DNA of 64,000 nucleotides from Colwellia polaris (GTDB lineage: Bacteria; Pseudomonadota; Gammaproteobacteria; Enterobacterales; Alteromonadaceae), in the NCBI RefSeq assembly GCF_002104515.1, contig NZ_NBOE01000001.1:310001-374000 (forward strand), in the 5' to 3' direction. The notes below the pieces were generated by a model. It made no database searches, was not told where the DNA came from, and was given only the letters and a program-made list of their open reading frames with translations. A program made the translations under genes and the position numbers. Shown piece after piece: positions 1-64,000 of this stretch. The first letter of the stretch is position 1, and each line of letters begins with the position of its first letter.

Positions 1-60
1 CCATTGTATCAACCGAGTGACCTTGTTAATTTACTCACTTCATTAAAGCAAAGTGAGTAG
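1..60 (+). CDS. 3' end of an upstream gene (partial)
   Basis: Frame 1 is open from the first base to a TAG at 58-60 and encodes a short tail ending in SLKQSE. Residue composition and codon use look coding, and the next gene follows on the same strand 62 bases later. Nineteen residues are too few to assign a family; the tail loosely resembles the last helix of a small c-type cytochrome, but that is only a guess. Confidence 0.5.
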   Translation, partial: PLYQPSDLVNLLTSLKQSE

Positions 61-75
61 CTAGCATTAATCATT

Positions 76-105
76 GAGTTTGAGTTTGAGTTTGAGTTTG
101 AGTTT
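76..105 (+). repeat. Hexanucleotide tandem repeat (GAGTTT x5)
   Basis: Five perfect GAGTTT units lie between the preceding stop codon and the ribosome binding site (AAGGA at 112-116) of the next gene, with degenerate half-units on either side (ATT before, AAGT after). A repeat in this position is prone to slipped-strand length change and would alter the distance between any upstream promoter and the start codon. Confidence 0.85.
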
Positions 106-122
106 AAGTAAAAGGAAAAAAT

Positions 123-407
123 ATGAGCATAGTACGGGTAAACGAATTTACTGCTGCAGCAGAAAAATCATCAGAACTTTATACATTTTTACAAACATTG
201 ATACCTTATATTTCATCTGCGAAAGGCTGTATTTCATGTGAATTGTTAAAACATAATGAGCATAGAGATCAGTTTATGATGATCGAGCGTTGGGATGAAA
301 TAGAAAGCCATCAACTTGCTATTACCGATTATCCACAAGATAAGATGCAAGCCGCAATGAGCTTATTTGGTGCGGCGCCAAAAGGAACATACTACAAAGA
401 AGGCTAA
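123..407 (+). CDS. ABM-domain (antibiotic biosynthesis monooxygenase / YgiN-like) protein
   Basis: The 94-residue product has the compact single-domain layout of the ABM family: an N-terminal strand, the typical G-C-x-x-C-E-L segment near residues 35-40, and FMMIERWDEIESHQLAI near residues 51-67, where the family has its E-x-W-x-x-x-x-x-x-x-x-H signature. Relatives are small cofactor-free oxygenases acting on quinols or polyketides; the substrate here cannot be read. The start is fixed by AAGGA six bases upstream. Its leader contains a hexanucleotide repeat (76-105), and a miniature inverted-repeat element begins 15 bases after its stop, so both its 5' and 3' UTRs are repetitive. Confidence 0.8.
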   Translation: MSIVRVNEFTAAAEKSSELYTFLQTLIPYISSAKGCISCELLKHNEHRDQFMMIERWDEIESHQLAITDYPQDKMQAAMSLFGAAPKGTYYKEG

Positions 408-421
408 GCCAGAAGCTAGGT

Positions 422-652
422 AACCTGAGCGCTGGATAAGTAGTACTTGCTCAATCCTCCCTTTTAAGCCATTACCTGCGTTAAAACGTCGATAAATAGC
501 CCGCTATTCATAAACGTTTTGCCTTGGAAATGGCATAAAATGAAGCATTGATGGTGTAAATTTGTGATGTTCACCTTACTATAGCATTTACTTTACCACC
601 TAAGCTTTTGATTCACTTGAGTATTAAGCACTCATTATCCAGAGTTCAGGTT
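422..652 (+). mobile_element. MITE-like element copy 1 (231 bp)
   Basis: First of six copies of the same non-coding element. The right end is the consensus TTATCCAGAGTTCAGGTT and the left end is a version with mismatches (AACCTGAGCGCTGGATAA). Internally it can fold into a long hairpin around AAAACGTCGATAAATAGC and its imperfect complement. By eye it differs from copy 4 at about 10 of 231 positions. Its flanks (AGGT left at 418-421, AAGC right at 653-656) do not match, so this is the only copy without a visible 4-bp duplication. It fills most of the 314-base gap between the ABM gene and the YjdF-like gene. Confidence 0.9.
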
Positions 653-721
653 AAGCAATATTGTGGGTGATGTTATTAACAAGCTTTAGACTATTTCTAT
701 TTTTTATGGAGCAAAATTAAT

Positions 722-1327
722 ATGTTAAAAATGCTTTGGTTAAGCTTATTTTTTATTGTGCTGATTTGGTCAGGCATTGAGCCGAAAGACCAATTTACGT
801 GGTTTTTAGAAGTATTACCGGCCATTATTGGCTTAGTGTTAATGGCGATAACGTTGAAGAGTTTTCCATTAACGCGGCTACTTTATAACTTTATTTTATT
901 ACATTGTATTGTATTAATGGTTGGCGGACATTACACCTACGCAGAAGTGCCGCTGTTTGACACTATTGCCAATTGGCTGGGCTCTGAGCGAAATAACTAC
1001 GATAAAGTTGGGCATTTTTTCCAAGGTTTTGTTCCCGCTTTATTAGCGCGTGAAATTCTTATTCGCAAAGGTATTGTTAATGGTAAGGCATGGCTAAATG
1101 TTATTATTGTAGCTATTTGTCTAGCTTTTAGTGCCTTTTATGAGTTAATTGAGTGGTGGGTTGCGGTTGCTTCCGGTGAGAATGCAGAAGCATTTTTAGG
1201 TACTCAAGGGTATGTTTGGGACACGCAATCAGACATGGCTTTGGCGTTAGTTGGCGCTATTATTTCATTGATTGTTTTAGCTAAATATCATGATCGCCAA
1301 TTAGCTAAAATACGCGTCAAACCTTAG
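722..1327 (+). CDS. YjdF/DUF2238 family inner-membrane protein
   Basis: A 201-residue polytopic membrane protein with about six hydrophobic segments. It carries the hallmark DUF2238 stretches: GGHYTYAEVPLF near residues 67-78, RNNYDKVGHFFQGF near 90-103, FYELIEWW near 139-146 and GTQGYVWDTQSDM near 160-172. The buried His, Asp and Glu residues in these motifs are typical of the family, whose biochemical role is not established. GGAG lies ten bases upstream of ATG. It is followed on the same strand by a small lipoprotein gene after about 55 bases and may share its transcript. Confidence 0.85.
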   Translation: MLKMLWLSLFFIVLIWSGIEPKDQFTWFLEVLPAIIGLVLMAITLKSFPLTRLLYNFILLHCIVLMVGGHYTYAEVPLFDTIANWLGSERNNYDKVGHFFQGFVPALLAREILIRKGIVNGKAWLNVIIVAICLAFSAFYELIEWWVAVASGENAEAFLGTQGYVWDTQSDMALALVGAIISLIVLAKYHDRQLAKIRVKP

Positions 1328-1382
1328 TGCTTATATCTAACACTGTTACTGAAAAGTAAGCGCTTAACATTTAAGGTTACTC

Positions 1383-1544
1383 ATGAAAGTGAAGCTATTA
1401 TTTATCATTATTACGCTATTTTCGCTTGTGGCTTGCAGTTCTTTTTCTGTGAGTAATCAAGGCGCAAAAGTTACTGTTGGCAAAACGGTTGAACAACCTA
1501 ATGTTATTGTGAATGGTCAAGTTAACGATATTGACAAGCCCTAG
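1383..1544 (+). CDS. Small lipoprotein (53 aa)
   Basis: ATG at 1383 opens a 53-codon frame beginning MKVKLLFIIITLFSLVAC, a textbook lipoprotein signal with lipobox L-V-A-C, so Cys18 should be lipidated. The mature part (about 35 residues) is rich in Val, Asn and Gly (VTVGKTVEQPNVIVNGQV) and resembles the short beta-strand tails of small conserved gammaproteobacterial lipoproteins; I do not recognise the family. The stop TAG is part of the hairpin at 1536-1566 that separates it from the convergent FMN reductase gene. Confidence 0.7.
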   Translation: MKVKLLFIIITLFSLVACSSFSVSNQGAKVTVGKTVEQPNVIVNGQVNDIDKP

Positions 1545-1566
1545 CGTTATAGCTGCTCTAGGGCTT
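1536..1566. terminator. Bidirectional terminator-like hairpin
   Basis: AAGCCCTAG and CTAGGGCTT form a perfect 9-bp stem with a 13-base loop between two convergent genes. The U-run is short (TTTAATATT on the plus side), so strength is uncertain. The left arm overlaps the stop codon of the small lipoprotein. Confidence 0.6.
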
Positions 1567-1588
1567 TAATATTGGTTATGTAAGTAAG

Positions 1589-2128
1589 CTAGGCAAGCAA
1601 GTTTTGCACTGCTGTTTTTAATTGTAATGCTAACGCTGCATTGGTTAATTTAGCTTGCTCAACATCAAAGTTTTCGAAAAAACTAGGTACCGATAACGAT
1701 GCTTTTACATCGCCTGCAAAGTAAGGTGCTGAGCCAATGGCCGCGGTTAATACATTTGCTGCTCCGCCTGGGCCAGGAGATGTTGAGAGTAAAATCATAG
1801 GTTTGTTTTGAAAAAGTTTTTGATTTATCCGCGAGGTCCAATCAAATAAATTTTTATAAGCGGCGCTGTAACTACCGTTATGTTCAGCAAATGAAATAAT
1901 AATGGCGTCACTTGCTCCCAACTTGTCAAAGAAAGCCCTTGCCGCTTCAGGTTGGCCCAATTCAGCTTCTTTATCTTGGCTAAAAAGTGGTATTTCATAA
2001 TCATTTAAATCAAGCACTTCTAAATCAATACCTGTTTTAATTTCAGTCGCTAATTCCCCCGCGTACTGAGCAAGTTGTTTGTTAATAGATTTACTACTGG
2101 TGCTGGCACCGAATGCAACAATTTTCAT
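1589..2128 (-). CDS. NADPH-dependent FMN reductase family protein
   Basis: The 179-residue product belongs to the flavodoxin-like FMN_red family. The phosphate-binding loop is FGASTSSKSINKQLA at residues 6-20, and the flavin-contacting segment FAEHNGSYSAAYKNLFDW lies near 80-97. Members reduce quinones, azo dyes or free flavins using NAD(P)H in the cytoplasm. It is a single gene, convergent with the lipoprotein and divergent from rluF. No specific substrate can be deduced. Confidence 0.85.
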   Translation of the reverse strand: MKIVAFGASTSSKSINKQLAQYAGELATEIKTGIDLEVLDLNDYEIPLFSQDKEAELGQPEAARAFFDKLGASDAIIISFAEHNGSYSAAYKNLFDWTSRINQKLFQNKPMILLSTSPGPGGAANVLTAAIGSAPYFAGDVKASLSVPSFFENFDVEQAKLTNAALALQLKTAVQNLLA

Positions 2129-2262
2129 ATTTGTACCTTAGTTCGTTGGGTTTTTTAACGCTTTTAATAACATTACTCTACAGTGTGATAAAAGTTAGGT
2201 AAAATGGTTTTAATTAAATGTAGAACATAAGTATTTTTAACGGATCTTATTTAGGATAGCCA

Positions 2263-3219
2263 GTGTCAATTTACGAAAAACGCCTCAACAAATATATCAG
2301 CGATTCAGGTTATTGTTCGCGTCGATTTGCCGATAAGTTAATCGAAAGCAATCGTGTAACCATTAATGGCAAAGTGCCCGAGTTAGGTACTAAAGTGGTT
2401 TCAGGCGATAAGGTTTGCGTAGACGGTAATGAGATTAAAGCCAGTGCCAGTAATCATACCGACCGGGTTTATATTGCTTATAACAAACCCGTTGGTATTA
2501 CCTGTACGACTGAGCGCCACGTTAAAGGCAATATTATTGATGCTATTGGTCATACTAAACGCATATTCCCTATTGGCCGCTTAGATAAACCATCAGAAGG
2601 CTTGATTTTTCTCACCAGCGACGGCGACATTGTTAATAAAATATTACGTGCCGAAAATGCCCATGACAAAGAATATATTGTCAAAGTAGACAAGCCTATT
2701 AGCGAGCGCTTTATTGAGCGTATGTCGAAAGGCGTACCGATTTTAGGCACAATTACTAAGCCGTGTATTGTTAAACCTGAGAGTAAGTTCGTTTTTCGTA
2801 TTATATTAACTCAAGGATTAAATCGCCAAATTCGTCGCATGTGTGAATACCTCGATTATGAAGTTACTGAGTTAAAGCGCTCACGCATTATGAAAGTTGA
2901 GCTGGGTAGTTTACGCCCTGGACAATGGCGTGACTTAACCGCTAGTGAAATGGCTGAAATTACCACGGCGGTAGCCGGATCGCGCAAAACAGCGCTTGAT
3001 GATGATTATATTGAAAACGGCGCCGATGCAGATAGTGATACTGAACAAGCGAGTGACGAAGCACCAGCCAAGGTAAACATTGCTGATATTAAACATGCGA
3101 GTAAAAGCATTGTTTCTAAATCACCGGCGTCTTCACGTAGCTTAACGCGCATAGATGTCAGCAAACCTTCAGAAAAGCCTGGCGGTAAAAAACGCTTAAG
3201 TTTGAAAAAGAAAAAATAA
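2263..3219 (+). CDS. rluF: 23S rRNA pseudouridine synthase, RluF type
   Basis: An S4 RNA-binding domain occupies about residues 5-60, followed by an RsuA/RluB/E/F catalytic domain with the motif [17 protein letters not shown] near residues 101-117, where Asp103 is the expected nucleophile. RluF modifies U2604 in the peptidyl-transferase region of 23S rRNA in E. coli. The last ~80 residues are low complexity, first acidic then strongly basic (ending [10 protein letters not shown]), and probably an unstructured RNA-binding tail. The start is GTG with AGGA upstream. RluF is favoured over RluB/E by the [16 protein letters not shown] segment. Confidence 0.88.
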
Positions 3220-3261
3220 TAAAGCGCTAAATTTTACGATGAAGTGAAGCGAGACCATATA

Positions 3262-3873
3262 ATGCATATTCCTGAAAAGTGGCGTTTAGATAAACAGTCA
3301 GATATTTTTGCCTTTATTGAAAACTATAGTTTCGCCACGTTAGTTTCACCGTCATTACAGTCGAGTCATTTGCCATTAATGTTAGATCGAGATAAACAGT
3401 GTTTAATTGGTCACTTTGCGCGGAGTAATCCACATTGGCGAGAGTTTATTAAAGATACAACTAAACAACATTTAGTGATATTCAATGGTCCTCATGGTTA
3501 TATTTCACCCTCCTGGTATGCCAATAAGCCTGCCGTTCCAACGTGGAATTATGCGGTAGTACATATTAAAGGCTGTGCTGAAATATTAAGCGCTGATGAA
3601 ACTGCACAAGCACTCGATTTATTGATGGCTAAATATGAACCTGCACTTTTAGATACACGCGATGTGGTTACCGCTGACTATCAAGAAAAATTAGCCCATG
3701 GCATTGTTGGTTTTAAAATTTCAATAGATGAAATTGACGCTAAAGCTAAGCTTGGTCAGCATCGTACAAAAGCAGATCAACAAGGAGTAACGGCGGCCTT
3801 GAGTCAATCTTCATCACCTGATCACCAAGCGTTGCTGAACTACATGCAAGCATTAAAGTTAGGTATTGGTTAG
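3262..3873 (+). CDS. PaiB-like FMN-binding family protein
   Basis: The product begins MHIPEKWR, the usual first residues of the PaiB family, so I place the start at the ATG at 3262 rather than the in-frame GTG at 3244. The fold is a split-barrel FMN-binding domain with GHFARSNPHW near residues 50-59 and the conserved PSWYANKPAVPTWNY near 83-97. Bacillus PaiB was described as a regulator of sporulation and protease genes; in proteobacteria the role is uncertain and a flavin-dependent enzyme is equally plausible. It lies 43 bases downstream of rluF and may be co-transcribed. Confidence 0.85.
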   Translation: MHIPEKWRLDKQSDIFAFIENYSFATLVSPSLQSSHLPLMLDRDKQCLIGHFARSNPHWREFIKDTTKQHLVIFNGPHGYISPSWYANKPAVPTWNYAVVHIKGCAEILSADETAQALDLLMAKYEPALLDTRDVVTADYQEKLAHGIVGFKISIDEIDAKAKLGQHRTKADQQGVTAALSQSSSPDHQALLNYMQALKLGIG

Positions 3874-3878
3874 TGAAT

Positions 3879-3903
3879 TAACACTTGTTGAGTGTTAGTT
3901 TTC
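3879..3903 (+). terminator. Terminator-like hairpin after the PaiB-like gene
   Basis: TAACACT and AGTGTTA form a 7-bp stem with a 5-base loop, followed by GTTTTCAT. It begins a few bases after the stop codon of the PaiB-like gene. Confidence 0.5.
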
Positions 3904-3995
3904 ATAACTTACTCAAGGCTTGTACAGTATTTATTCAGGTGTTACCCACAGTTTATTCATTGCCATTTTGCATACAGCAGATCAGTTTTTATCTA

Positions 3996-4910
3996 TTAAT
4001 CTTTCAAATTCAATAAATTCGCCGGTGAGTACTGGTCGGTTAATACGGGTGAATTTTTTGGCCAATCTTGCGTAGTAGCCGTTGAAAGCATTTGACGGCT
4101 TATCTCAATAATATCAACATTAAAAGGCAATAAACTAGCGCGCAAAGCTAAAGCACGTGAGGCTATTTCATCGTTGTTAGGTAATGGCTTAGCACTGGCT
4201 AATATAATGCGGTTGCTGTTGTTATTATTTTTAACATTGAAAAAATCACCAAATACAGATTTATAGGTCGCTGACTCGTAGTTATATAAACGACTTACCG
4301 AAAATGTATTTGCTGCTAAAACACCGTTTTCACTGAGTAAATTTTTAACTTCTTGTAAAAATTCTTGAGTCATTAAATGCTCAGGTATGTAGTCACCGTT
4401 AAATGCGTCGAGAATAATCCAATCGTATTGCTGCTTTTTTATCGATTCGCGCTTTATAAAAATGCGTCCGTCTTGCGCTACCGCTGTAATGTGGTCGTTT
4501 TCGAAAAAACTAAAGTAATTGCGCGCGACTTTAATTACCGCTGGGTCAATTTCGACATTGGTAATAGTCGCCTTAGGGTAGATCTGGTGTAAGGTGTTCG
4601 ACATGGTGCCGCCGCCTAAACCAATAATTAAAATGCGCTCAGGATTCGGGTTAATTAATAAACTGGAGAAAAGCATTTTAGTATAGTTAAAAACTAAGCG
4701 TTGTGGATCGTCAACTAACATGCAGCTTTGTTGAGTTTTAGAGCTTCTAACGTTAAATTTTAAGCAGCGTAAACCTTTGTTCTCTTCCACTAATATATTG
4801 CGATATAACGAACGCTCACTGTGAATAGTTTTAGCTAATATTGGTGTACTCACCATTGAACCTATAAGTAAGCCGCTGATAATAACAAGGGTAAAAATAA
4901 ACTTATTCAT
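3996..4910 (-). CDS. Spermidine synthase-like protein, catalytic half
   Basis: A spermidine-synthase/SAM-methyltransferase Rossmann domain. The nucleotide-binding loop is IIGLGGGTMSNTLHQ, followed by the acidic VEIDPAV after strand 2 and DAFNGDYIPEHL in the active-site loop. The start is set to the ATG at 4910 because it overlaps the stop of the upstream gene (ATGAATAA), arguing for translational coupling; the longer in-frame start at 4937 lies inside that gene. It then begins with a hydrophobic segment (about residues 3-25), either a signal sequence or an anchor. Together with its neighbour it corresponds to the two halves of fused membrane spermidine-synthase-like proteins. Whether it makes a polyamine is unknown. 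Confidence 0.8.
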   Translation of the reverse strand: MNKFIFTLVIISGLLIGSMVSTPILAKTIHSERSLYRNILVEENKGLRCLKFNVRSSKTQQSCMLVDDPQRLVFNYTKMLFSSLLINPNPERILIIGLGGGTMSNTLHQIYPKATITNVEIDPAVIKVARNYFSFFENDHITAVAQDGRIFIKRESIKKQQYDWIILDAFNGDYIPEHLMTQEFLQEVKNLLSENGVLAANTFSVSRLYNYESATYKSVFGDFFNVKNNNNSNRIILASAKPLPNNDEIASRALALRASLLPFNVDIIEISRQMLSTATTQDWPKNSPVLTDQYSPANLLNLKD

Positions 4911-5580
4911 GAGCTGTGCCTTGTTGGTTAAGTACATTGCTATCGCGACCTTGCTTCTGTTGATTCACACGATTAAACACCATAGCACTAACGCCAAGTA
5001 AAATTAGTACCGTACTACAGACCATAATTATGTCGTTAACTTCGAACAGTAATACTAAATAGAAAGAGGTAATTATTGTGCCTAACGCACTGCCCAGTGT
5101 TGATACAAAGTAGAGAAACCCAGCGACCTGACCGCTTTTATCTTTATCAGTAACCAGTAAGCGTACGGAATAGGGCGAAATCATACCGAGTATTACGGTA
5201 GGGACAAAAAATAATGCCATGGATGCTAATAACGAACCATAACGAGTATCTTCAATGGCGAGAAATATAGCCTCCATTATCCATTGTGAAGAAAAAGCGA
5301 CTGGCAAGACAGTAATACCCGCACAAATAAATATTAATCCGTAACGGTTTAAAGAGGCGTTTTTTGTTGATAGCTTACCGCCGGCTAAATAACCCAATGA
5401 TAAACTCAACATAAATACCGTAATGATACTGCCCCAAATATGTACGCTACTGCCAAAAAACGGCGCTAAAATTCTGCCACCTAACAGCTCAATACTCATG
5501 ATACAAAAGCCACTACTAAAGGCTAATAAATAGATTAAAGGGTTTTGCCAAGGCGAATTATTATTATTTATTTTTGTCAT
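4903..5580 (-). CDS. Membrane half of a spermidine synthase-like pair
   Basis: A 225-residue protein with about six or seven transmembrane segments. It starts FSSGFCIMSIELLGGRILAPFFG, the signature of the membrane portion of fused MFS/spermidine synthase proteins (E-L-x-G-x-R-I-L-A-P). It also carries SPYSVRLLV and LYFVSTLGSALGT, typical of the same family. It overlaps the catalytic-half gene by 8 bases, so the two should be made in equal amounts and probably assemble. The last ~25 residues are hydrophilic and Gln-rich. Confidence 0.8.
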   Translation of the reverse strand: MTKINNNNSPWQNPLIYLLAFSSGFCIMSIELLGGRILAPFFGSSVHIWGSIITVFMLSLSLGYLAGGKLSTKNASLNRYGLIFICAGITVLPVAFSSQWIMEAIFLAIEDTRYGSLLASMALFFVPTVILGMISPYSVRLLVTDKDKSGQVAGFLYFVSTLGSALGTIITSFYLVLLFEVNDIIMVCSTVLILLGVSAMVFNRVNQQKQGRDSNVLNQQGTAHE

Positions 5581-5664
5581 TAACTTACTGCTTTATTCTT
5601 GGTATTTAATCGATAAGTTATCTTATACCAATTGAATTAAGAAAGTGAGTAATTATAAGTAGGT

Positions 5665-5895
5665 AACCTGAACTCTGGATAAGCAGCACTTGCTCAATCC
5701 TCCCTTTTAACCCTTTATCTGCGTTAAAACATCGATAAATAGCTCGCTATTCATAACCGTTTTGCCTTGAAAGCGGCATAAAATGAAGCATTGATGGTGT
5801 AAATTCGTGATGTTCACCTTGCTATAGCATTTATTTCACCACCTAAGCTTTTGATTCACTTGAGTATCAAGCACTCATTATCCAGAGTTCAGGTT
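5665..5895 (+). mobile_element. MITE-like element copy 2 (231 bp)
   Basis: Perfect 18-bp terminal inverted repeats AACCTGAACTCTGGATAA / TTATCCAGAGTTCAGGTT, flanked by the direct repeat AGGT (5661-5664 and 5896-5899). It carries no gene. It lies 84 bases upstream of the membrane half of the spermidine-synthase-like pair, beyond the uvrA terminator. A partial match to the other repeat family (ATACCAATTGAATTAA, 5625-5640) sits beside it. Between 5900 and 6083 I see no further feature. Confidence 0.95.
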
Positions 5896-6082
5896 AGGTA
5901 ATGTAAACTCAGAAAATCAGGTGAGCGAAATGTGCTTTGCGGATATCGAAAAAACACTTCATTGCTTAATAATAAAGTAGTCGAATATATCCTTGCTGGC
6001 AGGTTAGTGCGTAGTTAGCTATTAAAAATAGAGGGTTAGCATTGTGCTGAGATAAAGGTCACAGATCATAGAGTTTAGAAAC

Positions 6083-6115
6083 AAAAAAGGCTTGTTATAA
6101 AAACAAGCCTTTAAT
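6083..6115 (-). terminator. Intrinsic terminator of uvrA
   Basis: AAAGGCTTG and CAAGCCTTT form a 9-bp stem with a 9-base loop. Read on the minus strand it ends in a run of Ts, about 45 bases after the uvrA stop codon. Confidence 0.8.
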
Positions 6116-6161
6116 CATGCATGAGACAGAAATTTGCAGCAATTGTTATATCAAAAGTTGC

Positions 6162-9020
6162 TTATTTGGCCTTTTTATCTTTAGCAATCTTTTGGTTAGC
6201 TAATAGCGGCTTTAAGAATCTCGCGGTATGTGAGCTCTTATGTTTTGCCACTTGTTCTGGGGTGCCAGTAACCAGTATCTCACCGCCACCACCGCCGCCT
6301 TCAGGACCTAAATCAACAATCCAGTCAGCCGTTTTAATCACGTCTAAGTTATGTTCAATAACCACTAAGGTATTACCTTTATCACGTAAACGATGAATCA
6401 CTTGTAGTAGTTGTTTAATATCGTGAAAGTGCAAGCCTGTGGTGGGTTCATCTAAAATATACAAGGTTTTACCGGTATCACGTTTTGATAATTCTTTCGC
6501 CAGTTTAATACGTTGTGCTTCACCACCCGATAAAGTAGTGGCTGACTGTCCAAGCTTAATATAACTTAAACCTACGTCTACTAACGTTTGCAGTTTACGT
6601 TTTATTGCAGGAATAGGCGCGAAAAATTCAAAAGCGTCTTCAATGGTCATATCTAGCACTTCATGAATGCTCTTGCCTTTGTATTTTACTTCTAAAGTTT
6701 CACGGTTATAGCGTTTACTTTTACAAACGTCACAAGGTACGTAAACATCAGGTAAAAAGTGCATTTCAACTTTGATTAAACCGTCGCCTTGGCAAGCTTC
6801 ACAACGTCCGCCTTTAACGTTAAAACTGAAACGCCCTGGCTTATAACCGCGTGAACGCGACTCTTGTGTGGCGGCAAAAATGTCACGAATAGCGGTAAAA
6901 ATACCGGTATAAGTGGCAGGGTTAGAACGCGGTGTTCTGCCTATTGGGCTTTGATCAATATCGATAACTTTATCGAGTAAGTCTAACCCTTTAATTTCTT
7001 TATATGGCGCAGGTTCTTGTGTGGTAGCACCGTTTAATTCAATATGGGCTAACTTATACAAAGTGTCGTTGATCAACGTTGATTTACCTGAACCAGAAAC
7101 ACCGGTAATACAGGTCATTAGGCCATTAGGAATAACTAAGTCGACATTTTTTAAGTTGTTGCCAGTAGCACCTTTTAATTCAACAACGTTCTTTTTGTCA
7201 AAAGGCACTCTGTTTTTAGGTATTTCAATACCTTCTCTACCTGAAAGATATTGACCGGTTAGTGAGTCTTCACACGCAAGAATATCATCAACGTTACCTT
7301 CTGCAATAATATGGCCACCATGCACACCGGCACCTGGGCCAATATCAATGACGTAATCGGCGGCGCGAATCGCATCTTCGTCGTGTTCAACCACAATAAC
7401 GGTATTACCTAAATCACGTAAATGGATCAGCGTTTCTAGCAAGCGCTCATTGTCACGTTGATGTAAACCAATAGACGGCTCGTCTAATACGTACATTACG
7501 CCTACTAAACCTGCGCCTATTTGGCTCGCTAAACGAATACGTTGTGCTTCACCGCCTGATAATGTGCCGGCTGCACGCGATAGGTTGAGGTAATTTAAAC
7601 CCACGTTCACTAAGAAGCCTAATCGGTCACATACTTCTTTAAGAATTTTTTCTGCTATTTGGCCTTTTTGACCTGTTAACTCAAGACCTTGGAAAAAGGC
7701 TAATGCATCAGCAATGGCATATTCTGCTACTTCAGGTAACGGCGTATCGCCAACAAAAACGTTACGTGCTTCTAAGCGTAAACGGCTACCATGACAATCA
7801 GGGCAACTTTGGCTATTAAGGTATTTTGCTAGCTCTTCACGAACCGCGTTTGACTCAGTTTCGCGATAACGGCGATCCATGTTATTTAAAATACCTTCAA
7901 ACGGATGTTTGCGAATAACAATGTCACCGCGGTCGTTCATGTATTTAAATTCTATTTCTTGCTTGCCGCTACCTTTTAAAATTAATTGCTGAGTTTTTTT
8001 ATCTAGTTCATTAAAGGCTAAATCAAGCGAAAATTGATAATGATCAGCCAAGGCTTGTAACATTTGAAAATAATAAAAATTGCGTTTATCCCAACCTCGA
8101 ATAGCGCCACCGGCTAAACTTAATTCAGGGTTAGTAATAATTCGGCTTTCATCAAAAAACTGCTGATTACCTAAACCATCACAGGTTTGACATGCTCCAG
8201 CAGGATTGTTGAAGGAGAACAAGCGAGGTTCTAACTCTTGCATGCTATAACCACATTTAGGGCAAGCAAAGTTAGCAGAAAAGACTAATTCTTCTTTTTT
8301 AGGATCATCCATAAACGCTACTTTTACTGTACCTGAGGTCAGTGAAAGTGCGGTTTCAAAAGATTCAGAAAGGCGTAATTGAATGTCTTCACGTACCTTG
8401 AGGCGATCAACAACTACTTCAATGGTGTGTTTTTTTTGTAACTCTAAGCTTGGTGGATCTGAAAGGTCACAAACTTCGCCGTCGATACGGGCACGAATAT
8501 AGCCTTGAGCCGCGAGGTTATCTAATAATTTCGTATGTTCACCTTTACGGTCTTGCAACACCGGGGCAAGCACCATAACTTTGGTGCCTTCTTCTAACGC
8601 TAATACGCGATCAACCATTTGAGAAATGGTTTGTGCAGTAAGCGGTAAATGATGATCAGGACAACGAGGCTCACCAACACGCGCGTAAAGTAAGCGCAAA
8701 TAATCATATATTTCGGTGATGGTTCCCACGGTTGAGCGTGGGTTATGTGAGGTTGACTTTTGCTCAATTGAAATAGCCGGAGACAAACCTTCAATGTGAT
8801 CAACATCGGGCTTTTCCATTAAAGATAAAAACTGGCGAGCATAAGCAGAAAGCGACTCTACATAGCGTCTTTGTCCTTCGGCGTATAAAGTGTCAAAGGC
8901 TAATGAAGACTTACCTGAGCCCGAAAGGCCGGTAATAACAACTAACTTATCGCGAGGAATATCTACATTAATGTTTTTCAAGTTATGAGTGCGAGCACCC
9001 CTGACTTCAATTTTCTTCAT
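6162..9020 (-). CDS. uvrA: UvrABC excinuclease subunit A
   Basis: Full-length 952-residue UvrA, the damage-recognition ATPase of nucleotide excision repair. The N-terminal Walker A is GLSGSGKSS (31-39) and a second, GVSGSGKST, follows in the C-terminal half. Two ABC signature regions ([12 protein letters not shown] and [12 protein letters not shown]) are present. The zinc-binding cysteines are C253/C256/C277/C280 in the first module and the CEAC...CDVC pair in the second. The C-terminus has the Gly-rich GGGGGGEIL loop typical of the family. It is divergent from yajR. In many gammaproteobacteria uvrA neighbours ssb and is LexA-controlled; I could not find a CTGT-N8-ACAG box in the 314-base upstream region. 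Confidence 0.97.
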
Positions 9021-9334
9021 AATGACTTTTGACCAATTTAACGTCCGGGTTTGTGATACGAGATTATCGTAAACAAAGATCAGACTGAATCTAAATTATC
9101 TTATGTCTCAGTAACATTTTACATAATGATTAACGATATAATACGCGCTAAACTAAGTTGTTTTTATCGTTAATGATACCAAACGTAGCGTTGTTCTGAA
9201 CATAAAGTTGGAACCGAATATTATCGCACAATTTTTAGTCCAAATTCATCTTAAATCTCTGTTTTTGTTCATTCGATTGCCGTGTTAATATGTGCGCGTT
9301 TATATCTTCCCTACAAAATTAGAGTTTAAGTTTC
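9021..9334. promoter_or_regulatory. Divergent uvrA / yajR intergenic region
   Basis: A 314-base gap that must hold promoters for both divergent genes. TAATAT near 9285-9295, downstream of TTTTGT-like sequence, is a possible -10 for yajR, but the match is weak. No LexA-type palindrome, hairpin or small ORF stands out. Confidence 0.3.
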
Positions 9335-10699
9335 ATGAGCGTATCCGGTTTAAATAATATCGAGAAGAAAGCCGCATTATCATTGGCGTCAGTGTTTGGC
9401 TTGCGCATGCTAGGCTTGTTTATGATCTTGCCCGTTTTTGCCATTTACGGTGAGCAACTTATTGGCTATAGCCCTATTTGGCTTGGCGTAGCTATTGGCG
9501 CTTATGGTTTAACGCAAGCTTTGTTACAAATTCCAATGGGAATTTTGTCAGACAAATTTGGACGTAAACCTGTTATTTTAGCCGGTTTAGTCATTTTTTT
9601 ACTTGGTAGTATTGTCGCCGCCATGTCAGACACTATTTATGGCGTGGTATTTGGCCGAGCTTTACAAGGAACCGGTGCTATAGCGAGTGCCATTCTTGCA
9701 TTAGCGGCTGACTTAAGCCGTGAAGAACAGCGTCCTAAAGTAATGGCAACCATAGGCATGTTCATTGGCCTTTCGTTTACTGTTGCAATGATTATTGGCC
9801 CAATAGTCGCACAAGCGTTTGGGCTAAGTGGCTTATTCTGGTTTATCGCCTTGTTAACGATATTTGCCATGCTGACGATTCAATTTATTGTCCCCAATTC
9901 TATAAATACCGCCCCTAAAGGCGACAATGTTGCTTTGCCTTCAAAATTAGGCAGCTTAATTCGTGATAATCAATTGTCGCGCTTAAATTGGGGGGTATTT
10001 ATTTTACACATGGCGTTAACGGCATGTTTTGTTACTTTACCCAAACAATTTGTTGCTAATGGTTTAGCGCTTGAACAGCATTGGCAGCTTTATTTACCGA
10101 CGTTAATTGGCTCATTTTTCTTAATGGTGCCATTTATGATCATCGGGATGAAAAAGCAAAAAGAAAAGCAAATGTTTAGTGCGGCGGTTGCACTGTTAAC
10201 CTTGGCGCTATTATTACTTTGGTATTTACCGACTAGTTTGTTTAGCTTAGTTGTCTTGGTAATGATGTTTTTTACCGCTTTCAATTACTTAGAAGCCACT
10301 ATGCCGTCAATATTATCGCGTATAGCCCCTGCCGGCGTTAAAGGTAGTGTGATGGGAATTTATTCAAGTAGTCAATTTTTAGGGGCTTTTGCTGGTGGTA
10401 TTTTAGGCGGCTTTGTTGCAGGCGAATTTGGTGAGCAAACTATATTTTTGGTGACCGGTTTATTTGCTTTAGTTTGGTTACTTTTAACCTTAGGGATGAA
10501 ACCCCTGAAAAAATCGAAAGCTTATAGTTTTTCAACCAGTATCATTAGTGATGAAAAAGCGCTTGAAATAGCACAAAAGCTGAGTGAAATGCCGGGCGTT
10601 ATTGAAGCAACCATTATGCATGAAGAAGCTGTCGCTTATTTAAAAGTAGACGATAAAACGGCTGATCTTGTGAGTATTAAAGCGTTATTAAATCAATAA
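9335..10699 (+). CDS. yajR: MFS transporter with C-terminal YAM-like domain (YajR family)
   Basis: A 454-residue major-facilitator protein, the same length as E. coli YajR. Twelve hydrophobic segments span about residues 15-385, with the motif-A loop GILSDKFGRKPV near residues 68-79 and GRALQGTGAIASA near residue 107. After the last helix (about residue 390) comes a soluble ferredoxin-like tail (DEKALEIAQKLSEMPGVIEATIM...), matching the YAM domain that defines YajR. Its substrate is not established; it is assumed to be a proton-driven inner-membrane exporter. It starts ATG after AGAG. Confidence 0.85.
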   Translation: MSVSGLNNIEKKAALSLASVFGLRMLGLFMILPVFAIYGEQLIGYSPIWLGVAIGAYGLTQALLQIPMGILSDKFGRKPVILAGLVIFLLGSIVAAMSDTIYGVVFGRALQGTGAIASAILALAADLSREEQRPKVMATIGMFIGLSFTVAMIIGPIVAQAFGLSGLFWFIALLTIFAMLTIQFIVPNSINTAPKGDNVALPSKLGSLIRDNQLSRLNWGVFILHMALTACFVTLPKQFVANGLALEQHWQLYLPTLIGSFFLMVPFMIIGMKKQKEKQMFSAAVALLTLALLLLWYLPTSLFSLVVLVMMFFTAFNYLEATMPSILSRIAPAGVKGSVMGIYSSSQFLGAFAGGILGGFVAGEFGEQTIFLVTGLFALVWLLLTLGMKPLKKSKAYSFSTSIISDEKALEIAQKLSEMPGVIEATIMHEEAVAYLKVDDKTADLVSIKALLNQ

Positions 10700-10745
10700 A
10701 TAAAGGTTAATATTTTTACCTAGTTAGTTAGCCGGATAATAGGCT

Positions 10746-11231
10746 TTAAAATACCGCGGTGATGAAATCTGTAATATGCTTTTCGGCTATGTGCATATTA
10801 ACTTCATCATCTAACTCTTTTCCTACTAATGCATTGCCTAACGGCGACTCTGGCGTAATAACAACAATATTTAAAATGTTATTGTTTGCCAGAGTAAGTT
10901 TACAACGATAACCACCGGCAACAGGTGCTAGAAAAAACCACTGTTGTTTATCTATATCCTTTTCTAATTGTACAACCGCACCAACAGCTACTTTTAATTT
11001 GGTTTCTAATGCTTCAAGCGGAAAACTGTGTAAACGTTGAATAGCATATTTTATCTCATCTACTCGCCTAGATTGCCCCTCGGCTAAGTAACTCTGCTCT
11101 ATGGCTAAGGTATCGTATTGTGTTTCTGCCACTGATTGATCGTCGGTAGCGGCTTTATGCGCATTGTTCGCTGCCATTAATGCTAACGATAACTCTTGCT
11201 GTAATTGAGCAGTAACTTGCTCAATAATCAT
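10746..11231 (-). CDS. GreA/GreB-like transcription factor
   Basis: A 161-residue protein with an N-terminal helical hairpin (about residues 1-75) and a C-terminal FKBP-like Gre domain carrying VVITPESPLGNALVGKELDDEV (about 123-144), close to the GreA signature. The tip of the hairpin is acidic (TDDQ, residues 29-32), as needed to deliver Mg2+ to RNA polymerase for transcript cleavage. It is less conserved than GreA/GreB proper, so it may instead be a Gre-fold regulator binding the RNAP secondary channel. It is a single gene convergent with yajR. Confidence 0.7.
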   Translation of the reverse strand: MIIEQVTAQLQQELSLALMAANNAHKAATDDQSVAETQYDTLAIEQSYLAEGQSRRVDEIKYAIQRLHSFPLEALETKLKVAVGAVVQLEKDIDKQQWFFLAPVAGGYRCKLTLANNNILNIVVITPESPLGNALVGKELDDEVNMHIAEKHITDFITAVF

Positions 11232-11361
11232 TTTTTTGTCGATGTTAATATCGCTTCTCCGACTTTCCTTTTTTAATAACTCAAGCGCAGCATACTCAAA
11301 TTATAAAGAAAGTAAACTCGTGCTTTCAATGAAGATAACATTGACTATATTTGTTACTATC

Positions 11362-11373
11362 TGACAGGTGTCA
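11362..11373. promoter_or_regulatory. Candidate operator upstream of fadH
   Basis: TGACA-N2-TGTCA is a perfect 5-bp inverted repeat 124 bases before the fadH start. It does not match the E. coli FadR consensus that I know; a TetR-type fatty-acid regulator is possible but unproven. Confidence 0.25.
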
Positions 11374-11490
11374 AAATAAAGCTTGAATTTTAGCTTACTA
11401 GCAGATATTTTATAATCTGATAAGTTTAAGCAAAAATATAAACTACCTTTATATTCCTTAGCTATAAATTAATATAACCATTAAAAGTGA

Positions 11491-13527
<2,037 letters not shown>

Positions 13528-13555
13528 GCTCATAACGCAATAAGTAAAACTGAAA

Positions 13556-13589
13556 TGCCATGAGCCTTATATTATTAATGCTCATGGCA
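13556..13589 (+). terminator. Terminator-like hairpin after fadH
   Basis: TGCCATGAGC and GCTCATGGCA form a perfect 10-bp stem with a 14-base loop 29 bases after the fadH stop, followed by ATTTAT. The U-tract is weak. Confidence 0.6.
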
Positions 13590-13717
13590 ATTTATCTGAA
13601 AATTCAATAACTGATCACAAAGGCAATAATTTAAATTGAAATAATCATTAACTTATCAAGGTCTAATGATATGCTTACAAAAAGCATTTTGTAGATAACT
13701 AATAGATAAGAGTGACT

Positions 13718-15655
13718 ATGACGCTAATATTCAACCCCGCAATTGCTATTTCGAACTCACTCAGGTTTAAAGCTAAATTCTCTCTCTTAGCCTTAATGTT
13801 TTATCTGCCACTGATCGCTAGTTTCATTTGGATTGTTAAACAACAATTCCATAATCTCAGTCAATATCAATTAGAATTATCGGGCAATACTCAGATCAGT
13901 GCTATCGTTGAGCTCGAACAAGCGGTTGGAAATATTCGTTTAAGTCAAACTCGTAGCAATGATATTACTCAGAAAATTGAGCAACTAACGTTGCCCGAAA
14001 ATAATAAGCAAACCTTGCTTGTGGGTTGGCAAAACTTACGCGTTAGCGAGCGAACATTTAATGACTTTTCGATGTTTTACGACAAAACATTCGCCGAGCG
14101 AGAAAACTTAGCAGCAGTAAGTGGTTTGTCGAGAGAGCCAGATCCACAAGCTTTTTATCTTGCTGAAGCGGCGTTGATAAGAATGCCAGCCTTAGTTGAA
14201 TACACCAGCAGAATTAAAGATTTAACAAGCAGTATTATTAGTAATAACGGTTTTAGTGCTGAAACATATACTTTGCTAGTTGCTTTAGATAATCGCTTAG
14301 ATGAACTACAGCTACAGTACGCAAAAACTATTGAACAACTTAAACGTGTTGCCCCTAACATGTTTAATAACTACTTATCGCAATATGAAAATGTAAAGCA
14401 ATCGGTAGACAATTATCAGGCATTACTGCGTAGCGAAGTTATTAATCCTGATAGCATTCAATGGCGTGCCGCTCAAGCCAAAAGCTTAGGAGATGCGCAA
14501 TACCAGCAACAGCAAGAATTAATGGTTTTGTCAGATAAACTTTTAGTTGATCGTATTCAACAGTTAAAAAGTAGTGGCATGCAAGCACTGTGGTTATTAT
14601 CGATAATACTTGTGATTATTATGTTGGCGATAAGCTATTTATTAGTGGGTATTTACCAATCATTGAGTGAAAATGTTAATAAAATAAATTTAGCCGCAGA
14701 GCGATTAGGTAATGGTGACTTCTCATTTAATATTAGTAGCAGTGCGAAGGATGAGCTTGGCGATATTACTCGTCGTTTTAGCCAAATGCAGCACAAAATT
14801 CACACATTATTAACGAGAGTTGCTAATGATGTTTCGGTACTAAAATCTGCAGCAGCTAATATTAATAGCCTAACCGAAGCGATGGAAAAAAATATTGCCC
14901 TACAGCAGCAAGATACTCATCAAGTTGCTAGTTCTATTAATCAAGTTAATGATTCTGTGCAAATAATTTCATCAAATACGGCGGACGCTAAAATCCTGAC
15001 AGAGCATGCATACACAAGTGTTAATCATGGTGAAGAAGTTATAAGTGATACTGCCAATGTAATCACCGCTATCTCTTCGCAAGTAAATGCTTCCGCTGAA
15101 GTTATCAATGAGCTCGCGTTGCATAGTAGTGAGATTGGTAAGTTTGTTAATGTGATCAGAGAGATAGCAGATCAAACTAACTTATTAGCATTAAATGCCG
15201 CAATAGAAGCGGCACGAGCAGGAGATCAAGGTAGAGGTTTTGCCGTTGTTGCTGACGAAGTGCGAACATTAGCGGTTAGAACACAAGATTCTACCAGTGA
15301 AATTCAACGCATTATCGAACAGTTACAGTTAGGTACTGGCCGTTCAGTTGAAGCGATGAAAAATGGTGTTGAACAGGCTGAGCAAGGCGTTGAAAAAACT
15401 GCACAAGTGGCTGATGCCTTTCAGCAGGTCAGTCAGAGTGTTACTGAAATAGTTTCAGCAACCACTCAAATATCAAATGCTGTTGAGCAACAACGAAATA
15501 TGGTGATTGGTATCACAGGAAACACCCATGATATTGCTGAAAGTACTGATAATTTGTTACAGTCAGCTGAAGACGCCGCAAATGCCGGTGCTAATATTTC
15601 TCAACTTGCAGAAGATCTTGCGGTACAATTAGCGCAGTTTACTCTGAAAAAATAA
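13718..15655 (+). CDS. Methyl-accepting chemotaxis protein
   Basis: The start is placed at ATG 13718 (the GTG six bases earlier is less likely). An N-terminal membrane segment (about residues 20-45) is followed by a long helical periplasmic domain to about residue 290. Then come a second membrane segment, a HAMP linker ([16 protein letters not shown]) and a cytoplasmic signalling helix bundle. The tip contains the near-invariant [19 protein letters not shown] and [11 protein letters not shown], which bind CheA/CheW. The ligand is unknown; the sensor is predicted to be all-helical and lacks a recognisable Cache or PAS pocket. No chemotaxis operon is nearby. Confidence 0.92.
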
Positions 15656-15723
15656 TTATCTAGGCAGAATGAATAATAATAACACACAGAAATTTTCCAT
15701 TACGCACGCAGGCAACCGTTAAT

Positions 15724-17055
15724 ATGGTTGCCATTAATACTATGGTTGGGATAGCTGCTACAGATATCGAGATTGCCAATTCAGCTGCTGATTTTAAACA
15801 ATTACTATTGGCAGAAATTTCCCAAGCCACCACTCGTATCTACATTTCTGCGCTTTATATACAAGACGATGAAGCCGGCAGAGAAGTGCTAGCCGCTTTA
15901 TATCAGGCTAAACAAAAAACGCCATCATTAGATATTTGCTTATTCGTAGATTTTCATCGTGCGCAAAGAGGCTTAATTGGTGATAAAGAATCTGGCGGTA
16001 ACCGTGACCTTTACTTAGCGCTTGAAAAGCAACACAAAGTATCTATTAATATTTATGGTGTACCCGTTAAGCGTAAAGAATTACTGGGCGTTTTACACTT
16101 AAAAGGCATGGTAATTGACAATGTATTGCTTTACACCGGTGCCAGTATTAATGATATTTATTTACAGCAAACAGACCGTTATCGCCTCGATCGCTATTAT
16201 CGTTTAAACAGTCAGGCTTTAGCAGATAACTTTTGTGAATACTTGCAACGCTGCTTTATTGAACCCGCATTGGCTCCGCTATTAAATCAAGGTGAAGTCC
16301 CTAATGCAAAAAGAATAAAGCGTAAAATTTTCCGCTTAACTAAGTTATTAAAAGCGGAAAAATATAAAGCTTTTAATACTCAAAAATCTGACAATAATAT
16401 CGGAGATATTCAAGCGTCTATGTTGGTAGGTTGTGGCCGAAGAGGCAACCAACTAAATCGCGCTATTAGAGATTTAGTGCGCAATAGCCAAGAGACGCTA
16501 GTTATTTTTACGCCTTACTTTAATTTACCCAAGCCTTTGCTCAGAGACTTAGATGCGGCACTAAAACGTGGTGTAAAAGTTACTTTAACGGTGGGTGATA
16601 AAAAAGCCAATGACTTTTATAACCCTGATGAAACCACTTTTTCAACCGTTGAAATAGTACCTTATATTTATGAACGTTTACTGGTGAGCTTTTTGTCTCG
16701 TCGTCAAAAATTTCTCGATAATGGGAATTTGTCACTGAGATTGTGGCAGCATGCTAGCAACAGCTTTCACTTGAAAGGAATTGTGGCAGATAATCGCTAT
16801 CACTTATTAACGGGAAGTAATTTAAATCCTCGGGCTTGGTCGCTTGATTTAGAGAATGGTATTTTACTCGATGATGAAAAAGGGCGGTTAGCGGATAAGT
16901 TTAATGCCGAATTTCAACGTATTACCGAGCATACCAAAATTATTCATAATATCGCTGACATTGAAAGCTTGCATAATTATCCCGATAAACCGCGTAAATT
17001 ATTAAAACGTTTACGAATGACGCAAATCGACAGGCTATTAAAACGATTCTTATAA
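15724..17055 (+). CDS. pssA: CDP-diacylglycerol--serine O-phosphatidyltransferase
   Basis: A 443-residue enzyme of the phospholipase D superfamily, collinear with E. coli PssA. Two HKD-type motifs are visible: H125-x-K in VLHLKGMVIDN and a second in FHLKGIVADN in the last quarter. Conserved blocks FVDFHRAQRGLIG, TPYFNLP and TGSNLNPRAWSLDLENGIL match the family. It makes phosphatidylserine, the precursor of phosphatidylethanolamine, at the membrane surface. A MITE-like element (17067-17297) lies between its stop codon and the terminator at 17328. Confidence 0.95.
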   Translation: MVAINTMVGIAATDIEIANSAADFKQLLLAEISQATTRIYISALYIQDDEAGREVLAALYQAKQKTPSLDICLFVDFHRAQRGLIGDKESGGNRDLYLALEKQHKVSINIYGVPVKRKELLGVLHLKGMVIDNVLLYTGASINDIYLQQTDRYRLDRYYRLNSQALADNFCEYLQRCFIEPALAPLLNQGEVPNAKRIKRKIFRLTKLLKAEKYKAFNTQKSDNNIGDIQASMLVGCGRRGNQLNRAIRDLVRNSQETLVIFTPYFNLPKPLLRDLDAALKRGVKVTLTVGDKKANDFYNPDETTFSTVEIVPYIYERLLVSFLSRRQKFLDNGNLSLRLWQHASNSFHLKGIVADNRYHLLTGSNLNPRAWSLDLENGILLDDEKGRLADKFNAEFQRITEHTKIIHNIADIESLHNYPDKPRKLLKRLRMTQIDRLLKRFL

Positions 17056-17066
17056 TGATTATATTT

Positions 17067-17297
17067 AACCTGAACTCTGGATAAGCAGCACTTGCTCAAT
17101 GCACCCTTTTAAGCCATTTTCTGCGTTAAAACGTCGATAAATAGCGCGCTATTCATAAACGTTTTGACTTAAAAATGGCATAAAATGAAGCATTGATGAT
17201 GTCTATTCGTGATGTTCACCTGGCTAGAGCATTTACTTTATCAACTAAGCTTTTGATTCACTTGAGTATCAAGCACTCATTATCCAGAGTTCAGGTT
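17067..17297 (+). mobile_element. MITE-like element copy 3 (231 bp)
   Basis: Perfect 18-bp terminal inverted repeats, flanked by the direct repeat ATTT (17063-17066 and 17298-17301). It is inserted 7 bases after the pssA stop and before the pssA terminator, so it would be transcribed as pssA 3' UTR. Confidence 0.95.
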
Positions 17298-17327
17298 ATT
17301 TACGTAATAAATCGCCTGTTAATAAGA

Positions 17328-17356
17328 AAGCATAATGTTCTCATTATGCTTTTTTT
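17328..17356 (+). terminator. Intrinsic terminator of pssA
   Basis: AAGCATAATG and CATTATGCTT form a 10-bp stem with a 4-base TTCT loop followed by a run of seven Ts. It lies 270 bases after pssA because the MITE-like copy intervenes. Confidence 0.9.
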
Positions 17357-17436
17357 ATTGCTTCTAGTGTATGGCACGAATGCCAACTTTAGTTTTATCG
17401 CAATGCTATCTTTAGCAAAATAGGATAATAACGATA

Positions 17437-18135
17437 TTAATTCGTAGTATATATTTGTTGTGCGGGGTTATAGCTCATCCAAGAGGTTAATACGTACTTG
17501 TTTGATGAAATAGGTATATTTCCACGGTGTGTATGGGTAAAACCACACGGAGCAATAATCATGCTGCCGGCTTTGGGCTTAATAATTTTATTCTGATAAT
17601 AAAACTCTGTTTCGCCGCCTTCTTCCACGTCATTTAAATAAATAATAAAAAGCAGCACACGATGCAATGCTTTGTTATCGCCTAATTGTGGGTATATTTC
17701 CGAGTGCCAATAGCCATAATTACCTTTACCTTGCTCATAACTTTGCGCGTTAACTGGCGCTAAATTAAATAAATACTTAATTAAATTAAATAAGTTTGGT
17801 TTGCCAACTTCTTCAAAATTATCAACAGTTAATAAAACCGGTTGTTTAGTTTTAGGGTGCTGAACTGTAAGTGCAATACCGCCAATTAAACTGAAAAAAT
17901 ATTGACTAATGTAGTCGGTAATTTGCTTACTGCAAGCTTGTAAAATGGTTTGTAGTGCAGGCTGAAATTCAGCATGTTGATTAAGATAAATGTCTTGGCT
18001 GAGCTTCTTCGTTGTATCGACACCGCCGCCCGTTCTTCCTGCCACTTTATGTTTACTGTTTTCAAAGTCTTGAATGAACTTTGCACAAAATTCTGGGCTA
18101 AGTGCATTTGGGTATACTTCAATAAAATCTGTCAT
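17437..18135 (-). CDS. 2OG-Fe(II) oxygenase (prolyl 4-hydroxylase-like fold)
   Basis: A 232-residue protein with a double-stranded beta-helix dioxygenase core at about residues 140-220. The first metal-ligand motif reads W-H144-S-E146 rather than the usual H-x-D. The second part follows the family: RVLLFIIYLNDVEEGGETEF, IIKPKAGSMIIAP, a distal His (H203 in HTHRG) and the 2-oxoglutarate-binding basic residue K213 (SSNKYVLTSW). It probably hydroxylates a protein or small molecule in the cytoplasm; the substrate is unknown. It is a single gene. Confidence 0.82.
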   Translation of the reverse strand: MTDFIEVYPNALSPEFCAKFIQDFENSKHKVAGRTGGGVDTTKKLSQDIYLNQHAEFQPALQTILQACSKQITDYISQYFFSLIGGIALTVQHPKTKQPVLLTVDNFEEVGKPNLFNLIKYLFNLAPVNAQSYEQGKGNYGYWHSEIYPQLGDNKALHRVLLFIIYLNDVEEGGETEFYYQNKIIKPKAGSMIIAPCGFTHTHRGNIPISSNKYVLTSWMSYNPAQQIYTTN

Positions 18136-18326
18136 GTTTATTTTCTTATTATTAATCGTAGTGCAGCTAATCTGTGTTCAGCATACAACAAAGCGCTAGT
18201 AATTTAATTACCTTGTTGCAAAATCTCTGTAGAATGTTTGAATAAAGTATATTGTAAGGTGCATTTAGCAGTTTAAATTACTGGCTATTAATGCATACCT
18301 GATCCCAAAAGATGTAGAGAGTTATC

Positions 18327-18722
18327 ATGATAAAAGAAAGTATAAAACCAAGATTTTGTGAAACTGATGGTCTAGGCCATATCAACAACACGGTAGTTGC
18401 ACAGTGGTTTGAAGGAGCAAGAGATCCAGTTTTTAAATGGTTTACACCAGATTTAAATTTAAGTAATTGGAAATTGATTTTGGCTAAAACTACAGTTGAG
18501 TTTCATGCAGAATTACAATATGGCGCTGAAGTAGAATTAAAAACCTATATCAGCCGGATCGGAAATAGCTCGTTTGATGTTTATCAAGAAGCTTGGCAAG
18601 ACGATAAAAAGTGTGCTTCTGGCACTGCCGTTATGGTGCACTTTGATCATAAGAATAAAAAGTCTCAAAAAATTTCAGCGGCAACAATCGATACGATGAA
18701 AGCGAATTTTATTGAGCTATAA
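18327..18722 (+). CDS. Acyl-CoA thioesterase (4HBT hotdog family)
   Basis: 131 residues with the hotdog-fold YbgC/4HBT signature RFCETDGLGHINNTVVAQWFE near residues 9-29; Asp14 is the expected catalytic residue, with His18 beside it. Members hydrolyse short- or medium-chain acyl-CoA or hydroxybenzoyl-CoA. It is a single gene between the oxygenase and ssb, with no context pointing to a particular substrate. Confidence 0.85.
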   Translation: MIKESIKPRFCETDGLGHINNTVVAQWFEGARDPVFKWFTPDLNLSNWKLILAKTTVEFHAELQYGAEVELKTYISRIGNSSFDVYQEAWQDDKKCASGTAVMVHFDHKNKKSQKISAATIDTMKANFIEL

Positions 18723-19011
18723 ATTGCTAAAAGCTGCATTGTTGATATGTGAAACCACCTCTATATATTATGGCTATCTAGCAAGTTAATAACCTCGTGA
18801 TTGAGCAGTAATATATAGATTCAGGTAAGTGGCAATTTAGACATAAGTGATAAAATATTTCAGAAAAAATCGTGTAAACCTAGCGTAATTATTTACCCGT
18901 AGTGGTAGAATCTGAATATTGTTATTAAAAATAAATATTCTGAGCGAGCCCACGCTTAGGTAGTGTTAAATAAGTAAAGTATCACTTTACTGTAAATATA
19001 GGATTTTGTTC

Positions 19012-19689
19012 ATGGCTGGTGTCAATAAAGTAATAATTTTAGGTAACTTAGGGAAAGACCCTGAAGTACGTTTTATGCCTAATGGTGGTGGGGTTGCTAA
19101 CCTTACTATTGCAACTTCTGAAAGTTGGAAAGACAAGCAAACGGGTGAACAAAAAGAAAAAACAGAATGGCACCGTGTAGTAATGTTCGGTAAATTAGCA
19201 GAAATCGCTGGCGAATATTTAAAGAAAGGCTCTAAAGTTTATATTGAAGGCGCTTTGCAAACACGTAAATGGCAGAACCAACAAGGCCAAGATCAATATA
19301 CTACTGAGATTGTAGTTCAAGGCTTTAACGGCACAATGCAAATGCTAGACTCACGTGGCGGTAGCGGTGCTGGCGCAGGCGGCTTTAACCAACAAGCACC
19401 TCAACAGTCTGGCGGTTTCCAGCAGCAAGCTGCAGCACCTCAACAAGGTGGTGGATTTAATCAGCAAGCAGCACCACAACAAGCTTATAACAAACCGGCA
19501 CAACAAAACGGTGGTTATCAACAACCTGCTCAGCAGCAACAAAATTCTCAACAATCTGGTGGTTATCAACAGCAATCTGGTGGATACCAGCAGCAGTCGT
19601 CTCAACAGTCAGGCGGTTTTCAACAAAATGCTCCTAAGGTAAACCCACAAGAGCCAACGATTGATTTTGATGATGATATTCCGTTCTAA
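19012..19689 (+). CDS. ssb: Single-stranded DNA-binding protein
   Basis: The OB-fold domain (residues 1-110) begins [19 protein letters not shown] and includes [24 protein letters not shown] long disordered Gln/Gly linker of about 100 residues built from irregular QQ-SGG-(Y/F)-QQ units follows, and the protein ends in the acidic tip DFDDDIPF that recruits repair and replication partners. The start is the ATG with AGGA upstream; the TTG six bases earlier is rejected. Upstream, GAATATT and AATATTC arms flank an AT-rich spacer near 18912-18940, but no clear LexA box is seen. A strong terminator follows. Confidence 0.96.
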
Positions 19690-19717
19690 CACATAGTTAA
19701 TTCGAACATTCAACTAG

Positions 19718-19746
19718 AAAAGGTGAGCTTGTGCTCACCTTTTTTC
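19718..19746 (+). terminator. Intrinsic terminator of ssb
   Basis: AAAAGGTGAGC / GCTCACCTTTT form an 11-bp stem with a TTGT loop and a following T-run. Confidence 0.93.
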
Positions 19747-19927
19747 GTTATATAGTTTTATTTTTTAGTTAAACCATACCAAGTTGCGTAATTAATTAGC
19801 TGTTCACTTTTAGTTATAAAAACGGAGAACACTTCAATAATCCAACGAGTATAAATTGATTAACTGGATATAAATAAGCTAATAACTAAGAAAAGTAGAG
19901 GTATTCAATAGAGCGTAGGTTTATAGT

Positions 19928-20332
19928 TTAAAACGATTTAGTCAATTGGCTATTTAACCAAACCTTAGCCGTTTCAATTGAATCGAATGATTTGTTTTTT
20001 AGTCCAGCTTGACTATAAGCTTTTTGAAAAATACTTTCGGCAATCGCCGGTGACTCACTTAAACAAGAGTAGATTGCTAAAGCTTTTGTTTGTCCAGTGC
20101 TAACAAGTTTTACATGATAATCTAAAGCGTTTTTTGTGGCTAATGGCAGGCCTCTTAAAATGAGTAATACTGCGAAGTTTTGGCTATCAACATTGTTAAT
20201 AATAATGTTTGTAAGATCAGCGTGCATTTTTTTAAAGAACTCTATATTCCATGGACCAGTCGCATCAATAGATATAATGTTTCCTTCTACAGTAAAACTG
20301 CATTGTCCGTGTGGGAGAAAGTCTGCTTTCAA
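19928..20332 (-). CDS. SpoIIAA/STAS-like domain protein
   Basis: A 134-residue soluble protein. The order EGNIISIDATGPWNIEFFKKMHADL (strands and helix), LLILRGLPLAT and the C-terminal FDSIETAKVWLNSQL resembles small SpoIIAA-like STAS proteins, whose last segment is typically a D-x-x-x-A-x-x-W-L helix. No enzymatic residues are evident. It starts 18 bases after the TIGR01777 gene on the same strand, so the two are probably one transcript. Function is unknown. Confidence 0.6.
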   Translation of the reverse strand: MKADFLPHGQCSFTVEGNIISIDATGPWNIEFFKKMHADLTNIIINNVDSQNFAVLLILRGLPLATKNALDYHVKLVSTGQTKALAIYSCLSESPAIAESIFQKAYSQAGLKNKSFDSIETAKVWLNSQLTKSF

Positions 20333-20350
20333 CGGGTTACCTATAACTTA

Positions 20351-21250
20351 TTATTTATGGTTTATTAATAGCTGTTTCAACGCTATCTGTAAAGTAGGAT
20401 ATTGAAACTTAAAGCTGTTGTGTAAAAGCTTATTCGGTAATACATTTTGTCCATATAACACTAAATCGGCTGATTCTCCTAATAATAATCGCAATATAAA
20501 AGCCGGTACTTTAAATAAGCAAGGTCGGCTAAGTACAGCACTTAGGGTTTGAGAAAACTCTTTATTCGTTACTGGCATAGGTGCTGTGGCATTTATGGGC
20601 CCAGAGAGTTCAGTTTGATAAATTGTGGCTAATAAAATGGCAACCATGTCATCAATATGTATCCACGACATAAATTGTTTGCCGCTAGCAATAGGACCAC
20701 CTAAGCCGAGCTTAAAGGGAGGTAACATTTTTTGTAGCGCACCACCATTATTGGCTAATACTATACCGGTACGAATAAGGCAAACACGTGTATCTTCTGA
20801 TTGAGCTTGCTGCGCTATTGCTTCCCATTTTTGGCAGACATGATGACTAAATTCATTGTGTATGTTTTGATGACTTTCGTCGATGGGCAAAGAGCCTTGA
20901 CGGCCATAAAACCCGATAGCACTACCAGAAATAAAACTATGGGGTGGTTTAATCGCTTGTTGAATTTTATCAACCAAATCTTGAGTTATTTGCCAACGAC
21001 TTTGGCAGATAATTTGCTTTTGTTTACATGTCCATCTTTTATCAACAATAGCTTCACCGGCTAGATTTACAACGACATCTAGATCATTAAAGTTAATATC
21101 GTTAAGCGAAGTCACTAACTCAATATGACGCGGTAATAATTTTTTGCTTAACTCAATACTACGAGTTAATACAATAATGCGTTTAGCATTTAAGTGTTCG
21201 ATCAGTGCTTGCCCTATTAGGCCACTACCACCGGTGATCAAAATGTTCAT
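20351..21250 (-). CDS. TIGR01777 family NAD-dependent epimerase-like protein (YfcH-like)
   Basis: A 299-residue short-chain dehydrogenase-type Rossmann protein with the N-terminal NITGGSGLIG-like loop (ITGGSGLIGQAL, 4-15), VVNLAGEAI near 60-68, SGSAIGFYG near 108-116 and the family-specific GPINATAPMPVTNKEFS near 220. The C-terminal DUF1731-type segment (VPAFILRLLLGESADLVLYGQNVLPNKLL) is present. E. coli YfcH is a homologue; the substrate is unknown. Confidence 0.88.
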   Translation of the reverse strand: MNILITGGSGLIGQALIEHLNAKRIIVLTRSIELSKKLLPRHIELVTSLNDINFNDLDVVVNLAGEAIVDKRWTCKQKQIICQSRWQITQDLVDKIQQAIKPPHSFISGSAIGFYGRQGSLPIDESHQNIHNEFSHHVCQKWEAIAQQAQSEDTRVCLIRTGIVLANNGGALQKMLPPFKLGLGGPIASGKQFMSWIHIDDMVAILLATIYQTELSGPINATAPMPVTNKEFSQTLSAVLSRPCLFKVPAFILRLLLGESADLVLYGQNVLPNKLLHNSFKFQYPTLQIALKQLLINHK

Positions 21251-21369
21251 TGTGGCTCCTTAGTTACCTTAATTATACAGTCAATGTAAAATTAAGGATC
21301 ACATACAATGTCGCAAGCTTGTATTAAACTATAGCAGATGAAAGTGGCCATAAATAAAATTAGAGCAAT

Positions 21370-21392
21370 AAAAAAGCTCCCTAAGGAGCTTC
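21370..21392 (-). terminator. Intrinsic terminator for the 63-aa protein gene
   Basis: AGCTCC-CTAA-GGAGCT hairpin; on the minus strand it is followed by a run of Ts, about 30 bases after the stop of the small gene at 21421. Confidence 0.8.
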
Positions 21393-21420
21393 TATTTACT
21401 ACATAAGTAGATGATAAAGC

Positions 21421-21612
21421 TTAGTAATATGCATCTTCTTTGTTGTGTGCTTGAGGGTCTTCGATAATCTCTTCAAAGCCGACTTCAAAACTGTTGTTGT
21501 TATCGGTATTTGCCATGTAAATGGTGCGGGTTGAGCCATCAATCCAAGTAACGGTGCCGCTGCCTTTTTTACTACCGCATTTCATACCAATATGTATGTC
21601 GTTAAATTCCAT
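21421..21612 (-). CDS. Small conserved-looking protein (63 aa), function unknown
   Basis: The product starts MEFNDIHIGMKCGSKKGSGTVTWID and ends with an acidic, hydrophilic tail. The pattern of short strands with the basic-Gly turn (GSKKGSGTV) suggests a small beta-barrel such as an SH3-like or nucleic-acid-binding fold, which is inference. A strong purine-rich Shine-Dalgarno (GAGGAGGAAA on the minus strand) precedes the ATG and a clear terminator follows, so it is very likely a real monocistronic gene. Confidence 0.75.
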   Translation of the reverse strand: MEFNDIHIGMKCGSKKGSGTVTWIDGSTRTIYMANTDNNNSFEVGFEEIIEDPQAHNKEDAYY

Positions 21613-21783
21613 CGTTTCCTCCTCGTTAATTGTCGAAAATTAAACCGAACTTCCGATTAAGCAAACACTGTTATTCGTTAGAATGATTAACATATTAATA
21701 GTTCAAATATTCCGCAAATAACGTGCTTTTTTTCGACGGGAACGTTTTATTATAGAGAGAAAAATATTCAAATCTAGTTATTT

Positions 21784-22959
21784 TTAAGGTTTGGTACTGA
21801 TACCTAAAACGGCCTGCTTGCTAGCCCCTGTAACTGCTGGAATGTTACCGAAAATATTTTTATCAAATGCCAGTGCTAACCAGGCAAAAGCCATTGCCTC
21901 TAGTGAATCACTATTAATATTTTTTGTATGAGTATTCACTATTGAGTGCTTGGTAAGTCTCTGTTTTAAAAGTGAAACCAAGTAGTTGTTCTCAATGCCA
22001 CCACCACAAATGTATACGTCAGATTTCGTACTTAGTTGATGAATTTGTTGGGCAATACTTTCAGCGGTTAATGCGGTTAGTGTTGCTTGAATATCTGCTG
22101 GTGACAACGTGCTATTATCAGTAAATTCTGCTAACCATTGGGCATTAAAATATTCACGGCCAGTGCTTTTAGGCGCTGGTTGAGTAAAGTAAGCGTCGCT
22201 TAACATTTCCTGCAATAAAGTCGCACAAATGGTACCTGAACTTGCCCATTGGCCTTGTGGATCGAAGCGTCCTGATTGATGCTGTGAAAACCAGTAATCC
22301 ATTAATGCATTACCTGGTCCGGTATCAAAACCTGTGGTTTTATGGGGGGCATTAGCAGGAAGAAAGGTAATATTAGCGATGCCGCCAATGTTAACCACAA
22401 ACACGTCTTTTTCAGGTGAACCAAAAATTGCTTGATGAAAAGCCGGCACTAAAGGCGCGCCTTGGCCACCTAACGCAATATCTTTTGTTCTAAAATCGCC
22501 AACAACACGTATACCGGTTAATAAGGCTAATGTTTGTAAACAGCCTATTTGCAAAGTAAAAGGTGATGTTATTTGTTGATTTTTAACAGGCCTATGGCGA
22601 ATTGTTTGCCCATGACAACCTATTGCAGTTATATCTGTTGCAGACAAGTTTTCTTGTTTTAAAAAACTTAAAATAGCGTGTGAAAATTGCTGCGCTAACT
22701 CAACATTTAAACTGCCTGCGCAATCTATTTCATTGTCGCTGGCGTTATACAAGCGCATTATTTTCTGCTGAGTAGGATTATCGTATGCTTGATAATAGCT
22801 AGCGATTAAGTTGGCTCCGTTAGCGTGCTGAGCTTGGTTATGATCAAACTCAACTAATGCGAGATCAATGCCGTCAGCGCTAGTACCAGACATTAGGCCG
22901 ATATAGCGAACTTTATTACTCACACCATTACTCGCATCAGTACTCGAATCAGTACTCAT
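21784..22959 (-). CDS. anmK: Anhydro-N-acetylmuramic acid kinase
   Basis: A 391-residue ASKHA-fold kinase with the signature GLMSGTSADGID at residues 21-32, GCHGQTIRHRP near 119 and NIGGIANITFLP near 195, plus the TGFDTGPGNALMDYW segment. It phosphorylates 1,6-anhydro-MurNAc released during cell-wall turnover, yielding MurNAc-6-phosphate for recycling. Its ATG is one base after the stop of the M23 peptidase gene, so the two cell-wall genes form a tight operon opposite tyrS, an order common in related gammaproteobacteria. The first ~14 residues (Ser/Asp-rich) are extra to the domain. Confidence 0.95.
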   Translation of the reverse strand: MSTDSSTDASNGVSNKVRYIGLMSGTSADGIDLALVEFDHNQAQHANGANLIASYYQAYDNPTQQKIMRLYNASDNEIDCAGSLNVELAQQFSHAILSFLKQENLSATDITAIGCHGQTIRHRPVKNQQITSPFTLQIGCLQTLALLTGIRVVGDFRTKDIALGGQGAPLVPAFHQAIFGSPEKDVFVVNIGGIANITFLPANAPHKTTGFDTGPGNALMDYWFSQHQSGRFDPQGQWASSGTICATLLQEMLSDAYFTQPAPKSTGREYFNAQWLAEFTDNSTLSPADIQATLTALTAESIAQQIHQLSTKSDVYICGGGIENNYLVSLLKQRLTKHSIVNTHTKNINSDSLEAMAFAWLALAFDKNIFGNIPAVTGASKQAVLGISTKP

Positions 22960-22960
22960 A

Positions 22961-24391
22961 TTAATCAGCGTTACTTGAATTAGCAGGTAAACCTAGCAAC
23001 ATATCTCTCGAACTAGAAAGCTCGGCAAGGCGTTGAGCCGCTATAGCATCAAATTTTTTCTTATATTTACTGCTAATAGGTTTAGCATCGGGCAGTTTTA
23101 CTGTTCTTGGATTACGATGCACGCCATTAAGTAAAAACTCGTAATGTAAATGCGGTGCTTCAGACATACCCGTTGAGCCAACATAGCCAATTACTTGTCC
23201 TTGCTTTACTCGCTCGCCTGCTTTTACTGCACGTTTTGAAAAGTGCAAATACTTAGTCACAATGCCATTACCATGCTGAATAAAAACGTAATTGCCATTG
23301 TATTTATTGTAAGTTGAATGAGTTACTTTACCATTGCCGGCTGCAACAACAGGTGTACCTCTTTTCGCTGAATAGTCGGTACCGTTATGTGATTTCCAAC
23401 GTTTTTGAATAGGATGAAAACGCTTAGGCTTAAAGTTTGAACTAATATAACGAAAGCTTACCGGCGCACGTAAAAATGCTTTACGCATGCTGTTACCTTC
23501 TGATGAGTAATATTCGTCGTCGGTAAAGCGAATAGCAGTAAACGTTTCTCCTTGGTTAATAAACTCCGCCGCGACTATTTTGCCGGTGCCAATAAAGTCA
23601 CCTTCAACATATTGATTTTCGTAGATAACATTAAAACTATCACCTTCGCGGATATCCATCGCAAAATCTATATCCCAACCAAACACATTAGCTAAGCTGA
23701 TAATTTGGCCGTCATTTAACCCCGCAGATGAAGCAGCGTTCCAAAAGTTAGATTTAATAATACCTTGGGCAATAGCCTCACGAATTTCAACCGTTTTGCT
23801 TTCTTTGTAAGCGTGATATTGCTGATTTTGCAAATTAACAAACAAGGTTTCATTTTTAGACAAAGGATACTCAAGTGAAACCAACGTACCTTCATTGTCT
23901 TTACCCATGCGAATAATATCGCCAACGTTGAGTTTTTTCAGTAACTCGCTTTCTTCACCTTTAGCAGTAATAACGTTATAGGTTGTGGTAGCATTTAAGC
24001 CATTTCGTTTGAATATTTTTGCTAGTGAATCGCCACTTCTTACCGTAACGGCTTGCCAAGTTAATTGAGCAGCATCTTCTTCAATATTACTGGGTAAATC
24101 GGGAGCAGGACCTTGGTTTATTTTTAATTCTTCAATTGGCGGTACTGGCAGCTGAATGTTGTTAGTAACTTCGGCATCGTTACTTTGTTCAGGCATCGCA
24201 ACTTGATGGCGTTCACCTATTTTAAATTCACCGCTATTGTTTGATGATACTTGCTTACTATTTTCTAACGGTACCATGAATAAAATCAGTACTATTGCAG
24301 CACAAGACATAATTATTATTTGGTGCTGTTTTGGTAAGGCAAAATATAAGTTTTTTATATTTTTCAAAAAGATAAGACCCATAAAAGACAT
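22961..24391 (-). CDS. M23 family murein endopeptidase (MepM/YebA-like)
   Basis: A 476-residue envelope protein. A single N-terminal membrane segment (about residues 25-45) is followed by a disordered acidic stretch. An OapA/LysM-like domain (SGDSLAKIFKRNGLNATTTYNVI) comes next, then a middle domain, and a C-terminal LytM/M23 zinc peptidase with H-N-G-T-D-Y near residue 340 and HLHYEFLLNG near 418. The metal ligands (HxxxD and HxH) are intact, so it should cleave peptidoglycan crosslinks in the periplasm. It shares a transcript with anmK. The true start may be the second Met (MGLIF), nine bases in. Confidence 0.9.
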   Translation of the reverse strand: MSFMGLIFLKNIKNLYFALPKQHQIIIMSCAAIVLILFMVPLENSKQVSSNNSGEFKIGERHQVAMPEQSNDAEVTNNIQLPVPPIEELKINQGPAPDLPSNIEEDAAQLTWQAVTVRSGDSLAKIFKRNGLNATTTYNVITAKGEESELLKKLNVGDIIRMGKDNEGTLVSLEYPLSKNETLFVNLQNQQYHAYKESKTVEIREAIAQGIIKSNFWNAASSAGLNDGQIISLANVFGWDIDFAMDIREGDSFNVIYENQYVEGDFIGTGKIVAAEFINQGETFTAIRFTDDEYYSSEGNSMRKAFLRAPVSFRYISSNFKPKRFHPIQKRWKSHNGTDYSAKRGTPVVAAGNGKVTHSTYNKYNGNYVFIQHGNGIVTKYLHFSKRAVKAGERVKQGQVIGYVGSTGMSEAPHLHYEFLLNGVHRNPRTVKLPDAKPISSKYKKKFDAIAAQRLAELSSSRDMLLGLPANSSNAD

Positions 24392-24533
24392 TATAATACG
24401 AAAACTATCGTCTACTATAACAAAATAATATCATCGTAAACAATGATAGGGTTTTCACCACAGTTAAAATTACAGTAGAATTCGACAATAAATTATTCTT
24501 ATTTAAAAAAATACCTTTGTTGGAGCCTAGTAA

Positions 24534-25733
24534 ATGTCAGATGTAAGCCAAGCGTTTGCGGAATTAAAACGCGGTGCGGAAGAAATTCTGCTAGAAGATG
24601 AATTGTTAGAAAAGCTTAAGAAAGGTAAGCCGCTTAAAATTAAAGCGGGCTTTGATCCTACAGCACCTGATTTACATTTTGGCCATACAGTTTTAATTAA
24701 TAAAATGCGTCAGTTTCAGCAACAAGGCCACGAAATTATTTTTCTAATTGGTGACTTTACCGGCATGATTGGTGATCCAACAGGGAAAAATGTTACACGT
24801 AAGCCGCTAACAAAAGAAGATGTATTAGCAAACGCTGAAACCTACAAAGAACAAGTATTTAAAATATTAGATCCTGCAAAAACCACCGTGGCTTTTAATT
24901 CTACTTGGATGGAAAAACTGGGTGCTGCAGGCATGTTAAAACTTGCTTCACGCCAAACTGTTGCACGTATGATGGAACGTGATGATTTTAAAAAGCGCTA
25001 CAACGGTGGCCAAGCCATTGCCATTCATGAGTTTATGTATCCGTTAGTACAAGGTTGGGATTCTGTCGCACTAGAAGCTGATGTTGAATTAGGTGGTACT
25101 GATCAAAAGTTTAATTTATTAATGGGTCGTGAGCTGCAAAAATCTGAAGGCCAGCGTCCACAAACCGTGCTAATGATGCCGTTATTAGAAGGCTTAGACG
25201 GCGTACAGAAAATGTCTAAATCACTGAATAACTATATTGGGATCACCGATGCACCAAACGATATGTTTGGTAAGATTATGTCGATTTCTGATGATTTAAT
25301 GTGGCGTTACTATGAGTTATTAAGCTTTAAACCGATTGACGTTATTAATGGTTATAAAGAAGGTATAGCCGCCGGTGCGAACCCTCGAGATGTGAAAATT
25401 GATTTGGCGAAAGAGTTAATTGAACGTTTTCATGACCAAGCAGCAGCTGAAGCGGCACATCAAGAATTTATTAATCGTTTTCAAAAAGGCGCCGTACCTG
25501 ACGATATAGCAGAAGTTGAAGTAACTACTGAAAATGGTGAAATTGCCATTGCTAATTTACTAAAAGAGGCTGGTTTAGTCGCCAGTACCTCAGAAGCTAT
25601 GCGTATGATAAAGCAAGGTGCAGCGAAAATTGAAGGTGAAAAAGTTGTTGATAACAAGCTTGTAATAAATGCCGGTACATCAGCAATCTACCAAGTAGGT
25701 AAACGTAAGTTTGCTCAGGTTAGCGTTAAGTAA
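24534..25733 (+). CDS. tyrS: Tyrosyl-tRNA synthetase
   Basis: A 399-residue class I synthetase with the HIGH motif as H48-F-G-H51 ([10 protein letters not shown]), [12 protein letters not shown] near 77-88 and KMSKS near residue 230. It has an S4-like RNA-binding domain in the last ~60 residues ([25 protein letters not shown]). The HFGH form marks the TyrS subclass that is distinct from E. coli-type TyrS. It is divergent from the M23 peptidase gene and ends with a strong palindromic terminator. Confidence 0.96.
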
Positions 25734-25756
25734 AATTACTCAATATAGCGCTTGAT

Positions 25757-25786
25757 AAAAAAACCAGTAAATTTACTGGTTTTTTT
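25757..25786. terminator. Palindromic terminator after tyrS
   Basis: A perfect 30-base palindrome: seven As, CCAGTAAATTTACTGG, seven Ts. It works as an intrinsic terminator in either direction. Confidence 0.92.
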
Positions 25787-25953
25787 AATCTTCTAAATAA
25801 CAAAACAGCTAAAATAAATATTTTATTCATATATTAACTCCAAGCACTTATATGGTGCTCAATACTGACTTTAGAAGATAGCATTGGCGCTAAAGAGTTG
25901 TAATTTAGTAATAGCTAGGTAATCTAACGTTATTATTTTTTAGTAGAGTTACC

Positions 25954-26511
25954 ATGATAAATCATCGATTACTTAGCAGCTTAGCATTTCTTATTATCCT
26001 TTCATCTTGTTCTGTTACTCAAGTTGCTACTACGTCTTTTGGTGATGGTTTTGATTTTTCTGGAGTCAAAAGCTACAGCACGTATGGTCGTAACTCTGCT
26101 TTCGGTGATGTACAAAATATTAATGGCGCAATTCGTAACAACATTGAACTAACAATTGAGCAGGGTCTTGATGAAAGAGGGTTGCGTTACCAGGATGTTG
26201 AAAGTGCCGATATAGTGATTGCTTATCATCTACTGAATAATAAAGTCGGTGAATTTAAACGCTATAATCAACAAGTAAAATATTGTGGTTATTGTTTAAA
26301 TGCCGACAAAAATTCGCGTATTGAATTAGAAAAGAAATTTAACCCAGGTAGTTTAGTTATTGATATTATTGACCCGAAACGCCAACGATCTGTTTGGCGC
26401 AGTGTATATCCGTTAAACTTTAAAGCGCAAGATAATAGCCAAGAAATTCAGGATAAAATTAATCGCGCGATTAAAACTATGCTGCTCGACTACCCAAGTG
26501 GTAAAATATAA
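25954..26511 (+). CDS. DUF4136 lipoprotein
   Basis: A 185-residue protein with a lipoprotein signal (LIILSSC, Cys19 lipidated). It carries the DUF4136 pattern: FDFSGVKSYSTY near 34-45, DERGLRYQDVESADIVIAYHL near 77-97 and an I/V-D-x-x-DPKRQRSVWR segment near 143. The family is widespread in envelopes; its role is unknown. Its last codons overlap the possible GTG start of the following gene, but that gene more likely begins 35 bases downstream at 26546. Confidence 0.85.
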   Translation: MINHRLLSSLAFLIILSSCSVTQVATTSFGDGFDFSGVKSYSTYGRNSAFGDVQNINGAIRNNIELTIEQGLDERGLRYQDVESADIVIAYHLLNNKVGEFKRYNQQVKYCGYCLNADKNSRIELEKKFNPGSLVIDIIDPKRQRSVWRSVYPLNFKAQDNSQEIQDKINRAIKTMLLDYPSGKI

Positions 26512-26545
26512 GTCAAAAATTAAATCTAAAAGGAGTGCTGGCAGA

Positions 26546-27022
26546 ATGGCAAAATGGGTCGCTATTACACTGTTTGCGTTAACTTGTTTCATGGTTATCT
26601 TGCTTAGCTTAGGCTACATGTTGTCTGAGAATGAAAAATCTACCACTGAGCTGAAAGAGCAATTAGCGCAACAGATACAACTTAATCAGAAAAAAGTGCA
26701 TCAACGAAATAACCTTAAAACTTATACCAGCAATGTTCAGGCTGATATAGCGCCAACGCAAACCGATGCTGAAATAATGCAAGCGTTTGAAAGCGCGCTT
26801 ATCAACAACTTAACTTGCGTAACTGTAGCGCAATGTCAGGTGGTGACAGTTAAATTTAAAAACACACACTGTACCTTAGCCAGTAATATTATTGGTGCTT
26901 CACAATTAAGTAAAATAGCCACCCAGACCATTGCAATGGATAATTGCCCAAGTGTAAGTTCGCCCCATCAATTAGCTTGTCAGCAAAATGTTTGTAGTTT
27001 AGTTAACCTGAATTCTGGATAA
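26546..27022 (+). CDS. Single-pass membrane protein, C-terminus rewritten by a MITE insertion
   Basis: Start at ATG 26546, ten bases after AAGGAG (the earlier GTG at 26498 lies inside the upstream gene). A membrane anchor spans about residues 3-26. A coiled-coil-prone Gln/Lys stretch follows (STTELKEQLAQQIQLNQKKVHQ), then a periplasmic part with six cysteines, probably disulfide bonded. I do not recognise the family. The last codons, AAC CTG AAT TCT GGA TAA, are the first bases of MITE-like copy 4. Removing the element and one AGTT repeat restores a frame ending LV-NVIQ-stop (stop at 27252-27254) in place of the present LV-NLNSG-stop. Confidence 0.75.
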   Translation: MAKWVAITLFALTCFMVILLSLGYMLSENEKSTTELKEQLAQQIQLNQKKVHQRNNLKTYTSNVQADIAPTQTDAEIMQAFESALINNLTCVTVAQCQVVTVKFKNTHCTLASNIIGASQLSKIATQTIAMDNCPSVSSPHQLACQQNVCSLVNLNSG

Positions 27023-27235
27023 GCAGTACTTGCTCAATCCTCCCTTTTAAGCCATTACCTGCGTTAAAACGTCGATAAATAGCCCGCTATTCATCAACGT
27101 TTTACCTTGGAAATGGCATAAAATGAAGCATTGATGGTGTAAATTAGTGATGCTCACCTTACTATAGCATTTACTTTAACACCTAAGCTTTTGATTCACT
27201 TGAGTATCAAGCACTCATTATCCAGAGTTCAGGTT
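27005..27235 (+). mobile_element. MITE-like element copy 4 (231 bp)
   Basis: Terminal inverted repeats AACCTGAATTCTGGATAA (left, two changes from consensus) and TTATCCAGAGTTCAGGTT (right), flanked by the direct repeat AGTT (27001-27004 and 27236-27239). The left end supplies the stop codon of the upstream gene. Apart from this element, the 342-base gap before rraB holds only the displaced gene end and the rraB leader. Confidence 0.95.
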
Positions 27236-27364
27236 AGTTAATGTAATTCAATAGTGTGTTGTTCATACTTATTGTGTGAACAATAAATCTTGGCGGCGTG
27301 GCTGTCGTGTTTAGCATAATTTGGGTATATAATAACGCATTGTTTTTTATAAATTGTATGTAAT

Positions 27365-27688
27365 ATGAATTTTCCAGATGACGAAACAGGCCAAGTATTA
27401 GCTGAAATGCAAGCTGCTGGTATTAATTTAACCGAAATGCATAACGTTGTGTTTTTCCAGTTATTTGAACAAGAGATGCAAGCCAAAGCAATGGTTGAGC
27501 ATTTAGCCGCGCAAGCGCCTGACATGCAAGTAACAATTGAACCAGATGAAATGCCCAATGTTTGGGACGTAAACTGCACAGTAAATATGATCCCAAGTTA
27601 CGAGGCTATAGTGGCACAAGAGGCTGAGTTTGAATTGTTAGCGGCTAAATTTAAAGGCTATAACGACGGTTGGGGTGTTGAAGCTTAA
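27365..27688 (+). CDS. rraB: RraB family protein (regulator of RNase E activity)
   Basis: A 107-residue acidic protein matching the RraB fold: DDETGQVLAEMQAAGINLTEMHNVVFF at the start and a C-terminal AAKFKGYNDGWG, where the family ends in its conserved Y-D-G-W-G. RraB binds the C-terminal scaffold of RNase E and changes which transcripts are degraded in E. coli. It is shorter than the E. coli protein because it lacks the long acidic tail. The MITE-like copy 4 now ends 129 bases upstream of its start. Confidence 0.85.
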   Translation: MNFPDDETGQVLAEMQAAGINLTEMHNVVFFQLFEQEMQAKAMVEHLAAQAPDMQVTIEPDEMPNVWDVNCTVNMIPSYEAIVAQEAEFELLAAKFKGYNDGWGVEA

Positions 27689-27948
27689 CGAAGCTTAAAC
27701 GTGGTACTTTACTTACCTCAATGCAATTCCATTAGCTTTAAAGGCCTGCCTTTAGGTTTGTAAATTGAGCAGAGATATTAATATGGGGGGCTTTTTTACG
27801 TTTTTATAGAATTGATAAAAACCGTCAGAAAAATATCTATCATTACGTCATATTTGTGATATTAATAATACTCCAAAAATATCTGGCTAAGTTTTCATAA
27901 ATTTAGCCTTCAGTAATAAAGTGTTATCGACACAAGGAGTGTTAAATC

Positions 27949-28239
27949 ATGCTTAATAAATATTTATCTTTCCCCCTGCTTGTTATATTAAGCGCTTGTG
28001 GAGCTAACCAACCGCCTCCATACCAACAAGACAGACCCCCTGAAACTCGTGACCAATATAGTGGTGCCGAAGGGTTAAAACAGCAGCAAAAAGATCAAAC
28101 TCACCTGATGAATAAAGAGTTAGCTGATAAATGTACTGCTGCCAAAATTGATTTGGCAATGGCAGAGCAAGAAAAAAACACCAAAGAAATTCATCAACAA
28201 ATTGGTCTAATCAATAGTAATTGTGTTGAAGAAGAATAA
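27949..28239 (+). CDS. Small lipoprotein (96 aa)
   Basis: The signal is MLNKYLSFPLLVILSAC with lipobox L-S-A-C (Cys17). The mature part is hydrophilic: a Pro/Gln-rich linker (NQPPPYQQDRPPETRDQY), then a helical segment with two further cysteines (DKCTAAKIDLA and SNCVEEE). AAGGAG precedes the ATG. Family and function are not recognised. A palindromic CTTATTTAAATTTAAGTAAG hairpin begins at its stop codon. Confidence 0.7.
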   Translation: MLNKYLSFPLLVILSACGANQPPPYQQDRPPETRDQYSGAEGLKQQQKDQTHLMNKELADKCTAAKIDLAMAEQEKNTKEIHQQIGLINSNCVEEE

Positions 28240-28532
28240 GCTTATTTAAATTTAAGTAAGTGCTTCTTTAGTAACTAGAGGTATTCTTTGGTTGCTAGCT
28301 TCTTAAGTGATTTAGTTTTTAATAATAGCTCTTTACCTGCTGATGAGATCACTTTGTGGTTTTTTATATGGTAAAAGGTAAAGTAAATTGACTGGCGAAG
28401 TTCGCATTATTTTATTCATTTTAATTTAACGAATAGATATCTATCAAGCAGTTCAATATAATAACTTGCAATTGGCAAACGACTTTTAACTAAATCGTTG
28501 CTGCTTATCAACCTTCTATCAGTGAGAAGTTA

Positions 28533-29027
28533 ATGACCTTGAACCTAAAAACTAACCGTGGTTTTACGCTAATCGAGCTCGTTGTGGTGATCGTTATTCT
28601 AGGTATTCTAGCCGCGACGGCTGCGCCTAAATTTATTAATATTAAAAGTGATGCCGTTATTGCAAACCTTAATGCATTAGAAGGCTCTATAAAATCAGCA
28701 AATCAGCTGGTGTATTCAAAATCTATTGTACAGGGTGAGCTTATTGGCGAGGGAGTTATTGCCCTTGGCACGCTCAACATTGATACCTTTTATGGCACAT
28801 TAAAAGCTGACTCTCAAAATGTTGTTAATGCTATTGATGCGTCTTTTACTGTAGTTTCAAGCCCTACCGATTCATTTACTACTAACTGGGGAATTTATAA
28901 AGTGCCTAATGCTGGCGTACAAATTTTTCCAAATGGTTATGACATTTCAAGTGGTTGCTTGTTGTATTATATTGAAGCCGACGCAGATAATTCAGCATTT
29001 TATTCACAAACCACTAATGGTTGCTAA
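28533..29027 (+). CDS. Type IV (MSHA-like) pilin, orphan
   Basis: A 164-residue prepilin. The leader NLKTNRG is cleaved before FTLIELVVVIVILGILAATAAPKF, with the required Gly(-1) and Glu(+5), so PilD should process it. The C-terminal pair Cys...Cys (SSGCLLYY near 146 and the very last residue) would close the D-loop. It is closest in style to MSHA pilin (MshA). No pilus-assembly genes are nearby, so it must use machinery encoded elsewhere. The 293-base upstream gap shows no obvious -24/-12 promoter. Confidence 0.85.
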   Translation: MTLNLKTNRGFTLIELVVVIVILGILAATAAPKFINIKSDAVIANLNALEGSIKSANQLVYSKSIVQGELIGEGVIALGTLNIDTFYGTLKADSQNVVNAIDASFTVVSSPTDSFTTNWGIYKVPNAGVQIFPNGYDISSGCLLYYIEADADNSAFYSQTTNGC

Positions 29028-29130
29028 CGCTGATAAATACTTGTTATTAATAACTATGCAAGCAATAAACTAACTCACTGTATTGGTAGTAATGAGTTTC
29101 AATGTTTAGCAATCTCAGCTCTTCTGTCTA

Positions 29131-29203
29131 ATACCAATTGATTTAATGAATCGATCAATTTTAAACCGCTTTATAATGATCGATTGTTTATATCAATTGG
29201 TAT
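29131..29203. repeat. Palindromic repeat, ATACCAATTG family (short form, 73 bp)
   Basis: Ends ATACCAATTGAT / ATCAATTGGTAT are perfect 12-bp inverted repeats, with inner arms AATCGATCA and TGATCGATT, so the whole unit can form a long hairpin. Its reverse complement matches roughly the first 40 bases of the longer element at 54276. It lies between the pilin gene and trmK and contains no ORF. Confidence 0.85.
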
Positions 29204-29312
29204 AAGTTATCCGTAGTGAAATTGCTTAAGTTAAAGCACGTAAGATAAAGTCACGTAAGAAAATAAATAAGTTATCATTAAAAATAGTAATTTTATTTAC
29301 GGTTTTAAACGT

Positions 29313-30008
29313 TTACTTTAATTGGCTATAAGCACATATAATGTCATCAACATTCTCTTTACCACCTTGCTGAATGCGTTTGTAATGACTAAGTGTTTTA
29401 GTTAAATATTGTTTAACTACATGTGCTTGTTGAGTGCTTTTTGCTTGCCAAATATCATCTCCTATAGGGCTTATAGGTTTATTTATTTTATTGTTAGTCT
29501 CATGACATAGTTTGCTTTTTGTTGAGGCTAATATCACTTCATAATAGCGACCATTATCGGCTACTAGCGCTTCGTTTTTTAAACTGCATTGCAGTGCAAT
29601 TAATTTTTTACGTAAGTCATATTGTTGATTAACAGGGCATAGTAAAAAGTCGATATTAAGATCAGGAGACTGTTGGCAAATATCATTAATGAAATTAATC
29701 ATTAAATCGCCACCAACACCGGCAATAATAACTAAGTGAGAGCCTTGATACTTTTGCAAAGGTAGTGTTGAAACATCTATACAGTGTGTTTGCCAGTGCG
29801 AAGTAGCATTTTGATAGAACTGTTGTAATTTACTTTCTACACTGGCGATTAGCGCTGGCACTATATCTACAAAATGTACATTCGGCGCTGCTTGCTGTGA
29901 CAATAAACTTGCCCCTAAAAAGCCATGATCACAGCAACAATCCCAAATGTGGGTATAATGGCTAGTTACCATTTGTTCAATCTGCTTTAACCTTTTACTG
30001 AGTTTCAA
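29313..30008 (-). CDS. trmK: tRNA (adenine-N1)-methyltransferase, TrmK family
   Basis: A 231-residue SAM-dependent methyltransferase. It begins KLSKRLKQIEQMV and has the SAM loop DCCCDHGFLGASLL near residues 23-36, VDIVPALI after strand 2, and IAGVGGDLM near 95. TrmK methylates N1 of A22 in tRNA in Gram-positives; homologues with DxCxDHG occur in many gammaproteobacteria. The triple Cys in the motif is unusual. It is a monocistronic gene divergent from the PAS protein. Confidence 0.8.
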   Translation of the reverse strand: MKLSKRLKQIEQMVTSHYTHIWDCCCDHGFLGASLLSQQAAPNVHFVDIVPALIASVESKLQQFYQNATSHWQTHCIDVSTLPLQKYQGSHLVIIAGVGGDLMINFINDICQQSPDLNIDFLLCPVNQQYDLRKKLIALQCSLKNEALVADNGRYYEVILASTKSKLCHETNNKINKPISPIGDDIWQAKSTQQAHVVKQYLTKTLSHYKRIQQGGKENVDDIICAYSQLK

Positions 30009-30158
30009 CTAACTTGTCCTAATCTCTTGTTATCTTGTTGCATTGTAATGTTTTTATTCCATTTTGCTAAGTAGCTGACTTTAAGAAATATTGCCGTTCT
30101 GGTATTGAGAAAAATTTCTTGTAAAATAAGTGGGTAATTTTAAAACCCTTAGGTTGTT

Positions 30159-30545
30159 ATGTTTACTGAAAACCCAGAAGACTTTATCAATAACTCATCA
30201 ATCGGCATTCATGTGGTATCGACTAAAGGGATTATTGTTTATGCCAATGAATGTGAGCTTGACGTTTTAGGCTATGAAAAAAGCGAATATGTAGGGCATC
30301 ATGTGTCAGAATTTCAGATTGATAGTGAATGCTTATCAGACATGATGGCACGTTTAAAGCGTTTTGAAATGTTGAGAAATTACCCTGCAAAGGTGCAAGG
30401 TAAATCTGAAATAAAATATATTATTTATAACTCGAGCGTTTATGAAGAAAACAACGAATTTTTGCATACCCGTTGTTACGGTACTGAAGTTGATAAAGTC
30501 ATTTATGACGTATTTGTCAAACATTGTGATTATATAAAACAGTAG
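30159..30545 (+). CDS. Stand-alone PAS domain protein
   Basis: A 128-residue protein consisting of one PAS domain: SIGIHVVSTKGIIVYANECELDVLGYEKSEYVGHHVSEF at residues 14-52, then the second half with YPAKVQGKSEIKYIIYNSS. There is no attached kinase, cyclase or DNA-binding region. It may bind a small ligand or partner protein; a Cys near the end (KHCDY) is the only notable residue. It is convergent with trkA. Confidence 0.8.
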   Translation: MFTENPEDFINNSSIGIHVVSTKGIIVYANECELDVLGYEKSEYVGHHVSEFQIDSECLSDMMARLKRFEMLRNYPAKVQGKSEIKYIIYNSSVYEENNEFLHTRCYGTEVDKVIYDVFVKHCDYIKQ

Positions 30546-30632
30546 CCAAATAACGCTATTTACTGGAGTAATCTAGTTACATTTGATGAGTAATTTACCT
30601 TATCAATAGCATTATTTTTACCCGCTAAAATA

Positions 30633-31289
30633 TCAAGAATCTGAAGTTAACCCTAAGCTCTCTCTTAATCTTTCTAAGTTTTTATGACTACTGACGAATA
30701 AAAGTTTATCACCCGCGTTGAGCGACTTTACATCTGCAGGAATACTACATTTGTCGCCACTGTTTACCGTAACTAATTGGCATTGTTTCGGAAGCTCAGC
30801 ATCAGCAAGTGATTTAGGGCAGTTTTCATCCAGAGTAAGTTCGACAAACTGAAGGTCTCCATCTAAATAGGCCGACCTGAGCATACCATCGCGCATCTCG
30901 CTCATGTTGACTATTTCTCTTGTCAGTTGTTTATTGGTGAAAATAACACCGTCCATTTCAAGGTTATGACAAACCGGCTCAAGCTCGTCGTCTTCTACTC
31001 TAACAATTACTCTTTTAAAACCCATAGTTTTTGCAACCTGTGCTGCGAGCAAATTGTCGGTATCACTGTCAGAAAGGCATATTAAGGCATCGGTATTTTT
31101 CGCACAGGCTTCTTCTAAAAACTTAGGCTTAGCTCCGTCACCTAAAATAAAACCACAGTCGATATATTCACTTAACACATCAATTTTATCTTGATCTTTT
31201 TCTATAATAACCACTTCATGATCGCGCTTAGTGAGTTCTGCTGCACAGTGAGAGGCCAAAGAGCCGCCTCCGATAATTACCATTCGCAT
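30633..31289 (-). CDS. K+ channel gating subunit, TrkA/KtrA (RCK) type
   Basis: A 218-residue single RCK unit. The N-terminal Rossmann domain has IIGGGSLASHCAAEL (4-18), IIEKDQDKID after strand 2 and ILGDGAKPKFLEEA; a C-terminal TrkA_C domain spans about residues 140-218. E. coli TrkA has two such units, so this is KtrA-like and should form a ring that gates the adjacent TrkH/KtrB channel in response to nucleotides. It starts 5 bases after the trkH-like stop, and its AAGGAG lies within the last codons of that gene. Confidence 0.9.
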   Translation of the reverse strand: MRMVIIGGGSLASHCAAELTKRDHEVVIIEKDQDKIDVLSEYIDCGFILGDGAKPKFLEEACAKNTDALICLSDSDTDNLLAAQVAKTMGFKRVIVRVEDDELEPVCHNLEMDGVIFTNKQLTREIVNMSEMRDGMLRSAYLDGDLQFVELTLDENCPKSLADAELPKQCQLVTVNSGDKCSIPADVKSLNAGDKLLFVSSHKNLERLRESLGLTSDS

Positions 31290-31294
31290 TGTGT

Positions 31295-32767
31295 TTAACT
31301 CCTTCTCTTACCTATCCAAGTTGCTGGGAGCAATAAAACAATAATAGCTACAGTTTCTACTCTTCCAAGTAACATGTTAAAAATTAATACCAGTTTTAAG
31401 GGGGTAGGCAGTTCTGTTGATGTTAAGCCGCTAGAAACCCCAGCGGTTCCAAGCGCAGATGTTACTTCGTAAAGAGACTCTATTGGCGGCATGCCATAAC
31501 CCAGAAAGATTAACCAACTGCCAACGAGAAAGACTAAATAACCGCAAATAACTGCTAATATGTTTTCTATTGTTAAGTAGTCTACCCTTTTACCGTCTAA
31601 GCGCAAATGTAGCTGCGAATGCACACCACTGCTGGCGCGTCGTAAAAACATTTGCATGGCTTTAAACAATACTAATAATCGATAAATTTTTATGCCACCA
31701 GCGGTACTACCTATGCCGCCGCCAATAAACATACAAGCACAAATTAACAACATGGCAGCGCTACCAAAGGGTAAAATATCAGATGAAGCAAAACCAGCGG
31801 TTGTTATCGCAGATATGGTATTAAAATAAGCTTGTCCAATGCTAGCTTCACCTCCAGATAATTTAACCAAAGCGAAAACGGCTAATGGTACAAAGGCTAC
31901 CAGTAAAAGTAGGCATCGTAATTGAGGATCTCTGAAGCTAGCGCGAAGTGAAGATATAGTGGGACGATAATAAAGGTGTAATGAAATCGCGCCGAGAATT
32001 GAAATAATAGAAACTATCCACTGCTCGCTAATGCCATATGAGGCAAAGCTGTCGTCTCGGTTGGCAAAACCACCAGTAGAAACAGCAGCCATTGCATGTA
32101 CTATAGCGTCAATGAGTGAGCTACCAGCGAAAAGTAATGCACCAATACCTATAAAAGTTAATACAGCGTAAACCACTAAAATACGTTTAGCATGGCCACG
32201 CGTACCACCAATATGCGAGTCTACATCGGCAGCATCTGCACCAAACATTTTTGTTTCTATACCTGGTTGGGTGTGAATAGCGAGTGCGAGTACGATTACG
32301 CCTAAACCACCCACCCATTGCATCCAACCTCGTGCAAACAAAAATGCAGCAGGTTTGTCTTCAACAGATGATAGGGTTGAAAGGCCTGTGGTTGTTACCC
32401 CTGAAACTGTTTCAAACCATGCGTCAATAAATGACATGTTGTATTGCAGCATAGGCAGCGTAAAAAGTAATGATGAGGTAATAAACACTAATGCGGCAAC
32501 GGCGAGTGTTTCATTACGTTGGAGTTGCTTAACGCGCTTAATTTTGCGACTAAGGGCGTAACATATAGCACAAATTATCGCGATAGCTAAATAAGCCAGT
32601 GTTACAGGGTATTGTCCACTGGCGAGTGATACGATCATTGGAACTAACACCAGCAGCCCCATTAAACCGAGTAGTTCAAAAAGGTGTTTACATACTGCCT
32701 GAGGACGGGCCGCGAAGAGTAAACTTATTTGACCTTTAGAGCTGATATGAGCTGAACTATTCGACAA
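31295..32767 (-). CDS. Potassium uptake channel, TrkH/KtrB family
   Basis: A 490-residue membrane protein with the four M1-P-M2 repeats of the family. Selectivity loops are visible as TVSGVTTTGLS, AMAAVSTGGFANRDD, AISAITTAGFASSD and VTSALGTAGVSSG, each with the central Gly that lines the K+ pore. It works with the RCK protein encoded immediately downstream. Together they import K+ at the inner membrane, coupled to H+ or Na+. Confidence 0.93.
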   Translation of the reverse strand: MSNSSAHISSKGQISLLFAARPQAVCKHLFELLGLMGLLVLVPMIVSLASGQYPVTLAYLAIAIICAICYALSRKIKRVKQLQRNETLAVAALVFITSSLLFTLPMLQYNMSFIDAWFETVSGVTTTGLSTLSSVEDKPAAFLFARGWMQWVGGLGVIVLALAIHTQPGIETKMFGADAADVDSHIGGTRGHAKRILVVYAVLTFIGIGALLFAGSSLIDAIVHAMAAVSTGGFANRDDSFASYGISEQWIVSIISILGAISLHLYYRPTISSLRASFRDPQLRCLLLLVAFVPLAVFALVKLSGGEASIGQAYFNTISAITTAGFASSDILPFGSAAMLLICACMFIGGGIGSTAGGIKIYRLLVLFKAMQMFLRRASSGVHSQLHLRLDGKRVDYLTIENILAVICGYLVFLVGSWLIFLGYGMPPIESLYEVTSALGTAGVSSGLTSTELPTPLKLVLIFNMLLGRVETVAIIVLLLPATWIGKRRS

Positions 32768-32922
32768 TTTTATTCCTTATTTCTATACGCTTAATTTTTG
32801 TTTTTATAAATGTCTTCTATTTAGTGTAAAGTAAGTTTATGCATTATGCTTCAAGATAACGCATGAGTTTATTAAACATATTCGTGATTTAAAAAAATAA
32901 ATAACACTTAAGGATTAAATTT

Positions 32923-33090
32923 ATGTTTACAGGTATTTTAGGACTTATACATTTAATTATCGCAATTTGGGCGATTCTTAGTATTTTAAAATCAAGCGCA
33001 TCAACAGCAGAAAAAATTGTTTGGGCATTAGTGGTATTGCTATTCCCTGTTATTGGTTTAATTATCTGGTTTTTAGCCGGACCCAAATAA
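32923..33090 (+). CDS. PLDc_N-type mini membrane protein (55 aa)
   Basis: AAGGA lies eleven bases upstream of ATG 32923, opening a 55-codon frame. There are two membrane helices (about residues 5-22 and 33-53) separated by KSSASTAEKIVW. The second helix, VVLLFPVIGLIIWFLAGPK, fits the PLDc_N family (L-x-x-x-x-F-P-x-x-G-x-x-x-W), small integral membrane proteins of unknown role. A bidirectional terminator follows 20 bases later, supporting it as a gene. Confidence 0.8.
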   Translation: MFTGILGLIHLIIAIWAILSILKSSASTAEKIVWALVVLLFPVIGLIIWFLAGPK

Positions 33091-33107
33091 TAATCGCAGC
33101 TTCAAGA

Positions 33108-33148
33108 TAAAAAAAACCAGTAATTCGTTGTTAGATTACTGGTTTTTT
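33108..33148. terminator. Bidirectional terminator between PLDc_N and cstA-like genes
   Basis: AACCAGTAAT and ATTACTGGTT form a 10-bp core stem flanked by a long A-run on the left and a T-run on the right, serving both convergent genes. The stem resembles the tyrS terminator at 25757. Confidence 0.9.
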
Positions 33149-33188
33149 TGTTTTAAGTACACGTAATATCTAGTTTAAATATTTTTTG

Positions 33189-34652
33189 CTACTTTGTATT
33201 TTTATATTTAGCAGCATGAATAATAACAAGTGCAATGCAGCCTAATATTGCTGTAGCAATACCAATGGGCTTACCGTAACCACTTGATAAATTAAAACCG
33301 ATAGCTGCGGTCATAATATAAGAAACGGTTACCGCTGTTGCGATAACTGCAGGTATGCTGGTAATCCAATGGAAAGTACCGCGGTCAAATAAGTATTTTG
33401 TTGCAAGCCAAAGCACACTGGTAGATAGCAACATATTTGAGAAAGCAAAGTAACGCCAAATAACCGTAAAGTCGAGCTTTGTCATAAAGTACGCAATGGT
33501 TAAAATCGGTATGGCGAGCAATAATCGATTACGCATGCTTTGCGGTATATTAAAAGCGTCAACTATTGTTAAACGCAGTGAACGAAAGGCTGTATCACCA
33601 GAGGTAATAGGGAAAACCGCAACAGCAACAATTGCCATAATTCCACCGAACACACCAAGATAACTATTAGCAACATGGTTCACCACTAACCCAGGACCAC
33701 CAGCATCGAGCAGTGCTTTTAATCCGGCATAACCTTCAGGAAATGCGGCAATGCCGGCAAGCGCCCAAACACAGCCCACCACACCTTCACTGACCATAGC
33801 GCCATAATAAACAGGGCGTACATATTTTTCGTTGGTTAAACAGCGAGCAATAATAGGGGCTTGGGTAGAATGAAAGCCACTTATGGCACCGCAAGTAATA
33901 GTAATAAACAGTAGTGGCCAAGTGGGTAAACCATCAGGGTTTGGTGTTAAAAAGTCGTGCGCATGATCGGCTTCAAAATAAGCTAAGAAATCGCCCGTCA
34001 TAGGTAAATGTGGCGCATTTATTAAAAGTGCAATGGCGATTGAAATCGTCATAACAATCATTAATAAGCCAAAAATCGGGTAAAATTTAGTGATTATTTT
34101 ATCAATGGGTAATAAGGTTGCTAAAAAATAATAGCCTAGAATAGCCAATACCCAGAAAGTATTATTGGCTAAAATGGTGCCTTCAAAAAAATCTAAGTTA
34201 CTGAGTAAGCCCGCAGGACTCATGATAAATACTACGCCAACAAAAAATAGCAACATGGCAGTAAATATCAACATAAAGCCTTTGAAAATAACGTTGTAAT
34301 ATTTTCCTGCTATTTCAGGTAGGCTTTTACCATCTTCCTTTATGCTCATAACCCCAGAGAAAAAATCATGAACTGCGCCACCTAAAACGTTACCGAGCAC
34401 GATCCAAACTAAAGCGATTGGGCCATATAATGCCCCTAATATTGGTCCAAATATTGGACCAACTCCGGCGATATTGAGAAATTGGATTAAAAAAGCACGA
34501 ACTGGGTGAACAGGTACATAGTCAACACCTTCGCTAAAACGCTTTTGTGGTGTATCAACAGTGGAGTCTAAGCCGGCTTGTTTTTCGACAAATGGGCTAT
34601 AAAATTTGTAACCTAGTATTAAGATGGTGAGACAGATAAAAAAGATAATCAT
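33189..34652 (-). CDS. Carbon starvation protein CstA family transporter
   Basis: A 487-residue polytopic protein. It has the CstA signatures IAGVGPIFGPILGALYGPIALVWIVLGNVLGGAVHDFFSG near residues 61-100 and GAISGFHSTQAPIIARCL near 255-272, with about a dozen or more membrane spans. E. coli CstA and BtsT are pyruvate or peptide transporters; this shorter form (about 490 against about 700 residues) lacks part of the C-terminal region and its substrate is open. It is a single gene with a ~290-base upstream region before MITE copy 5. Confidence 0.88.
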   Translation of the reverse strand: MIIFFICLTILILGYKFYSPFVEKQAGLDSTVDTPQKRFSEGVDYVPVHPVRAFLIQFLNIAGVGPIFGPILGALYGPIALVWIVLGNVLGGAVHDFFSGVMSIKEDGKSLPEIAGKYYNVIFKGFMLIFTAMLLFFVGVVFIMSPAGLLSNLDFFEGTILANNTFWVLAILGYYFLATLLPIDKIITKFYPIFGLLMIVMTISIAIALLINAPHLPMTGDFLAYFEADHAHDFLTPNPDGLPTWPLLFITITCGAISGFHSTQAPIIARCLTNEKYVRPVYYGAMVSEGVVGCVWALAGIAAFPEGYAGLKALLDAGGPGLVVNHVANSYLGVFGGIMAIVAVAVFPITSGDTAFRSLRLTIVDAFNIPQSMRNRLLLAIPILTIAYFMTKLDFTVIWRYFAFSNMLLSTSVLWLATKYLFDRGTFHWITSIPAVIATAVTVSYIMTAAIGFNLSSGYGKPIGIATAILGCIALVIIHAAKYKNTK

Positions 34653-34943
34653 AAAGCTCGTTCTCTTGTATATTTATATAATGAAGCGCGTGAGTTATCG
34701 CTAGATTTTGCACATTTTAATTAACCGGCGAACTGTATCAAAAGCCAAGGACCTTAACAATAAGACGTTAGGCTAATATATTGTTTAAAATATGTCATAT
34801 TGTAAATGGTTTAGCATTTAAATTAGCTAGCTTCATTGTTGTTGTGAATGTGAGTACTTGATCTACGACTATGTTTTTATCATAGATAGTTACGTTAGCT
34901 TTAAATTGTTATGAAAAATAAATTGTTTGATTCAATACATATT
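34653..34943. promoter_or_regulatory. Upstream region of the CstA-like gene
   Basis: About 290 AT-rich bases between the CstA-like start and MITE copy 5. I see no ORF and no convincing CRP palindrome; TTGTGAATGTGAG near 34848 is only half-like. Confidence 0.3.
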
Positions 34944-34947
34944 ACTT

Positions 34948-35177
34948 AACCTGAACGCTGGATAATGAGAGGTTAATACTCAAGTGAATCAAAAGTTTAG
35001 GTTGTAAAGTAAATGCTATAGCATGGTGAACATCAAGAATAGACACCATCAATACTTCATTTTATGCCATTTCCAAGGGAAAACCTTGATGAATAGCGCG
35101 CTATTTATCGACGATTTAACGCAGAGAATGGCTTAAAAGGGAGCATTGAGCAATTGCTGCTTATCCAGAGTTCGGTT
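34948..35177 (-). mobile_element. MITE-like element copy 5 (230 bp)
   Basis: Inserted in reverse orientation relative to copies 1-4. Ends AACCTGAACGCTGGATAA and TTATCCAGAGTTCGGTT (one base lost in the right end), flanked by the direct repeat ACTT (34944-34947 and 35178-35181). It lies between two divergent genes and is the most diverged copy. Confidence 0.93.
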
Positions 35178-35276
35178 ACTTAAGCTGTTGCTCAGCTAAT
35201 TGGGTTGATTTTATTTCTATTGAATAAAACTTTATAAAAAACGATTAAAATAAGTTGATAATTTAAGGAGTTGGTC

Positions 35277-35537
35277 ATGCCAACAAATAAGCATAAACGA
35301 AAAGCTGTTGCAAAGAATAAAACTAGAACATTAACAAGCACAAAAACGTCAGGGGTTATTTCCTCGTATCCCAAAGTGTTCATTTATATTGGTTTATTCT
35401 TTGTCGCTGTTGGAATATATTTCATGGCTTTTGAATCCCAAAGTAATGCCATGTTTGGACTTGCTATGCTACTGCTTGTTAGTGGAACGGCTATCGCTAT
35501 TTATGCTAATTTTACGGTATCTAAATTGCGTAAATAA
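35277..35537 (+). CDS. Small two-helix inner-membrane protein (86 aa)
   Basis: The start is the ATG at 35277, six bases after AAGGAG; the in-frame TTG at 35271 directly abuts the Shine-Dalgarno and is rejected. The N-terminus is strongly basic (KHKRKAVAKNKTRTL). Two membrane helices follow (about residues 33-52 and 57-77) and the tail is KLRK. By the positive-inside rule both ends are cytoplasmic. Family unknown. A hairpin (35560-35593) ends the transcript. Confidence 0.7.
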   Translation: MPTNKHKRKAVAKNKTRTLTSTKTSGVISSYPKVFIYIGLFFVAVGIYFMAFESQSNAMFGLAMLLLVSGTAIAIYANFTVSKLRK

Positions 35538-35559
35538 TTGCACTTTATTATGAGTTAAC

Positions 35560-35593
35560 ACCGATAGCGGTTTAGCAAATAAAAGCTATCGGT
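35560..35593 (+). terminator. Terminator-like hairpin
   Basis: ACCGATAGC and GCTATCGGT form a perfect 9-bp stem with a 16-base loop, 22 bases after the small membrane protein gene. No strong T-run follows. Confidence 0.55.
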
Positions 35594-35902
35594 AAATTCC
35601 ATGTTTATTAGTTATCACCTACCTTCGCACTGAATCGTTAAGTTTATATATGTCTGACTTAACAATAGGTTAACGTGCACATTTATAGCCTTGGCATTTA
35701 TAGCTTCTGCTTTTTAAATTACCGCCTGTTGGTAAAAAATTACCTCATCACTAAATATCGGTCAAAAAAACCTTAAAGTCGTAAAAAACACTTCTCACTT
35801 ACAATTAAAATTTTCAAGATGTTGAAATTTAAGATAATAAAATTTGGAATGCTCTTTGCTAAAACATTTAAAGTAATAAAACTAAAAATTAAAGAGTTAG
35901 GT
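35594..35902. other. Intergenic leader of the DUF2306 gene
   Basis: About 310 bases. The frame of the next gene is open from 35819 but this stretch is Lys/Ile/Phe-rich and lacks a Shine-Dalgarno, so it is read as leader. No hairpin, repeat or other ORF is supported. Confidence 0.4.
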
Positions 35903-36712
35903 ATGAATAAAAATGAAATCGCTGGTGTTGAGAGTGTATCAACACGTTCAAATGTTATTTTAGCCAATATCGCTAAATGTTGGTTTGCCGTTGCTGTTAT
36001 CGGGCAATGGATCATGGTGTATTACGTCATTGCTCATTATGGCGGTGAATTACTTGCAGGTAATACTGATGTTTTGGAATCACCGAATGGTCATCAGTCA
36101 GGATTAATTGCATTGATTATTCATGTAATAATTGCGGTAGTTACTATGGGTTTTGGCCCCTTGCAATTCATCCCAAAAATTCGAGAAAAATTTCCTAAAT
36201 TTCACCGAATAAATGGGCGTATTTATCTCGTCACTATTTTTATCGGCAGCATTTTAGGTTTATACCTTGTTTGGGGTTATGAAAAAATGCCAGGTGGCAA
36301 CGCTATGTTTGTTGCAATGAATATCATGGTATTACTTATCATTACCTTTGCCTTTCTCACTTTACGCTATGCAATTGCGCGTAACATTGTGCAGCATCGC
36401 CAATGGGCTTTGCGTTTATTTATGGTGGTGAATAGTGGCTGGTTTTTTCGTGTGGGCTTAATGGCTTGGCTTTTAATTCATCAAGCGCCTGTTGGCTTCG
36501 ACCCAGAAACCTTTGAAGGTCCTTTTATTATTGCTTTAGCATTTGCACAGTACCTTTTACCACTAGCTTTACTGGAGCTATATTTTTGGGCGCAGCAGAA
36601 AACCGATTTAAAAGTAAAGTATGGCGTTTGCATAATACTTATTTTGGCAACGTTATTAATGGCTGTAGGTATTTTTGGTGCGGCAGCAACTATGTGGTTA
36701 CCTAAAGTCTAA
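35903..36712 (+). CDS. DUF2306 family membrane protein
   Basis: Start placed at ATG 35903 (MNKNEIAG), since the upstream in-frame Met codons precede an implausible basic leader. The protein is about 269 residues with seven or eight membrane spans. Family hallmarks include GFGPLQFIPKIREKFPKFHRINGRIYL and IVQHRQWALRLFM, containing His residues conserved in DUF2306 and suggestive of heme or metal contact in the bilayer, which is inference. Function unknown. Confidence 0.8.
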   Translation: MNKNEIAGVESVSTRSNVILANIAKCWFAVAVIGQWIMVYYVIAHYGGELLAGNTDVLESPNGHQSGLIALIIHVIIAVVTMGFGPLQFIPKIREKFPKFHRINGRIYLVTIFIGSILGLYLVWGYEKMPGGNAMFVAMNIMVLLIITFAFLTLRYAIARNIVQHRQWALRLFMVVNSGWFFRVGLMAWLLIHQAPVGFDPETFEGPFIIALAFAQYLLPLALLELYFWAQQKTDLKVKYGVCIILILATLLMAVGIFGAAATMWLPKV

Positions 36713-36750
36713 ATTTTAGGTAACACGGTAATTATTATCTGCTTTATTGA

Positions 36751-37386
36751 TTATTTTTTGGTGCCCTCGTCGGGCTCAATAATTTCAAAGGCTGGCAGTG
36801 TTACACGCCAATAAATGGCAGCTAAGCGTAAAGCTAAAGCCCCTAGTATTGCGCCTACGATGGCAAAGTGTTGTGGTAGCTCGATATAAGTAAAAAGGGT
36901 AAATAATGCGCCGCCTAAAATAGCTGCGGTGGCGTAAATTTCTTGTCGTAATATCATCGGGATAACGTTACAAAGTACGTCACGGATCATACCACCGGCA
37001 ACGCCTGTTACCATGCCTAACAAAATGGCAACGGGTACAGCCGCGCCTAAGCTTAAGGCTTTTTCTGTGCCCAATACTGCAAATAAAGCAAGCCCAAAAG
37101 CATCGGAAACCAACAAGAATCGTTTAGGAATACGCTTCGGGCATCGTATAAAAATGATAGTGAGCGCCGCTGTAGCTAAAATAACATATAGATATATTGG
37201 ATTTTTGACCCAAAAGACGGGGGTTTGAAGAATTACATCGCGAATAGTACCGCCGCCAATAGCGGTAACCGCAGACAAAACAGCCACACCAAAAGGATCA
37301 AGTTGATAACGACCTGCCATTAATGCCCCTGAAAAAGCAAAAACAATCACACCAAAGAGATCGAGCCAATAAAGTAATTCTAACAT
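36751..37386 (-). CDS. UPF0126 / TRIC-like (YicG family) membrane protein
   Basis: 211 residues with seven hydrophobic segments and the internal repeat typical of UPF0126: FAFSGALMAGRYQLDPFGVAVLSAVTAIGGGTIRDVIL and LFAVLGTEKALSLG...GMVTGVAGGMIRDVLCN. The paired GGG-x-IRD and GG-MIRD motifs are diagnostic. E. coli relatives have been linked to glycine transport, and the fold resembles trimeric cation channels; the substrate here is unproven. It starts 12 bases after the rhodanese gene stop and is probably co-transcribed with it. Confidence 0.88.
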   Translation of the reverse strand: MLELLYWLDLFGVIVFAFSGALMAGRYQLDPFGVAVLSAVTAIGGGTIRDVILQTPVFWVKNPIYLYVILATAALTIIFIRCPKRIPKRFLLVSDAFGLALFAVLGTEKALSLGAAVPVAILLGMVTGVAGGMIRDVLCNVIPMILRQEIYATAAILGGALFTLFTYIELPQHFAIVGAILGALALRLAAIYWRVTLPAFEIIEPDEGTKK

Positions 37387-37398
37387 GTGAACAGACGC

Positions 37399-37788
37399 TT
37401 ATTTTACTATGGGTAAGTCAGCTGCTTGCCAAGCATTCATGTCGCCATCAAGGTGGCGAAGATCGCTAAAACCAGCAGCGCGTAAATCATTTTCTGCACT
37501 GATAGCCCGGCGACCTGAGCGACAATGCACCACAACGGTTTGATCTTTATAAGCCATTATTTTACTTAGGTTTGCGTTAATTTCATCATGGCTAATATTA
37601 ATCGCACCAGCAATATGACCTTCAGCAAATTCATCAGCGCTGCGTACATCTAAAACAAGGGGTTTATTGGCAGGCGTAGCCATTAAAGTTAATAGGGCTT
37701 GTTGTGAAATAGGAGGTGTTTCCTCTGCAAAAGCGAGAAAAGTAAACAAGCTTAATAAAATAACCAAAGTTAATTGAGTAAGTTTCAT
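37399..37788 (-). CDS. Periplasmic single-domain rhodanese
   Basis: 129 residues: a signal peptide (cleavage after FLAFA, residue 21) and one rhodanese domain with LVLDVRSADEFAEGHIAGAINISH (44-67) and the active loop HCRSGRR (Cys89). Sulfur transfer or redox work in the periplasm is expected; the partner is unknown. It is upstream of the UPF0126 gene in the same direction. Confidence 0.88.
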   Translation of the reverse strand: MKLTQLTLVILLSLFTFLAFAEETPPISQQALLTLMATPANKPLVLDVRSADEFAEGHIAGAINISHDEINANLSKIMAYKDQTVVVHCRSGRRAISAENDLRAAGFSDLRHLDGDMNAWQAADLPIVK

Positions 37789-37904
37789 ATAAACGCCTTG
37801 TATAGGTAAAAAAAGTTTAGATTAATGCCGACAGTTTACCTTAATTACTGTAATAACAAAGATCTTTAATTACAGGCGAATGAGCTAACTACTTCGTTTT
37901 AATG

Positions 37905-38885
37905 TTATTGAATAACACCAGAGATAGCATAAGAGGTAACAGCTAGAAGTAATACCAATAAAAGTAACAGATAAAGGGCATAATTTACCCGTTTACTGGC
38001 ATGAATAATATCAGTGGCTTGCGGTTGTCGCGCGTGGTCATTAAAGCTAGCTTTGCGCACCTTGCTACCGCCATACATGGCAACACCACTGAGCTTTATT
38101 GCTAAACCTAAAGACAATATATGCAACAAAATACTGTTATTTGTTTGGAAAAACTTACCACGTATTAAACGCCAATAGAGCAAAGTATTTTGCCCTACAG
38201 TACCGAGTAAAATAACCAAAGCAAATATTCGCGATGGTAACCATTGCAGTAAATTTACAATATGGTTAATTGTAGCACCAAAATGTACAAAACGATAAAT
38301 TTTTATGTTCCATGCGTAATGCATTTCTAATAAAAGTCGAAACGCGAATGCTGCTAATGGTCCAAAGAAAATAAAATAAAAACCAACACACACTAACAGT
38401 TGCGAACTCTTTAATACTTGCATTTCAATACAAGCTTTACTTATCCCTAATGGTGACATTTGTTCAGTATCGCGCAATAAAAGTGGGGCTATTTTCTGTT
38501 TAGCTTGGTAGCTATTATTGGCAACTAGTTCGCGAGCAACGGCTTTATTTGTTGTTGTTAAGCCAAAGTTTCCTAAGGCGAAATAAAGTAAAAACGCTTG
38601 CCAAAGCCATTGTATTTCAATGAATACTTCAAATAACCACAAAATAGCGACTATCGGTAGTAAAGTAATGAGTATGGCGATCAAGCCTGAAATATTTTGT
38701 TGGCGCGCACTGTTACTCGGTTTACTTACTTTATCAGCCAGGCGTTGACAATAAAAATTGAAAAAAGCTAAGTGTTGCTGAGTAATAAACTGACTAACCA
38801 ATGCTTTTAAAGCGATCACTAATAATAAGGTGATCACCGCAGAATACAAATACGGGCTAGTTAATATATTACTCAGGGTTTGCAT
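37905..38885 (-). CDS. CbiB/CobD-AmpE-like membrane protein
   Basis: A 326-residue integral membrane protein with about five spans. The pattern LLYFALGNFGLTTTNKAVARELVANNSYQAK...LLLRDTEQMSPLGISKACIEM resembles the adenosylcobinamide-phosphate synthase (CbiB) family, in which an R-D-x-x-x-M/L-x-x-x-x-I-x-x-A-x-x-E segment is central. No other cobalamin genes are near, so the role could be lone salvage or a diverged activity. Its ATG overlaps the mtnN stop (TAATG), implying coupled translation. Confidence 0.7.
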   Translation of the reverse strand: MQTLSNILTSPYLYSAVITLLLVIALKALVSQFITQQHLAFFNFYCQRLADKVSKPSNSARQQNISGLIAILITLLPIVAILWLFEVFIEIQWLWQAFLLYFALGNFGLTTTNKAVARELVANNSYQAKQKIAPLLLRDTEQMSPLGISKACIEMQVLKSSQLLVCVGFYFIFFGPLAAFAFRLLLEMHYAWNIKIYRFVHFGATINHIVNLLQWLPSRIFALVILLGTVGQNTLLYWRLIRGKFFQTNNSILLHILSLGLAIKLSGVAMYGGSKVRKASFNDHARQPQATDIIHASKRVNYALYLLLLLVLLLAVTSYAISGVIQ

Positions 38886-39595
38886 TAGTTTAACGACTTT
38901 TCTTTTAGCGCATCAAGCATGCTGATAACTAACTTCGACGAGTTAACTGAGGCAGTTTCTAAGTATGCTTCAAAAGATGTTGGAGACTCTTTTCCTGCAA
39001 TATCAGACATTGAGCGAATCACCACAAATGGCGTATTGAATTGATGACAAGTATGCGCAATAGCGGCGCCTTCCATTTCAACAGCGGCCATTGTAGGGAA
39101 GTTGGCTCTAGCTTTCGCTATATCGTCATCTTTCGTCATAAATGTGTCGCCAGTGGTAATTAACCCGACCAAGGTTTGTACGTTTTCAAGCGAGCTTATG
39201 CCTATTTTTGCTGCTGCAACCAATTCTGGATGAGGAATATATGCGGGCGGGTTAGCGGGTAGTTGACCAATTTCATAACCAAAAGCGGTTACGTCGACAT
39301 CGTGATAACGCACTTCTGAGCTAATAACAATATCGCCGACTTTAAGTGACTGTTCAAAACCACCTGCAGAGCCAGTATTTACAACATAGTCAGGCTGAAA
39401 TTTATCAATAAGTATTGCTGTTGCTAATGCAGCCGCGACTTTGCCAATACCCGACTGTACAATCACGACTTCAGAGCCATTTAATTGTCCCTGATAAAAG
39501 GTATAACCTGCATGTGTTGATGTTTCGCAATTGTCTAATTTTGCTTTTAAAATGGCAACTTCAGGCTCCATTGCGCCAATAATACCTGCTTTCAT
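38885..39595 (-). CDS. mtnN: 5'-methylthioadenosine/S-adenosylhomocysteine nucleosidase
   Basis: 236 residues, full length. Motifs: [10 protein letters not shown] at the N-terminus with the catalytic Glu, VNTGSAGGF near 72-80, [13 protein letters not shown] near 172 and [10 protein letters not shown] near 190 with the catalytic Asp. It cleaves MTA and SAH to release adenine, feeding methionine salvage, polyamine clean-up and autoinducer-2 precursors. It is first in a two-gene unit with the CbiB-like gene. Confidence 0.96.
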
Positions 39596-39679
39596 TAATG
39601 TTAATCCTGTAAAAAATTTTGACGACTACAATGCGCCAGAGTTGATGGGCGGATTATAGCGCGACTTTTGCATATCAAC

Positions 39680-39707
39680 AAAAAAAGCAGACTTATCTGT
39701 CTGCTTT
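39680..39707 (-). terminator. Terminator of the DUF2726 gene
   Basis: AAAGCAGAC and GTCTGCTTT form a 9-bp stem with a 6-base loop; on the minus strand it is followed by a run of seven Ts, 21 bases after the DUF2726 stop. Confidence 0.88.
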
Positions 39708-39727
39708 ACATGCGATGAACTACTTTT

Positions 39728-40387
39728 TTAATGAGGCAGTGCAGCGGCTTGATTTGCTGAAAGTTGCCCAGCTAATGCAGGGGTATCTTTTGTTAACATA
39801 GCATGCGCAGCGGTCGGTGATAATGCGCCAGTAGGTCTTGGGCGAGCTTTTACTAAAGGTGCAGGAATAATTCGGCCTTTTACTTGCGGTGAAGGTGCTT
39901 TATTACCTAATATTCGACTGTTAATACAAGCACGAATTTCATCTATGGTGTAATTGGCTTTTACTTTAATGCGAATATGCGGAATGGCTGCAGCTTCAAG
40001 TGCACCACTAACAAACCAATCTTTTTTAACTTTATAACCTTTGCCTTGTGTATCGACTAAATCTATTACACCAAGCATCTTCATGCTGTCGCGTTCGCAA
40101 ATTACAAAGTCTAAATACTTGCTATGAGCATTATTTGAGGCTGTTTGCCCTGCGCGTTTTGATACGCCATTACGAACGCTAACAATATCAGCTAGCTTTA
40201 CACGATTTATAATACGGTATCTTGAGCCCATTGCTTGCTCAACAAGGTTTTGAAAGTTTTTTTCTGCGGGGGTAAATAGTGCAGTTTTACGATCGAAAGG
40301 AAAGGGAAAGCTATTATCGTTCAAGCGGCTCGCAAGCATACCAACAATAACAATTAGGCTGATCATGGCAAATAGAATAAGTTCCAT
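39728..40387 (-). CDS. DUF2726 protein with N-terminal membrane anchor
   Basis: The start is the second ATG (40387), six bases after GGAG; the ATG at 40393 abuts the Shine-Dalgarno. A hydrophobic anchor (residues 2-19) is followed by the DUF2726 domain (about 35-150): LFTPAEKNFQNLVEQAMG, YLDFVICERDSMKMLGVIDLVD and KKDWFVSGALEAAAIPHIRIKV. The D-x(n)-V-I-D/E pattern suggests a restriction-endonuclease-like fold, though the usual E-L-D is D-L-V-D here. The last ~60 residues are Pro/Ala-rich and disordered. Confidence 0.75.
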   Translation of the reverse strand: MELILFAMISLIVIVGMLASRLNDNSFPFPFDRKTALFTPAEKNFQNLVEQAMGSRYRIINRVKLADIVSVRNGVSKRAGQTASNNAHSKYLDFVICERDSMKMLGVIDLVDTQGKGYKVKKDWFVSGALEAAAIPHIRIKVKANYTIDEIRACINSRILGNKAPSPQVKGRIIPAPLVKARPRPTGALSPTAAHAMLTKDTPALAGQLSANQAAALPH

Positions 40388-40559
40388 ATACATCTCCGGC
40401 AGTTCAATTTCTTGACGTTTATCTTAGTTAACTTGATAAAGCAAAAAATGAGCCAGAGATGATGCCACTAACACGTTAGTGAGTTAATAATAGTGATTAT
40501 CGATATTACTTTTATTAACTCACTGATTTTTAATAGTTAGTTTTCTAACTTACTGGAAG

Positions 40560-41192
40560 CTACTTCGGGTATTTCGCGGCTAATGCGCTATAAAGCTGTT
40601 GCTGAAAGTCGTCAGCACTCGTGTCGAGTGTAGTAACCAAGTTAGCTAGTACTTCGTTGTCTTCTTCACCGTGCCATATTTTGATATAGCTGCCTTCTTT
40701 ATAGCCATGGTCTTGACGGAAGAAGTTTAAGGTGTTTTTTCCAACATATTGACGAAAAAGCTCATCTAAATCCATTGCCATTAAACGCATACAATCAGCA
40801 AGTGCAACAGCATTAAATGCTTTGTCAGTGACGGCTGCAGAAGCAAGGCTTTCTAAGGCGATTTTAAAGTCTTGTTGGCCGCTGCTTTGGGTTAATTCAG
40901 TTGCTAAAGTTTCGGTAATGCTTTCTATTGAATCACCAGACATTAACCGTAAACTTAAGCCAAAATGAAAAATATCGACTAACTCTAATTGTACCTGAGC
41001 AACGTCAATTTCTTGGTGTTTCCACCATTTCCAACCGTGATGATCTAACATTTCGGCACACTCAACCCAAATGGCGCGATACCATTCGTAATTGTTATCT
41101 CGCCAAGTCTCGCTAACGCGTGAATTCATGGCATCTTGCATGGATAACATTTGGGTAATTTGGTTTTTTGCTGTGCTTAGTAAATCGCTCAT
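40560..41192 (-). CDS. Dimeric (all-alpha) dUTP diphosphatase
   Basis: Start at ATG 41192 (MSDLLSTA), after GAGAAAACC; the in-frame TTG at 41213 is less likely. The protein belongs to the MazG-like dUTPase_2 family: WRDNNYEWYRAIWVECAEMLDHHGWKWWK near residues 30-58 and VQLELVDIFHFGLSLRL near 67-83 carry the E-x-x-E and E-x-x-D metal ligands. It hydrolyses dUTP to dUMP, limiting uracil in DNA, and is unrelated in fold to trimeric E. coli Dut. It is a single gene. Confidence 0.88.
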   Translation of the reverse strand: MSDLLSTAKNQITQMLSMQDAMNSRVSETWRDNNYEWYRAIWVECAEMLDHHGWKWWKHQEIDVAQVQLELVDIFHFGLSLRLMSGDSIESITETLATELTQSSGQQDFKIALESLASAAVTDKAFNAVALADCMRLMAMDLDELFRQYVGKNTLNFFRQDHGYKEGSYIKIWHGEEDNEVLANLVTTLDTSADDFQQQLYSALAAKYPK

Positions 41193-41328
41193 GGTTTTCT
41201 CTATTCTAGTCAATTAGGTGGGTGATCAATTTTGGCTGTTGCAAGAATAAACTAATAAGCATTGGGGTTAAAGTCTTGTCCGATTAATGGCATCATATAT
41301 TCATTAAAATTTATGTTGAGGTTCGGTT

Positions 41329-41673
41329 TTGACAACACAAGTTACAGGTAAAGTTTCTAACGAAGTACAAAGTGAAGCAATGCGTATTGCTAAAGGAACG
41401 CAAAAAAAGTCACAAACCAAAGAGCAAACCAAATTAATTGCTCAAGGTATTGAAAAAGGTATAAGCGAGTATAAGAAACAACAAAAAGCAAAATCTCGTG
41501 AACGTGATAAACAGCGTAAAAAGACTGTGGCAGCAAAAGCTAATGCTCAAGTAACAGAGTCCAAACCATTAGATAGCCAACAAAAAGACGTAACTATGGG
41601 TAATAAACTTCTGAGTATTTTACCTTGGCTATTGTTATTAGCGAGTTGGGGGTATTTTTTACTGTCAAATTAG
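41329..41673 (+). CDS. DUF2956 protein, TTG start
   Basis: 114 residues beginning MTTQVTGKVSNEVQSEAMRIAKGTQKKSQTKEQTKLIAQGIEKGI, the conserved DUF2956 segment. A highly basic helical stretch (KKQQKAKSRERDKQRKK) follows, and the protein ends in a single C-terminal membrane anchor (LLSILPWLLLLASWGYFLL), so it is a tail-anchored protein facing the cytoplasm. The only sensible start is TTG, eight bases after GAGG. Function unknown. Confidence 0.8.
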   Translation: MTTQVTGKVSNEVQSEAMRIAKGTQKKSQTKEQTKLIAQGIEKGISEYKKQQKAKSRERDKQRKKTVAAKANAQVTESKPLDSQQKDVTMGNKLLSILPWLLLLASWGYFLLSN

Positions 41674-41800
41674 CTCTCGATTAACTCGCTAAGTTTTGCA
41701 CCATTATCTTAATTACAAATCTTAGTAACAAATCTTAATGGCAAAAGATGCTTTTTCGCGTGTTTTTTATTGCTGCTATTGCTGCGCCTAAATAATACTT

Positions 41801-42727
41801 TTAACGCGGCGATAAATGAATACCCGCTATCATGCAACGAATAGAACCACCGGCGAGTTCTATGGTGCTAACGTCAATCGATACAAGCTTTGCACTTTTC
41901 TCTATTAACTTGCGTTGCTCAGCAGTTAAAGCATTATAGGCCGTTGTTGATAAAGCCAAAATTCGGCCATTAGAAGATTTTAATTCAATAGCGTTACCGC
42001 AAAAATGAGCAATTTGCGCTTCGCTCAGTTCAATAACGTCACGACCTGATGCTTGAAAGCGTTGAATAATTTCTTCTCGGCGCGGTGTGTTTTTGATCAT
42101 ACTCGGCGCCATTAAAACAAACTCTGTGGCAATACACATTAAAACGTTAGTGTGATAAACACTTTCGCCTGCACTATTAAAGGCGTCAAACAACATAGGT
42201 TCATAATTAAAGTGCGTGCAAAAACGTTCAAGTGCTAACGAGTTAGCGCGTTTTGACTGCACGGCATAAGCAACTCGATCAAAATGGTCAAGTACCATGG
42301 CACCTGTTCCTTCGAGATAAATATGGTCTTGTTCTAATCCTGAATAATCGACAATGTCTTGTACTCGATAGCTTTGCTTTAGCATTTCAATAATGTCGCT
42401 TCGTCGCTCTAAACGACGGTTTTGTGCATACATAGGATAAATAGCAATATGGCCACCACTGTGGGTTGAAAACCAGTTATTTGGAAATACTGAGTCAGGC
42501 GTTTGCGTACTTTCATCTTCAAACATATGTACTTTTATATCATGGCTTTCGAGTATTACTTGCGCTTGACTGATCTCTTTATAGGCCATTTCGGCAATGT
42601 GTTCAGGCGATTGAGTTAACTCAGTTGTCTGAAAGCTATTATCTGCCAAGGTTTCAGGGTTTGAGTGGAAGTGATGTGGCCTGATCATGATAACACTGCT
42701 AGGCGCTTGTGGATTTATAATGCTCAA
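41801..42727 (-). CDS. ctlX: Citrulline utilization hydrolase CtlX-like (amidinotransferase fold)
   Basis: 308 residues of the arginine-deiminase/amidinotransferase superfamily. FEDESTQTPDSVFPNNWFSTH near 69-89 carries the substrate-binding Asp and Asn, YLEGTGAMVLDH near 141 the Glu-Gly-Thr motif, SVYHTNVLMCI near 194 the catalytic His, and GGSIRCMIAG the nucleophile Cys298. CtlX proteins act on citrulline in catabolism. It is divergent from an Lrp-type regulator that probably controls it. Confidence 0.85.
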   Translation of the reverse strand: MSIINPQAPSSVIMIRPHHFHSNPETLADNSFQTTELTQSPEHIAEMAYKEISQAQVILESHDIKVHMFEDESTQTPDSVFPNNWFSTHSGGHIAIYPMYAQNRRLERRSDIIEMLKQSYRVQDIVDYSGLEQDHIYLEGTGAMVLDHFDRVAYAVQSKRANSLALERFCTHFNYEPMLFDAFNSAGESVYHTNVLMCIATEFVLMAPSMIKNTPRREEIIQRFQASGRDVIELSEAQIAHFCGNAIELKSSNGRILALSTTAYNALTAEQRKLIEKSAKLVSIDVSTIELAGGSIRCMIAGIHLSPR

Positions 42728-42851
42728 CGGAGTTTTCTCAATTAAAACGAAAGTAAGTCGGTAGTGTAATTTTTATTTTTGTTAGTTAAAATGCCATTAT
42801 TACTGTATTTTTGCGTTATTTTTTATCATTTTGTAAGGTTTAAATATCATT

Positions 42852-43298
42852 ATGTCAAATTCAACCGTAAGAGCCTATCTGCACGATCAATTAGACCAAC
42901 AATTAATTTCATTATTACGTGAAGATGGCAGAGCATCAGTGTCAACTTTGTCTAAACAATTAAAAGTATCACGCGGCACAGTGCAAAATCGCATTGAACG
43001 TTTAGTATCGTCGGGGGCTATTTTAGGCTTTACGGTTAGAGCACATGAGGCGATAGAGGCGGGGTCTGTAAAAGCTATTATGCTGATAGAGGTTGTTGGC
43101 CGTTCAACCACACAAGTTATTAAGGTACTAAAGGGCATACCGCAATTGACTAAGTTACATACCACTAATGGCTCATGGGATTTAGTGGCTGAACTTCACA
43201 CCAGTAACTTGATTGAGTTTGACCATGTATTAGCACAAGTCCGGATGATCGAAGGCGTACTCAATAGCGAAACCAGTATTTTATTAACCTCGGCTTAG
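42852..43298 (+). CDS. Lrp/AsnC family transcriptional regulator
   Basis: 148 residues: an N-terminal winged helix (LDQQLISLLREDGRASVSTLSKQLKVSRGTVQNRIERLVSSGAILGF, about 13-60) and a C-terminal RAM/ACT-like ligand domain (VKAIMLIEVVG...LNSETSILLT). The 124-base AT-rich gap to the divergent ctlX is the likely binding region, so arginine, citrulline or ornithine is a reasonable but unproven effector. Confidence 0.9.
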   Translation: MSNSTVRAYLHDQLDQQLISLLREDGRASVSTLSKQLKVSRGTVQNRIERLVSSGAILGFTVRAHEAIEAGSVKAIMLIEVVGRSTTQVIKVLKGIPQLTKLHTTNGSWDLVAELHTSNLIEFDHVLAQVRMIEGVLNSETSILLTSA

Positions 43299-43389
43299 TA
43301 ACATAAGCTTAGCTGCATAGGCTTAGCTTCACGGGGTTTTCTTCTCGGCAATGCTATTTATCTAGCTTGATGAGTTTTAGCTTAAAAAA

Positions 43390-44727
43390 TTAATACTGAT
43401 AACGCGCGCTTAACCATGCATTGGTGTTGTTTTCGAGTTGCCCGAAAAAAGAAAAGTCATTTCTACCAAAAAACACATTCGCGCCAGTACTAAATAACCA
43501 CTGATCATTGTACTGATAATTAATTGAAGGTTTAAGGTAACCGTCTTTATCACTAGGAGAATAAAAGGCAAACATTGAATAGGTGAGTGTTTGTCTTAGG
43601 GCGCGATAGTGCAGACGTAAAGTTAACAAATGACGATTTTCAGCCACACGTTGATCAGGTGTTTGGCTGTTGGCTTTCAATGCTTGATAGTGCTTAGTTC
43701 GCTCAAGATAATACTGCATACTGGCCGTTAAATTTTTTGCTAGTTCTCGTTCATAGCCTATTAAAAGTCTATGTTGACCATTGGCGATCATATCATTCGT
43801 ACCTTGATTATCTTCAGTGCTGTTATAGCTAGCGTACTCTGCATTGAAAATACCGCCTTTGAAAGGTGCTGTTGCGCTAACACCCCAGACATTAAGCTTT
43901 GGAAAATAACTTTGGTATTGCGAACTAACTTGGCTTGAAAGGCCTGAAGGCTTTGTACCTTGTGGTGTTGGCCAATAACCTTGATAGCCATATAACGCAA
44001 CTTCAACATTATTTAGCTGAGTTTTTAAGCGAGCTGACCATTGTGATTTATGATTTTTTTCGACTGAAAATCCATTAGCAGGGGCAATTATTTGCTGCAC
44101 TTGTGGCGAATAAAATGAGAAGCGCTCGCCGTTAATATAGTTGTCTGAGGTAAATTCAGGTGTCCATACTAAGGAAAAACTCACTGCCTTATAAAACCAG
44201 TTAGTTCTGACACTGTTCGATGGCGCTTTTAAGTATTCATCAGCGCGGCCAGAAAAAAATGACTGCCAATCTTTGGCAAATAAATCATTGAGGAATAAGT
44301 AATCTCCCGTACCCCAGGTTAATACTTGCCGACCTGCTTTTATGTCGACAAAACTAAACGGGCTGGCACTCAGGCTAAGCTCTCGGGTTTGAAAAATAGT
44401 TTTTGCGAGCACGTGGTCATAATAACTGTCGAGCTTGCCTGTGGCATCGAATAACTCATGGCTGTAGTCAATATTTACTCTAGCTCTTACTTCGCTAAGC
44501 GATGTGCTCTTTTGGCTAACATTAGCTTGTAAAAACTGCCCGTGAGCTGCTTCAATAAATCCTGTAACTTGCCAAGGTGAAGCTGGCGGTTCATCTGCCC
44601 ATTCGTCTGCCCAGTTATCGTTATTGGCATTGTTAGCACTTTCACTGTTTGCACTTACGTTTAGACTAACAAATATCAAAAAAACATTAAGCAGTAGCGC
44701 TTTAATTCTCGCTAAATTACTAATAAT
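43390..44727 (-). CDS. Outer-membrane beta-barrel of the RND operon, apparent ATT start
   Basis: The mature protein is a ~420-residue barrel (alternating aromatic strands, terminal aromatic ARYQY) of the DUF1302-like porin type, with a tandem ADEWADEPP acidic segment at its N-terminus. Conventional starts give only TTG at 44679, which truncates the signal peptide. Reading in frame back to ATT 44727 adds ISNLARIKALLLNVFL and yields a perfect signal sequence cut after NVSA; AAGG sits six bases before this ATT, and a TGA lies two codons further up. It is last in the operon with the MMPL pump and LolA-like protein, and probably the outer-membrane exit or acceptor. Confidence 0.75.
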   Translation of the reverse strand: MISNLARIKALLLNVFLIFVSLNVSANSESANNANNDNWADEWADEPPASPWQVTGFIEAAHGQFLQANVSQKSTSLSEVRARVNIDYSHELFDATGKLDSYYDHVLAKTIFQTRELSLSASPFSFVDIKAGRQVLTWGTGDYLFLNDLFAKDWQSFFSGRADEYLKAPSNSVRTNWFYKAVSFSLVWTPEFTSDNYINGERFSFYSPQVQQIIAPANGFSVEKNHKSQWSARLKTQLNNVEVALYGYQGYWPTPQGTKPSGLSSQVSSQYQSYFPKLNVWGVSATAPFKGGIFNAEYASYNSTEDNQGTNDMIANGQHRLLIGYERELAKNLTASMQYYLERTKHYQALKANSQTPDQRVAENRHLLTLRLHYRALRQTLTYSMFAFYSPSDKDGYLKPSINYQYNDQWLFSTGANVFFGRNDFSFFGQLENNTNAWLSARYQY

Positions 44728-44757
44728 CGTTCACCTTCTAAAATATTGCGCAAGTGA

Positions 44758-45645
44758 CTAGTCTAACCACGCTTTTGGCGGTGTGCGCATACTGCGTTCA
44801 CTGAAAATACTGTCAGGTAAGCCAAGGTTATATTTTACATTACGAAATTGCATTTCGGTGTAGCTGTTATTGTTCAGGTTAGTAATACGCGACTTTACTA
44901 CAGTAGCAATGCCGTCAATTTCTTGCACTTGTAGTACTGTCATTTTGCGAATAGCACGATCGTTGTGATCATAATAAGTAGTTTCTATTGGGAGGGAATT
45001 CTGCTTATCAATTGTGACAACATAGTGATTAAACTCAACACTTTGTGGATCTTTTGGGGAAGCTGTAATGGTATAGGTGCTGCCATCTTCACTGTCTAAT
45101 GAAAAATTATCTTCATTAGGATTACGACCTGAAACATCTTCATAGTAAAAGTGAGAGCCAACAAAAGACGTACGTTTATCGCCAGCCGAAATACGTTTTA
45201 CTAAGTCAAGTGCGGGTAAAAACAACCAACGATTGTCATCGCTTTGAAGCTGTTTTTCTACTCTAAATACTGTGTCTTTAACGTTACTTGGCTTTGAAAA
45301 AAACACCAACATCGTTTGATCGCCAAGGTCTTGCACATCTTTGCGTAAAATGGTGAATTGTCGCATTTGGCGATTACCGTTTTCATCAACAATAATCATA
45401 CGCGCTTCAGCACTGCCATCTTCGCCAGCATAATAAGAAGCGAGATTCGCGCGGTCTATTATATTTTTAACGGCTAAATTTTCGGTTTTATTCGTTATAT
45501 TTATTGGCGTAGTTTTTATTGCTGAAATTGTACTTTCTTCAGCATGTAAGTGACTTTGGCAGGCCAGAAATAAACTCAAAGTTAGCCAAAGAGAATGGCT
45601 ATGCTTTATTGCTTTTATCATTTTATAACTTAATTTAATGCTCAT
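44758..45645 (-). CDS. Outer membrane lipoprotein-sorting-like periplasmic protein (LolA-like)
   Basis: 295 residues with a signal peptide (cleavage after SHLHA, about residue 35) and a LolA-like barrel domain. Typical family segments are RMIIVDENGNRQMRQFTI, DQTMLVFFSKPSNVKDTVF, RWLFLPALDLVKRISAGDKRTSFVGSHFYYEDVSGR and the C-terminal FSERSMRTPPKAWLD. Such proteins accompany MMPL/RND pumps and are thought to shuttle a hydrophobic molecule across the periplasm. It starts 28 bases after the pump gene stop, with AAGGA seven bases before ATG. Confidence 0.85.
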   Translation of the reverse strand: MSIKLSYKMIKAIKHSHSLWLTLSLFLACQSHLHAEESTISAIKTTPINITNKTENLAVKNIIDRANLASYYAGEDGSAEARMIIVDENGNRQMRQFTILRKDVQDLGDQTMLVFFSKPSNVKDTVFRVEKQLQSDDNRWLFLPALDLVKRISAGDKRTSFVGSHFYYEDVSGRNPNEDNFSLDSEDGSTYTITASPKDPQSVEFNHYVVTIDKQNSLPIETTYYDHNDRAIRKMTVLQVQEIDGIATVVKSRITNLNNNSYTEMQFRNVKYNLGLPDSIFSERSMRTPPKAWLD

Positions 45646-45673
45646 AATATTGTCCTTATAAATTCGTTCATGC

Positions 45674-48244
45674 TTAACTGGCTTGGCGCATAGTGGTTAA
45701 CGTTAGTAAAGCTGGCAGCAATACTAAGGTCACTAAGGCAGATAAAATCATAATACTCGCTAAGAAAAAGCCTACGGTGATATAAGGCATAAGCGGTGAT
45801 AATAGCAAAGGCGTAAAGCCAATCGCGATTACAATGGCATTGCGAGCAATAGCACGACTTGGCTCTTGAAACATAGCGCTTAAGGCGACACGTAGACTTT
45901 GCTTTTCAGCTTCAAGCTCGCGCACGCGTTGAATAAAATGTATCGCGAAATCAATTGATAAACCTAAAGTTAATGCGGATAAAACCGCAATGGGCATGTC
46001 ATAAGCTTTACCAAACCAGCCGACTAATCCGTAAATCATGGTGATAGTAAAGGTCAACGGTAACATGGCTAAAATACCGTACTTTACTGATCTAAAGAGC
46101 AACATCATCATGATAAATACAATTACAAAAGATGAAAGTAGGCTATCTATCATGCCGCTCACCATAGCATCTTGCCAAACAACATTAAGATATGACTTTC
46201 CTGCCCATTGATGTTGAACATTTAGTGGCGGCGGATTCTCGCTAATATAGGTATCTACCCAGTTAACGACCTTCGCCATGTGCTGATTGTCGCCGCTGGT
46301 CATTTGCAGCCATAGCAGTGTGCGTTGAAAATCAGGGCTGACAAAGTGCCATAAATCTTGCGGGCGATGTGAAGATTGAAACTGTAGCAAGGTTTGCGCG
46401 ACACCATTACTGCTGCTTGGGATCTCGAAATCTTTATCTTCGCCAGAATTAAGTTCTCGATTTACGGTGCTAATAATATCGGTCAAGCTGTTTACCTTGC
46501 CTACATCACCGTTATTAACTAGAGCGCTTTGCAAATCAGCCAACCAATTTAACATTGCCGAGTCAGTAAATATTTTTTGTGAATTATTCGCCTGTTCGCT
46601 AATGTTATACAGTTGTTCGAGCCAAGCTTGTTCCTCAACGTTAGCTGTAAAACTAAAGTCATCAAGTAGCATTAATAAGTCTGGTGTGAAGAAGCTGTTT
46701 TTTTGATTTTTTTCACGCTTTAACCATTGTTGATGGGCTTGTAAAATGGCTGTTTTGGTTGCGCCGTTATTAGCCGTATCAAGTATGCTATTAAAATTTT
46801 CTAGGGCACTTTGTTGTTGCAAGTTGTTATTGCTAAAGACCAGCCATGCGTCATAGGTGCCGGCAAAGTGTTCATTAAGTACTTTATCGGCAATACGTAT
46901 TTCATGATCAGCTTTGAACCAATTTACTGGGTTGTCGTTGATAATAATACGGTTCACACCCACCAAGCTGAGCACAAAAAAGGCAATAAAAGTGATTAAA
47001 ATAAGTTTGGTGCGTTTAACTGAAAAGGCGCCCAACTTTTCTAAACTGCTTGCTAATCGACCTTTTTTCTCCATCAGCTGAACGGCGCGTTGTAATTTAG
47101 CTAATGTTTCGGGTTTCATACGAGCGATGTACGCGGGTATAAAAGTAATGGTTAATACAAAAGCCAATAAAATGCCGCTGCCGATGAAAGCGCCAAATAC
47201 TTTCACTGGTGGAATAGGTGTTAGCATGAGTGAATAAAAGCCAACAGCTGAGGTAATTGAGGTAAATAACATTGGCTTGTATAAATGGCCCATGACTTTT
47301 TTGATGGTTTTTGAAGCATCATCGCCGGCTTTAAAGCGGTCAGCAAACTCCGATAAAATATGGACTGAATCAACCACCGCAATCGGCATTAAAAATATCG
47401 CGATCATTGACGACATAATATGCACGGTAAAACCAAAGCCAATTAAACTGCCCATAATAATTAACACTGTTGCCATGGCAACGATCATAGGGGCAATAAT
47501 TAATGCAATATTACGAAAGAAAAACCAAAGTAATAAGAAAATAGCTAAACCGGCAAGTGGTGCAGCTACGCCCATTTGTACAAACATTTCGTAGCCAAAT
47601 TGATCTTCAGCAACGGGTAAACCTGTTATATGAAAAGTTAAGTCGTTTTGTGTATCGGCTGAAGTGTTAGTCGCAAGAGCGCGAATTCTTTCTGCAATAA
47701 CATAACTTTGATCTTTAGCAATAATCGGCACATAAATAGCGATAGCTTTATCGTCGCCAGAAACTAAGGTGTTATTTAACATGGGTAAGCGTTTTACGGC
47801 TTGTTGAATTTTTTCGCTTGCTTTTATTGTGGTGGGTGCTTGTTTCATAAGGTATTCAAATTGAATACCTTGACTAATTCCCTGCTCGTTTGTTAATTGA
47901 CGAATATTATCAACAACGGTTAATGACAATAAATCAGAGGCGATAACGCCCTCTATTTTTAAAATATCGTCAGTTAGCTGTTCAACTATTTGTAATGTAT
48001 TTGGGTTGAACATTGTATTATTGCTGACTAAACCCACGACGATCATATCGCGCATTAAAAAATCAGTTTTTATTTGGTTATGAAAAATGCGGGCAGGCGC
48101 TTCTTGGCTCAGCATATTTTCGGGGTCGGTATCAATAACAATTTTTGGCAACATCGCTAAACTTAACAAAGTTATCAGTAATACTATGCAATAAATTACC
48201 AAGGGTTTTGTGATGGCAAAATTCAATATACGTTTGTAATTCAA
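45674..48244 (-). CDS. MMPL/RND superfamily exporter
   Basis: An 856-residue protein with the duplicated RND plan: TM1, large periplasmic loop, TM2-6, then TM7, loop, TM8-12. The second membrane segment groups have family motifs AIFLMPIAVVDSVHILSEFADRF (about residue 280) and LSALTLGLSIDFAIHFIQRVREL (about 750), in which buried Asp residues relay protons. MMPL-type pumps move lipids or hydrophobic compounds. It is first of three genes (pump, LolA-like, barrel). The start is 169 bases from the divergent ArsR-type gene, across two palindromes. Confidence 0.9.
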   Translation of the reverse strand: MNYKRILNFAITKPLVIYCIVLLITLLSLAMLPKIVIDTDPENMLSQEAPARIFHNQIKTDFLMRDMIVVGLVSNNTMFNPNTLQIVEQLTDDILKIEGVIASDLLSLTVVDNIRQLTNEQGISQGIQFEYLMKQAPTTIKASEKIQQAVKRLPMLNNTLVSGDDKAIAIYVPIIAKDQSYVIAERIRALATNTSADTQNDLTFHITGLPVAEDQFGYEMFVQMGVAAPLAGLAIFLLLWFFFRNIALIIAPMIVAMATVLIIMGSLIGFGFTVHIMSSMIAIFLMPIAVVDSVHILSEFADRFKAGDDASKTIKKVMGHLYKPMLFTSITSAVGFYSLMLTPIPPVKVFGAFIGSGILLAFVLTITFIPAYIARMKPETLAKLQRAVQLMEKKGRLASSLEKLGAFSVKRTKLILITFIAFFVLSLVGVNRIIINDNPVNWFKADHEIRIADKVLNEHFAGTYDAWLVFSNNNLQQQSALENFNSILDTANNGATKTAILQAHQQWLKREKNQKNSFFTPDLLMLLDDFSFTANVEEQAWLEQLYNISEQANNSQKIFTDSAMLNWLADLQSALVNNGDVGKVNSLTDIISTVNRELNSGEDKDFEIPSSSNGVAQTLLQFQSSHRPQDLWHFVSPDFQRTLLWLQMTSGDNQHMAKVVNWVDTYISENPPPLNVQHQWAGKSYLNVVWQDAMVSGMIDSLLSSFVIVFIMMMLLFRSVKYGILAMLPLTFTITMIYGLVGWFGKAYDMPIAVLSALTLGLSIDFAIHFIQRVRELEAEKQSLRVALSAMFQEPSRAIARNAIVIAIGFTPLLLSPLMPYITVGFFLASIMILSALVTLVLLPALLTLTTMRQAS

Positions 48245-48289
48245 AACTTTTACTAACCTCGAACGTTGAACAAAATATACACGGTAAGT

Positions 48290-48342
48290 TATATTAGATA
48301 AATGTAATATACTTTTATATTAGCAGTATCTAATGTAATATC
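48290..48342. promoter_or_regulatory. Tandem operator-like palindromes between pump operon and arsR-type gene
   Basis: Two similar sites start 27 bases apart: ATTAG-N6-GTAAT (48292-48307) within TATATTA-N8-TAATATA, and ATTAG-N6-CTAAT (48319-48334) within a longer TATATTA...TAATAT repeat. Both lie in the 169-base divergent gap, suiting control of both directions by the adjacent winged-helix repressor. Confidence 0.65.
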
Positions 48343-48413
48343 CAACAAGAATTAAATTTAAGTGTTTTTTACAGCTAAAGTTAGCTTTTATAAACAATAA
48401 CAGTGAGTGGTGT

Positions 48414-48731
48414 ATGACAGAGTTAGCAGCGATTGATATAGCGGAAATGCGAGCTAATGCAGGACAGGCGGCTGATGTATTAAAAGCGATGAGTAATCAA
48501 AATAGGCTGTTAATTTTATGCCATTTGGGTGAAAAAGAAATGTCAGTAAATGAGCTAAATAACTTTGTAGATTTAAGTCAATCAAGCTTATCTCAGCATT
48601 TAGCAAGGCTACGCCAAGATAATTTAGTGAAAACACGACGTGAATCACAGACTATATTTTACAGTATTGCTAATCCTTCGGTGGTGAAATTGATCAGCTT
48701 TTTACACAGTGAATTTTGTAAGCAATTATAA
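48414..48731 (+). CDS. ArsR-family repressor, BigR/SqrR-like with two cysteines
   Basis: 105 residues of winged helix: VLKAMSNQNRLLILCHLGEKEMSVNEL, then recognition helix LSQSSLSQHLARLRQDNLVKTRRESQTIFYSI. Cys36 in alpha-3 and Cys102 near the C-terminus correspond in position to the cysteine pair that forms a per/polysulfide link in BigR/SqrR-type sensors; there is no CxC metal site as in classical ArsR. It is divergent from the MMPL pump operon and probably represses it. Confidence 0.85.
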   Translation: MTELAAIDIAEMRANAGQAADVLKAMSNQNRLLILCHLGEKEMSVNELNNFVDLSQSSLSQHLARLRQDNLVKTRRESQTIFYSIANPSVVKLISFLHSEFCKQL

Positions 48732-48747
48732 TTAACTGATTAAAAGT

Positions 48748-49767
48748 TTAATCATGACTAAATAGTTTCTTCCTCACCATAGCGCGGTATGCTTTTGGCG
48801 TAATACTTAAGGTTTTTTTAAAAAGCCGAGTGAAATTTGCTTGGTCTTGGTAGCCCACTTGAAATGCAATTTCTTGAATCGATAAATTACTCGCAGCTAA
48901 TAGCTCTTTTGCCGTTTGTATCTTTAATTTTTGCCAATATTGTGTGGCATTAATACCTGTTGCTCGTTTAAATCTGCGAGTAAACGAACGCTGACTTATA
49001 TCAAATTGTTGAGCAATATCATTTAAGGTTAATTCAGAGTTTAGGTTGGTTTTCATCCAGAATTGAATTTGACTGATTAATTCATCAGGATGGCGATCAA
49101 CCGCTCCTTCCAAATAGCGTTGTTCTTCATAAGGTTTTCTTATTTCATGAGAAAAATTACGTTCTACTTGCTGCGCGGCATTTTGCCCATAAATTTGAAA
49201 TATAATATGCACTACAATATCAGCTAAGGCATTAACACTGGCAGCGCAGTAGGTTCGTTCAGACTGGGTGATAAAGAAGTCAGGCTTAAGATCAACTTTT
49301 GGGTAATCACGTTTAAATTGTTCAACATAATGCCAATGGGTGGTAGCGGGGTGGTAATCTAGAATTCCGGCTTCAGCCATTAGGCACACTCCTGTTCCGC
49401 CACCTATTAATGTAGAGCCTTGTGCCCAAATATGACTCAACCAGTTAAGCATTCTGGGTTGCTTAGCTATGGTTGGTCGAGGGTTGCGCCATAAGCTAGG
49501 AATAAAAGCAAAATCGGGTCGTTGTGCATGTTCAATGTCAGTATCGGGCAATAACTTAATTAAAGCACGGGTAGAGATCGGCTTTATGGTTTCAGCAACC
49601 ATTTGAATTGACAACCGAGGCGCATTACGATTTTCTTGTAAGGCTACTGCCTCACCTGCACGGAGCATTTCTACGGGTAAGCTAACACTCGTGGTTAACA
49701 TATGATCATAGACTAGCAGCGCAATGTTAATCGCATTGGCTTTATTACGTTTAAGTTTTGCTTTCAT
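48748..49767 (-). CDS. AraC-family regulator with DJ-1/PfpI-like domain
   Basis: 339 residues. An N-terminal GATase1/DJ-1-like domain (about 10-200) contains IWAQGSTLIGGGTGVCLMAEAGILDYHPATTHWHY. The C-terminal AraC DNA-binding domain (about 235-335) has LTLNDIAQQFDISQRSFTRRFKRATG and IQEIAFQVGYQDQANFTRLFKKTLSITPKAYR. Such GlxA-type regulators often sense nitrogenous metabolites. It is divergent from fabY across 132 bases and convergent with the ArsR-type gene. Confidence 0.9.
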   Translation of the reverse strand: MKAKLKRNKANAINIALLVYDHMLTTSVSLPVEMLRAGEAVALQENRNAPRLSIQMVAETIKPISTRALIKLLPDTDIEHAQRPDFAFIPSLWRNPRPTIAKQPRMLNWLSHIWAQGSTLIGGGTGVCLMAEAGILDYHPATTHWHYVEQFKRDYPKVDLKPDFFITQSERTYCAASVNALADIVVHIIFQIYGQNAAQQVERNFSHEIRKPYEEQRYLEGAVDRHPDELISQIQFWMKTNLNSELTLNDIAQQFDISQRSFTRRFKRATGINATQYWQKLKIQTAKELLAASNLSIQEIAFQVGYQDQANFTRLFKKTLSITPKAYRAMVRKKLFSHD

Positions 49768-49899
49768 TATTTTTACGTAACTCTTTTATAGTTTGGCCAT
49801 TTTGACATGTTTTATGGCTATATGTGCATATTAATTTTATACATTAACTCTTACACTGGCGATATAAATATTAAGTGTTAATTTTAAAGAGATTTTTTC

Positions 49900-51795
49900 A
49901 TGACTGCGTTACCGATTATAATTGGCATGGGTGGCATTAATGCCGCTGGTAGAACATCATTTCATCAAGGCTTTCGCCGTATCGTGATTGATAAATTAAA
50001 TGCTGAAGCTCGCCAAGAGACTTTTGTTGGCTTAGCAACGCTAATGAATTTGTTAACTAGCCAAGATGGAAAGTTAATTGATGCTGAAGGTAGTGCGGTT
50101 GATAAAGCGAACGTTGAGCAGCGTTTCGGTGAAGAAATTTTAGCAGGTACTTTGATCCGTAAGATTGAAAAAGAACATTTTGATCCTGATGCAACACCTT
50201 GGCAGCAAAAGCTGACTATGGACGTTGGCGATAACGGTATTGTATTTGAAACCCGTGCGCGTGATTTACCAAGTCCATTACCGCGTTCATGGAAAGTTAC
50301 AGAACTTGAAGATAAACGTGTTCGTGTTGAAATCGCTGGTGAAATTGAAGTTAAACATGACTCAACCCGTGATAACCCAATAAAAGCCGCGGGACAATTT
50401 CCTACCGGTTTCAAACCGGCAAGTTTGTATAACAGTCGCTATCAGCCTCGTGGTTTGCAAGCTACTATTTTCGGCGCAGCAGATGCTATTCATTCTACAG
50501 GTTACAGTTGGAATGAAATTGTTGATAGAATTAGCCCAGATGAAATTGGTACTTACTCGGCCTCTGTATTTGGACAAACTCAAGCCGAAGGTTTTGGCGG
50601 TATGATGCAGAGCCGACAACAAGGTGAGCGCGTATCAACAAAAAATTTAGCGCTTGGTTTAAATACCATGTCGACAGACTTTATTAATGCTTATGTTACC
50701 GGCAGTGTTGGTACAACATTCACATCTACCGGGGCATGTGCAACTTTTCTTTATAATTTAAAAGCCGCGGTACAAGATATTCAAGCGGGTCGTATTCGTT
50801 TAGCTATTGTTGGTAGTAATGACTGTGCAGTAACACCTGAAGTTGTTGAAGGCTTTGGTAATATGAGCGCATTAGCGAATGAAGAAGGCTTGAAAAAAAT
50901 TGATGGTAATGGTGTTGCTGACCATCGCCGTACTAGCCGTCCATTTGGCGATAACTGTGGTTTTACTATCGGTGAAGCTGCTCAGTTTATTGTGTTAGTC
51001 GATGATGAATTGGCACTGGAATTAGGCGCTAATGTTTTAGGATCAGTGGCTGATGTTTTTACGAATGCTGATGGCATTAAAAAATCGATAACAGCGCCAG
51101 GACCAGGTAATTACATTACTATGGCGAAATCTGTTGCTTTAGCTAAGTCTATTGTTGGCGAAGAAGCCGTTCAACAACGAAGCTTCATTCTTGCGCATGG
51201 TTCAAGCACACCGCAAAACCGTGTTACTGAGTCATTAATTTATGACCGAGTAGCGAAAAGTTTTGATATACATAATTGGCCAGTAGCAGCGCCAAAAGCT
51301 TTTGTTGGTCATACTATTGGCCCAGCAAGTGGCGATCAAGTGGCTATGGCATTAGGTGTATTTGCTCATAATATTATGCCGGGTATTACTACGATTAATA
51401 AAGTGGCGGATGACGTTTATAACGAGCGTTTAAATATTGCCACCGAGCATTGGTATTGTGACAATATGGACATTGCCTTTATCAACTCTAAAGGTTTTGG
51501 TGGTAATAACGCCACAGCAACTCTACTGTCACCTGCTGTAACCCTAGCTATGATGGAAAAACGCCATGGCAGTGAAGCGATAGTAAGTTATCATGCTAAA
51601 GCTGACGTTGTAGAGCAAGCGAGAATTAAATATCAAGCGCAAGCTGACAATGGTGATTTTCAAATTATTTACCGTTTTGGTGATGGTACTTTGATCGATG
51701 ATGATCTCAACATTACTCATGAAGATATAAGCGTAAGCGGATTTACCAATAAAATCGTCTTACCGACAATAAACCCATTCGCTGACATGACTTAA
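49900..51795 (+). CDS. fabY: Beta-ketoacyl-ACP synthase, FabY type
   Basis: 631 residues, the length of Pseudomonas FabY and much longer than FabB/F. The thiolase-fold active site is Cys280 in TSTGACATFLYNL, with catalytic His residues in LAHGSSTPQNRVTE (about 430) and FVGHTIGPASGD (about 467). An extra N-terminal region (residues 50-190) distinguishes the family. FabY condenses acetyl-CoA with malonyl-ACP to start fatty-acid synthesis in P. aeruginosa, replacing FabH. The C-terminal ~80 residues are an additional domain. A terminator follows. Confidence 0.9.
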   Translation: MTALPIIIGMGGINAAGRTSFHQGFRRIVIDKLNAEARQETFVGLATLMNLLTSQDGKLIDAEGSAVDKANVEQRFGEEILAGTLIRKIEKEHFDPDATPWQQKLTMDVGDNGIVFETRARDLPSPLPRSWKVTELEDKRVRVEIAGEIEVKHDSTRDNPIKAAGQFPTGFKPASLYNSRYQPRGLQATIFGAADAIHSTGYSWNEIVDRISPDEIGTYSASVFGQTQAEGFGGMMQSRQQGERVSTKNLALGLNTMSTDFINAYVTGSVGTTFTSTGACATFLYNLKAAVQDIQAGRIRLAIVGSNDCAVTPEVVEGFGNMSALANEEGLKKIDGNGVADHRRTSRPFGDNCGFTIGEAAQFIVLVDDELALELGANVLGSVADVFTNADGIKKSITAPGPGNYITMAKSVALAKSIVGEEAVQQRSFILAHGSSTPQNRVTESLIYDRVAKSFDIHNWPVAAPKAFVGHTIGPASGDQVAMALGVFAHNIMPGITTINKVADDVYNERLNIATEHWYCDNMDIAFINSKGFGGNNATATLLSPAVTLAMMEKRHGSEAIVSYHAKADVVEQARIKYQAQADNGDFQIIYRFGDGTLIDDDLNITHEDISVSGFTNKIVLPTINPFADMT

Positions 51796-51824
51796 CTGCT
51801 AAAATAGCTAAGTTAGTTTTCTAC

Positions 51825-51855
51825 AAAGCCCTGCAATAGTATTGACAGGGCTTTT
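51825..51855 (+). terminator. Intrinsic terminator of fabY
   Basis: AAAGCCCTG and CAGGGCTTT form a 9-bp stem with a 12-base loop and a short T-run, 30 bases after fabY. Confidence 0.8.
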
Positions 51856-52010
51856 GTATTTAATGCACTATAAAACCTCACGATAAAAAAATTCCCAGGC
51901 TGAAAGTAACCCAAGATAATCGCTTTTTAGAGGTTTACTGTTTGGCACACTTTTCTGAATGACTTGTTTATACTTTCGTTATTTAATGGCGATAGTAGCG
52001 GTAAATATAT

Positions 52011-54215
52011 ATGACCATAGCGCCAATTAAGGTTGCTCTAAAGCTTGAAGAAGAAGTTGAAGTAGATAAAACCACACCCTTTCGTTCATTTTTATTGGCT
52101 TTGAGCTTAGGTTTACTCGGTGCTTTACTTAACTTTTTCCCTATCGAGCTTGCTCATGGTATTGCTTTAGTTATTGGTAATCTGGCTTTTATTATTGCTG
52201 CTGCTTATCTTCGACCAGTATTAACATTATTATGTGCATTAATCTGTGTTGCTCCGCTTTTAATTATGTGGGGACATCCTTTTGGCTTTATAACTTTTGG
52301 CTGTGAAGCGCTATTTGTGTCTTATTTACGTGGAAGAGGTTGGTATTTACCAACGGCCGATTTCTTATATTGGCTAATTATTGGGATGCCGATAACGGCA
52401 ATATTATTATGGATTAATGCTTCTGAGTCGCAAGAGTATTTGCTTTTTACTGTTTTTAAACAAGGTATTAATGCCGTTTTTTATACTGCATTAGCCGTTA
52501 TCATGATTTTTGTCTTTAGTGATAAACTCAATGTCTGGATAACGTCTCAACAGCCTAAGTTACAGAAGAATCTTAAGCAATATTTACATTATATTTTATG
52601 GATAATGTCAGCATTTTTTGTCGTAGGTGTTTGTCTTTATTTAAGTCGAAACATAAATGACATACAGCAGCAGCAAATTGAAGACAAGCTTGAGATTAGT
52701 AGCCAATATTTAGGTCAAATTGTAGAGAATTATGTTGAAGATCATAAAAACGCGATTGCTCAAGTTTCCCGTGAGTTATCAAGTATTGAGCCAAGCCTCT
52801 ATCAGGAAAATTTAGCTAAGGTTCATGAATTATATCCAGGTTTTATCACTATGCTAGTGGCTAACAAAGAAGCGAACATAGTGGCAACCTCGCCTTTATC
52901 TTTAATGAAAAATTTACCTAAAGGTGGGGCGAATGTTTCAGATCGCAGTTACTTTGTTGAAGCATTCTATGAACAATCAGTTTTTATCTCACCCGCATTT
53001 CTTGGCAGAGCTTTTGGCTCTGATCCAATTGTTGCGATCAGCGCTCCTATTTACAGCAAAAATGAAGAACAGCCCATAGGCATTGTTGAAGGTTCATTAA
53101 ACCTTAACTTATTTACTAAAATTAATAGATATTCGTTAAATGATCGTGAATTGGATGTAGTGTTAACCGATGAAAATGACAATGTTATTTATGCTGAATC
53201 GAATATCGCGACTACTAAACTGGCGAAATTAAACTTTACGCTTGACGATACGGATATTAAACACAACTTAATCGTTATTGGATCTACTAACTCAAAAAGC
53301 AAACGTTACTTATACCGTAAAATTATACTCAATAATGGTTGGAAAATATTGGTACTTATAGAGCATAAGCAAGTGTTAATGCTAATAGAACAACAATATT
53401 TAACTATATTTGTCTCGTTATTTTTAATTTTTATTTTAGTGGTTTTATTAGCAAATCAAATTGCCAATACTTTAAATAAACCGTTAGCTTTTGCTTTAAA
53501 AGAGCTTGCCCACGGTGATGGTAAGACAGGTTTTAAAGCGATACCTTATGATGCGCCGAGTGAATTTTTAACTTTATATGATGAACTACAACAGTCAAAA
53601 ACTAAGTTACTGCGACAACAATTCATTCTAGAAGACAAAGTTAACAAGCGTACCCAAGAACTAAATAAAGCTAATATAGCGTTAAAAGAGCTAGCCAATA
53701 AAGACAGCTTAACAGGCTTGTATAATCGACGTTATTTGGAAAATAAGTTTAGTGAGCTACAAGCAATATTGTCACGTAATAATGCCGATATGGTTGTAGC
53801 TATGCTAGATTTAGATCATTTTAAACAGCTTAATGATGAATACGGTCATTTGATTGGAGATAATTGCTTAACCTATATAAGCGATGTAATGAAACGTAAG
53901 TTTGATCGTCGCAGCGATATTGTTGCTCGCTTTGGTGGTGAAGAATTTATAATTGTTGCGCAATCTAATGACAATAACGGCGTGTTACAGATGCTTGAGG
54001 AGTTTCGAGAAGAAATCGAACAGCATAGTTTTCCTCATGATAGCCATAACTTTGTCAATATTACTATCTCAATTGGCACAATAACGGCTAAAGCTAAGTT
54101 TTCTGCGAATATTGACGACTGGGTTAGGCTCGCCGATGAACAGCTGTACCATGCTAAAAGCCGAGGCCGAAATCAGTTATCTAATAATAACTTAACTGAT
54201 GCCAGCTTAAATTAA
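52011..54215 (+). CDS. Membrane-bound diguanylate cyclase
   Basis: 734 residues. An N-terminal cluster of about six or seven membrane helices (residues 25-215, MASE1-like) is followed by a periplasmic dCache-type sensor (about 220-455, with DRSYFVEAFYEQSVFISPAFLG). A further helix (460-485), a coiled coil (545-575) and a GGDEF domain (575-725) follow. The active motif reads GGEEF, with LDLDHFKQLNDEYGH supplying metal and substrate residues, and RRSD five residues upstream forms an inhibitory c-di-GMP site. It should make c-di-GMP in response to an external small molecule. Confidence 0.9.
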   Translation: MTIAPIKVALKLEEEVEVDKTTPFRSFLLALSLGLLGALLNFFPIELAHGIALVIGNLAFIIAAAYLRPVLTLLCALICVAPLLIMWGHPFGFITFGCEALFVSYLRGRGWYLPTADFLYWLIIGMPITAILLWINASESQEYLLFTVFKQGINAVFYTALAVIMIFVFSDKLNVWITSQQPKLQKNLKQYLHYILWIMSAFFVVGVCLYLSRNINDIQQQQIEDKLEISSQYLGQIVENYVEDHKNAIAQVSRELSSIEPSLYQENLAKVHELYPGFITMLVANKEANIVATSPLSLMKNLPKGGANVSDRSYFVEAFYEQSVFISPAFLGRAFGSDPIVAISAPIYSKNEEQPIGIVEGSLNLNLFTKINRYSLNDRELDVVLTDENDNVIYAESNIATTKLAKLNFTLDDTDIKHNLIVIGSTNSKSKRYLYRKIILNNGWKILVLIEHKQVLMLIEQQYLTIFVSLFLIFILVVLLANQIANTLNKPLAFALKELAHGDGKTGFKAIPYDAPSEFLTLYDELQQSKTKLLRQQFILEDKVNKRTQELNKANIALKELANKDSLTGLYNRRYLENKFSELQAILSRNNADMVVAMLDLDHFKQLNDEYGHLIGDNCLTYISDVMKRKFDRRSDIVARFGGEEFIIVAQSNDNNGVLQMLEEFREEIEQHSFPHDSHNFVNITISIGTITAKAKFSANIDDWVRLADEQLYHAKSRGRNQLSNNNLTDASLN

Positions 54216-54275
54216 ATAGCGATTAAGCTAAGTGTTTTTCTTATTATTTTCATATTAAAGCGTTAGCCATATTTA

Positions 54276-54535
54276 ATACCAATTGAAATAAACAATCGAT
54301 CATTTTAAGGCGGTTTACATCGTCAATAACGGCGTTGTTTTCAATCACACACGCCCGCTATTACTCGACAATATACTCCTGTCATTGCGCTAATGACTTA
54401 CATCCATGTAAGAATCAACCAAACACCTTGCCTGCAGGGATGCAGGTACTTATGTTTAGTCTGGAACAATAAACATGTATTAATGAACAATTTATCCTCT
54501 CTTAACATTGGTCAATAACTTATTACATTTGGTAT
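54276..54535. repeat. Palindromic-ended repeat, ATACCAATTG family (long form, 260 bp)
   Basis: Left end ATACCAATTGAAATAA and right end TTACATTTGGTAT are imperfect inverted repeats. About the first 40 bases match the reverse complement of the 73-bp unit at 29131. Internal palindromes include CTTACAT-CC-ATGTAAG and CCTGCA-N4-TGCAGG. No ORF is seen. It occupies most of the 493-base gap between the cyclase gene and gltD. Confidence 0.7.
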
Positions 54536-54636
54536 AAATTATAACAAGCCTGGCATCTAGGAATTATTGTTCCACTGCAGAGAGGGATTGTCGTGGATTT
54601 AAAATGAGTGTTGGGAAGTAAGCTAATGACTTAAGC

Positions 54637-54672
54637 CACTTTAAAATGCAGTATAAACTACATTTTAAAGTG
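54637..54672 (-). terminator. Hairpin downstream of gltD
   Basis: CACTTTAAAATG and CATTTTAAAGTG are perfect 12-bp inverted repeats with a 12-base loop, 37 bases past the gltD stop. There is no strong T-run, so it may act as an mRNA 3'-end stabiliser rather than a classic terminator. Confidence 0.55.
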
Positions 54673-54708
54673 ATTAATGAAATGTCTAATGAAATGGTTT
54701 GTGGAAAC

Positions 54709-56181
<1,473 letters not shown>

Positions 56182-56184
56182 TTA

Positions 56185-59100
56185 TTATTGTGCTTGAACA
56201 CGAAGTTCTGCAGATGAACGGCTACGATGACCCAATAGGGTTTTAACATCAACGGCCTTTGGCTTAATCAACTTAAATTGTGGTGCATACGAGTCGAAAT
56301 TAGCTAAAATTTCTTCTGCTCTTAAGCTACCTGTTTCATCTAAGTGTTGGTTAATAATGCCACGTAAATGTTCTTGATGAATATTGAGTTCATCAATCTC
56401 TAACATTTCAATTGATTCGTTATTAAGGCGTGTTGCTAAATCGTTTTGTTCATCGAGCACATAAGCGAATCCGCCAGTCATACCAGCACCAAAGTTAACC
56501 CCAACTTGACCTAAAATAGCTACTATACCGCCGGTCATGTATTCACAAGCATGATCACCAGTGCCTTCAATAACTGCATGACAACCTGAATTTCTTACTG
56601 CAAAACGCTCACCTGCACGGCCGCAACCGAATAGTTTACCGCCCGTTGCACCATATAAGCAGGTATTGCCCATAATCATCGTTTTGTGGCTTAAATACTC
56701 AACACCTCTTGGTGGTTTGATAGTTAACTTACCACCCGCCATACCTTTACCAACGTAGTCGTTAGCATCACCTGTTAGTGTCATTTCTAAGCCACCGGCA
56801 TTCCATACACCAAAGCTTTGACCCGCAGTACCATTTAAAAATACCTTAATTGGGTTTGCTGCCATACCTTGGTCGCCATGTTGACGAGCTATTTCACCAG
56901 AAAGCGAAGCACCGACAGATCGATCAGTATTTTGAATCGTTACTCGATATTCACCGCCATTACTGTGTGCAATTGCATCAGAAGTCAGTGCAAGTAAACG
57001 TTGGTTTAATTCACCTTTATCAAACGGTTCATTACTATCTGTTTGATGTAATGCTGTATCTTCACCAGCAATAACCGGTGCGATAATAGGACGTAAATCT
57101 AGTTTTTGTTGCTTAGCCGTAATGCCTGCTAACGGCACAAGTAAGTCTGTACGGCCAATAATAGCGGTTAAGCTTTCAACACCTAAACGGGCTAAAATTT
57201 CACGTACATCTTGAGCAATAAATTTAAAATAATTCATTACTTGATCTGGTAAACCTTTAAAGAATTGTTCACGCAATACTTCGTCTTGTGTTGCAACACC
57301 TGTAGCACAGTTATTTAAGTGACAAATACGTAGGAATTTACACCCTAACGTTACCATAGGGGCGGTACCAAAACCGAAACTTTCAGCACCTAAAATAGCG
57401 GCTTTAACGATATCGATGCCGGTTTTTAAACCGCCATCAACTTGCAATCGAACTTTATGGCGTAAACCATTAGTGACTAATGATTGGTGTGCTTCAGCTA
57501 AGCCAAGCTCCCATGGACAACCAGCATATTTAACTGAAGTTAATGGGCTTGCACCTGTACCACCGTCGTAACCTGAAATAGTGATAAAGTCAGCGTAAGC
57601 TTTTGCTACACCTGAAGCAATAGTACCAACACCAGGGCCAGAAACGAGTTTGACTGAAATAACCGCTTTTGGATTAACTTGCTTTAAATCAAAGATTAGC
57701 TGAGCTAAATCTTCAATTGAATAGATATCGTGATGTGGCGGTGGTGATATTAAAGTAACACCAGGAACTGAAAAACGTAGCTTTGCAATTAAAGGGGTTA
57801 CTTTGTCACCCGGTAACTGACCACCTTCACCAGGTTTTGCACCTTGGGCAACTTTAATCTGTAAAACGTCGGCATTAACTAAGTAATGTGGAGTAACACC
57901 AAATCGGCCAGAAGCTATTTGTTTAATGCGAGAGTTTTTAACCGTGCCAAACCGACGCTCGTCTTCTCCACCTTCACCAGAATTTGAAAAACCACCAAGA
58001 CGGTTCATCGCAATAGCAAGTGCTTCATGTGCTTCTGGACTCAATGCCCCAATTGACATAGCGGCACTGTCAAAGCGTTTAAATAACTCGGTATCTGCTT
58101 CAACGGCTGAAATATCAATCGGTGTTTGGTCGTCTTTCAGGGCTAACAAATCTCGTAAGGCCGCCGCAGGACGATTATTGACGTGATCAGCAAAAACTCT
58201 GTAATCACTATAATCACCACTGCGAACAGCAGCCTGAAGTGTACTTACAACATCTGGGTTGTAAGCATGATACTCACCTCCGTGAACATATTTAAGTAGG
58301 CCACCGTGGTTCATTTTTTGATGCGGTAAAAAGGCTTTTCGCGCAAGATTAATAGTGTCTTGCTCTATATCTGCAAAGTCAGCACCTTGAATACGGCTTG
58401 GTAAATCAGGGAAACAAAGTTCCATGATATTACTGTTTAAACCGATAATTTCAAATAGGCCCGCACAACGGTAACTGGCTATGGTGGAAATACCCATTTT
58501 AGATAATATTTTCAACAGGCCTTTATTGATGCCTTCACGGTAATTAACCACAGCTTCACGAGCCGTTAGGTCGATTTGTTTGTCTTCAACTAGTTGCTCG
58601 ATCGTTTCAAAAGCTAAGTATGGATAAATTGCCGTAGCACCTAAACCAAATAGCACGGCAAACTGATGCGAGTCACGAACCGAAGCTGTTTCTACAATAA
58701 TGTTAGAGTCACAGCGTAATTGCTTGTCAACTAAGCGTTTTTGAACAGCGCCAACAGCCATAGCAGCAGGCATAGGTAACATGCCTTTTTCTATATTACG
58801 GTCTGATAATATTAAGATAACCGTATTTTTGTCTCTCACTAATACTTCTGCTTCGTCACATAAACGAATAACCGCGGCTTCTAAGCCTTCTGCTTGGTCA
58901 TAATTTAAAGCTAAGGTATCAGAACGGTAGTGTTCTGGGTCAAGTTCACGTAATTGCTTTAAACCGGTGTACATTAATACTGGAGTAGCGAATAAAATAC
59001 GATCAGCATGGCCCGTTGTTTCATTAAAAACATTATGCTCACGGCCTATACAAGTGCCTAGCGACATAACGTAGCGTTCGCGTAACGGGTCAATCGGTGG

Positions 59101-60645
59101 ATTGGTTACTTGCGCAAATTGCTGGCGGAAATAGTCAAAAAGTGAACGTGGCTGGCTTGATAATACTGCCATTGGTGTATCATCACCCATTGAGCCTGTA
59201 GCTTCTTGGCCATTTTCCGCTAATGTTTTTACTACTTGATGAATTTCTTCATAACTGTAGTTGAACATTTTATGGTATTGAGCGATTTCTTGATCGCTAA
59301 AGATTCGTTGTCCAATTAAGCGGGCATCGAGTTTATCGAAAGGCACTAAACGACGAATATTATTATCTAACCATTCTCGATAAGGGTGGCGAACTTTAAG
59401 TTCATTATCGATCGCGTTAGAGTTGAAAATTTTGCCCGTGTAAGTATCAATGGCAAGCATTTCACCTGGGCCAACACGGCCTTTTTCGACAACTTCATCT
59501 TCACCGTAATCCCAAATACCCACTTCAGAAGCTAACGTGATAAAACCATCGCGGGTAATTACGTAACGCGCTGGTCGCAGGCCATTTCTATCTAGGTTAC
59601 AAGCAACATGACGGCCGTTAGTTACCACAACACCAGCAGGCCCATCCCATGGCTCCATGTGCATAGAGTTAAATTCATAAAAGGCTTTTAAATCGTCATC
59701 CATTAATGGGTTACTTTGCCACGCAGGAGGCATTAATAAACGCATGCCACGGAAGAGGTCCATACCGCCGGCCATAAATAGCTCAAGCATGTTATCTAAT
59801 GATGAAGAATCTGAACCGCTCTCATTAACAAATGGTGCAGCATCTTGTAGATCCGGTAATAACGGTGACTTAAAGCCATGTGTTCTTGCTCGACTCCACT
59901 GGCGATTACCTTTAATGGTATTTATTTCACCATTATGTGCTAAATAACGGAACGGTTGTGCTAAATGCCATTGTGGTGATGTATTGGTTGAAAAGCGCTG
60001 ATGAAATAGGCAGATGGCAGTTTGCATGCGAATATCAGCAAGGTCTAAATAAAAATTCGGTAAATCTACCGGCATCATTAAACCTTTATATATAGTAACC
60101 AAGCACGATAAACTTGCTACGTAAAAACGTTCATCATTGATGCGTTTCTCGGCACGTCGTCTTGCCATATATAGTCGACGCTCAAGATCGCGATTACGCC
60201 AACCTGACGGCGCATTAACAAAAATTTGTTCGATAGCGGGTAAATTGCCTTTAGCAATTTCCCCTAAAGTAGTGGTGTCAGTTGGAACTTCTCTCCAACC
60301 CACTAATGAAAGAGTTTCATTGGCTAACTCTTCTTCTAGAATTTTTTTACTGGCACTCGCTAAAACTGGATCAGGGTTAAGAAAAACCATACCTACAGCG
60401 TATTTTTTACCTAATTGCCAATTATTTTCTTCTGCGACAGCGCGAAAAAAACTGTCAGGCTTTTGCATTAACAAACCACAGCCATCACCCGTTTTGCCAT
60501 CGGCAGCGATACCGCCACGATGTTGCATACGGTCTAAGGCTTGAATGGCCGTCTTTACGAGTTTATGACTTGTTTCGCCGTGTTGATGGGCAATAAGACC
60601 AAAGCCACAATTGTCTTTTTGATATGTATGATCGTAAAGTTGCAT
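56185..60645 (-). CDS. gltB: Glutamate synthase large subunit
   Basis: 1486 residues. A short 12-residue leader precedes Cys13 (DNCGFGLIA), the N-terminal nucleophile of the class II amidotransferase after processing. The central and FMN-binding synthase domain includes SGEGGEDERRFG and PPPHHDIYSIEDL, and the 3Fe-4S site is C-x5-C-x4-C in CKFLRICHLNNCATG. The C-terminal GXGXG beta-helix has TGGIVAILGQVGVNFGAGMTGG. It assimilates ammonia-derived glutamine nitrogen in the cytoplasm together with GltD. Confidence 0.97.
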   Translation of the reverse strand: MQLYDHTYQKDNCGFGLIAHQHGETSHKLVKTAIQALDRMQHRGGIAADGKTGDGCGLLMQKPDSFFRAVAEENNWQLGKKYAVGMVFLNPDPVLASASKKILEEELANETLSLVGWREVPTDTTTLGEIAKGNLPAIEQIFVNAPSGWRNRDLERRLYMARRRAEKRINDERFYVASLSCLVTIYKGLMMPVDLPNFYLDLADIRMQTAICLFHQRFSTNTSPQWHLAQPFRYLAHNGEINTIKGNRQWSRARTHGFKSPLLPDLQDAAPFVNESGSDSSSLDNMLELFMAGGMDLFRGMRLLMPPAWQSNPLMDDDLKAFYEFNSMHMEPWDGPAGVVVTNGRHVACNLDRNGLRPARYVITRDGFITLASEVGIWDYGEDEVVEKGRVGPGEMLAIDTYTGKIFNSNAIDNELKVRHPYREWLDNNIRRLVPFDKLDARLIGQRIFSDQEIAQYHKMFNYSYEEIHQVVKTLAENGQEATGSMGDDTPMAVLSSQPRSLFDYFRQQFAQVTNPPIDPLRERYVMSLGTCIGREHNVFNETTGHADRILFATPVLMYTGLKQLRELDPEHYRSDTLALNYDQAEGLEAAVIRLCDEAEVLVRDKNTVILILSDRNIEKGMLPMPAAMAVGAVQKRLVDKQLRCDSNIIVETASVRDSHQFAVLFGLGATAIYPYLAFETIEQLVEDKQIDLTAREAVVNYREGINKGLLKILSKMGISTIASYRCAGLFEIIGLNSNIMELCFPDLPSRIQGADFADIEQDTINLARKAFLPHQKMNHGGLLKYVHGGEYHAYNPDVVSTLQAAVRSGDYSDYRVFADHVNNRPAAALRDLLALKDDQTPIDISAVEADTELFKRFDSAAMSIGALSPEAHEALAIAMNRLGGFSNSGEGGEDERRFGTVKNSRIKQIASGRFGVTPHYLVNADVLQIKVAQGAKPGEGGQLPGDKVTPLIAKLRFSVPGVTLISPPPHHDIYSIEDLAQLIFDLKQVNPKAVISVKLVSGPGVGTIASGVAKAYADFITISGYDGGTGASPLTSVKYAGCPWELGLAEAHQSLVTNGLRHKVRLQVDGGLKTGIDIVKAAILGAESFGFGTAPMVTLGCKFLRICHLNNCATGVATQDEVLREQFFKGLPDQVMNYFKFIAQDVREILARLGVESLTAIIGRTDLLVPLAGITAKQQKLDLRPIIAPVIAGEDTALHQTDSNEPFDKGELNQRLLALTSDAIAHSNGGEYRVTIQNTDRSVGASLSGEIARQHGDQGMAANPIKVFLNGTAGQSFGVWNAGGLEMTLTGDANDYVGKGMAGGKLTIKPPRGVEYLSHKTMIMGNTCLYGATGGKLFGCGRAGERFAVRNSGCHAVIEGTGDHACEYMTGGIVAILGQVGVNFGAGMTGGFAYVLDEQNDLATRLNNESIEMLEIDELNIHQEHLRGIINQHLDETGSLRAEEILANFDSYAPQFKLIKPKAVDVKTLLGHRSRSSAELRVQAQ

Positions 60646-61253
60646 TATCTTTATCTTCTCCTAAAAGGCCTCGGCAGTATGGTTTAATGAGAATGGAATA
60701 AAATTATACTTAAAGTGCATAAATAGTCCCGAATTCGTAGCGAGGAACCCCTTACATTAAACATTTAATACACCAACGTCAATCCGAATAGAGTAAATGC
60801 TCGTAATTATTTTACATTTTAACTCGCAATATAAGGATAATAAGGTGTTAGTGTGATCATATCATTAAAAAAAGCCAAGGTTATTGGTGTTTTATAGCGA
60901 TTTAAAAGTTTAACGCTTAACTTTATGTAATTTTATTACATTATTGTGGTGTAAAATGAAAAATACTTAGAATATTTTGTATTCACTATTTATTCACTGT
61001 TATAAGCCGATAATGTATGATTTTGGGCTATTATGTTGATTAAATAGTTGTTCCTCTTCGAATAAGACAACCTTAAAAGCACGACATAATGTAAGTCTGC
61101 TCACCAACTAAAGATGAAAGCATGAATTTTGTACAATAACAATTGTGCTTTAGTAACATATTTGCGTAATTTTTCTATTTTTTGCTCATTAGCAACGATT
61201 GACTTGATTATTGATGTAATGCCCCGCGGATCTTTTTTGAGCTGAGTTTTGAT
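60646..61253. other. Long non-coding region upstream of gltB
   Basis: About 600 AT-rich bases between the gltB start and the folE2 terminator. It must contain the gltBD promoter. I find no ORF of plausible composition on either strand and no repeat-family match. Small inverted repeats such as GTAAT-TT-ATTAC near 60930 and ACAATAACAATTGT near 61132 are the only structure noted. An unannotated small RNA or regulatory leader is possible but unsupported. Confidence 0.4.
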
Positions 61254-61291
61254 GATAAAAAAATCCCCTACTATCGAGATAGTAGGGGATT
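61254..61291 (-). terminator. Intrinsic terminator of folE2
   Basis: AAATCCCCTACTA and TAGTAGGGGATTT form a perfect 13-bp stem with a 6-base loop; on the minus strand a T-run follows. It is separated from the folE2 stop by the whole of MITE copy 6. Confidence 0.9.
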
Positions 61292-61321
61292 TATAAGATT
61301 TAGTGAGTTATTTAGTTATTT

Positions 61322-61552
61322 AACCTGAACTCTGGATAATGAGTGCTTGATACTCAAGTGAATCAAAAGCTTAGGTGGTAAAGTAAATGCTATAGCAAGG
61401 TAAACATCACGAATTTACACCATCAATGCTTCATTTTATGCCATTTCCAAGGCAAAACGTTTATGAATAGCGGGCTATTTATCGACGTTTTAACGCAGGT
61501 AATGGCTTAAAAGGGAGGATTGAGCAAGTACTGCTTATCCAGTGTTCAGGTT
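61322..61552 (-). mobile_element. MITE-like element copy 6 (231 bp)
   Basis: Reverse orientation. Ends AACCTGAACTCTGGATAA and TTATCCAGTGTTCAGGTT (one mismatch), flanked by the direct repeat ATTT (61318-61321 and 61553-61556). It lies six bases beyond the folE2 stop codon and before the folE2 terminator, so it is transcribed as folE2 3' UTR. Confidence 0.95.
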
Positions 61553-61558
61553 ATTTAT

Positions 61559-62485
61559 TTAAGGTTGGTAACCGTCCACTAAGCCTTTGGTTGTTACACT
61601 GACAGCATCATGAGCATGTAATGACTCTAAATGGTTAATACGTAACCAAAAGTCATCAAACTGCTCAGTAGCATTCATGGTGTACTGCAAACGGCGAGCA
61701 GCATCTTCACAAAACATTAAGTTTTGACCATTCAAACGAGCGAACTCTTGCTCATCTTCGCGTTTTACCGCTGCTTGTACTGGCGTTTTAAGTGAGTTTT
61801 CAATTAAATCAACAATATCGGTAATCGGGAATTCTGTTGTGGTGTTGTTTAGTTTAACTTTTACTTCAGCAACCGAACGTTGGCTATGTGGGGTTGCCAC
61901 AATCCCTTCAGTCGTACCAAGCCACTCATGTACAGAAGCTAAGTCGGCATCAGCTTGGTCAATAAACCTTTCTTTAAAGGCTTGTTGAATTAATTGACGA
62001 GCTAAAGCTGCAGAGCATGGACAAGTTGACGAGTAAGGAACATCAACCGTGAGCTCTATATCAAGTACACCTTTATTTAAGCGGCCGGTAATAGTAACAG
62101 GGTAAGCTTTCCAACCTTGTTTACCACTAATCAAAGACTTGCGACGTAGATGATAATCAAAACTAAATTTAACTTTTGCGTTATCGCTAAGATCTTCATG
62201 GCTGCTGATAAAACCGTCTAACAAAGTCACTAAACTTTGATGAGTTAAAACATCCGAAGTTGAAAGTTCGTCAATTTGTAAATACAAGCGCGACATATGA
62301 ATGCCTTTAGCTTTCGGCTCTTTAAGGTTTACAAAGGCATCGATATGGGCTGAAACCATACGTTCAGATTGGCCTTTTGAGGCAACCATGATAGGCATTT
62401 CTATATTACTCATGCCGACCCAATCCAAAGTCCCCTCAGTTTGTGCTGTGGTGTGATTTGCTATATCAGGCATTAATGTTGGCAT
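61559..62485 (-). CDS. folE2: GTP cyclohydrolase FolE2 (type IB)
   Basis: 308 residues of the COG1469/FolE2 family: [13 protein letters not shown] near 20-32, [14 protein letters not shown] near 60-73, the active-site Cys in [14 protein letters not shown] near 151-164, and [11 protein letters not shown] near 259. It converts GTP to dihydroneopterin triphosphate, the first step of folate and queuosine biosynthesis, using a metal less strictly tied to zinc than FolE. It is a single gene ending in a MITE-interrupted 3' UTR. Confidence 0.95.
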
Positions 62486-62815
62486 TTTGACTCCGCTATT
62501 CGCTGTGCACTAAGTAAAGGGCTATCTATGGTAACTTCAGTACTTAGTAAAATTATAATCGGCATTAGTATCGTAAGAATTGCGATAGTTTTCACAAATA
62601 TTTTGAAAAGTAGTGAAATATAATGCAGTGACCCTGAAAAAGGCGGCTATTTTGAACGAAATATCTGCTAAAAGCAATGTTTGTAATAGCTAGCTTGAGA
62701 TTGTTCTAGTATATGGTAGTTGCAATTAATATCTGTTATAAATTGTTGCTAAATAGGAAAATATGATGGTAATAATGTTTTTTCAGTTAGTCGAAAAAAA
62801 TCATCAAATAATAAA
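62486..62815. promoter_or_regulatory. Divergent folE2 / Hpt intergenic region
   Basis: About 330 bases that must carry promoters for folE2 (minus) and the Hpt gene (plus). No clear Zur-type palindrome or small ORF is seen. Confidence 0.3.
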
Positions 62816-62841
62816 ACGACATAGTTAAATTTTTTTGTCGT
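62816..62841 (+). promoter_or_regulatory. Hairpin immediately before the Hpt ribosome binding site
   Basis: ACGACA and TGTCGT pair across a 14-base loop ending two bases before AGGAGG (62844-62849). It could influence ribosome access or be chance in AT-rich DNA. Confidence 0.3.
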
Positions 62842-62853
62842 ATAGGAGGCTTC

Positions 62854-63201
62854 ATGGGCGCAACTAAGCACCTAGATTTAACGTTAATAGATGGTTATTT
62901 AGAAGCGTTAGATATTAGTGTTATCAAGCAAATGTTAGATTTATATGTTGAACAGTCTTCATTATATATGGAGGATATTCAACATGCGGTCAATAGTGAT
63001 GATAGTAAAGCATGGCAAGAGCATTGCCATAAAATGAAAGGTTCAGCGGCGAGCGCAGGTTTAAAACTAGTACACCAGAAATTAGTTTATTTAGAGAAAA
63101 CGGGTGAAAATAGAGATTATAAGCAACAGCAGGTTAAAGCGCTTTTAGCACTTAATGGCGAAGCTATTAATGCATTCCAACAATGGTTACTTGGCAAATA
63201 A
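62854..63201 (+). CDS. hptA: Stand-alone histidine phosphotransfer protein, HptA-like
   Basis: 115 residues, a single Hpt four-helix bundle with HCHKMKGSAASAGLKLV; His59 is the phosphorylation site. The sequence resembles the C-terminal Hpt domain of E. coli ArcB (GHKIKGAAGSVGL), as does Shewanella HptA, which works with a separate sensor (ArcS) to phosphorylate ArcA. Its position next to and convergent with arcA supports that role. AGGAGG lies four bases before ATG. Confidence 0.8.
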   Translation: MGATKHLDLTLIDGYLEALDISVIKQMLDLYVEQSSLYMEDIQHAVNSDDSKAWQEHCHKMKGSAASAGLKLVHQKLVYLEKTGENRDYKQQQVKALLALNGEAINAFQQWLLGK

Positions 63202-63259
63202 CTCAATAAGTTTACCTTGTTGTAGTGGTTTTCCTGAGACTTAAATTTAAGTTTGTACT

Positions 63260-63282
63260 AGCAGGGTACTTAATACCCTGCT
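63260..63282. terminator. Hairpin between hptA and arcA
   Basis: AGCAGGGTA and TACCCTGCT form a perfect 9-bp stem with a 5-base loop between convergent genes; T-runs are weak on both sides. Confidence 0.65.
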
Positions 63283-63291
63283 CAAAGCCGC

Positions 63292-63993
63292 TTAATCTAT
63301 TTGTCCAATAAAACGGTAACCTTCGCCATGAATTGTGTTGATTAATTCCTGAGCGTTTTCAACTGATTCAAAGTGCTTACGAAGGCGTCGAATAGTAACA
63401 TCAACCGTTCGGTCATTTTCACGTAAATCTCTACCTGTCATTTCTTTAATTAATTGCTGTCGAGTAACAATTTTTCCCGCATTCGCTATAAGTAAACGAA
63501 GAGCTCTATATTCGCCACGAGGAATCGAGATTACCGTATTATCTGGCGTAGTAATTTTTCGTGAGTTACCGTCAAGCGACCATTGATTAAAACTTACAAT
63601 GGCGTTATTACCTTCACTTTGGCTTGATGACATTCGATTTAATATATTTCGTGCTCGAATAGTTAATTCTCGAGGGTTAAAAGGTTTAGTTAGGTAATCA
63701 TCGGCGCCTATTTCTAAGCCTAAAACTTTGTCTATATCACTATCGCGACCGGTTAGGAAAATTAAACCTAAGTTATTATTGCGGGTTAATTCACGCGCGA
63801 GTAAAAGGCCATTTTTTCCTGGCAAATTAATATCTAAAATGACTAAATTAATGATATTACTTTTTAGGGCGCGCTCCATGCTATCACCGTCTACTGCTTC
63901 TGACACTGTATAACCTTCAGCTTCAAATAGATTTCGCAGGTTAAAGCGTGTTACGTCTTCGTCTTCTACGATTAAGATATGAGGTTTTTGCAT
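63292..63993 (-). CDS. arcA: Aerobic respiration control response regulator ArcA
   Basis: 233 residues, an OmpR-type regulator. The receiver has the acidic pair near residue 11, the phospho-acceptor Asp54 ([19 protein letters not shown]), Lys in [15 protein letters not shown], and a C-terminal winged helix with [16 protein letters not shown] and [12 protein letters not shown]. It is nearly collinear with E. coli ArcA. It controls respiratory and TCA genes under low oxygen. Only seven bases of its upstream region are in the window. Confidence 0.95.
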
Positions 63994-64000
63994 GTTCTTT

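Follow-up and report, generated by a model that had tools for sequence, protein, structure and literature searches.

The 64,000-nucleotide stretch of Colwellia polaris DNA analysed here (positions 310,001 to 374,000 of contig NZ_NBOE01000001.1; referred to as the window) carries six copies of a repeat of about 231 bp, and the question raised by this locus is what kind of element the repeat is and which enzyme moves it. Our analysis suggests that the copies belong to a family of protein-less miniature elements (MITEs), most likely mobilised by a transposase of the IS982 family (probability about 0.87).

A preliminary description of the window had listed six copies, and all six were recovered with lengths of 230-231 bp and near-perfect terminal inverted repeats. 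Copies c1 (422-652), c2 (5665-5895), c3 (17067-17297) and c4 (27005-27235) lie on the plus strand, and c5 (34948-35177) and c6 (61322-61552) on the minus strand; the 230-bp length of c5 is due to a 1-bp deletion within one inverted repeat. The 18-bp end was matched 13 times in the window, compared with 0.05 matches expected in shuffled sequence, and 12 of the 13 matches fell within the copies. The thirteenth, at 49030-49047 with three mismatches, is part of no copy. A length of 230-231 bp with 18-bp inverted ends agrees with the size of MITEs, which are typically shorter than 300 bp and bear terminal inverted repeats, as worded in the part of PMC9769881 consulted. The divergence of c1 from c4, previously estimated by eye at about 10 positions, was exactly 10 of 231, and c4 is a member of a closely alike set sharing 96-98% identity with ten further copies. 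The reported lack of a conserved open reading frame was also borne out, since none of 52 copies of 231 bp was open throughout in any of the six frames. The six copies are a local cluster: 1.05 copies per 64 kb would be expected from the genome mean (Poisson P of about 0.0008 for the window taken alone, which had been reported because of that same copy density). The described density of about one copy per 10 kb is true of the window; averaged over the genome, there is about one copy in 60 kb.

Subsequently, the whole genome (4.43 Mb, 28 contigs) was searched. Searched for with no more than one mismatch and with two positions left free, the 18-bp end occurred 151 times (73 forward and 78 reverse), and a reversed control pattern occurred 0 times in the whole genome. 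Pairing of the ends within at most 233 bp gave 73 rows; one 43-bp locus was counted twice, on both strands, leaving 72 loci, and the genome accordingly contains at least 72 paired-end elements, copies with badly altered ends being under-sampled because the host-genome copies (G000) were located via their ends. The length was 230 or 231 bp in 58 of the 73 rows. Sixty-five rows were 150 bp or longer, of which 60 were placed between predicted genes and five, c1 among them, were unplaced. None of the 60 placed copies overlapped a predicted gene (open reading frame of at least 90 aa) by more than 60 bp. The neighbouring genes were co-directional in 37 cases, convergent in 17 and divergent in 6 (convergent versus divergent, P 0.035); for comparison, gaps of more than 30 bp in the window were co-directional in 15, convergent in 13 and divergent in 13 cases.

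Exact 4-bp repeats had been described beside five of the six window copies, and they were indeed found: AGGT at c2, ATTT at c3, AGTT at c4, AAGT at c5 and AAAT at c6, the last two reading ACTT and ATTT on the window strand. The exception is c1 (AGGT/AAGC). In the genome, exact duplications were observed in 53 of the 73 rows (47 of 4 bp and 6 of 5 bp), and the remaining 20 rows had no exact duplication of either length; four composite spans longer than 233 bp had been left out ahead of this count, and c5 was scored as lacking an exact repeat solely through its end deletion. When the flanks were randomly re-paired, the mean was 6.0 exact duplications and the maximum 14 in 1000 trials. The base preceding the 4-bp repeat was T in 47 of 47 cases and the base following it was A in 46, giving the form T-ANNT-A in 46 of 47 four-bp cases; all six 5-bp cases had the form T-ANNNT-A. 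Elements with both ends recognised in named genomes behaved in the same manner, with exact 4- or 5-bp repeats in 50 of 61 and, where the repeat was of 4 bp, a T before and an A after it in 44 of 46, these loci coming partly from genomes already in the set of relatives described below.

When the element is read as beginning with ACC and ending with GGT, exact duplications of 6 bp (45) or 7 bp (6) are present in 51 of the 73 rows, and all 51 read TANNTA or TANNNTA. The suggested ANNT preference is only part of this stricter form. On this reading, c2 (5666-5894) is flanked by TAGGTA at 5660-5665 and 5895-5900, c3 (17068-17296) by TATTTA at 17062-17067 and 17297-17302, c4 (27006-27234) by TAGTTA at 27000-27005 and 27235-27240, c5 by TACTTA at 34943-34948 and 35177-35182 (by eye) and c6 (61323-61551) by TATTTA at 61317-61322 and 61552-61557; c1 (423-651) has TAGGTA on its left and an unlike right flank. 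We prefer a TA-N2/3-TA target and a probable 229-bp element that starts ACCTGAACTCTGGATAA and creates a 6-7 bp duplication, because IS982 elements mostly start with AC (57 of 69) and their direct repeats, where present, are 2-10 bp long (PMC7335449, in part); the 229-bp and 231-bp readings are inseparable by sequence alone, since the target itself contributes TA. The inverted repeats of the preliminary description are real, and the element boundaries would be better set one base inward.

An empty site is provided by contig 6, where one copy is nested within another, with AAAT on both outer sides and AGGT on both inner sides. Removal of the inner 231 bp together with one AGGT leaves 231 bp that align to c3 at 93.1% without a gap. 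This empty site is clean, and therefore the inner AGGT repeat is a duplication created at insertion, as had been supposed for the flanking 4-mers. It had also been considered that the repeat might be no more than vertically conserved intergenic sequence. This does not hold at the c2 locus, where the element is absent from at least 14 of 16 congeners, in which the interval between the flanking matches is 52-194 bp and too short for it; the corresponding intervals of 271 bp in G002 and 265 bp in G004 had no element among the matches listed. A between-species empty-site alignment at c2 was attempted and set aside as not clean: flank identity was about 75-87%, and on the right-hand side the homology broke off at the insertion point. 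In G010, the match extends to the insertion point only. Taken together, the target duplications (exact in 53 of 73 rows) and the nested copy are those of a MITE, and these findings, along with an insertion sequence (IS) at contig breaks whose left end is nearly identical, support the view that the repeats are non-autonomous elements moved by a transposase acting in trans, as first proposed.

We then looked for this transposase. At the start of contig 1 lies AACCTGAATTCTGGATAA, followed by the start of a gene (VDKLIDIFCDV), and the same 127 bases are found at the end of contig 25. Two other contig ends have 127 bases in common, which read as the end of a gene of this kind, closed by the inverted end AACCTGAGATCTG... 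At these breaks, the flanks pair up, AATT with AATT and AAAGT with AAAGT, from which two copies of one IS appear to interrupt the assembly. These two copies occupy TAATTA and TAAAGTA, the target form of the miniature. The preliminary description had called for a full-length IS with the same ends and duplications; the contig-break IS has a nearly identical left end and the same duplication type, and of its gene only the ends, namely the first 11 and last 31 residues, are readable in the host genome. Fourteen of 25 residues in the terminal 31 were identical to residues 263-287 of an IS982 transposase from G004, and the left 126 bases of the partner showed 84% identity to G016 and 72% to the G004 IS. 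The assignment of the partner to IS982 is based on these two gene ends and the kinship of the left-end DNA. The G004 IS itself encodes a 294-aa IS982-family transposase (NF033520, 273.3 bits with a cut-off of 130; PF13612) and is present in many copies, five of them matching full length; one copy (L088) has AAAT on both flanks. No match was obtained when the whole G004 transposase was searched against the host genome. The likely partner of the miniature would be an IS982-family insertion sequence.

The left end of the IS agrees with the commonest miniature end at 17 of 18 bases and is identical (18/18) to an end in only 5 of the 73 rows. Both ends of the miniature are nearer the left than the right end of the IS, with means of 1.5 and 4.4 mismatches, respectively. 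Thus, of the two ends expected to match an IS of the same genome in an IS982-mobilised element, the left one matches and the right one fits worse. In G071, an IS left end and one end of a miniature from that genome agree at all 18 bases. As an exact pattern, the IS left end of the host genome gave no match in the named genomes. The published end motif of IS982 is AC(N)6T(N)5TT (PMC7335449, in part); comparison with ACCTGAACTCTGGATAA by eye showed agreement at AC, T9 and T15, and position 16 is A, not T. When the ends are set at ACC, the duplications of 6 or 7 bp (51 of 73 rows) fall within the 2-10 bp of the family. Beyond the first 19 bases, c3 had no significant match to IS982 sequences.

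The family is not confined to C. polaris but has spread among marine bacteria related to Colwellia. Among 40 relatives, own genome included, nine were matched, two of them across 35-41 bases only. In 295 genomes of the family, at least 41 were matched, in at least 16 of 52 genera, many of the matches being merely end-length; matches of at least 130 bases were present in at least 23 of the 295 genomes and at least 7 genera, and misses are possible since two candidates were scored per genome. Forty-one loci were extracted from relatives, 40 of 228-232 bp and one of 205 bp, with identity down to 74%; L244-L246 were removed as repeats of other loci among the 41. A pattern scan of named genomes matched 84 stretches, of which 80 were analysed (61 with both ends and 19 without). 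The species matched were Colwellia psychrerythraea, C. piezophila, C. marinimaniae, Cognaticolwellia aestuarii, C. mytili and Thalassotalea sp. ND16A, together with other Colwellia and Alteromonadaceae; the only Thalassotalea locus had a recognised left end alone. Searches of plasmids and phages for the miniature, and of viral contigs with the exact pattern only, gave no match.

We also asked what lies between the ends. A hairpin core extends over element positions of about 27-128 (17093-17194 in c3, and the corresponding part of the other copies by alignment), in line with an inverted self-match at positions 30-130. A single copy, c4, gave a very stable fold on either strand (z of -8.2 and -10.3). 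Among 43 sequences, 18 of 64 pairs had changed on both sides, compared with 7.0 +/- 1.7 in shuffled and at most 9 in slid controls; c5 was excluded from one alignment of the elements (A2). No relationship between the core and the IS was detected.

The distribution of changes was then examined on two trees. In the first, built from the distinct sequences among 98, changes per site on the terminal branches of the host genome were even along the element, at 1.33 in the ends, 1.20 in the neck, 1.13 in the core and 1.22 in the middle. On internal branches, the values were 0.53, 0.25, 0.99 and 2.69, respectively (chi-square P 1e-13), and the tips from other genomes were also uneven (1.03, 1.05, 1.20 and 3.08). 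We read these uneven tips as long lineages, not landed copies. The second tree contained 135 sequences, including 58 of the 61 named-genome elements (218-236 bp), and excluded the first 33 bases, which were fixed by the search pattern. The pattern was similar here: ends, neck, core and middle had 2.17, 2.40, 2.01 and 2.60 changes per site on short tips, 0.94, 1.20, 1.29 and 2.71 on long tips, and 0.56, 0.50, 1.31 and 3.93 on internal branches. The rates of the middle may be inflated, as it aligns less well, and the tree may be distorted by gene conversion or by elements passing from one genus to another. Double changes that preserve a pair of the core made up 8 of 24 on internal branches and 6 of 79 on terminal branches (P 0.003).

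Within the variable middle, an island of low change was found 40-52 bp from the right end. In c3, it reads AATCAAAAGCTTA on the minus strand (17246-17258), an exact fit to WATCAANNNNTTR, which we take to be the binding consensus of IHF. The corresponding putative sites are at 601-613 (c1), 5844-5856 (c2) and 27184-27196 (c4) on the minus strand and at 34987-34999 (c5) and 61361-61373 (c6) on the plus strand. All six window copies fit the consensus exactly, c5 with the variant AATCAAAAGTTTA. On internal branches, the nine specified positions had 1.33 changes per site versus 5.5 at the four free positions. No other of the 60 offsets had a lower rate, and a rate as low came up in 4 of 100000 random draws; the motif was a single idea, tried after the fact. 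Among the 135 sequences, 39 matched the consensus exactly, 74 with one mismatch, 18 with two and 4 with three, and outside the host genome 14 of 78 were exact and 46 of 78 had one mismatch; shuffled middles gave 0.16 exact matches on average. No exact site was detected in the four IS stretches scanned. A gene of the IHF alpha family is present in the genome, above cut-off, and the motif may be bound by IHF. We read the ends, the hairpin of about 100 bp and the IHF-like motif as probably constrained while the lineage propagates, but no longer once a copy has landed. Constraint on internal branches but not on tips points to a role in mobilisation and not in host use, which suggests internal cis-signals for mobilisation.

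Could such an element be moved by something else, or be kept by its hosts? A transposase from outside IS982, belonging to a family not yet seen that uses the same ends, would account for the search of 16 other miniature-carrying genomes, in which 10 had no transposase match and six had none that was full-length and uninterrupted. It would also account for G004, where the ends of the abundant IS, AACCTCAGCTCGGG, differ from those of the miniatures, AACCTGAACTCTGG, and it gains from the partner transposase being readable only in part in C. polaris itself. Nevertheless, we regard this explanation as very improbable, because the IS left end matches the miniature both in the host genome and in G071, the ACC start and duplication length fit IS982 (PMC7335449, in part), and the two IS copies lie in targets of the same form. 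A different account holds that the repeat is a transcribed structured RNA or an mRNA-processing signal (terminator, stabiliser or small RNA) kept by the host and spread by duplication. The stable fold of c4, the covariation and the absence of gene overlap beyond 60 bp in the 60 placed copies are in line with it, and ERIC and NEMIS are precedents (PMC2229807, in part). However, the 37 copies between co-directional genes had no preferred orientation (18 same, 19 opposite), own-genome tips changed evenly along the element, target duplications are present, and the window had no Rfam match at the gathering score; a tRNA scan returned nothing. Furthermore, no strand asymmetry was detected, changes from Watson-Crick to G.U numbering 64 and those to A.C 50 (P 0.22), and therefore a role at the DNA level is likelier than one in RNA. 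An earlier excess on the minus strand, obtained by cell count, was discarded as confounded by shared ancestry and by the choice of structure on that strand. A host-kept RNA seems to us very improbable.

The IS982-mobilised MITE therefore remains our preferred reading, and a further objection concerns its internal signals. The hairpin might have arisen from template-switch repair of quasi-palindromes instead of selection, in which case the miniature would need its ends only; this opposes the internal-signal part and not the MITE reading. Locus L265 has a perfect palindrome where the others are imperfect (by eye), and template switching would produce double changes in one step, so that it could explain part of the covariation. 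It leaves unexplained the low single-site rates in the core and the IHF-like motif on internal branches, and we consider it rather unlikely as the whole explanation. On the preferred reading, the transposase would bind the 18-bp ends, both resembling the left end of the IS, and would excise or copy the element. A TA-N2/3-TA target would be cut in a staggered manner and joined to the element, giving the 6-7 bp duplications. The palindromic hairpin of about 100 bp and the IHF-like site may help to draw the two ends together; their constraint on internal branches, not tips, lends moderate support to this role in end pairing. More tentatively, and with somewhat less than even confidence, we propose that the miniature forms a parasite lineage in its own right, which has persisted for long and survived one IS982 partner after another across the Colwellia group. 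Besides its copied ends, it would have an internal transposition enhancer (the hairpin and the IHF-bend site, absent from the IS) that lets it outcompete the IS for transposase.

In our view, bacterial MITEs have mostly been seen as transposase ends around filler. Comparison of internal-branch with tip changes in a family that spans several genera indicates internal positions possibly needed for jumping, and the present miniature offers a concrete candidate, open to testing, for enhancers that act in cis within the IS982 family, with a sharp TA-N2/3-TA rule in addition. The IS982 family has been termed somewhat unexplored by its reviewers (PMC7335449, in part); the sections of that review on IS982 consulted do not describe a TA-N2/3-TA target, and the word MITE is absent from it. 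No description of the miniature family was found among the matches listed for open-licence PMC papers on IS982, MITEs or Colwellia, and as far as these searches show, the host group, the target rule and the evidence for internal signals are new.

The miniature resembles several known systems. With IS982 elements, as covered in part of PMC7335449, it shares the AC start and a duplication of 2-10 bp, and its partner has a DDE transposase; unlike them, it has no gene. The Correia/NEMIS elements of Neisseria are likewise miniatures with inverted repeats and stem-loops, and their 155-bp form lies nearly always between genes and contains an IHF site that binds in vitro and for which a role in transposition has been suggested; they differ in length (about 107 and 155 bp), and the likeness drawn here is between described features (PMC2229807, in part). 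According to the same part of that source, RUP of pneumococcus is also a miniature tied to a named IS, IS630-Spn1, through its ends, with a TA-containing target and no functional DNA motif reported. A MITE with an IS982 partner is already known in kind from MITECca01 of Cardinium, of about 240 bp and 169 copies, whose partner is ISCca4 of the IS982 family (PMC9769881, in part). The two are alike in size, in inverted repeats of the IS982 type, in the lack of a transposase, in their many copies and in the presence of a partner IS. MITECca01 is reported there as unique to one strain and as retaining short IS stretches beside its ends, whereas the Colwellia miniature has long matches in at least 7 genera, two ends of the left type, a core that shows no relationship to its IS, a covarying hairpin and an IHF-like motif.

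A 211-aa frame was common to nine IS982 copies in G004, a related genome of the same genus (loci L118-L126, L129-L137), with 201 residues matching at 98-99%. Downstream of this frame, each copy carried another transposase tail, which was diverged (74%) and contained stops. Since all nine copies share this arrangement, it seems that an IS that is chimeric and probably inactive has multiplied in G004.

Among the miniatures, two head-to-tail pairs were observed in which just 4 bases separated the members (L028, 1501-1951; L205, 1319-1731). In the L028 pair, AGTT was found on both outer flanks and AGCT between the miniatures, which would fit the insertion of one miniature beside the other, at the latter's duplicated target. 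Shorter miniatures with both ends also occurred; the exact 4-bp duplication was kept at L105 (129 bp), L106 (62 bp), and L195 (185 bp) and was absent at L046 (162 bp).

In the window, an ORF predicted at 26498-27022 terminates within the miniature copy c4, which seems to provide its stop codon. The left flank of another copy, c2, is a further repeat (5624-5661; TATACCAATTGAATTAAG...), and short matches to it were found at several places in related genomes.

In the IS982 relatives, an inverted repeat, recognized by eye, covered the start of the transposase gene (L031, 1-126, minus strand; L088, about 1510-1580; L103, about 1530-1600). Its arms, CCCACCT/AGGTGGG, CCCGTTCC/GGAACGGG, and CCTGTTCC/GGAACAGG, likewise read by eye, varied in sequence from element to element with complementarity kept, as if such pairing served to silence read-through translation.
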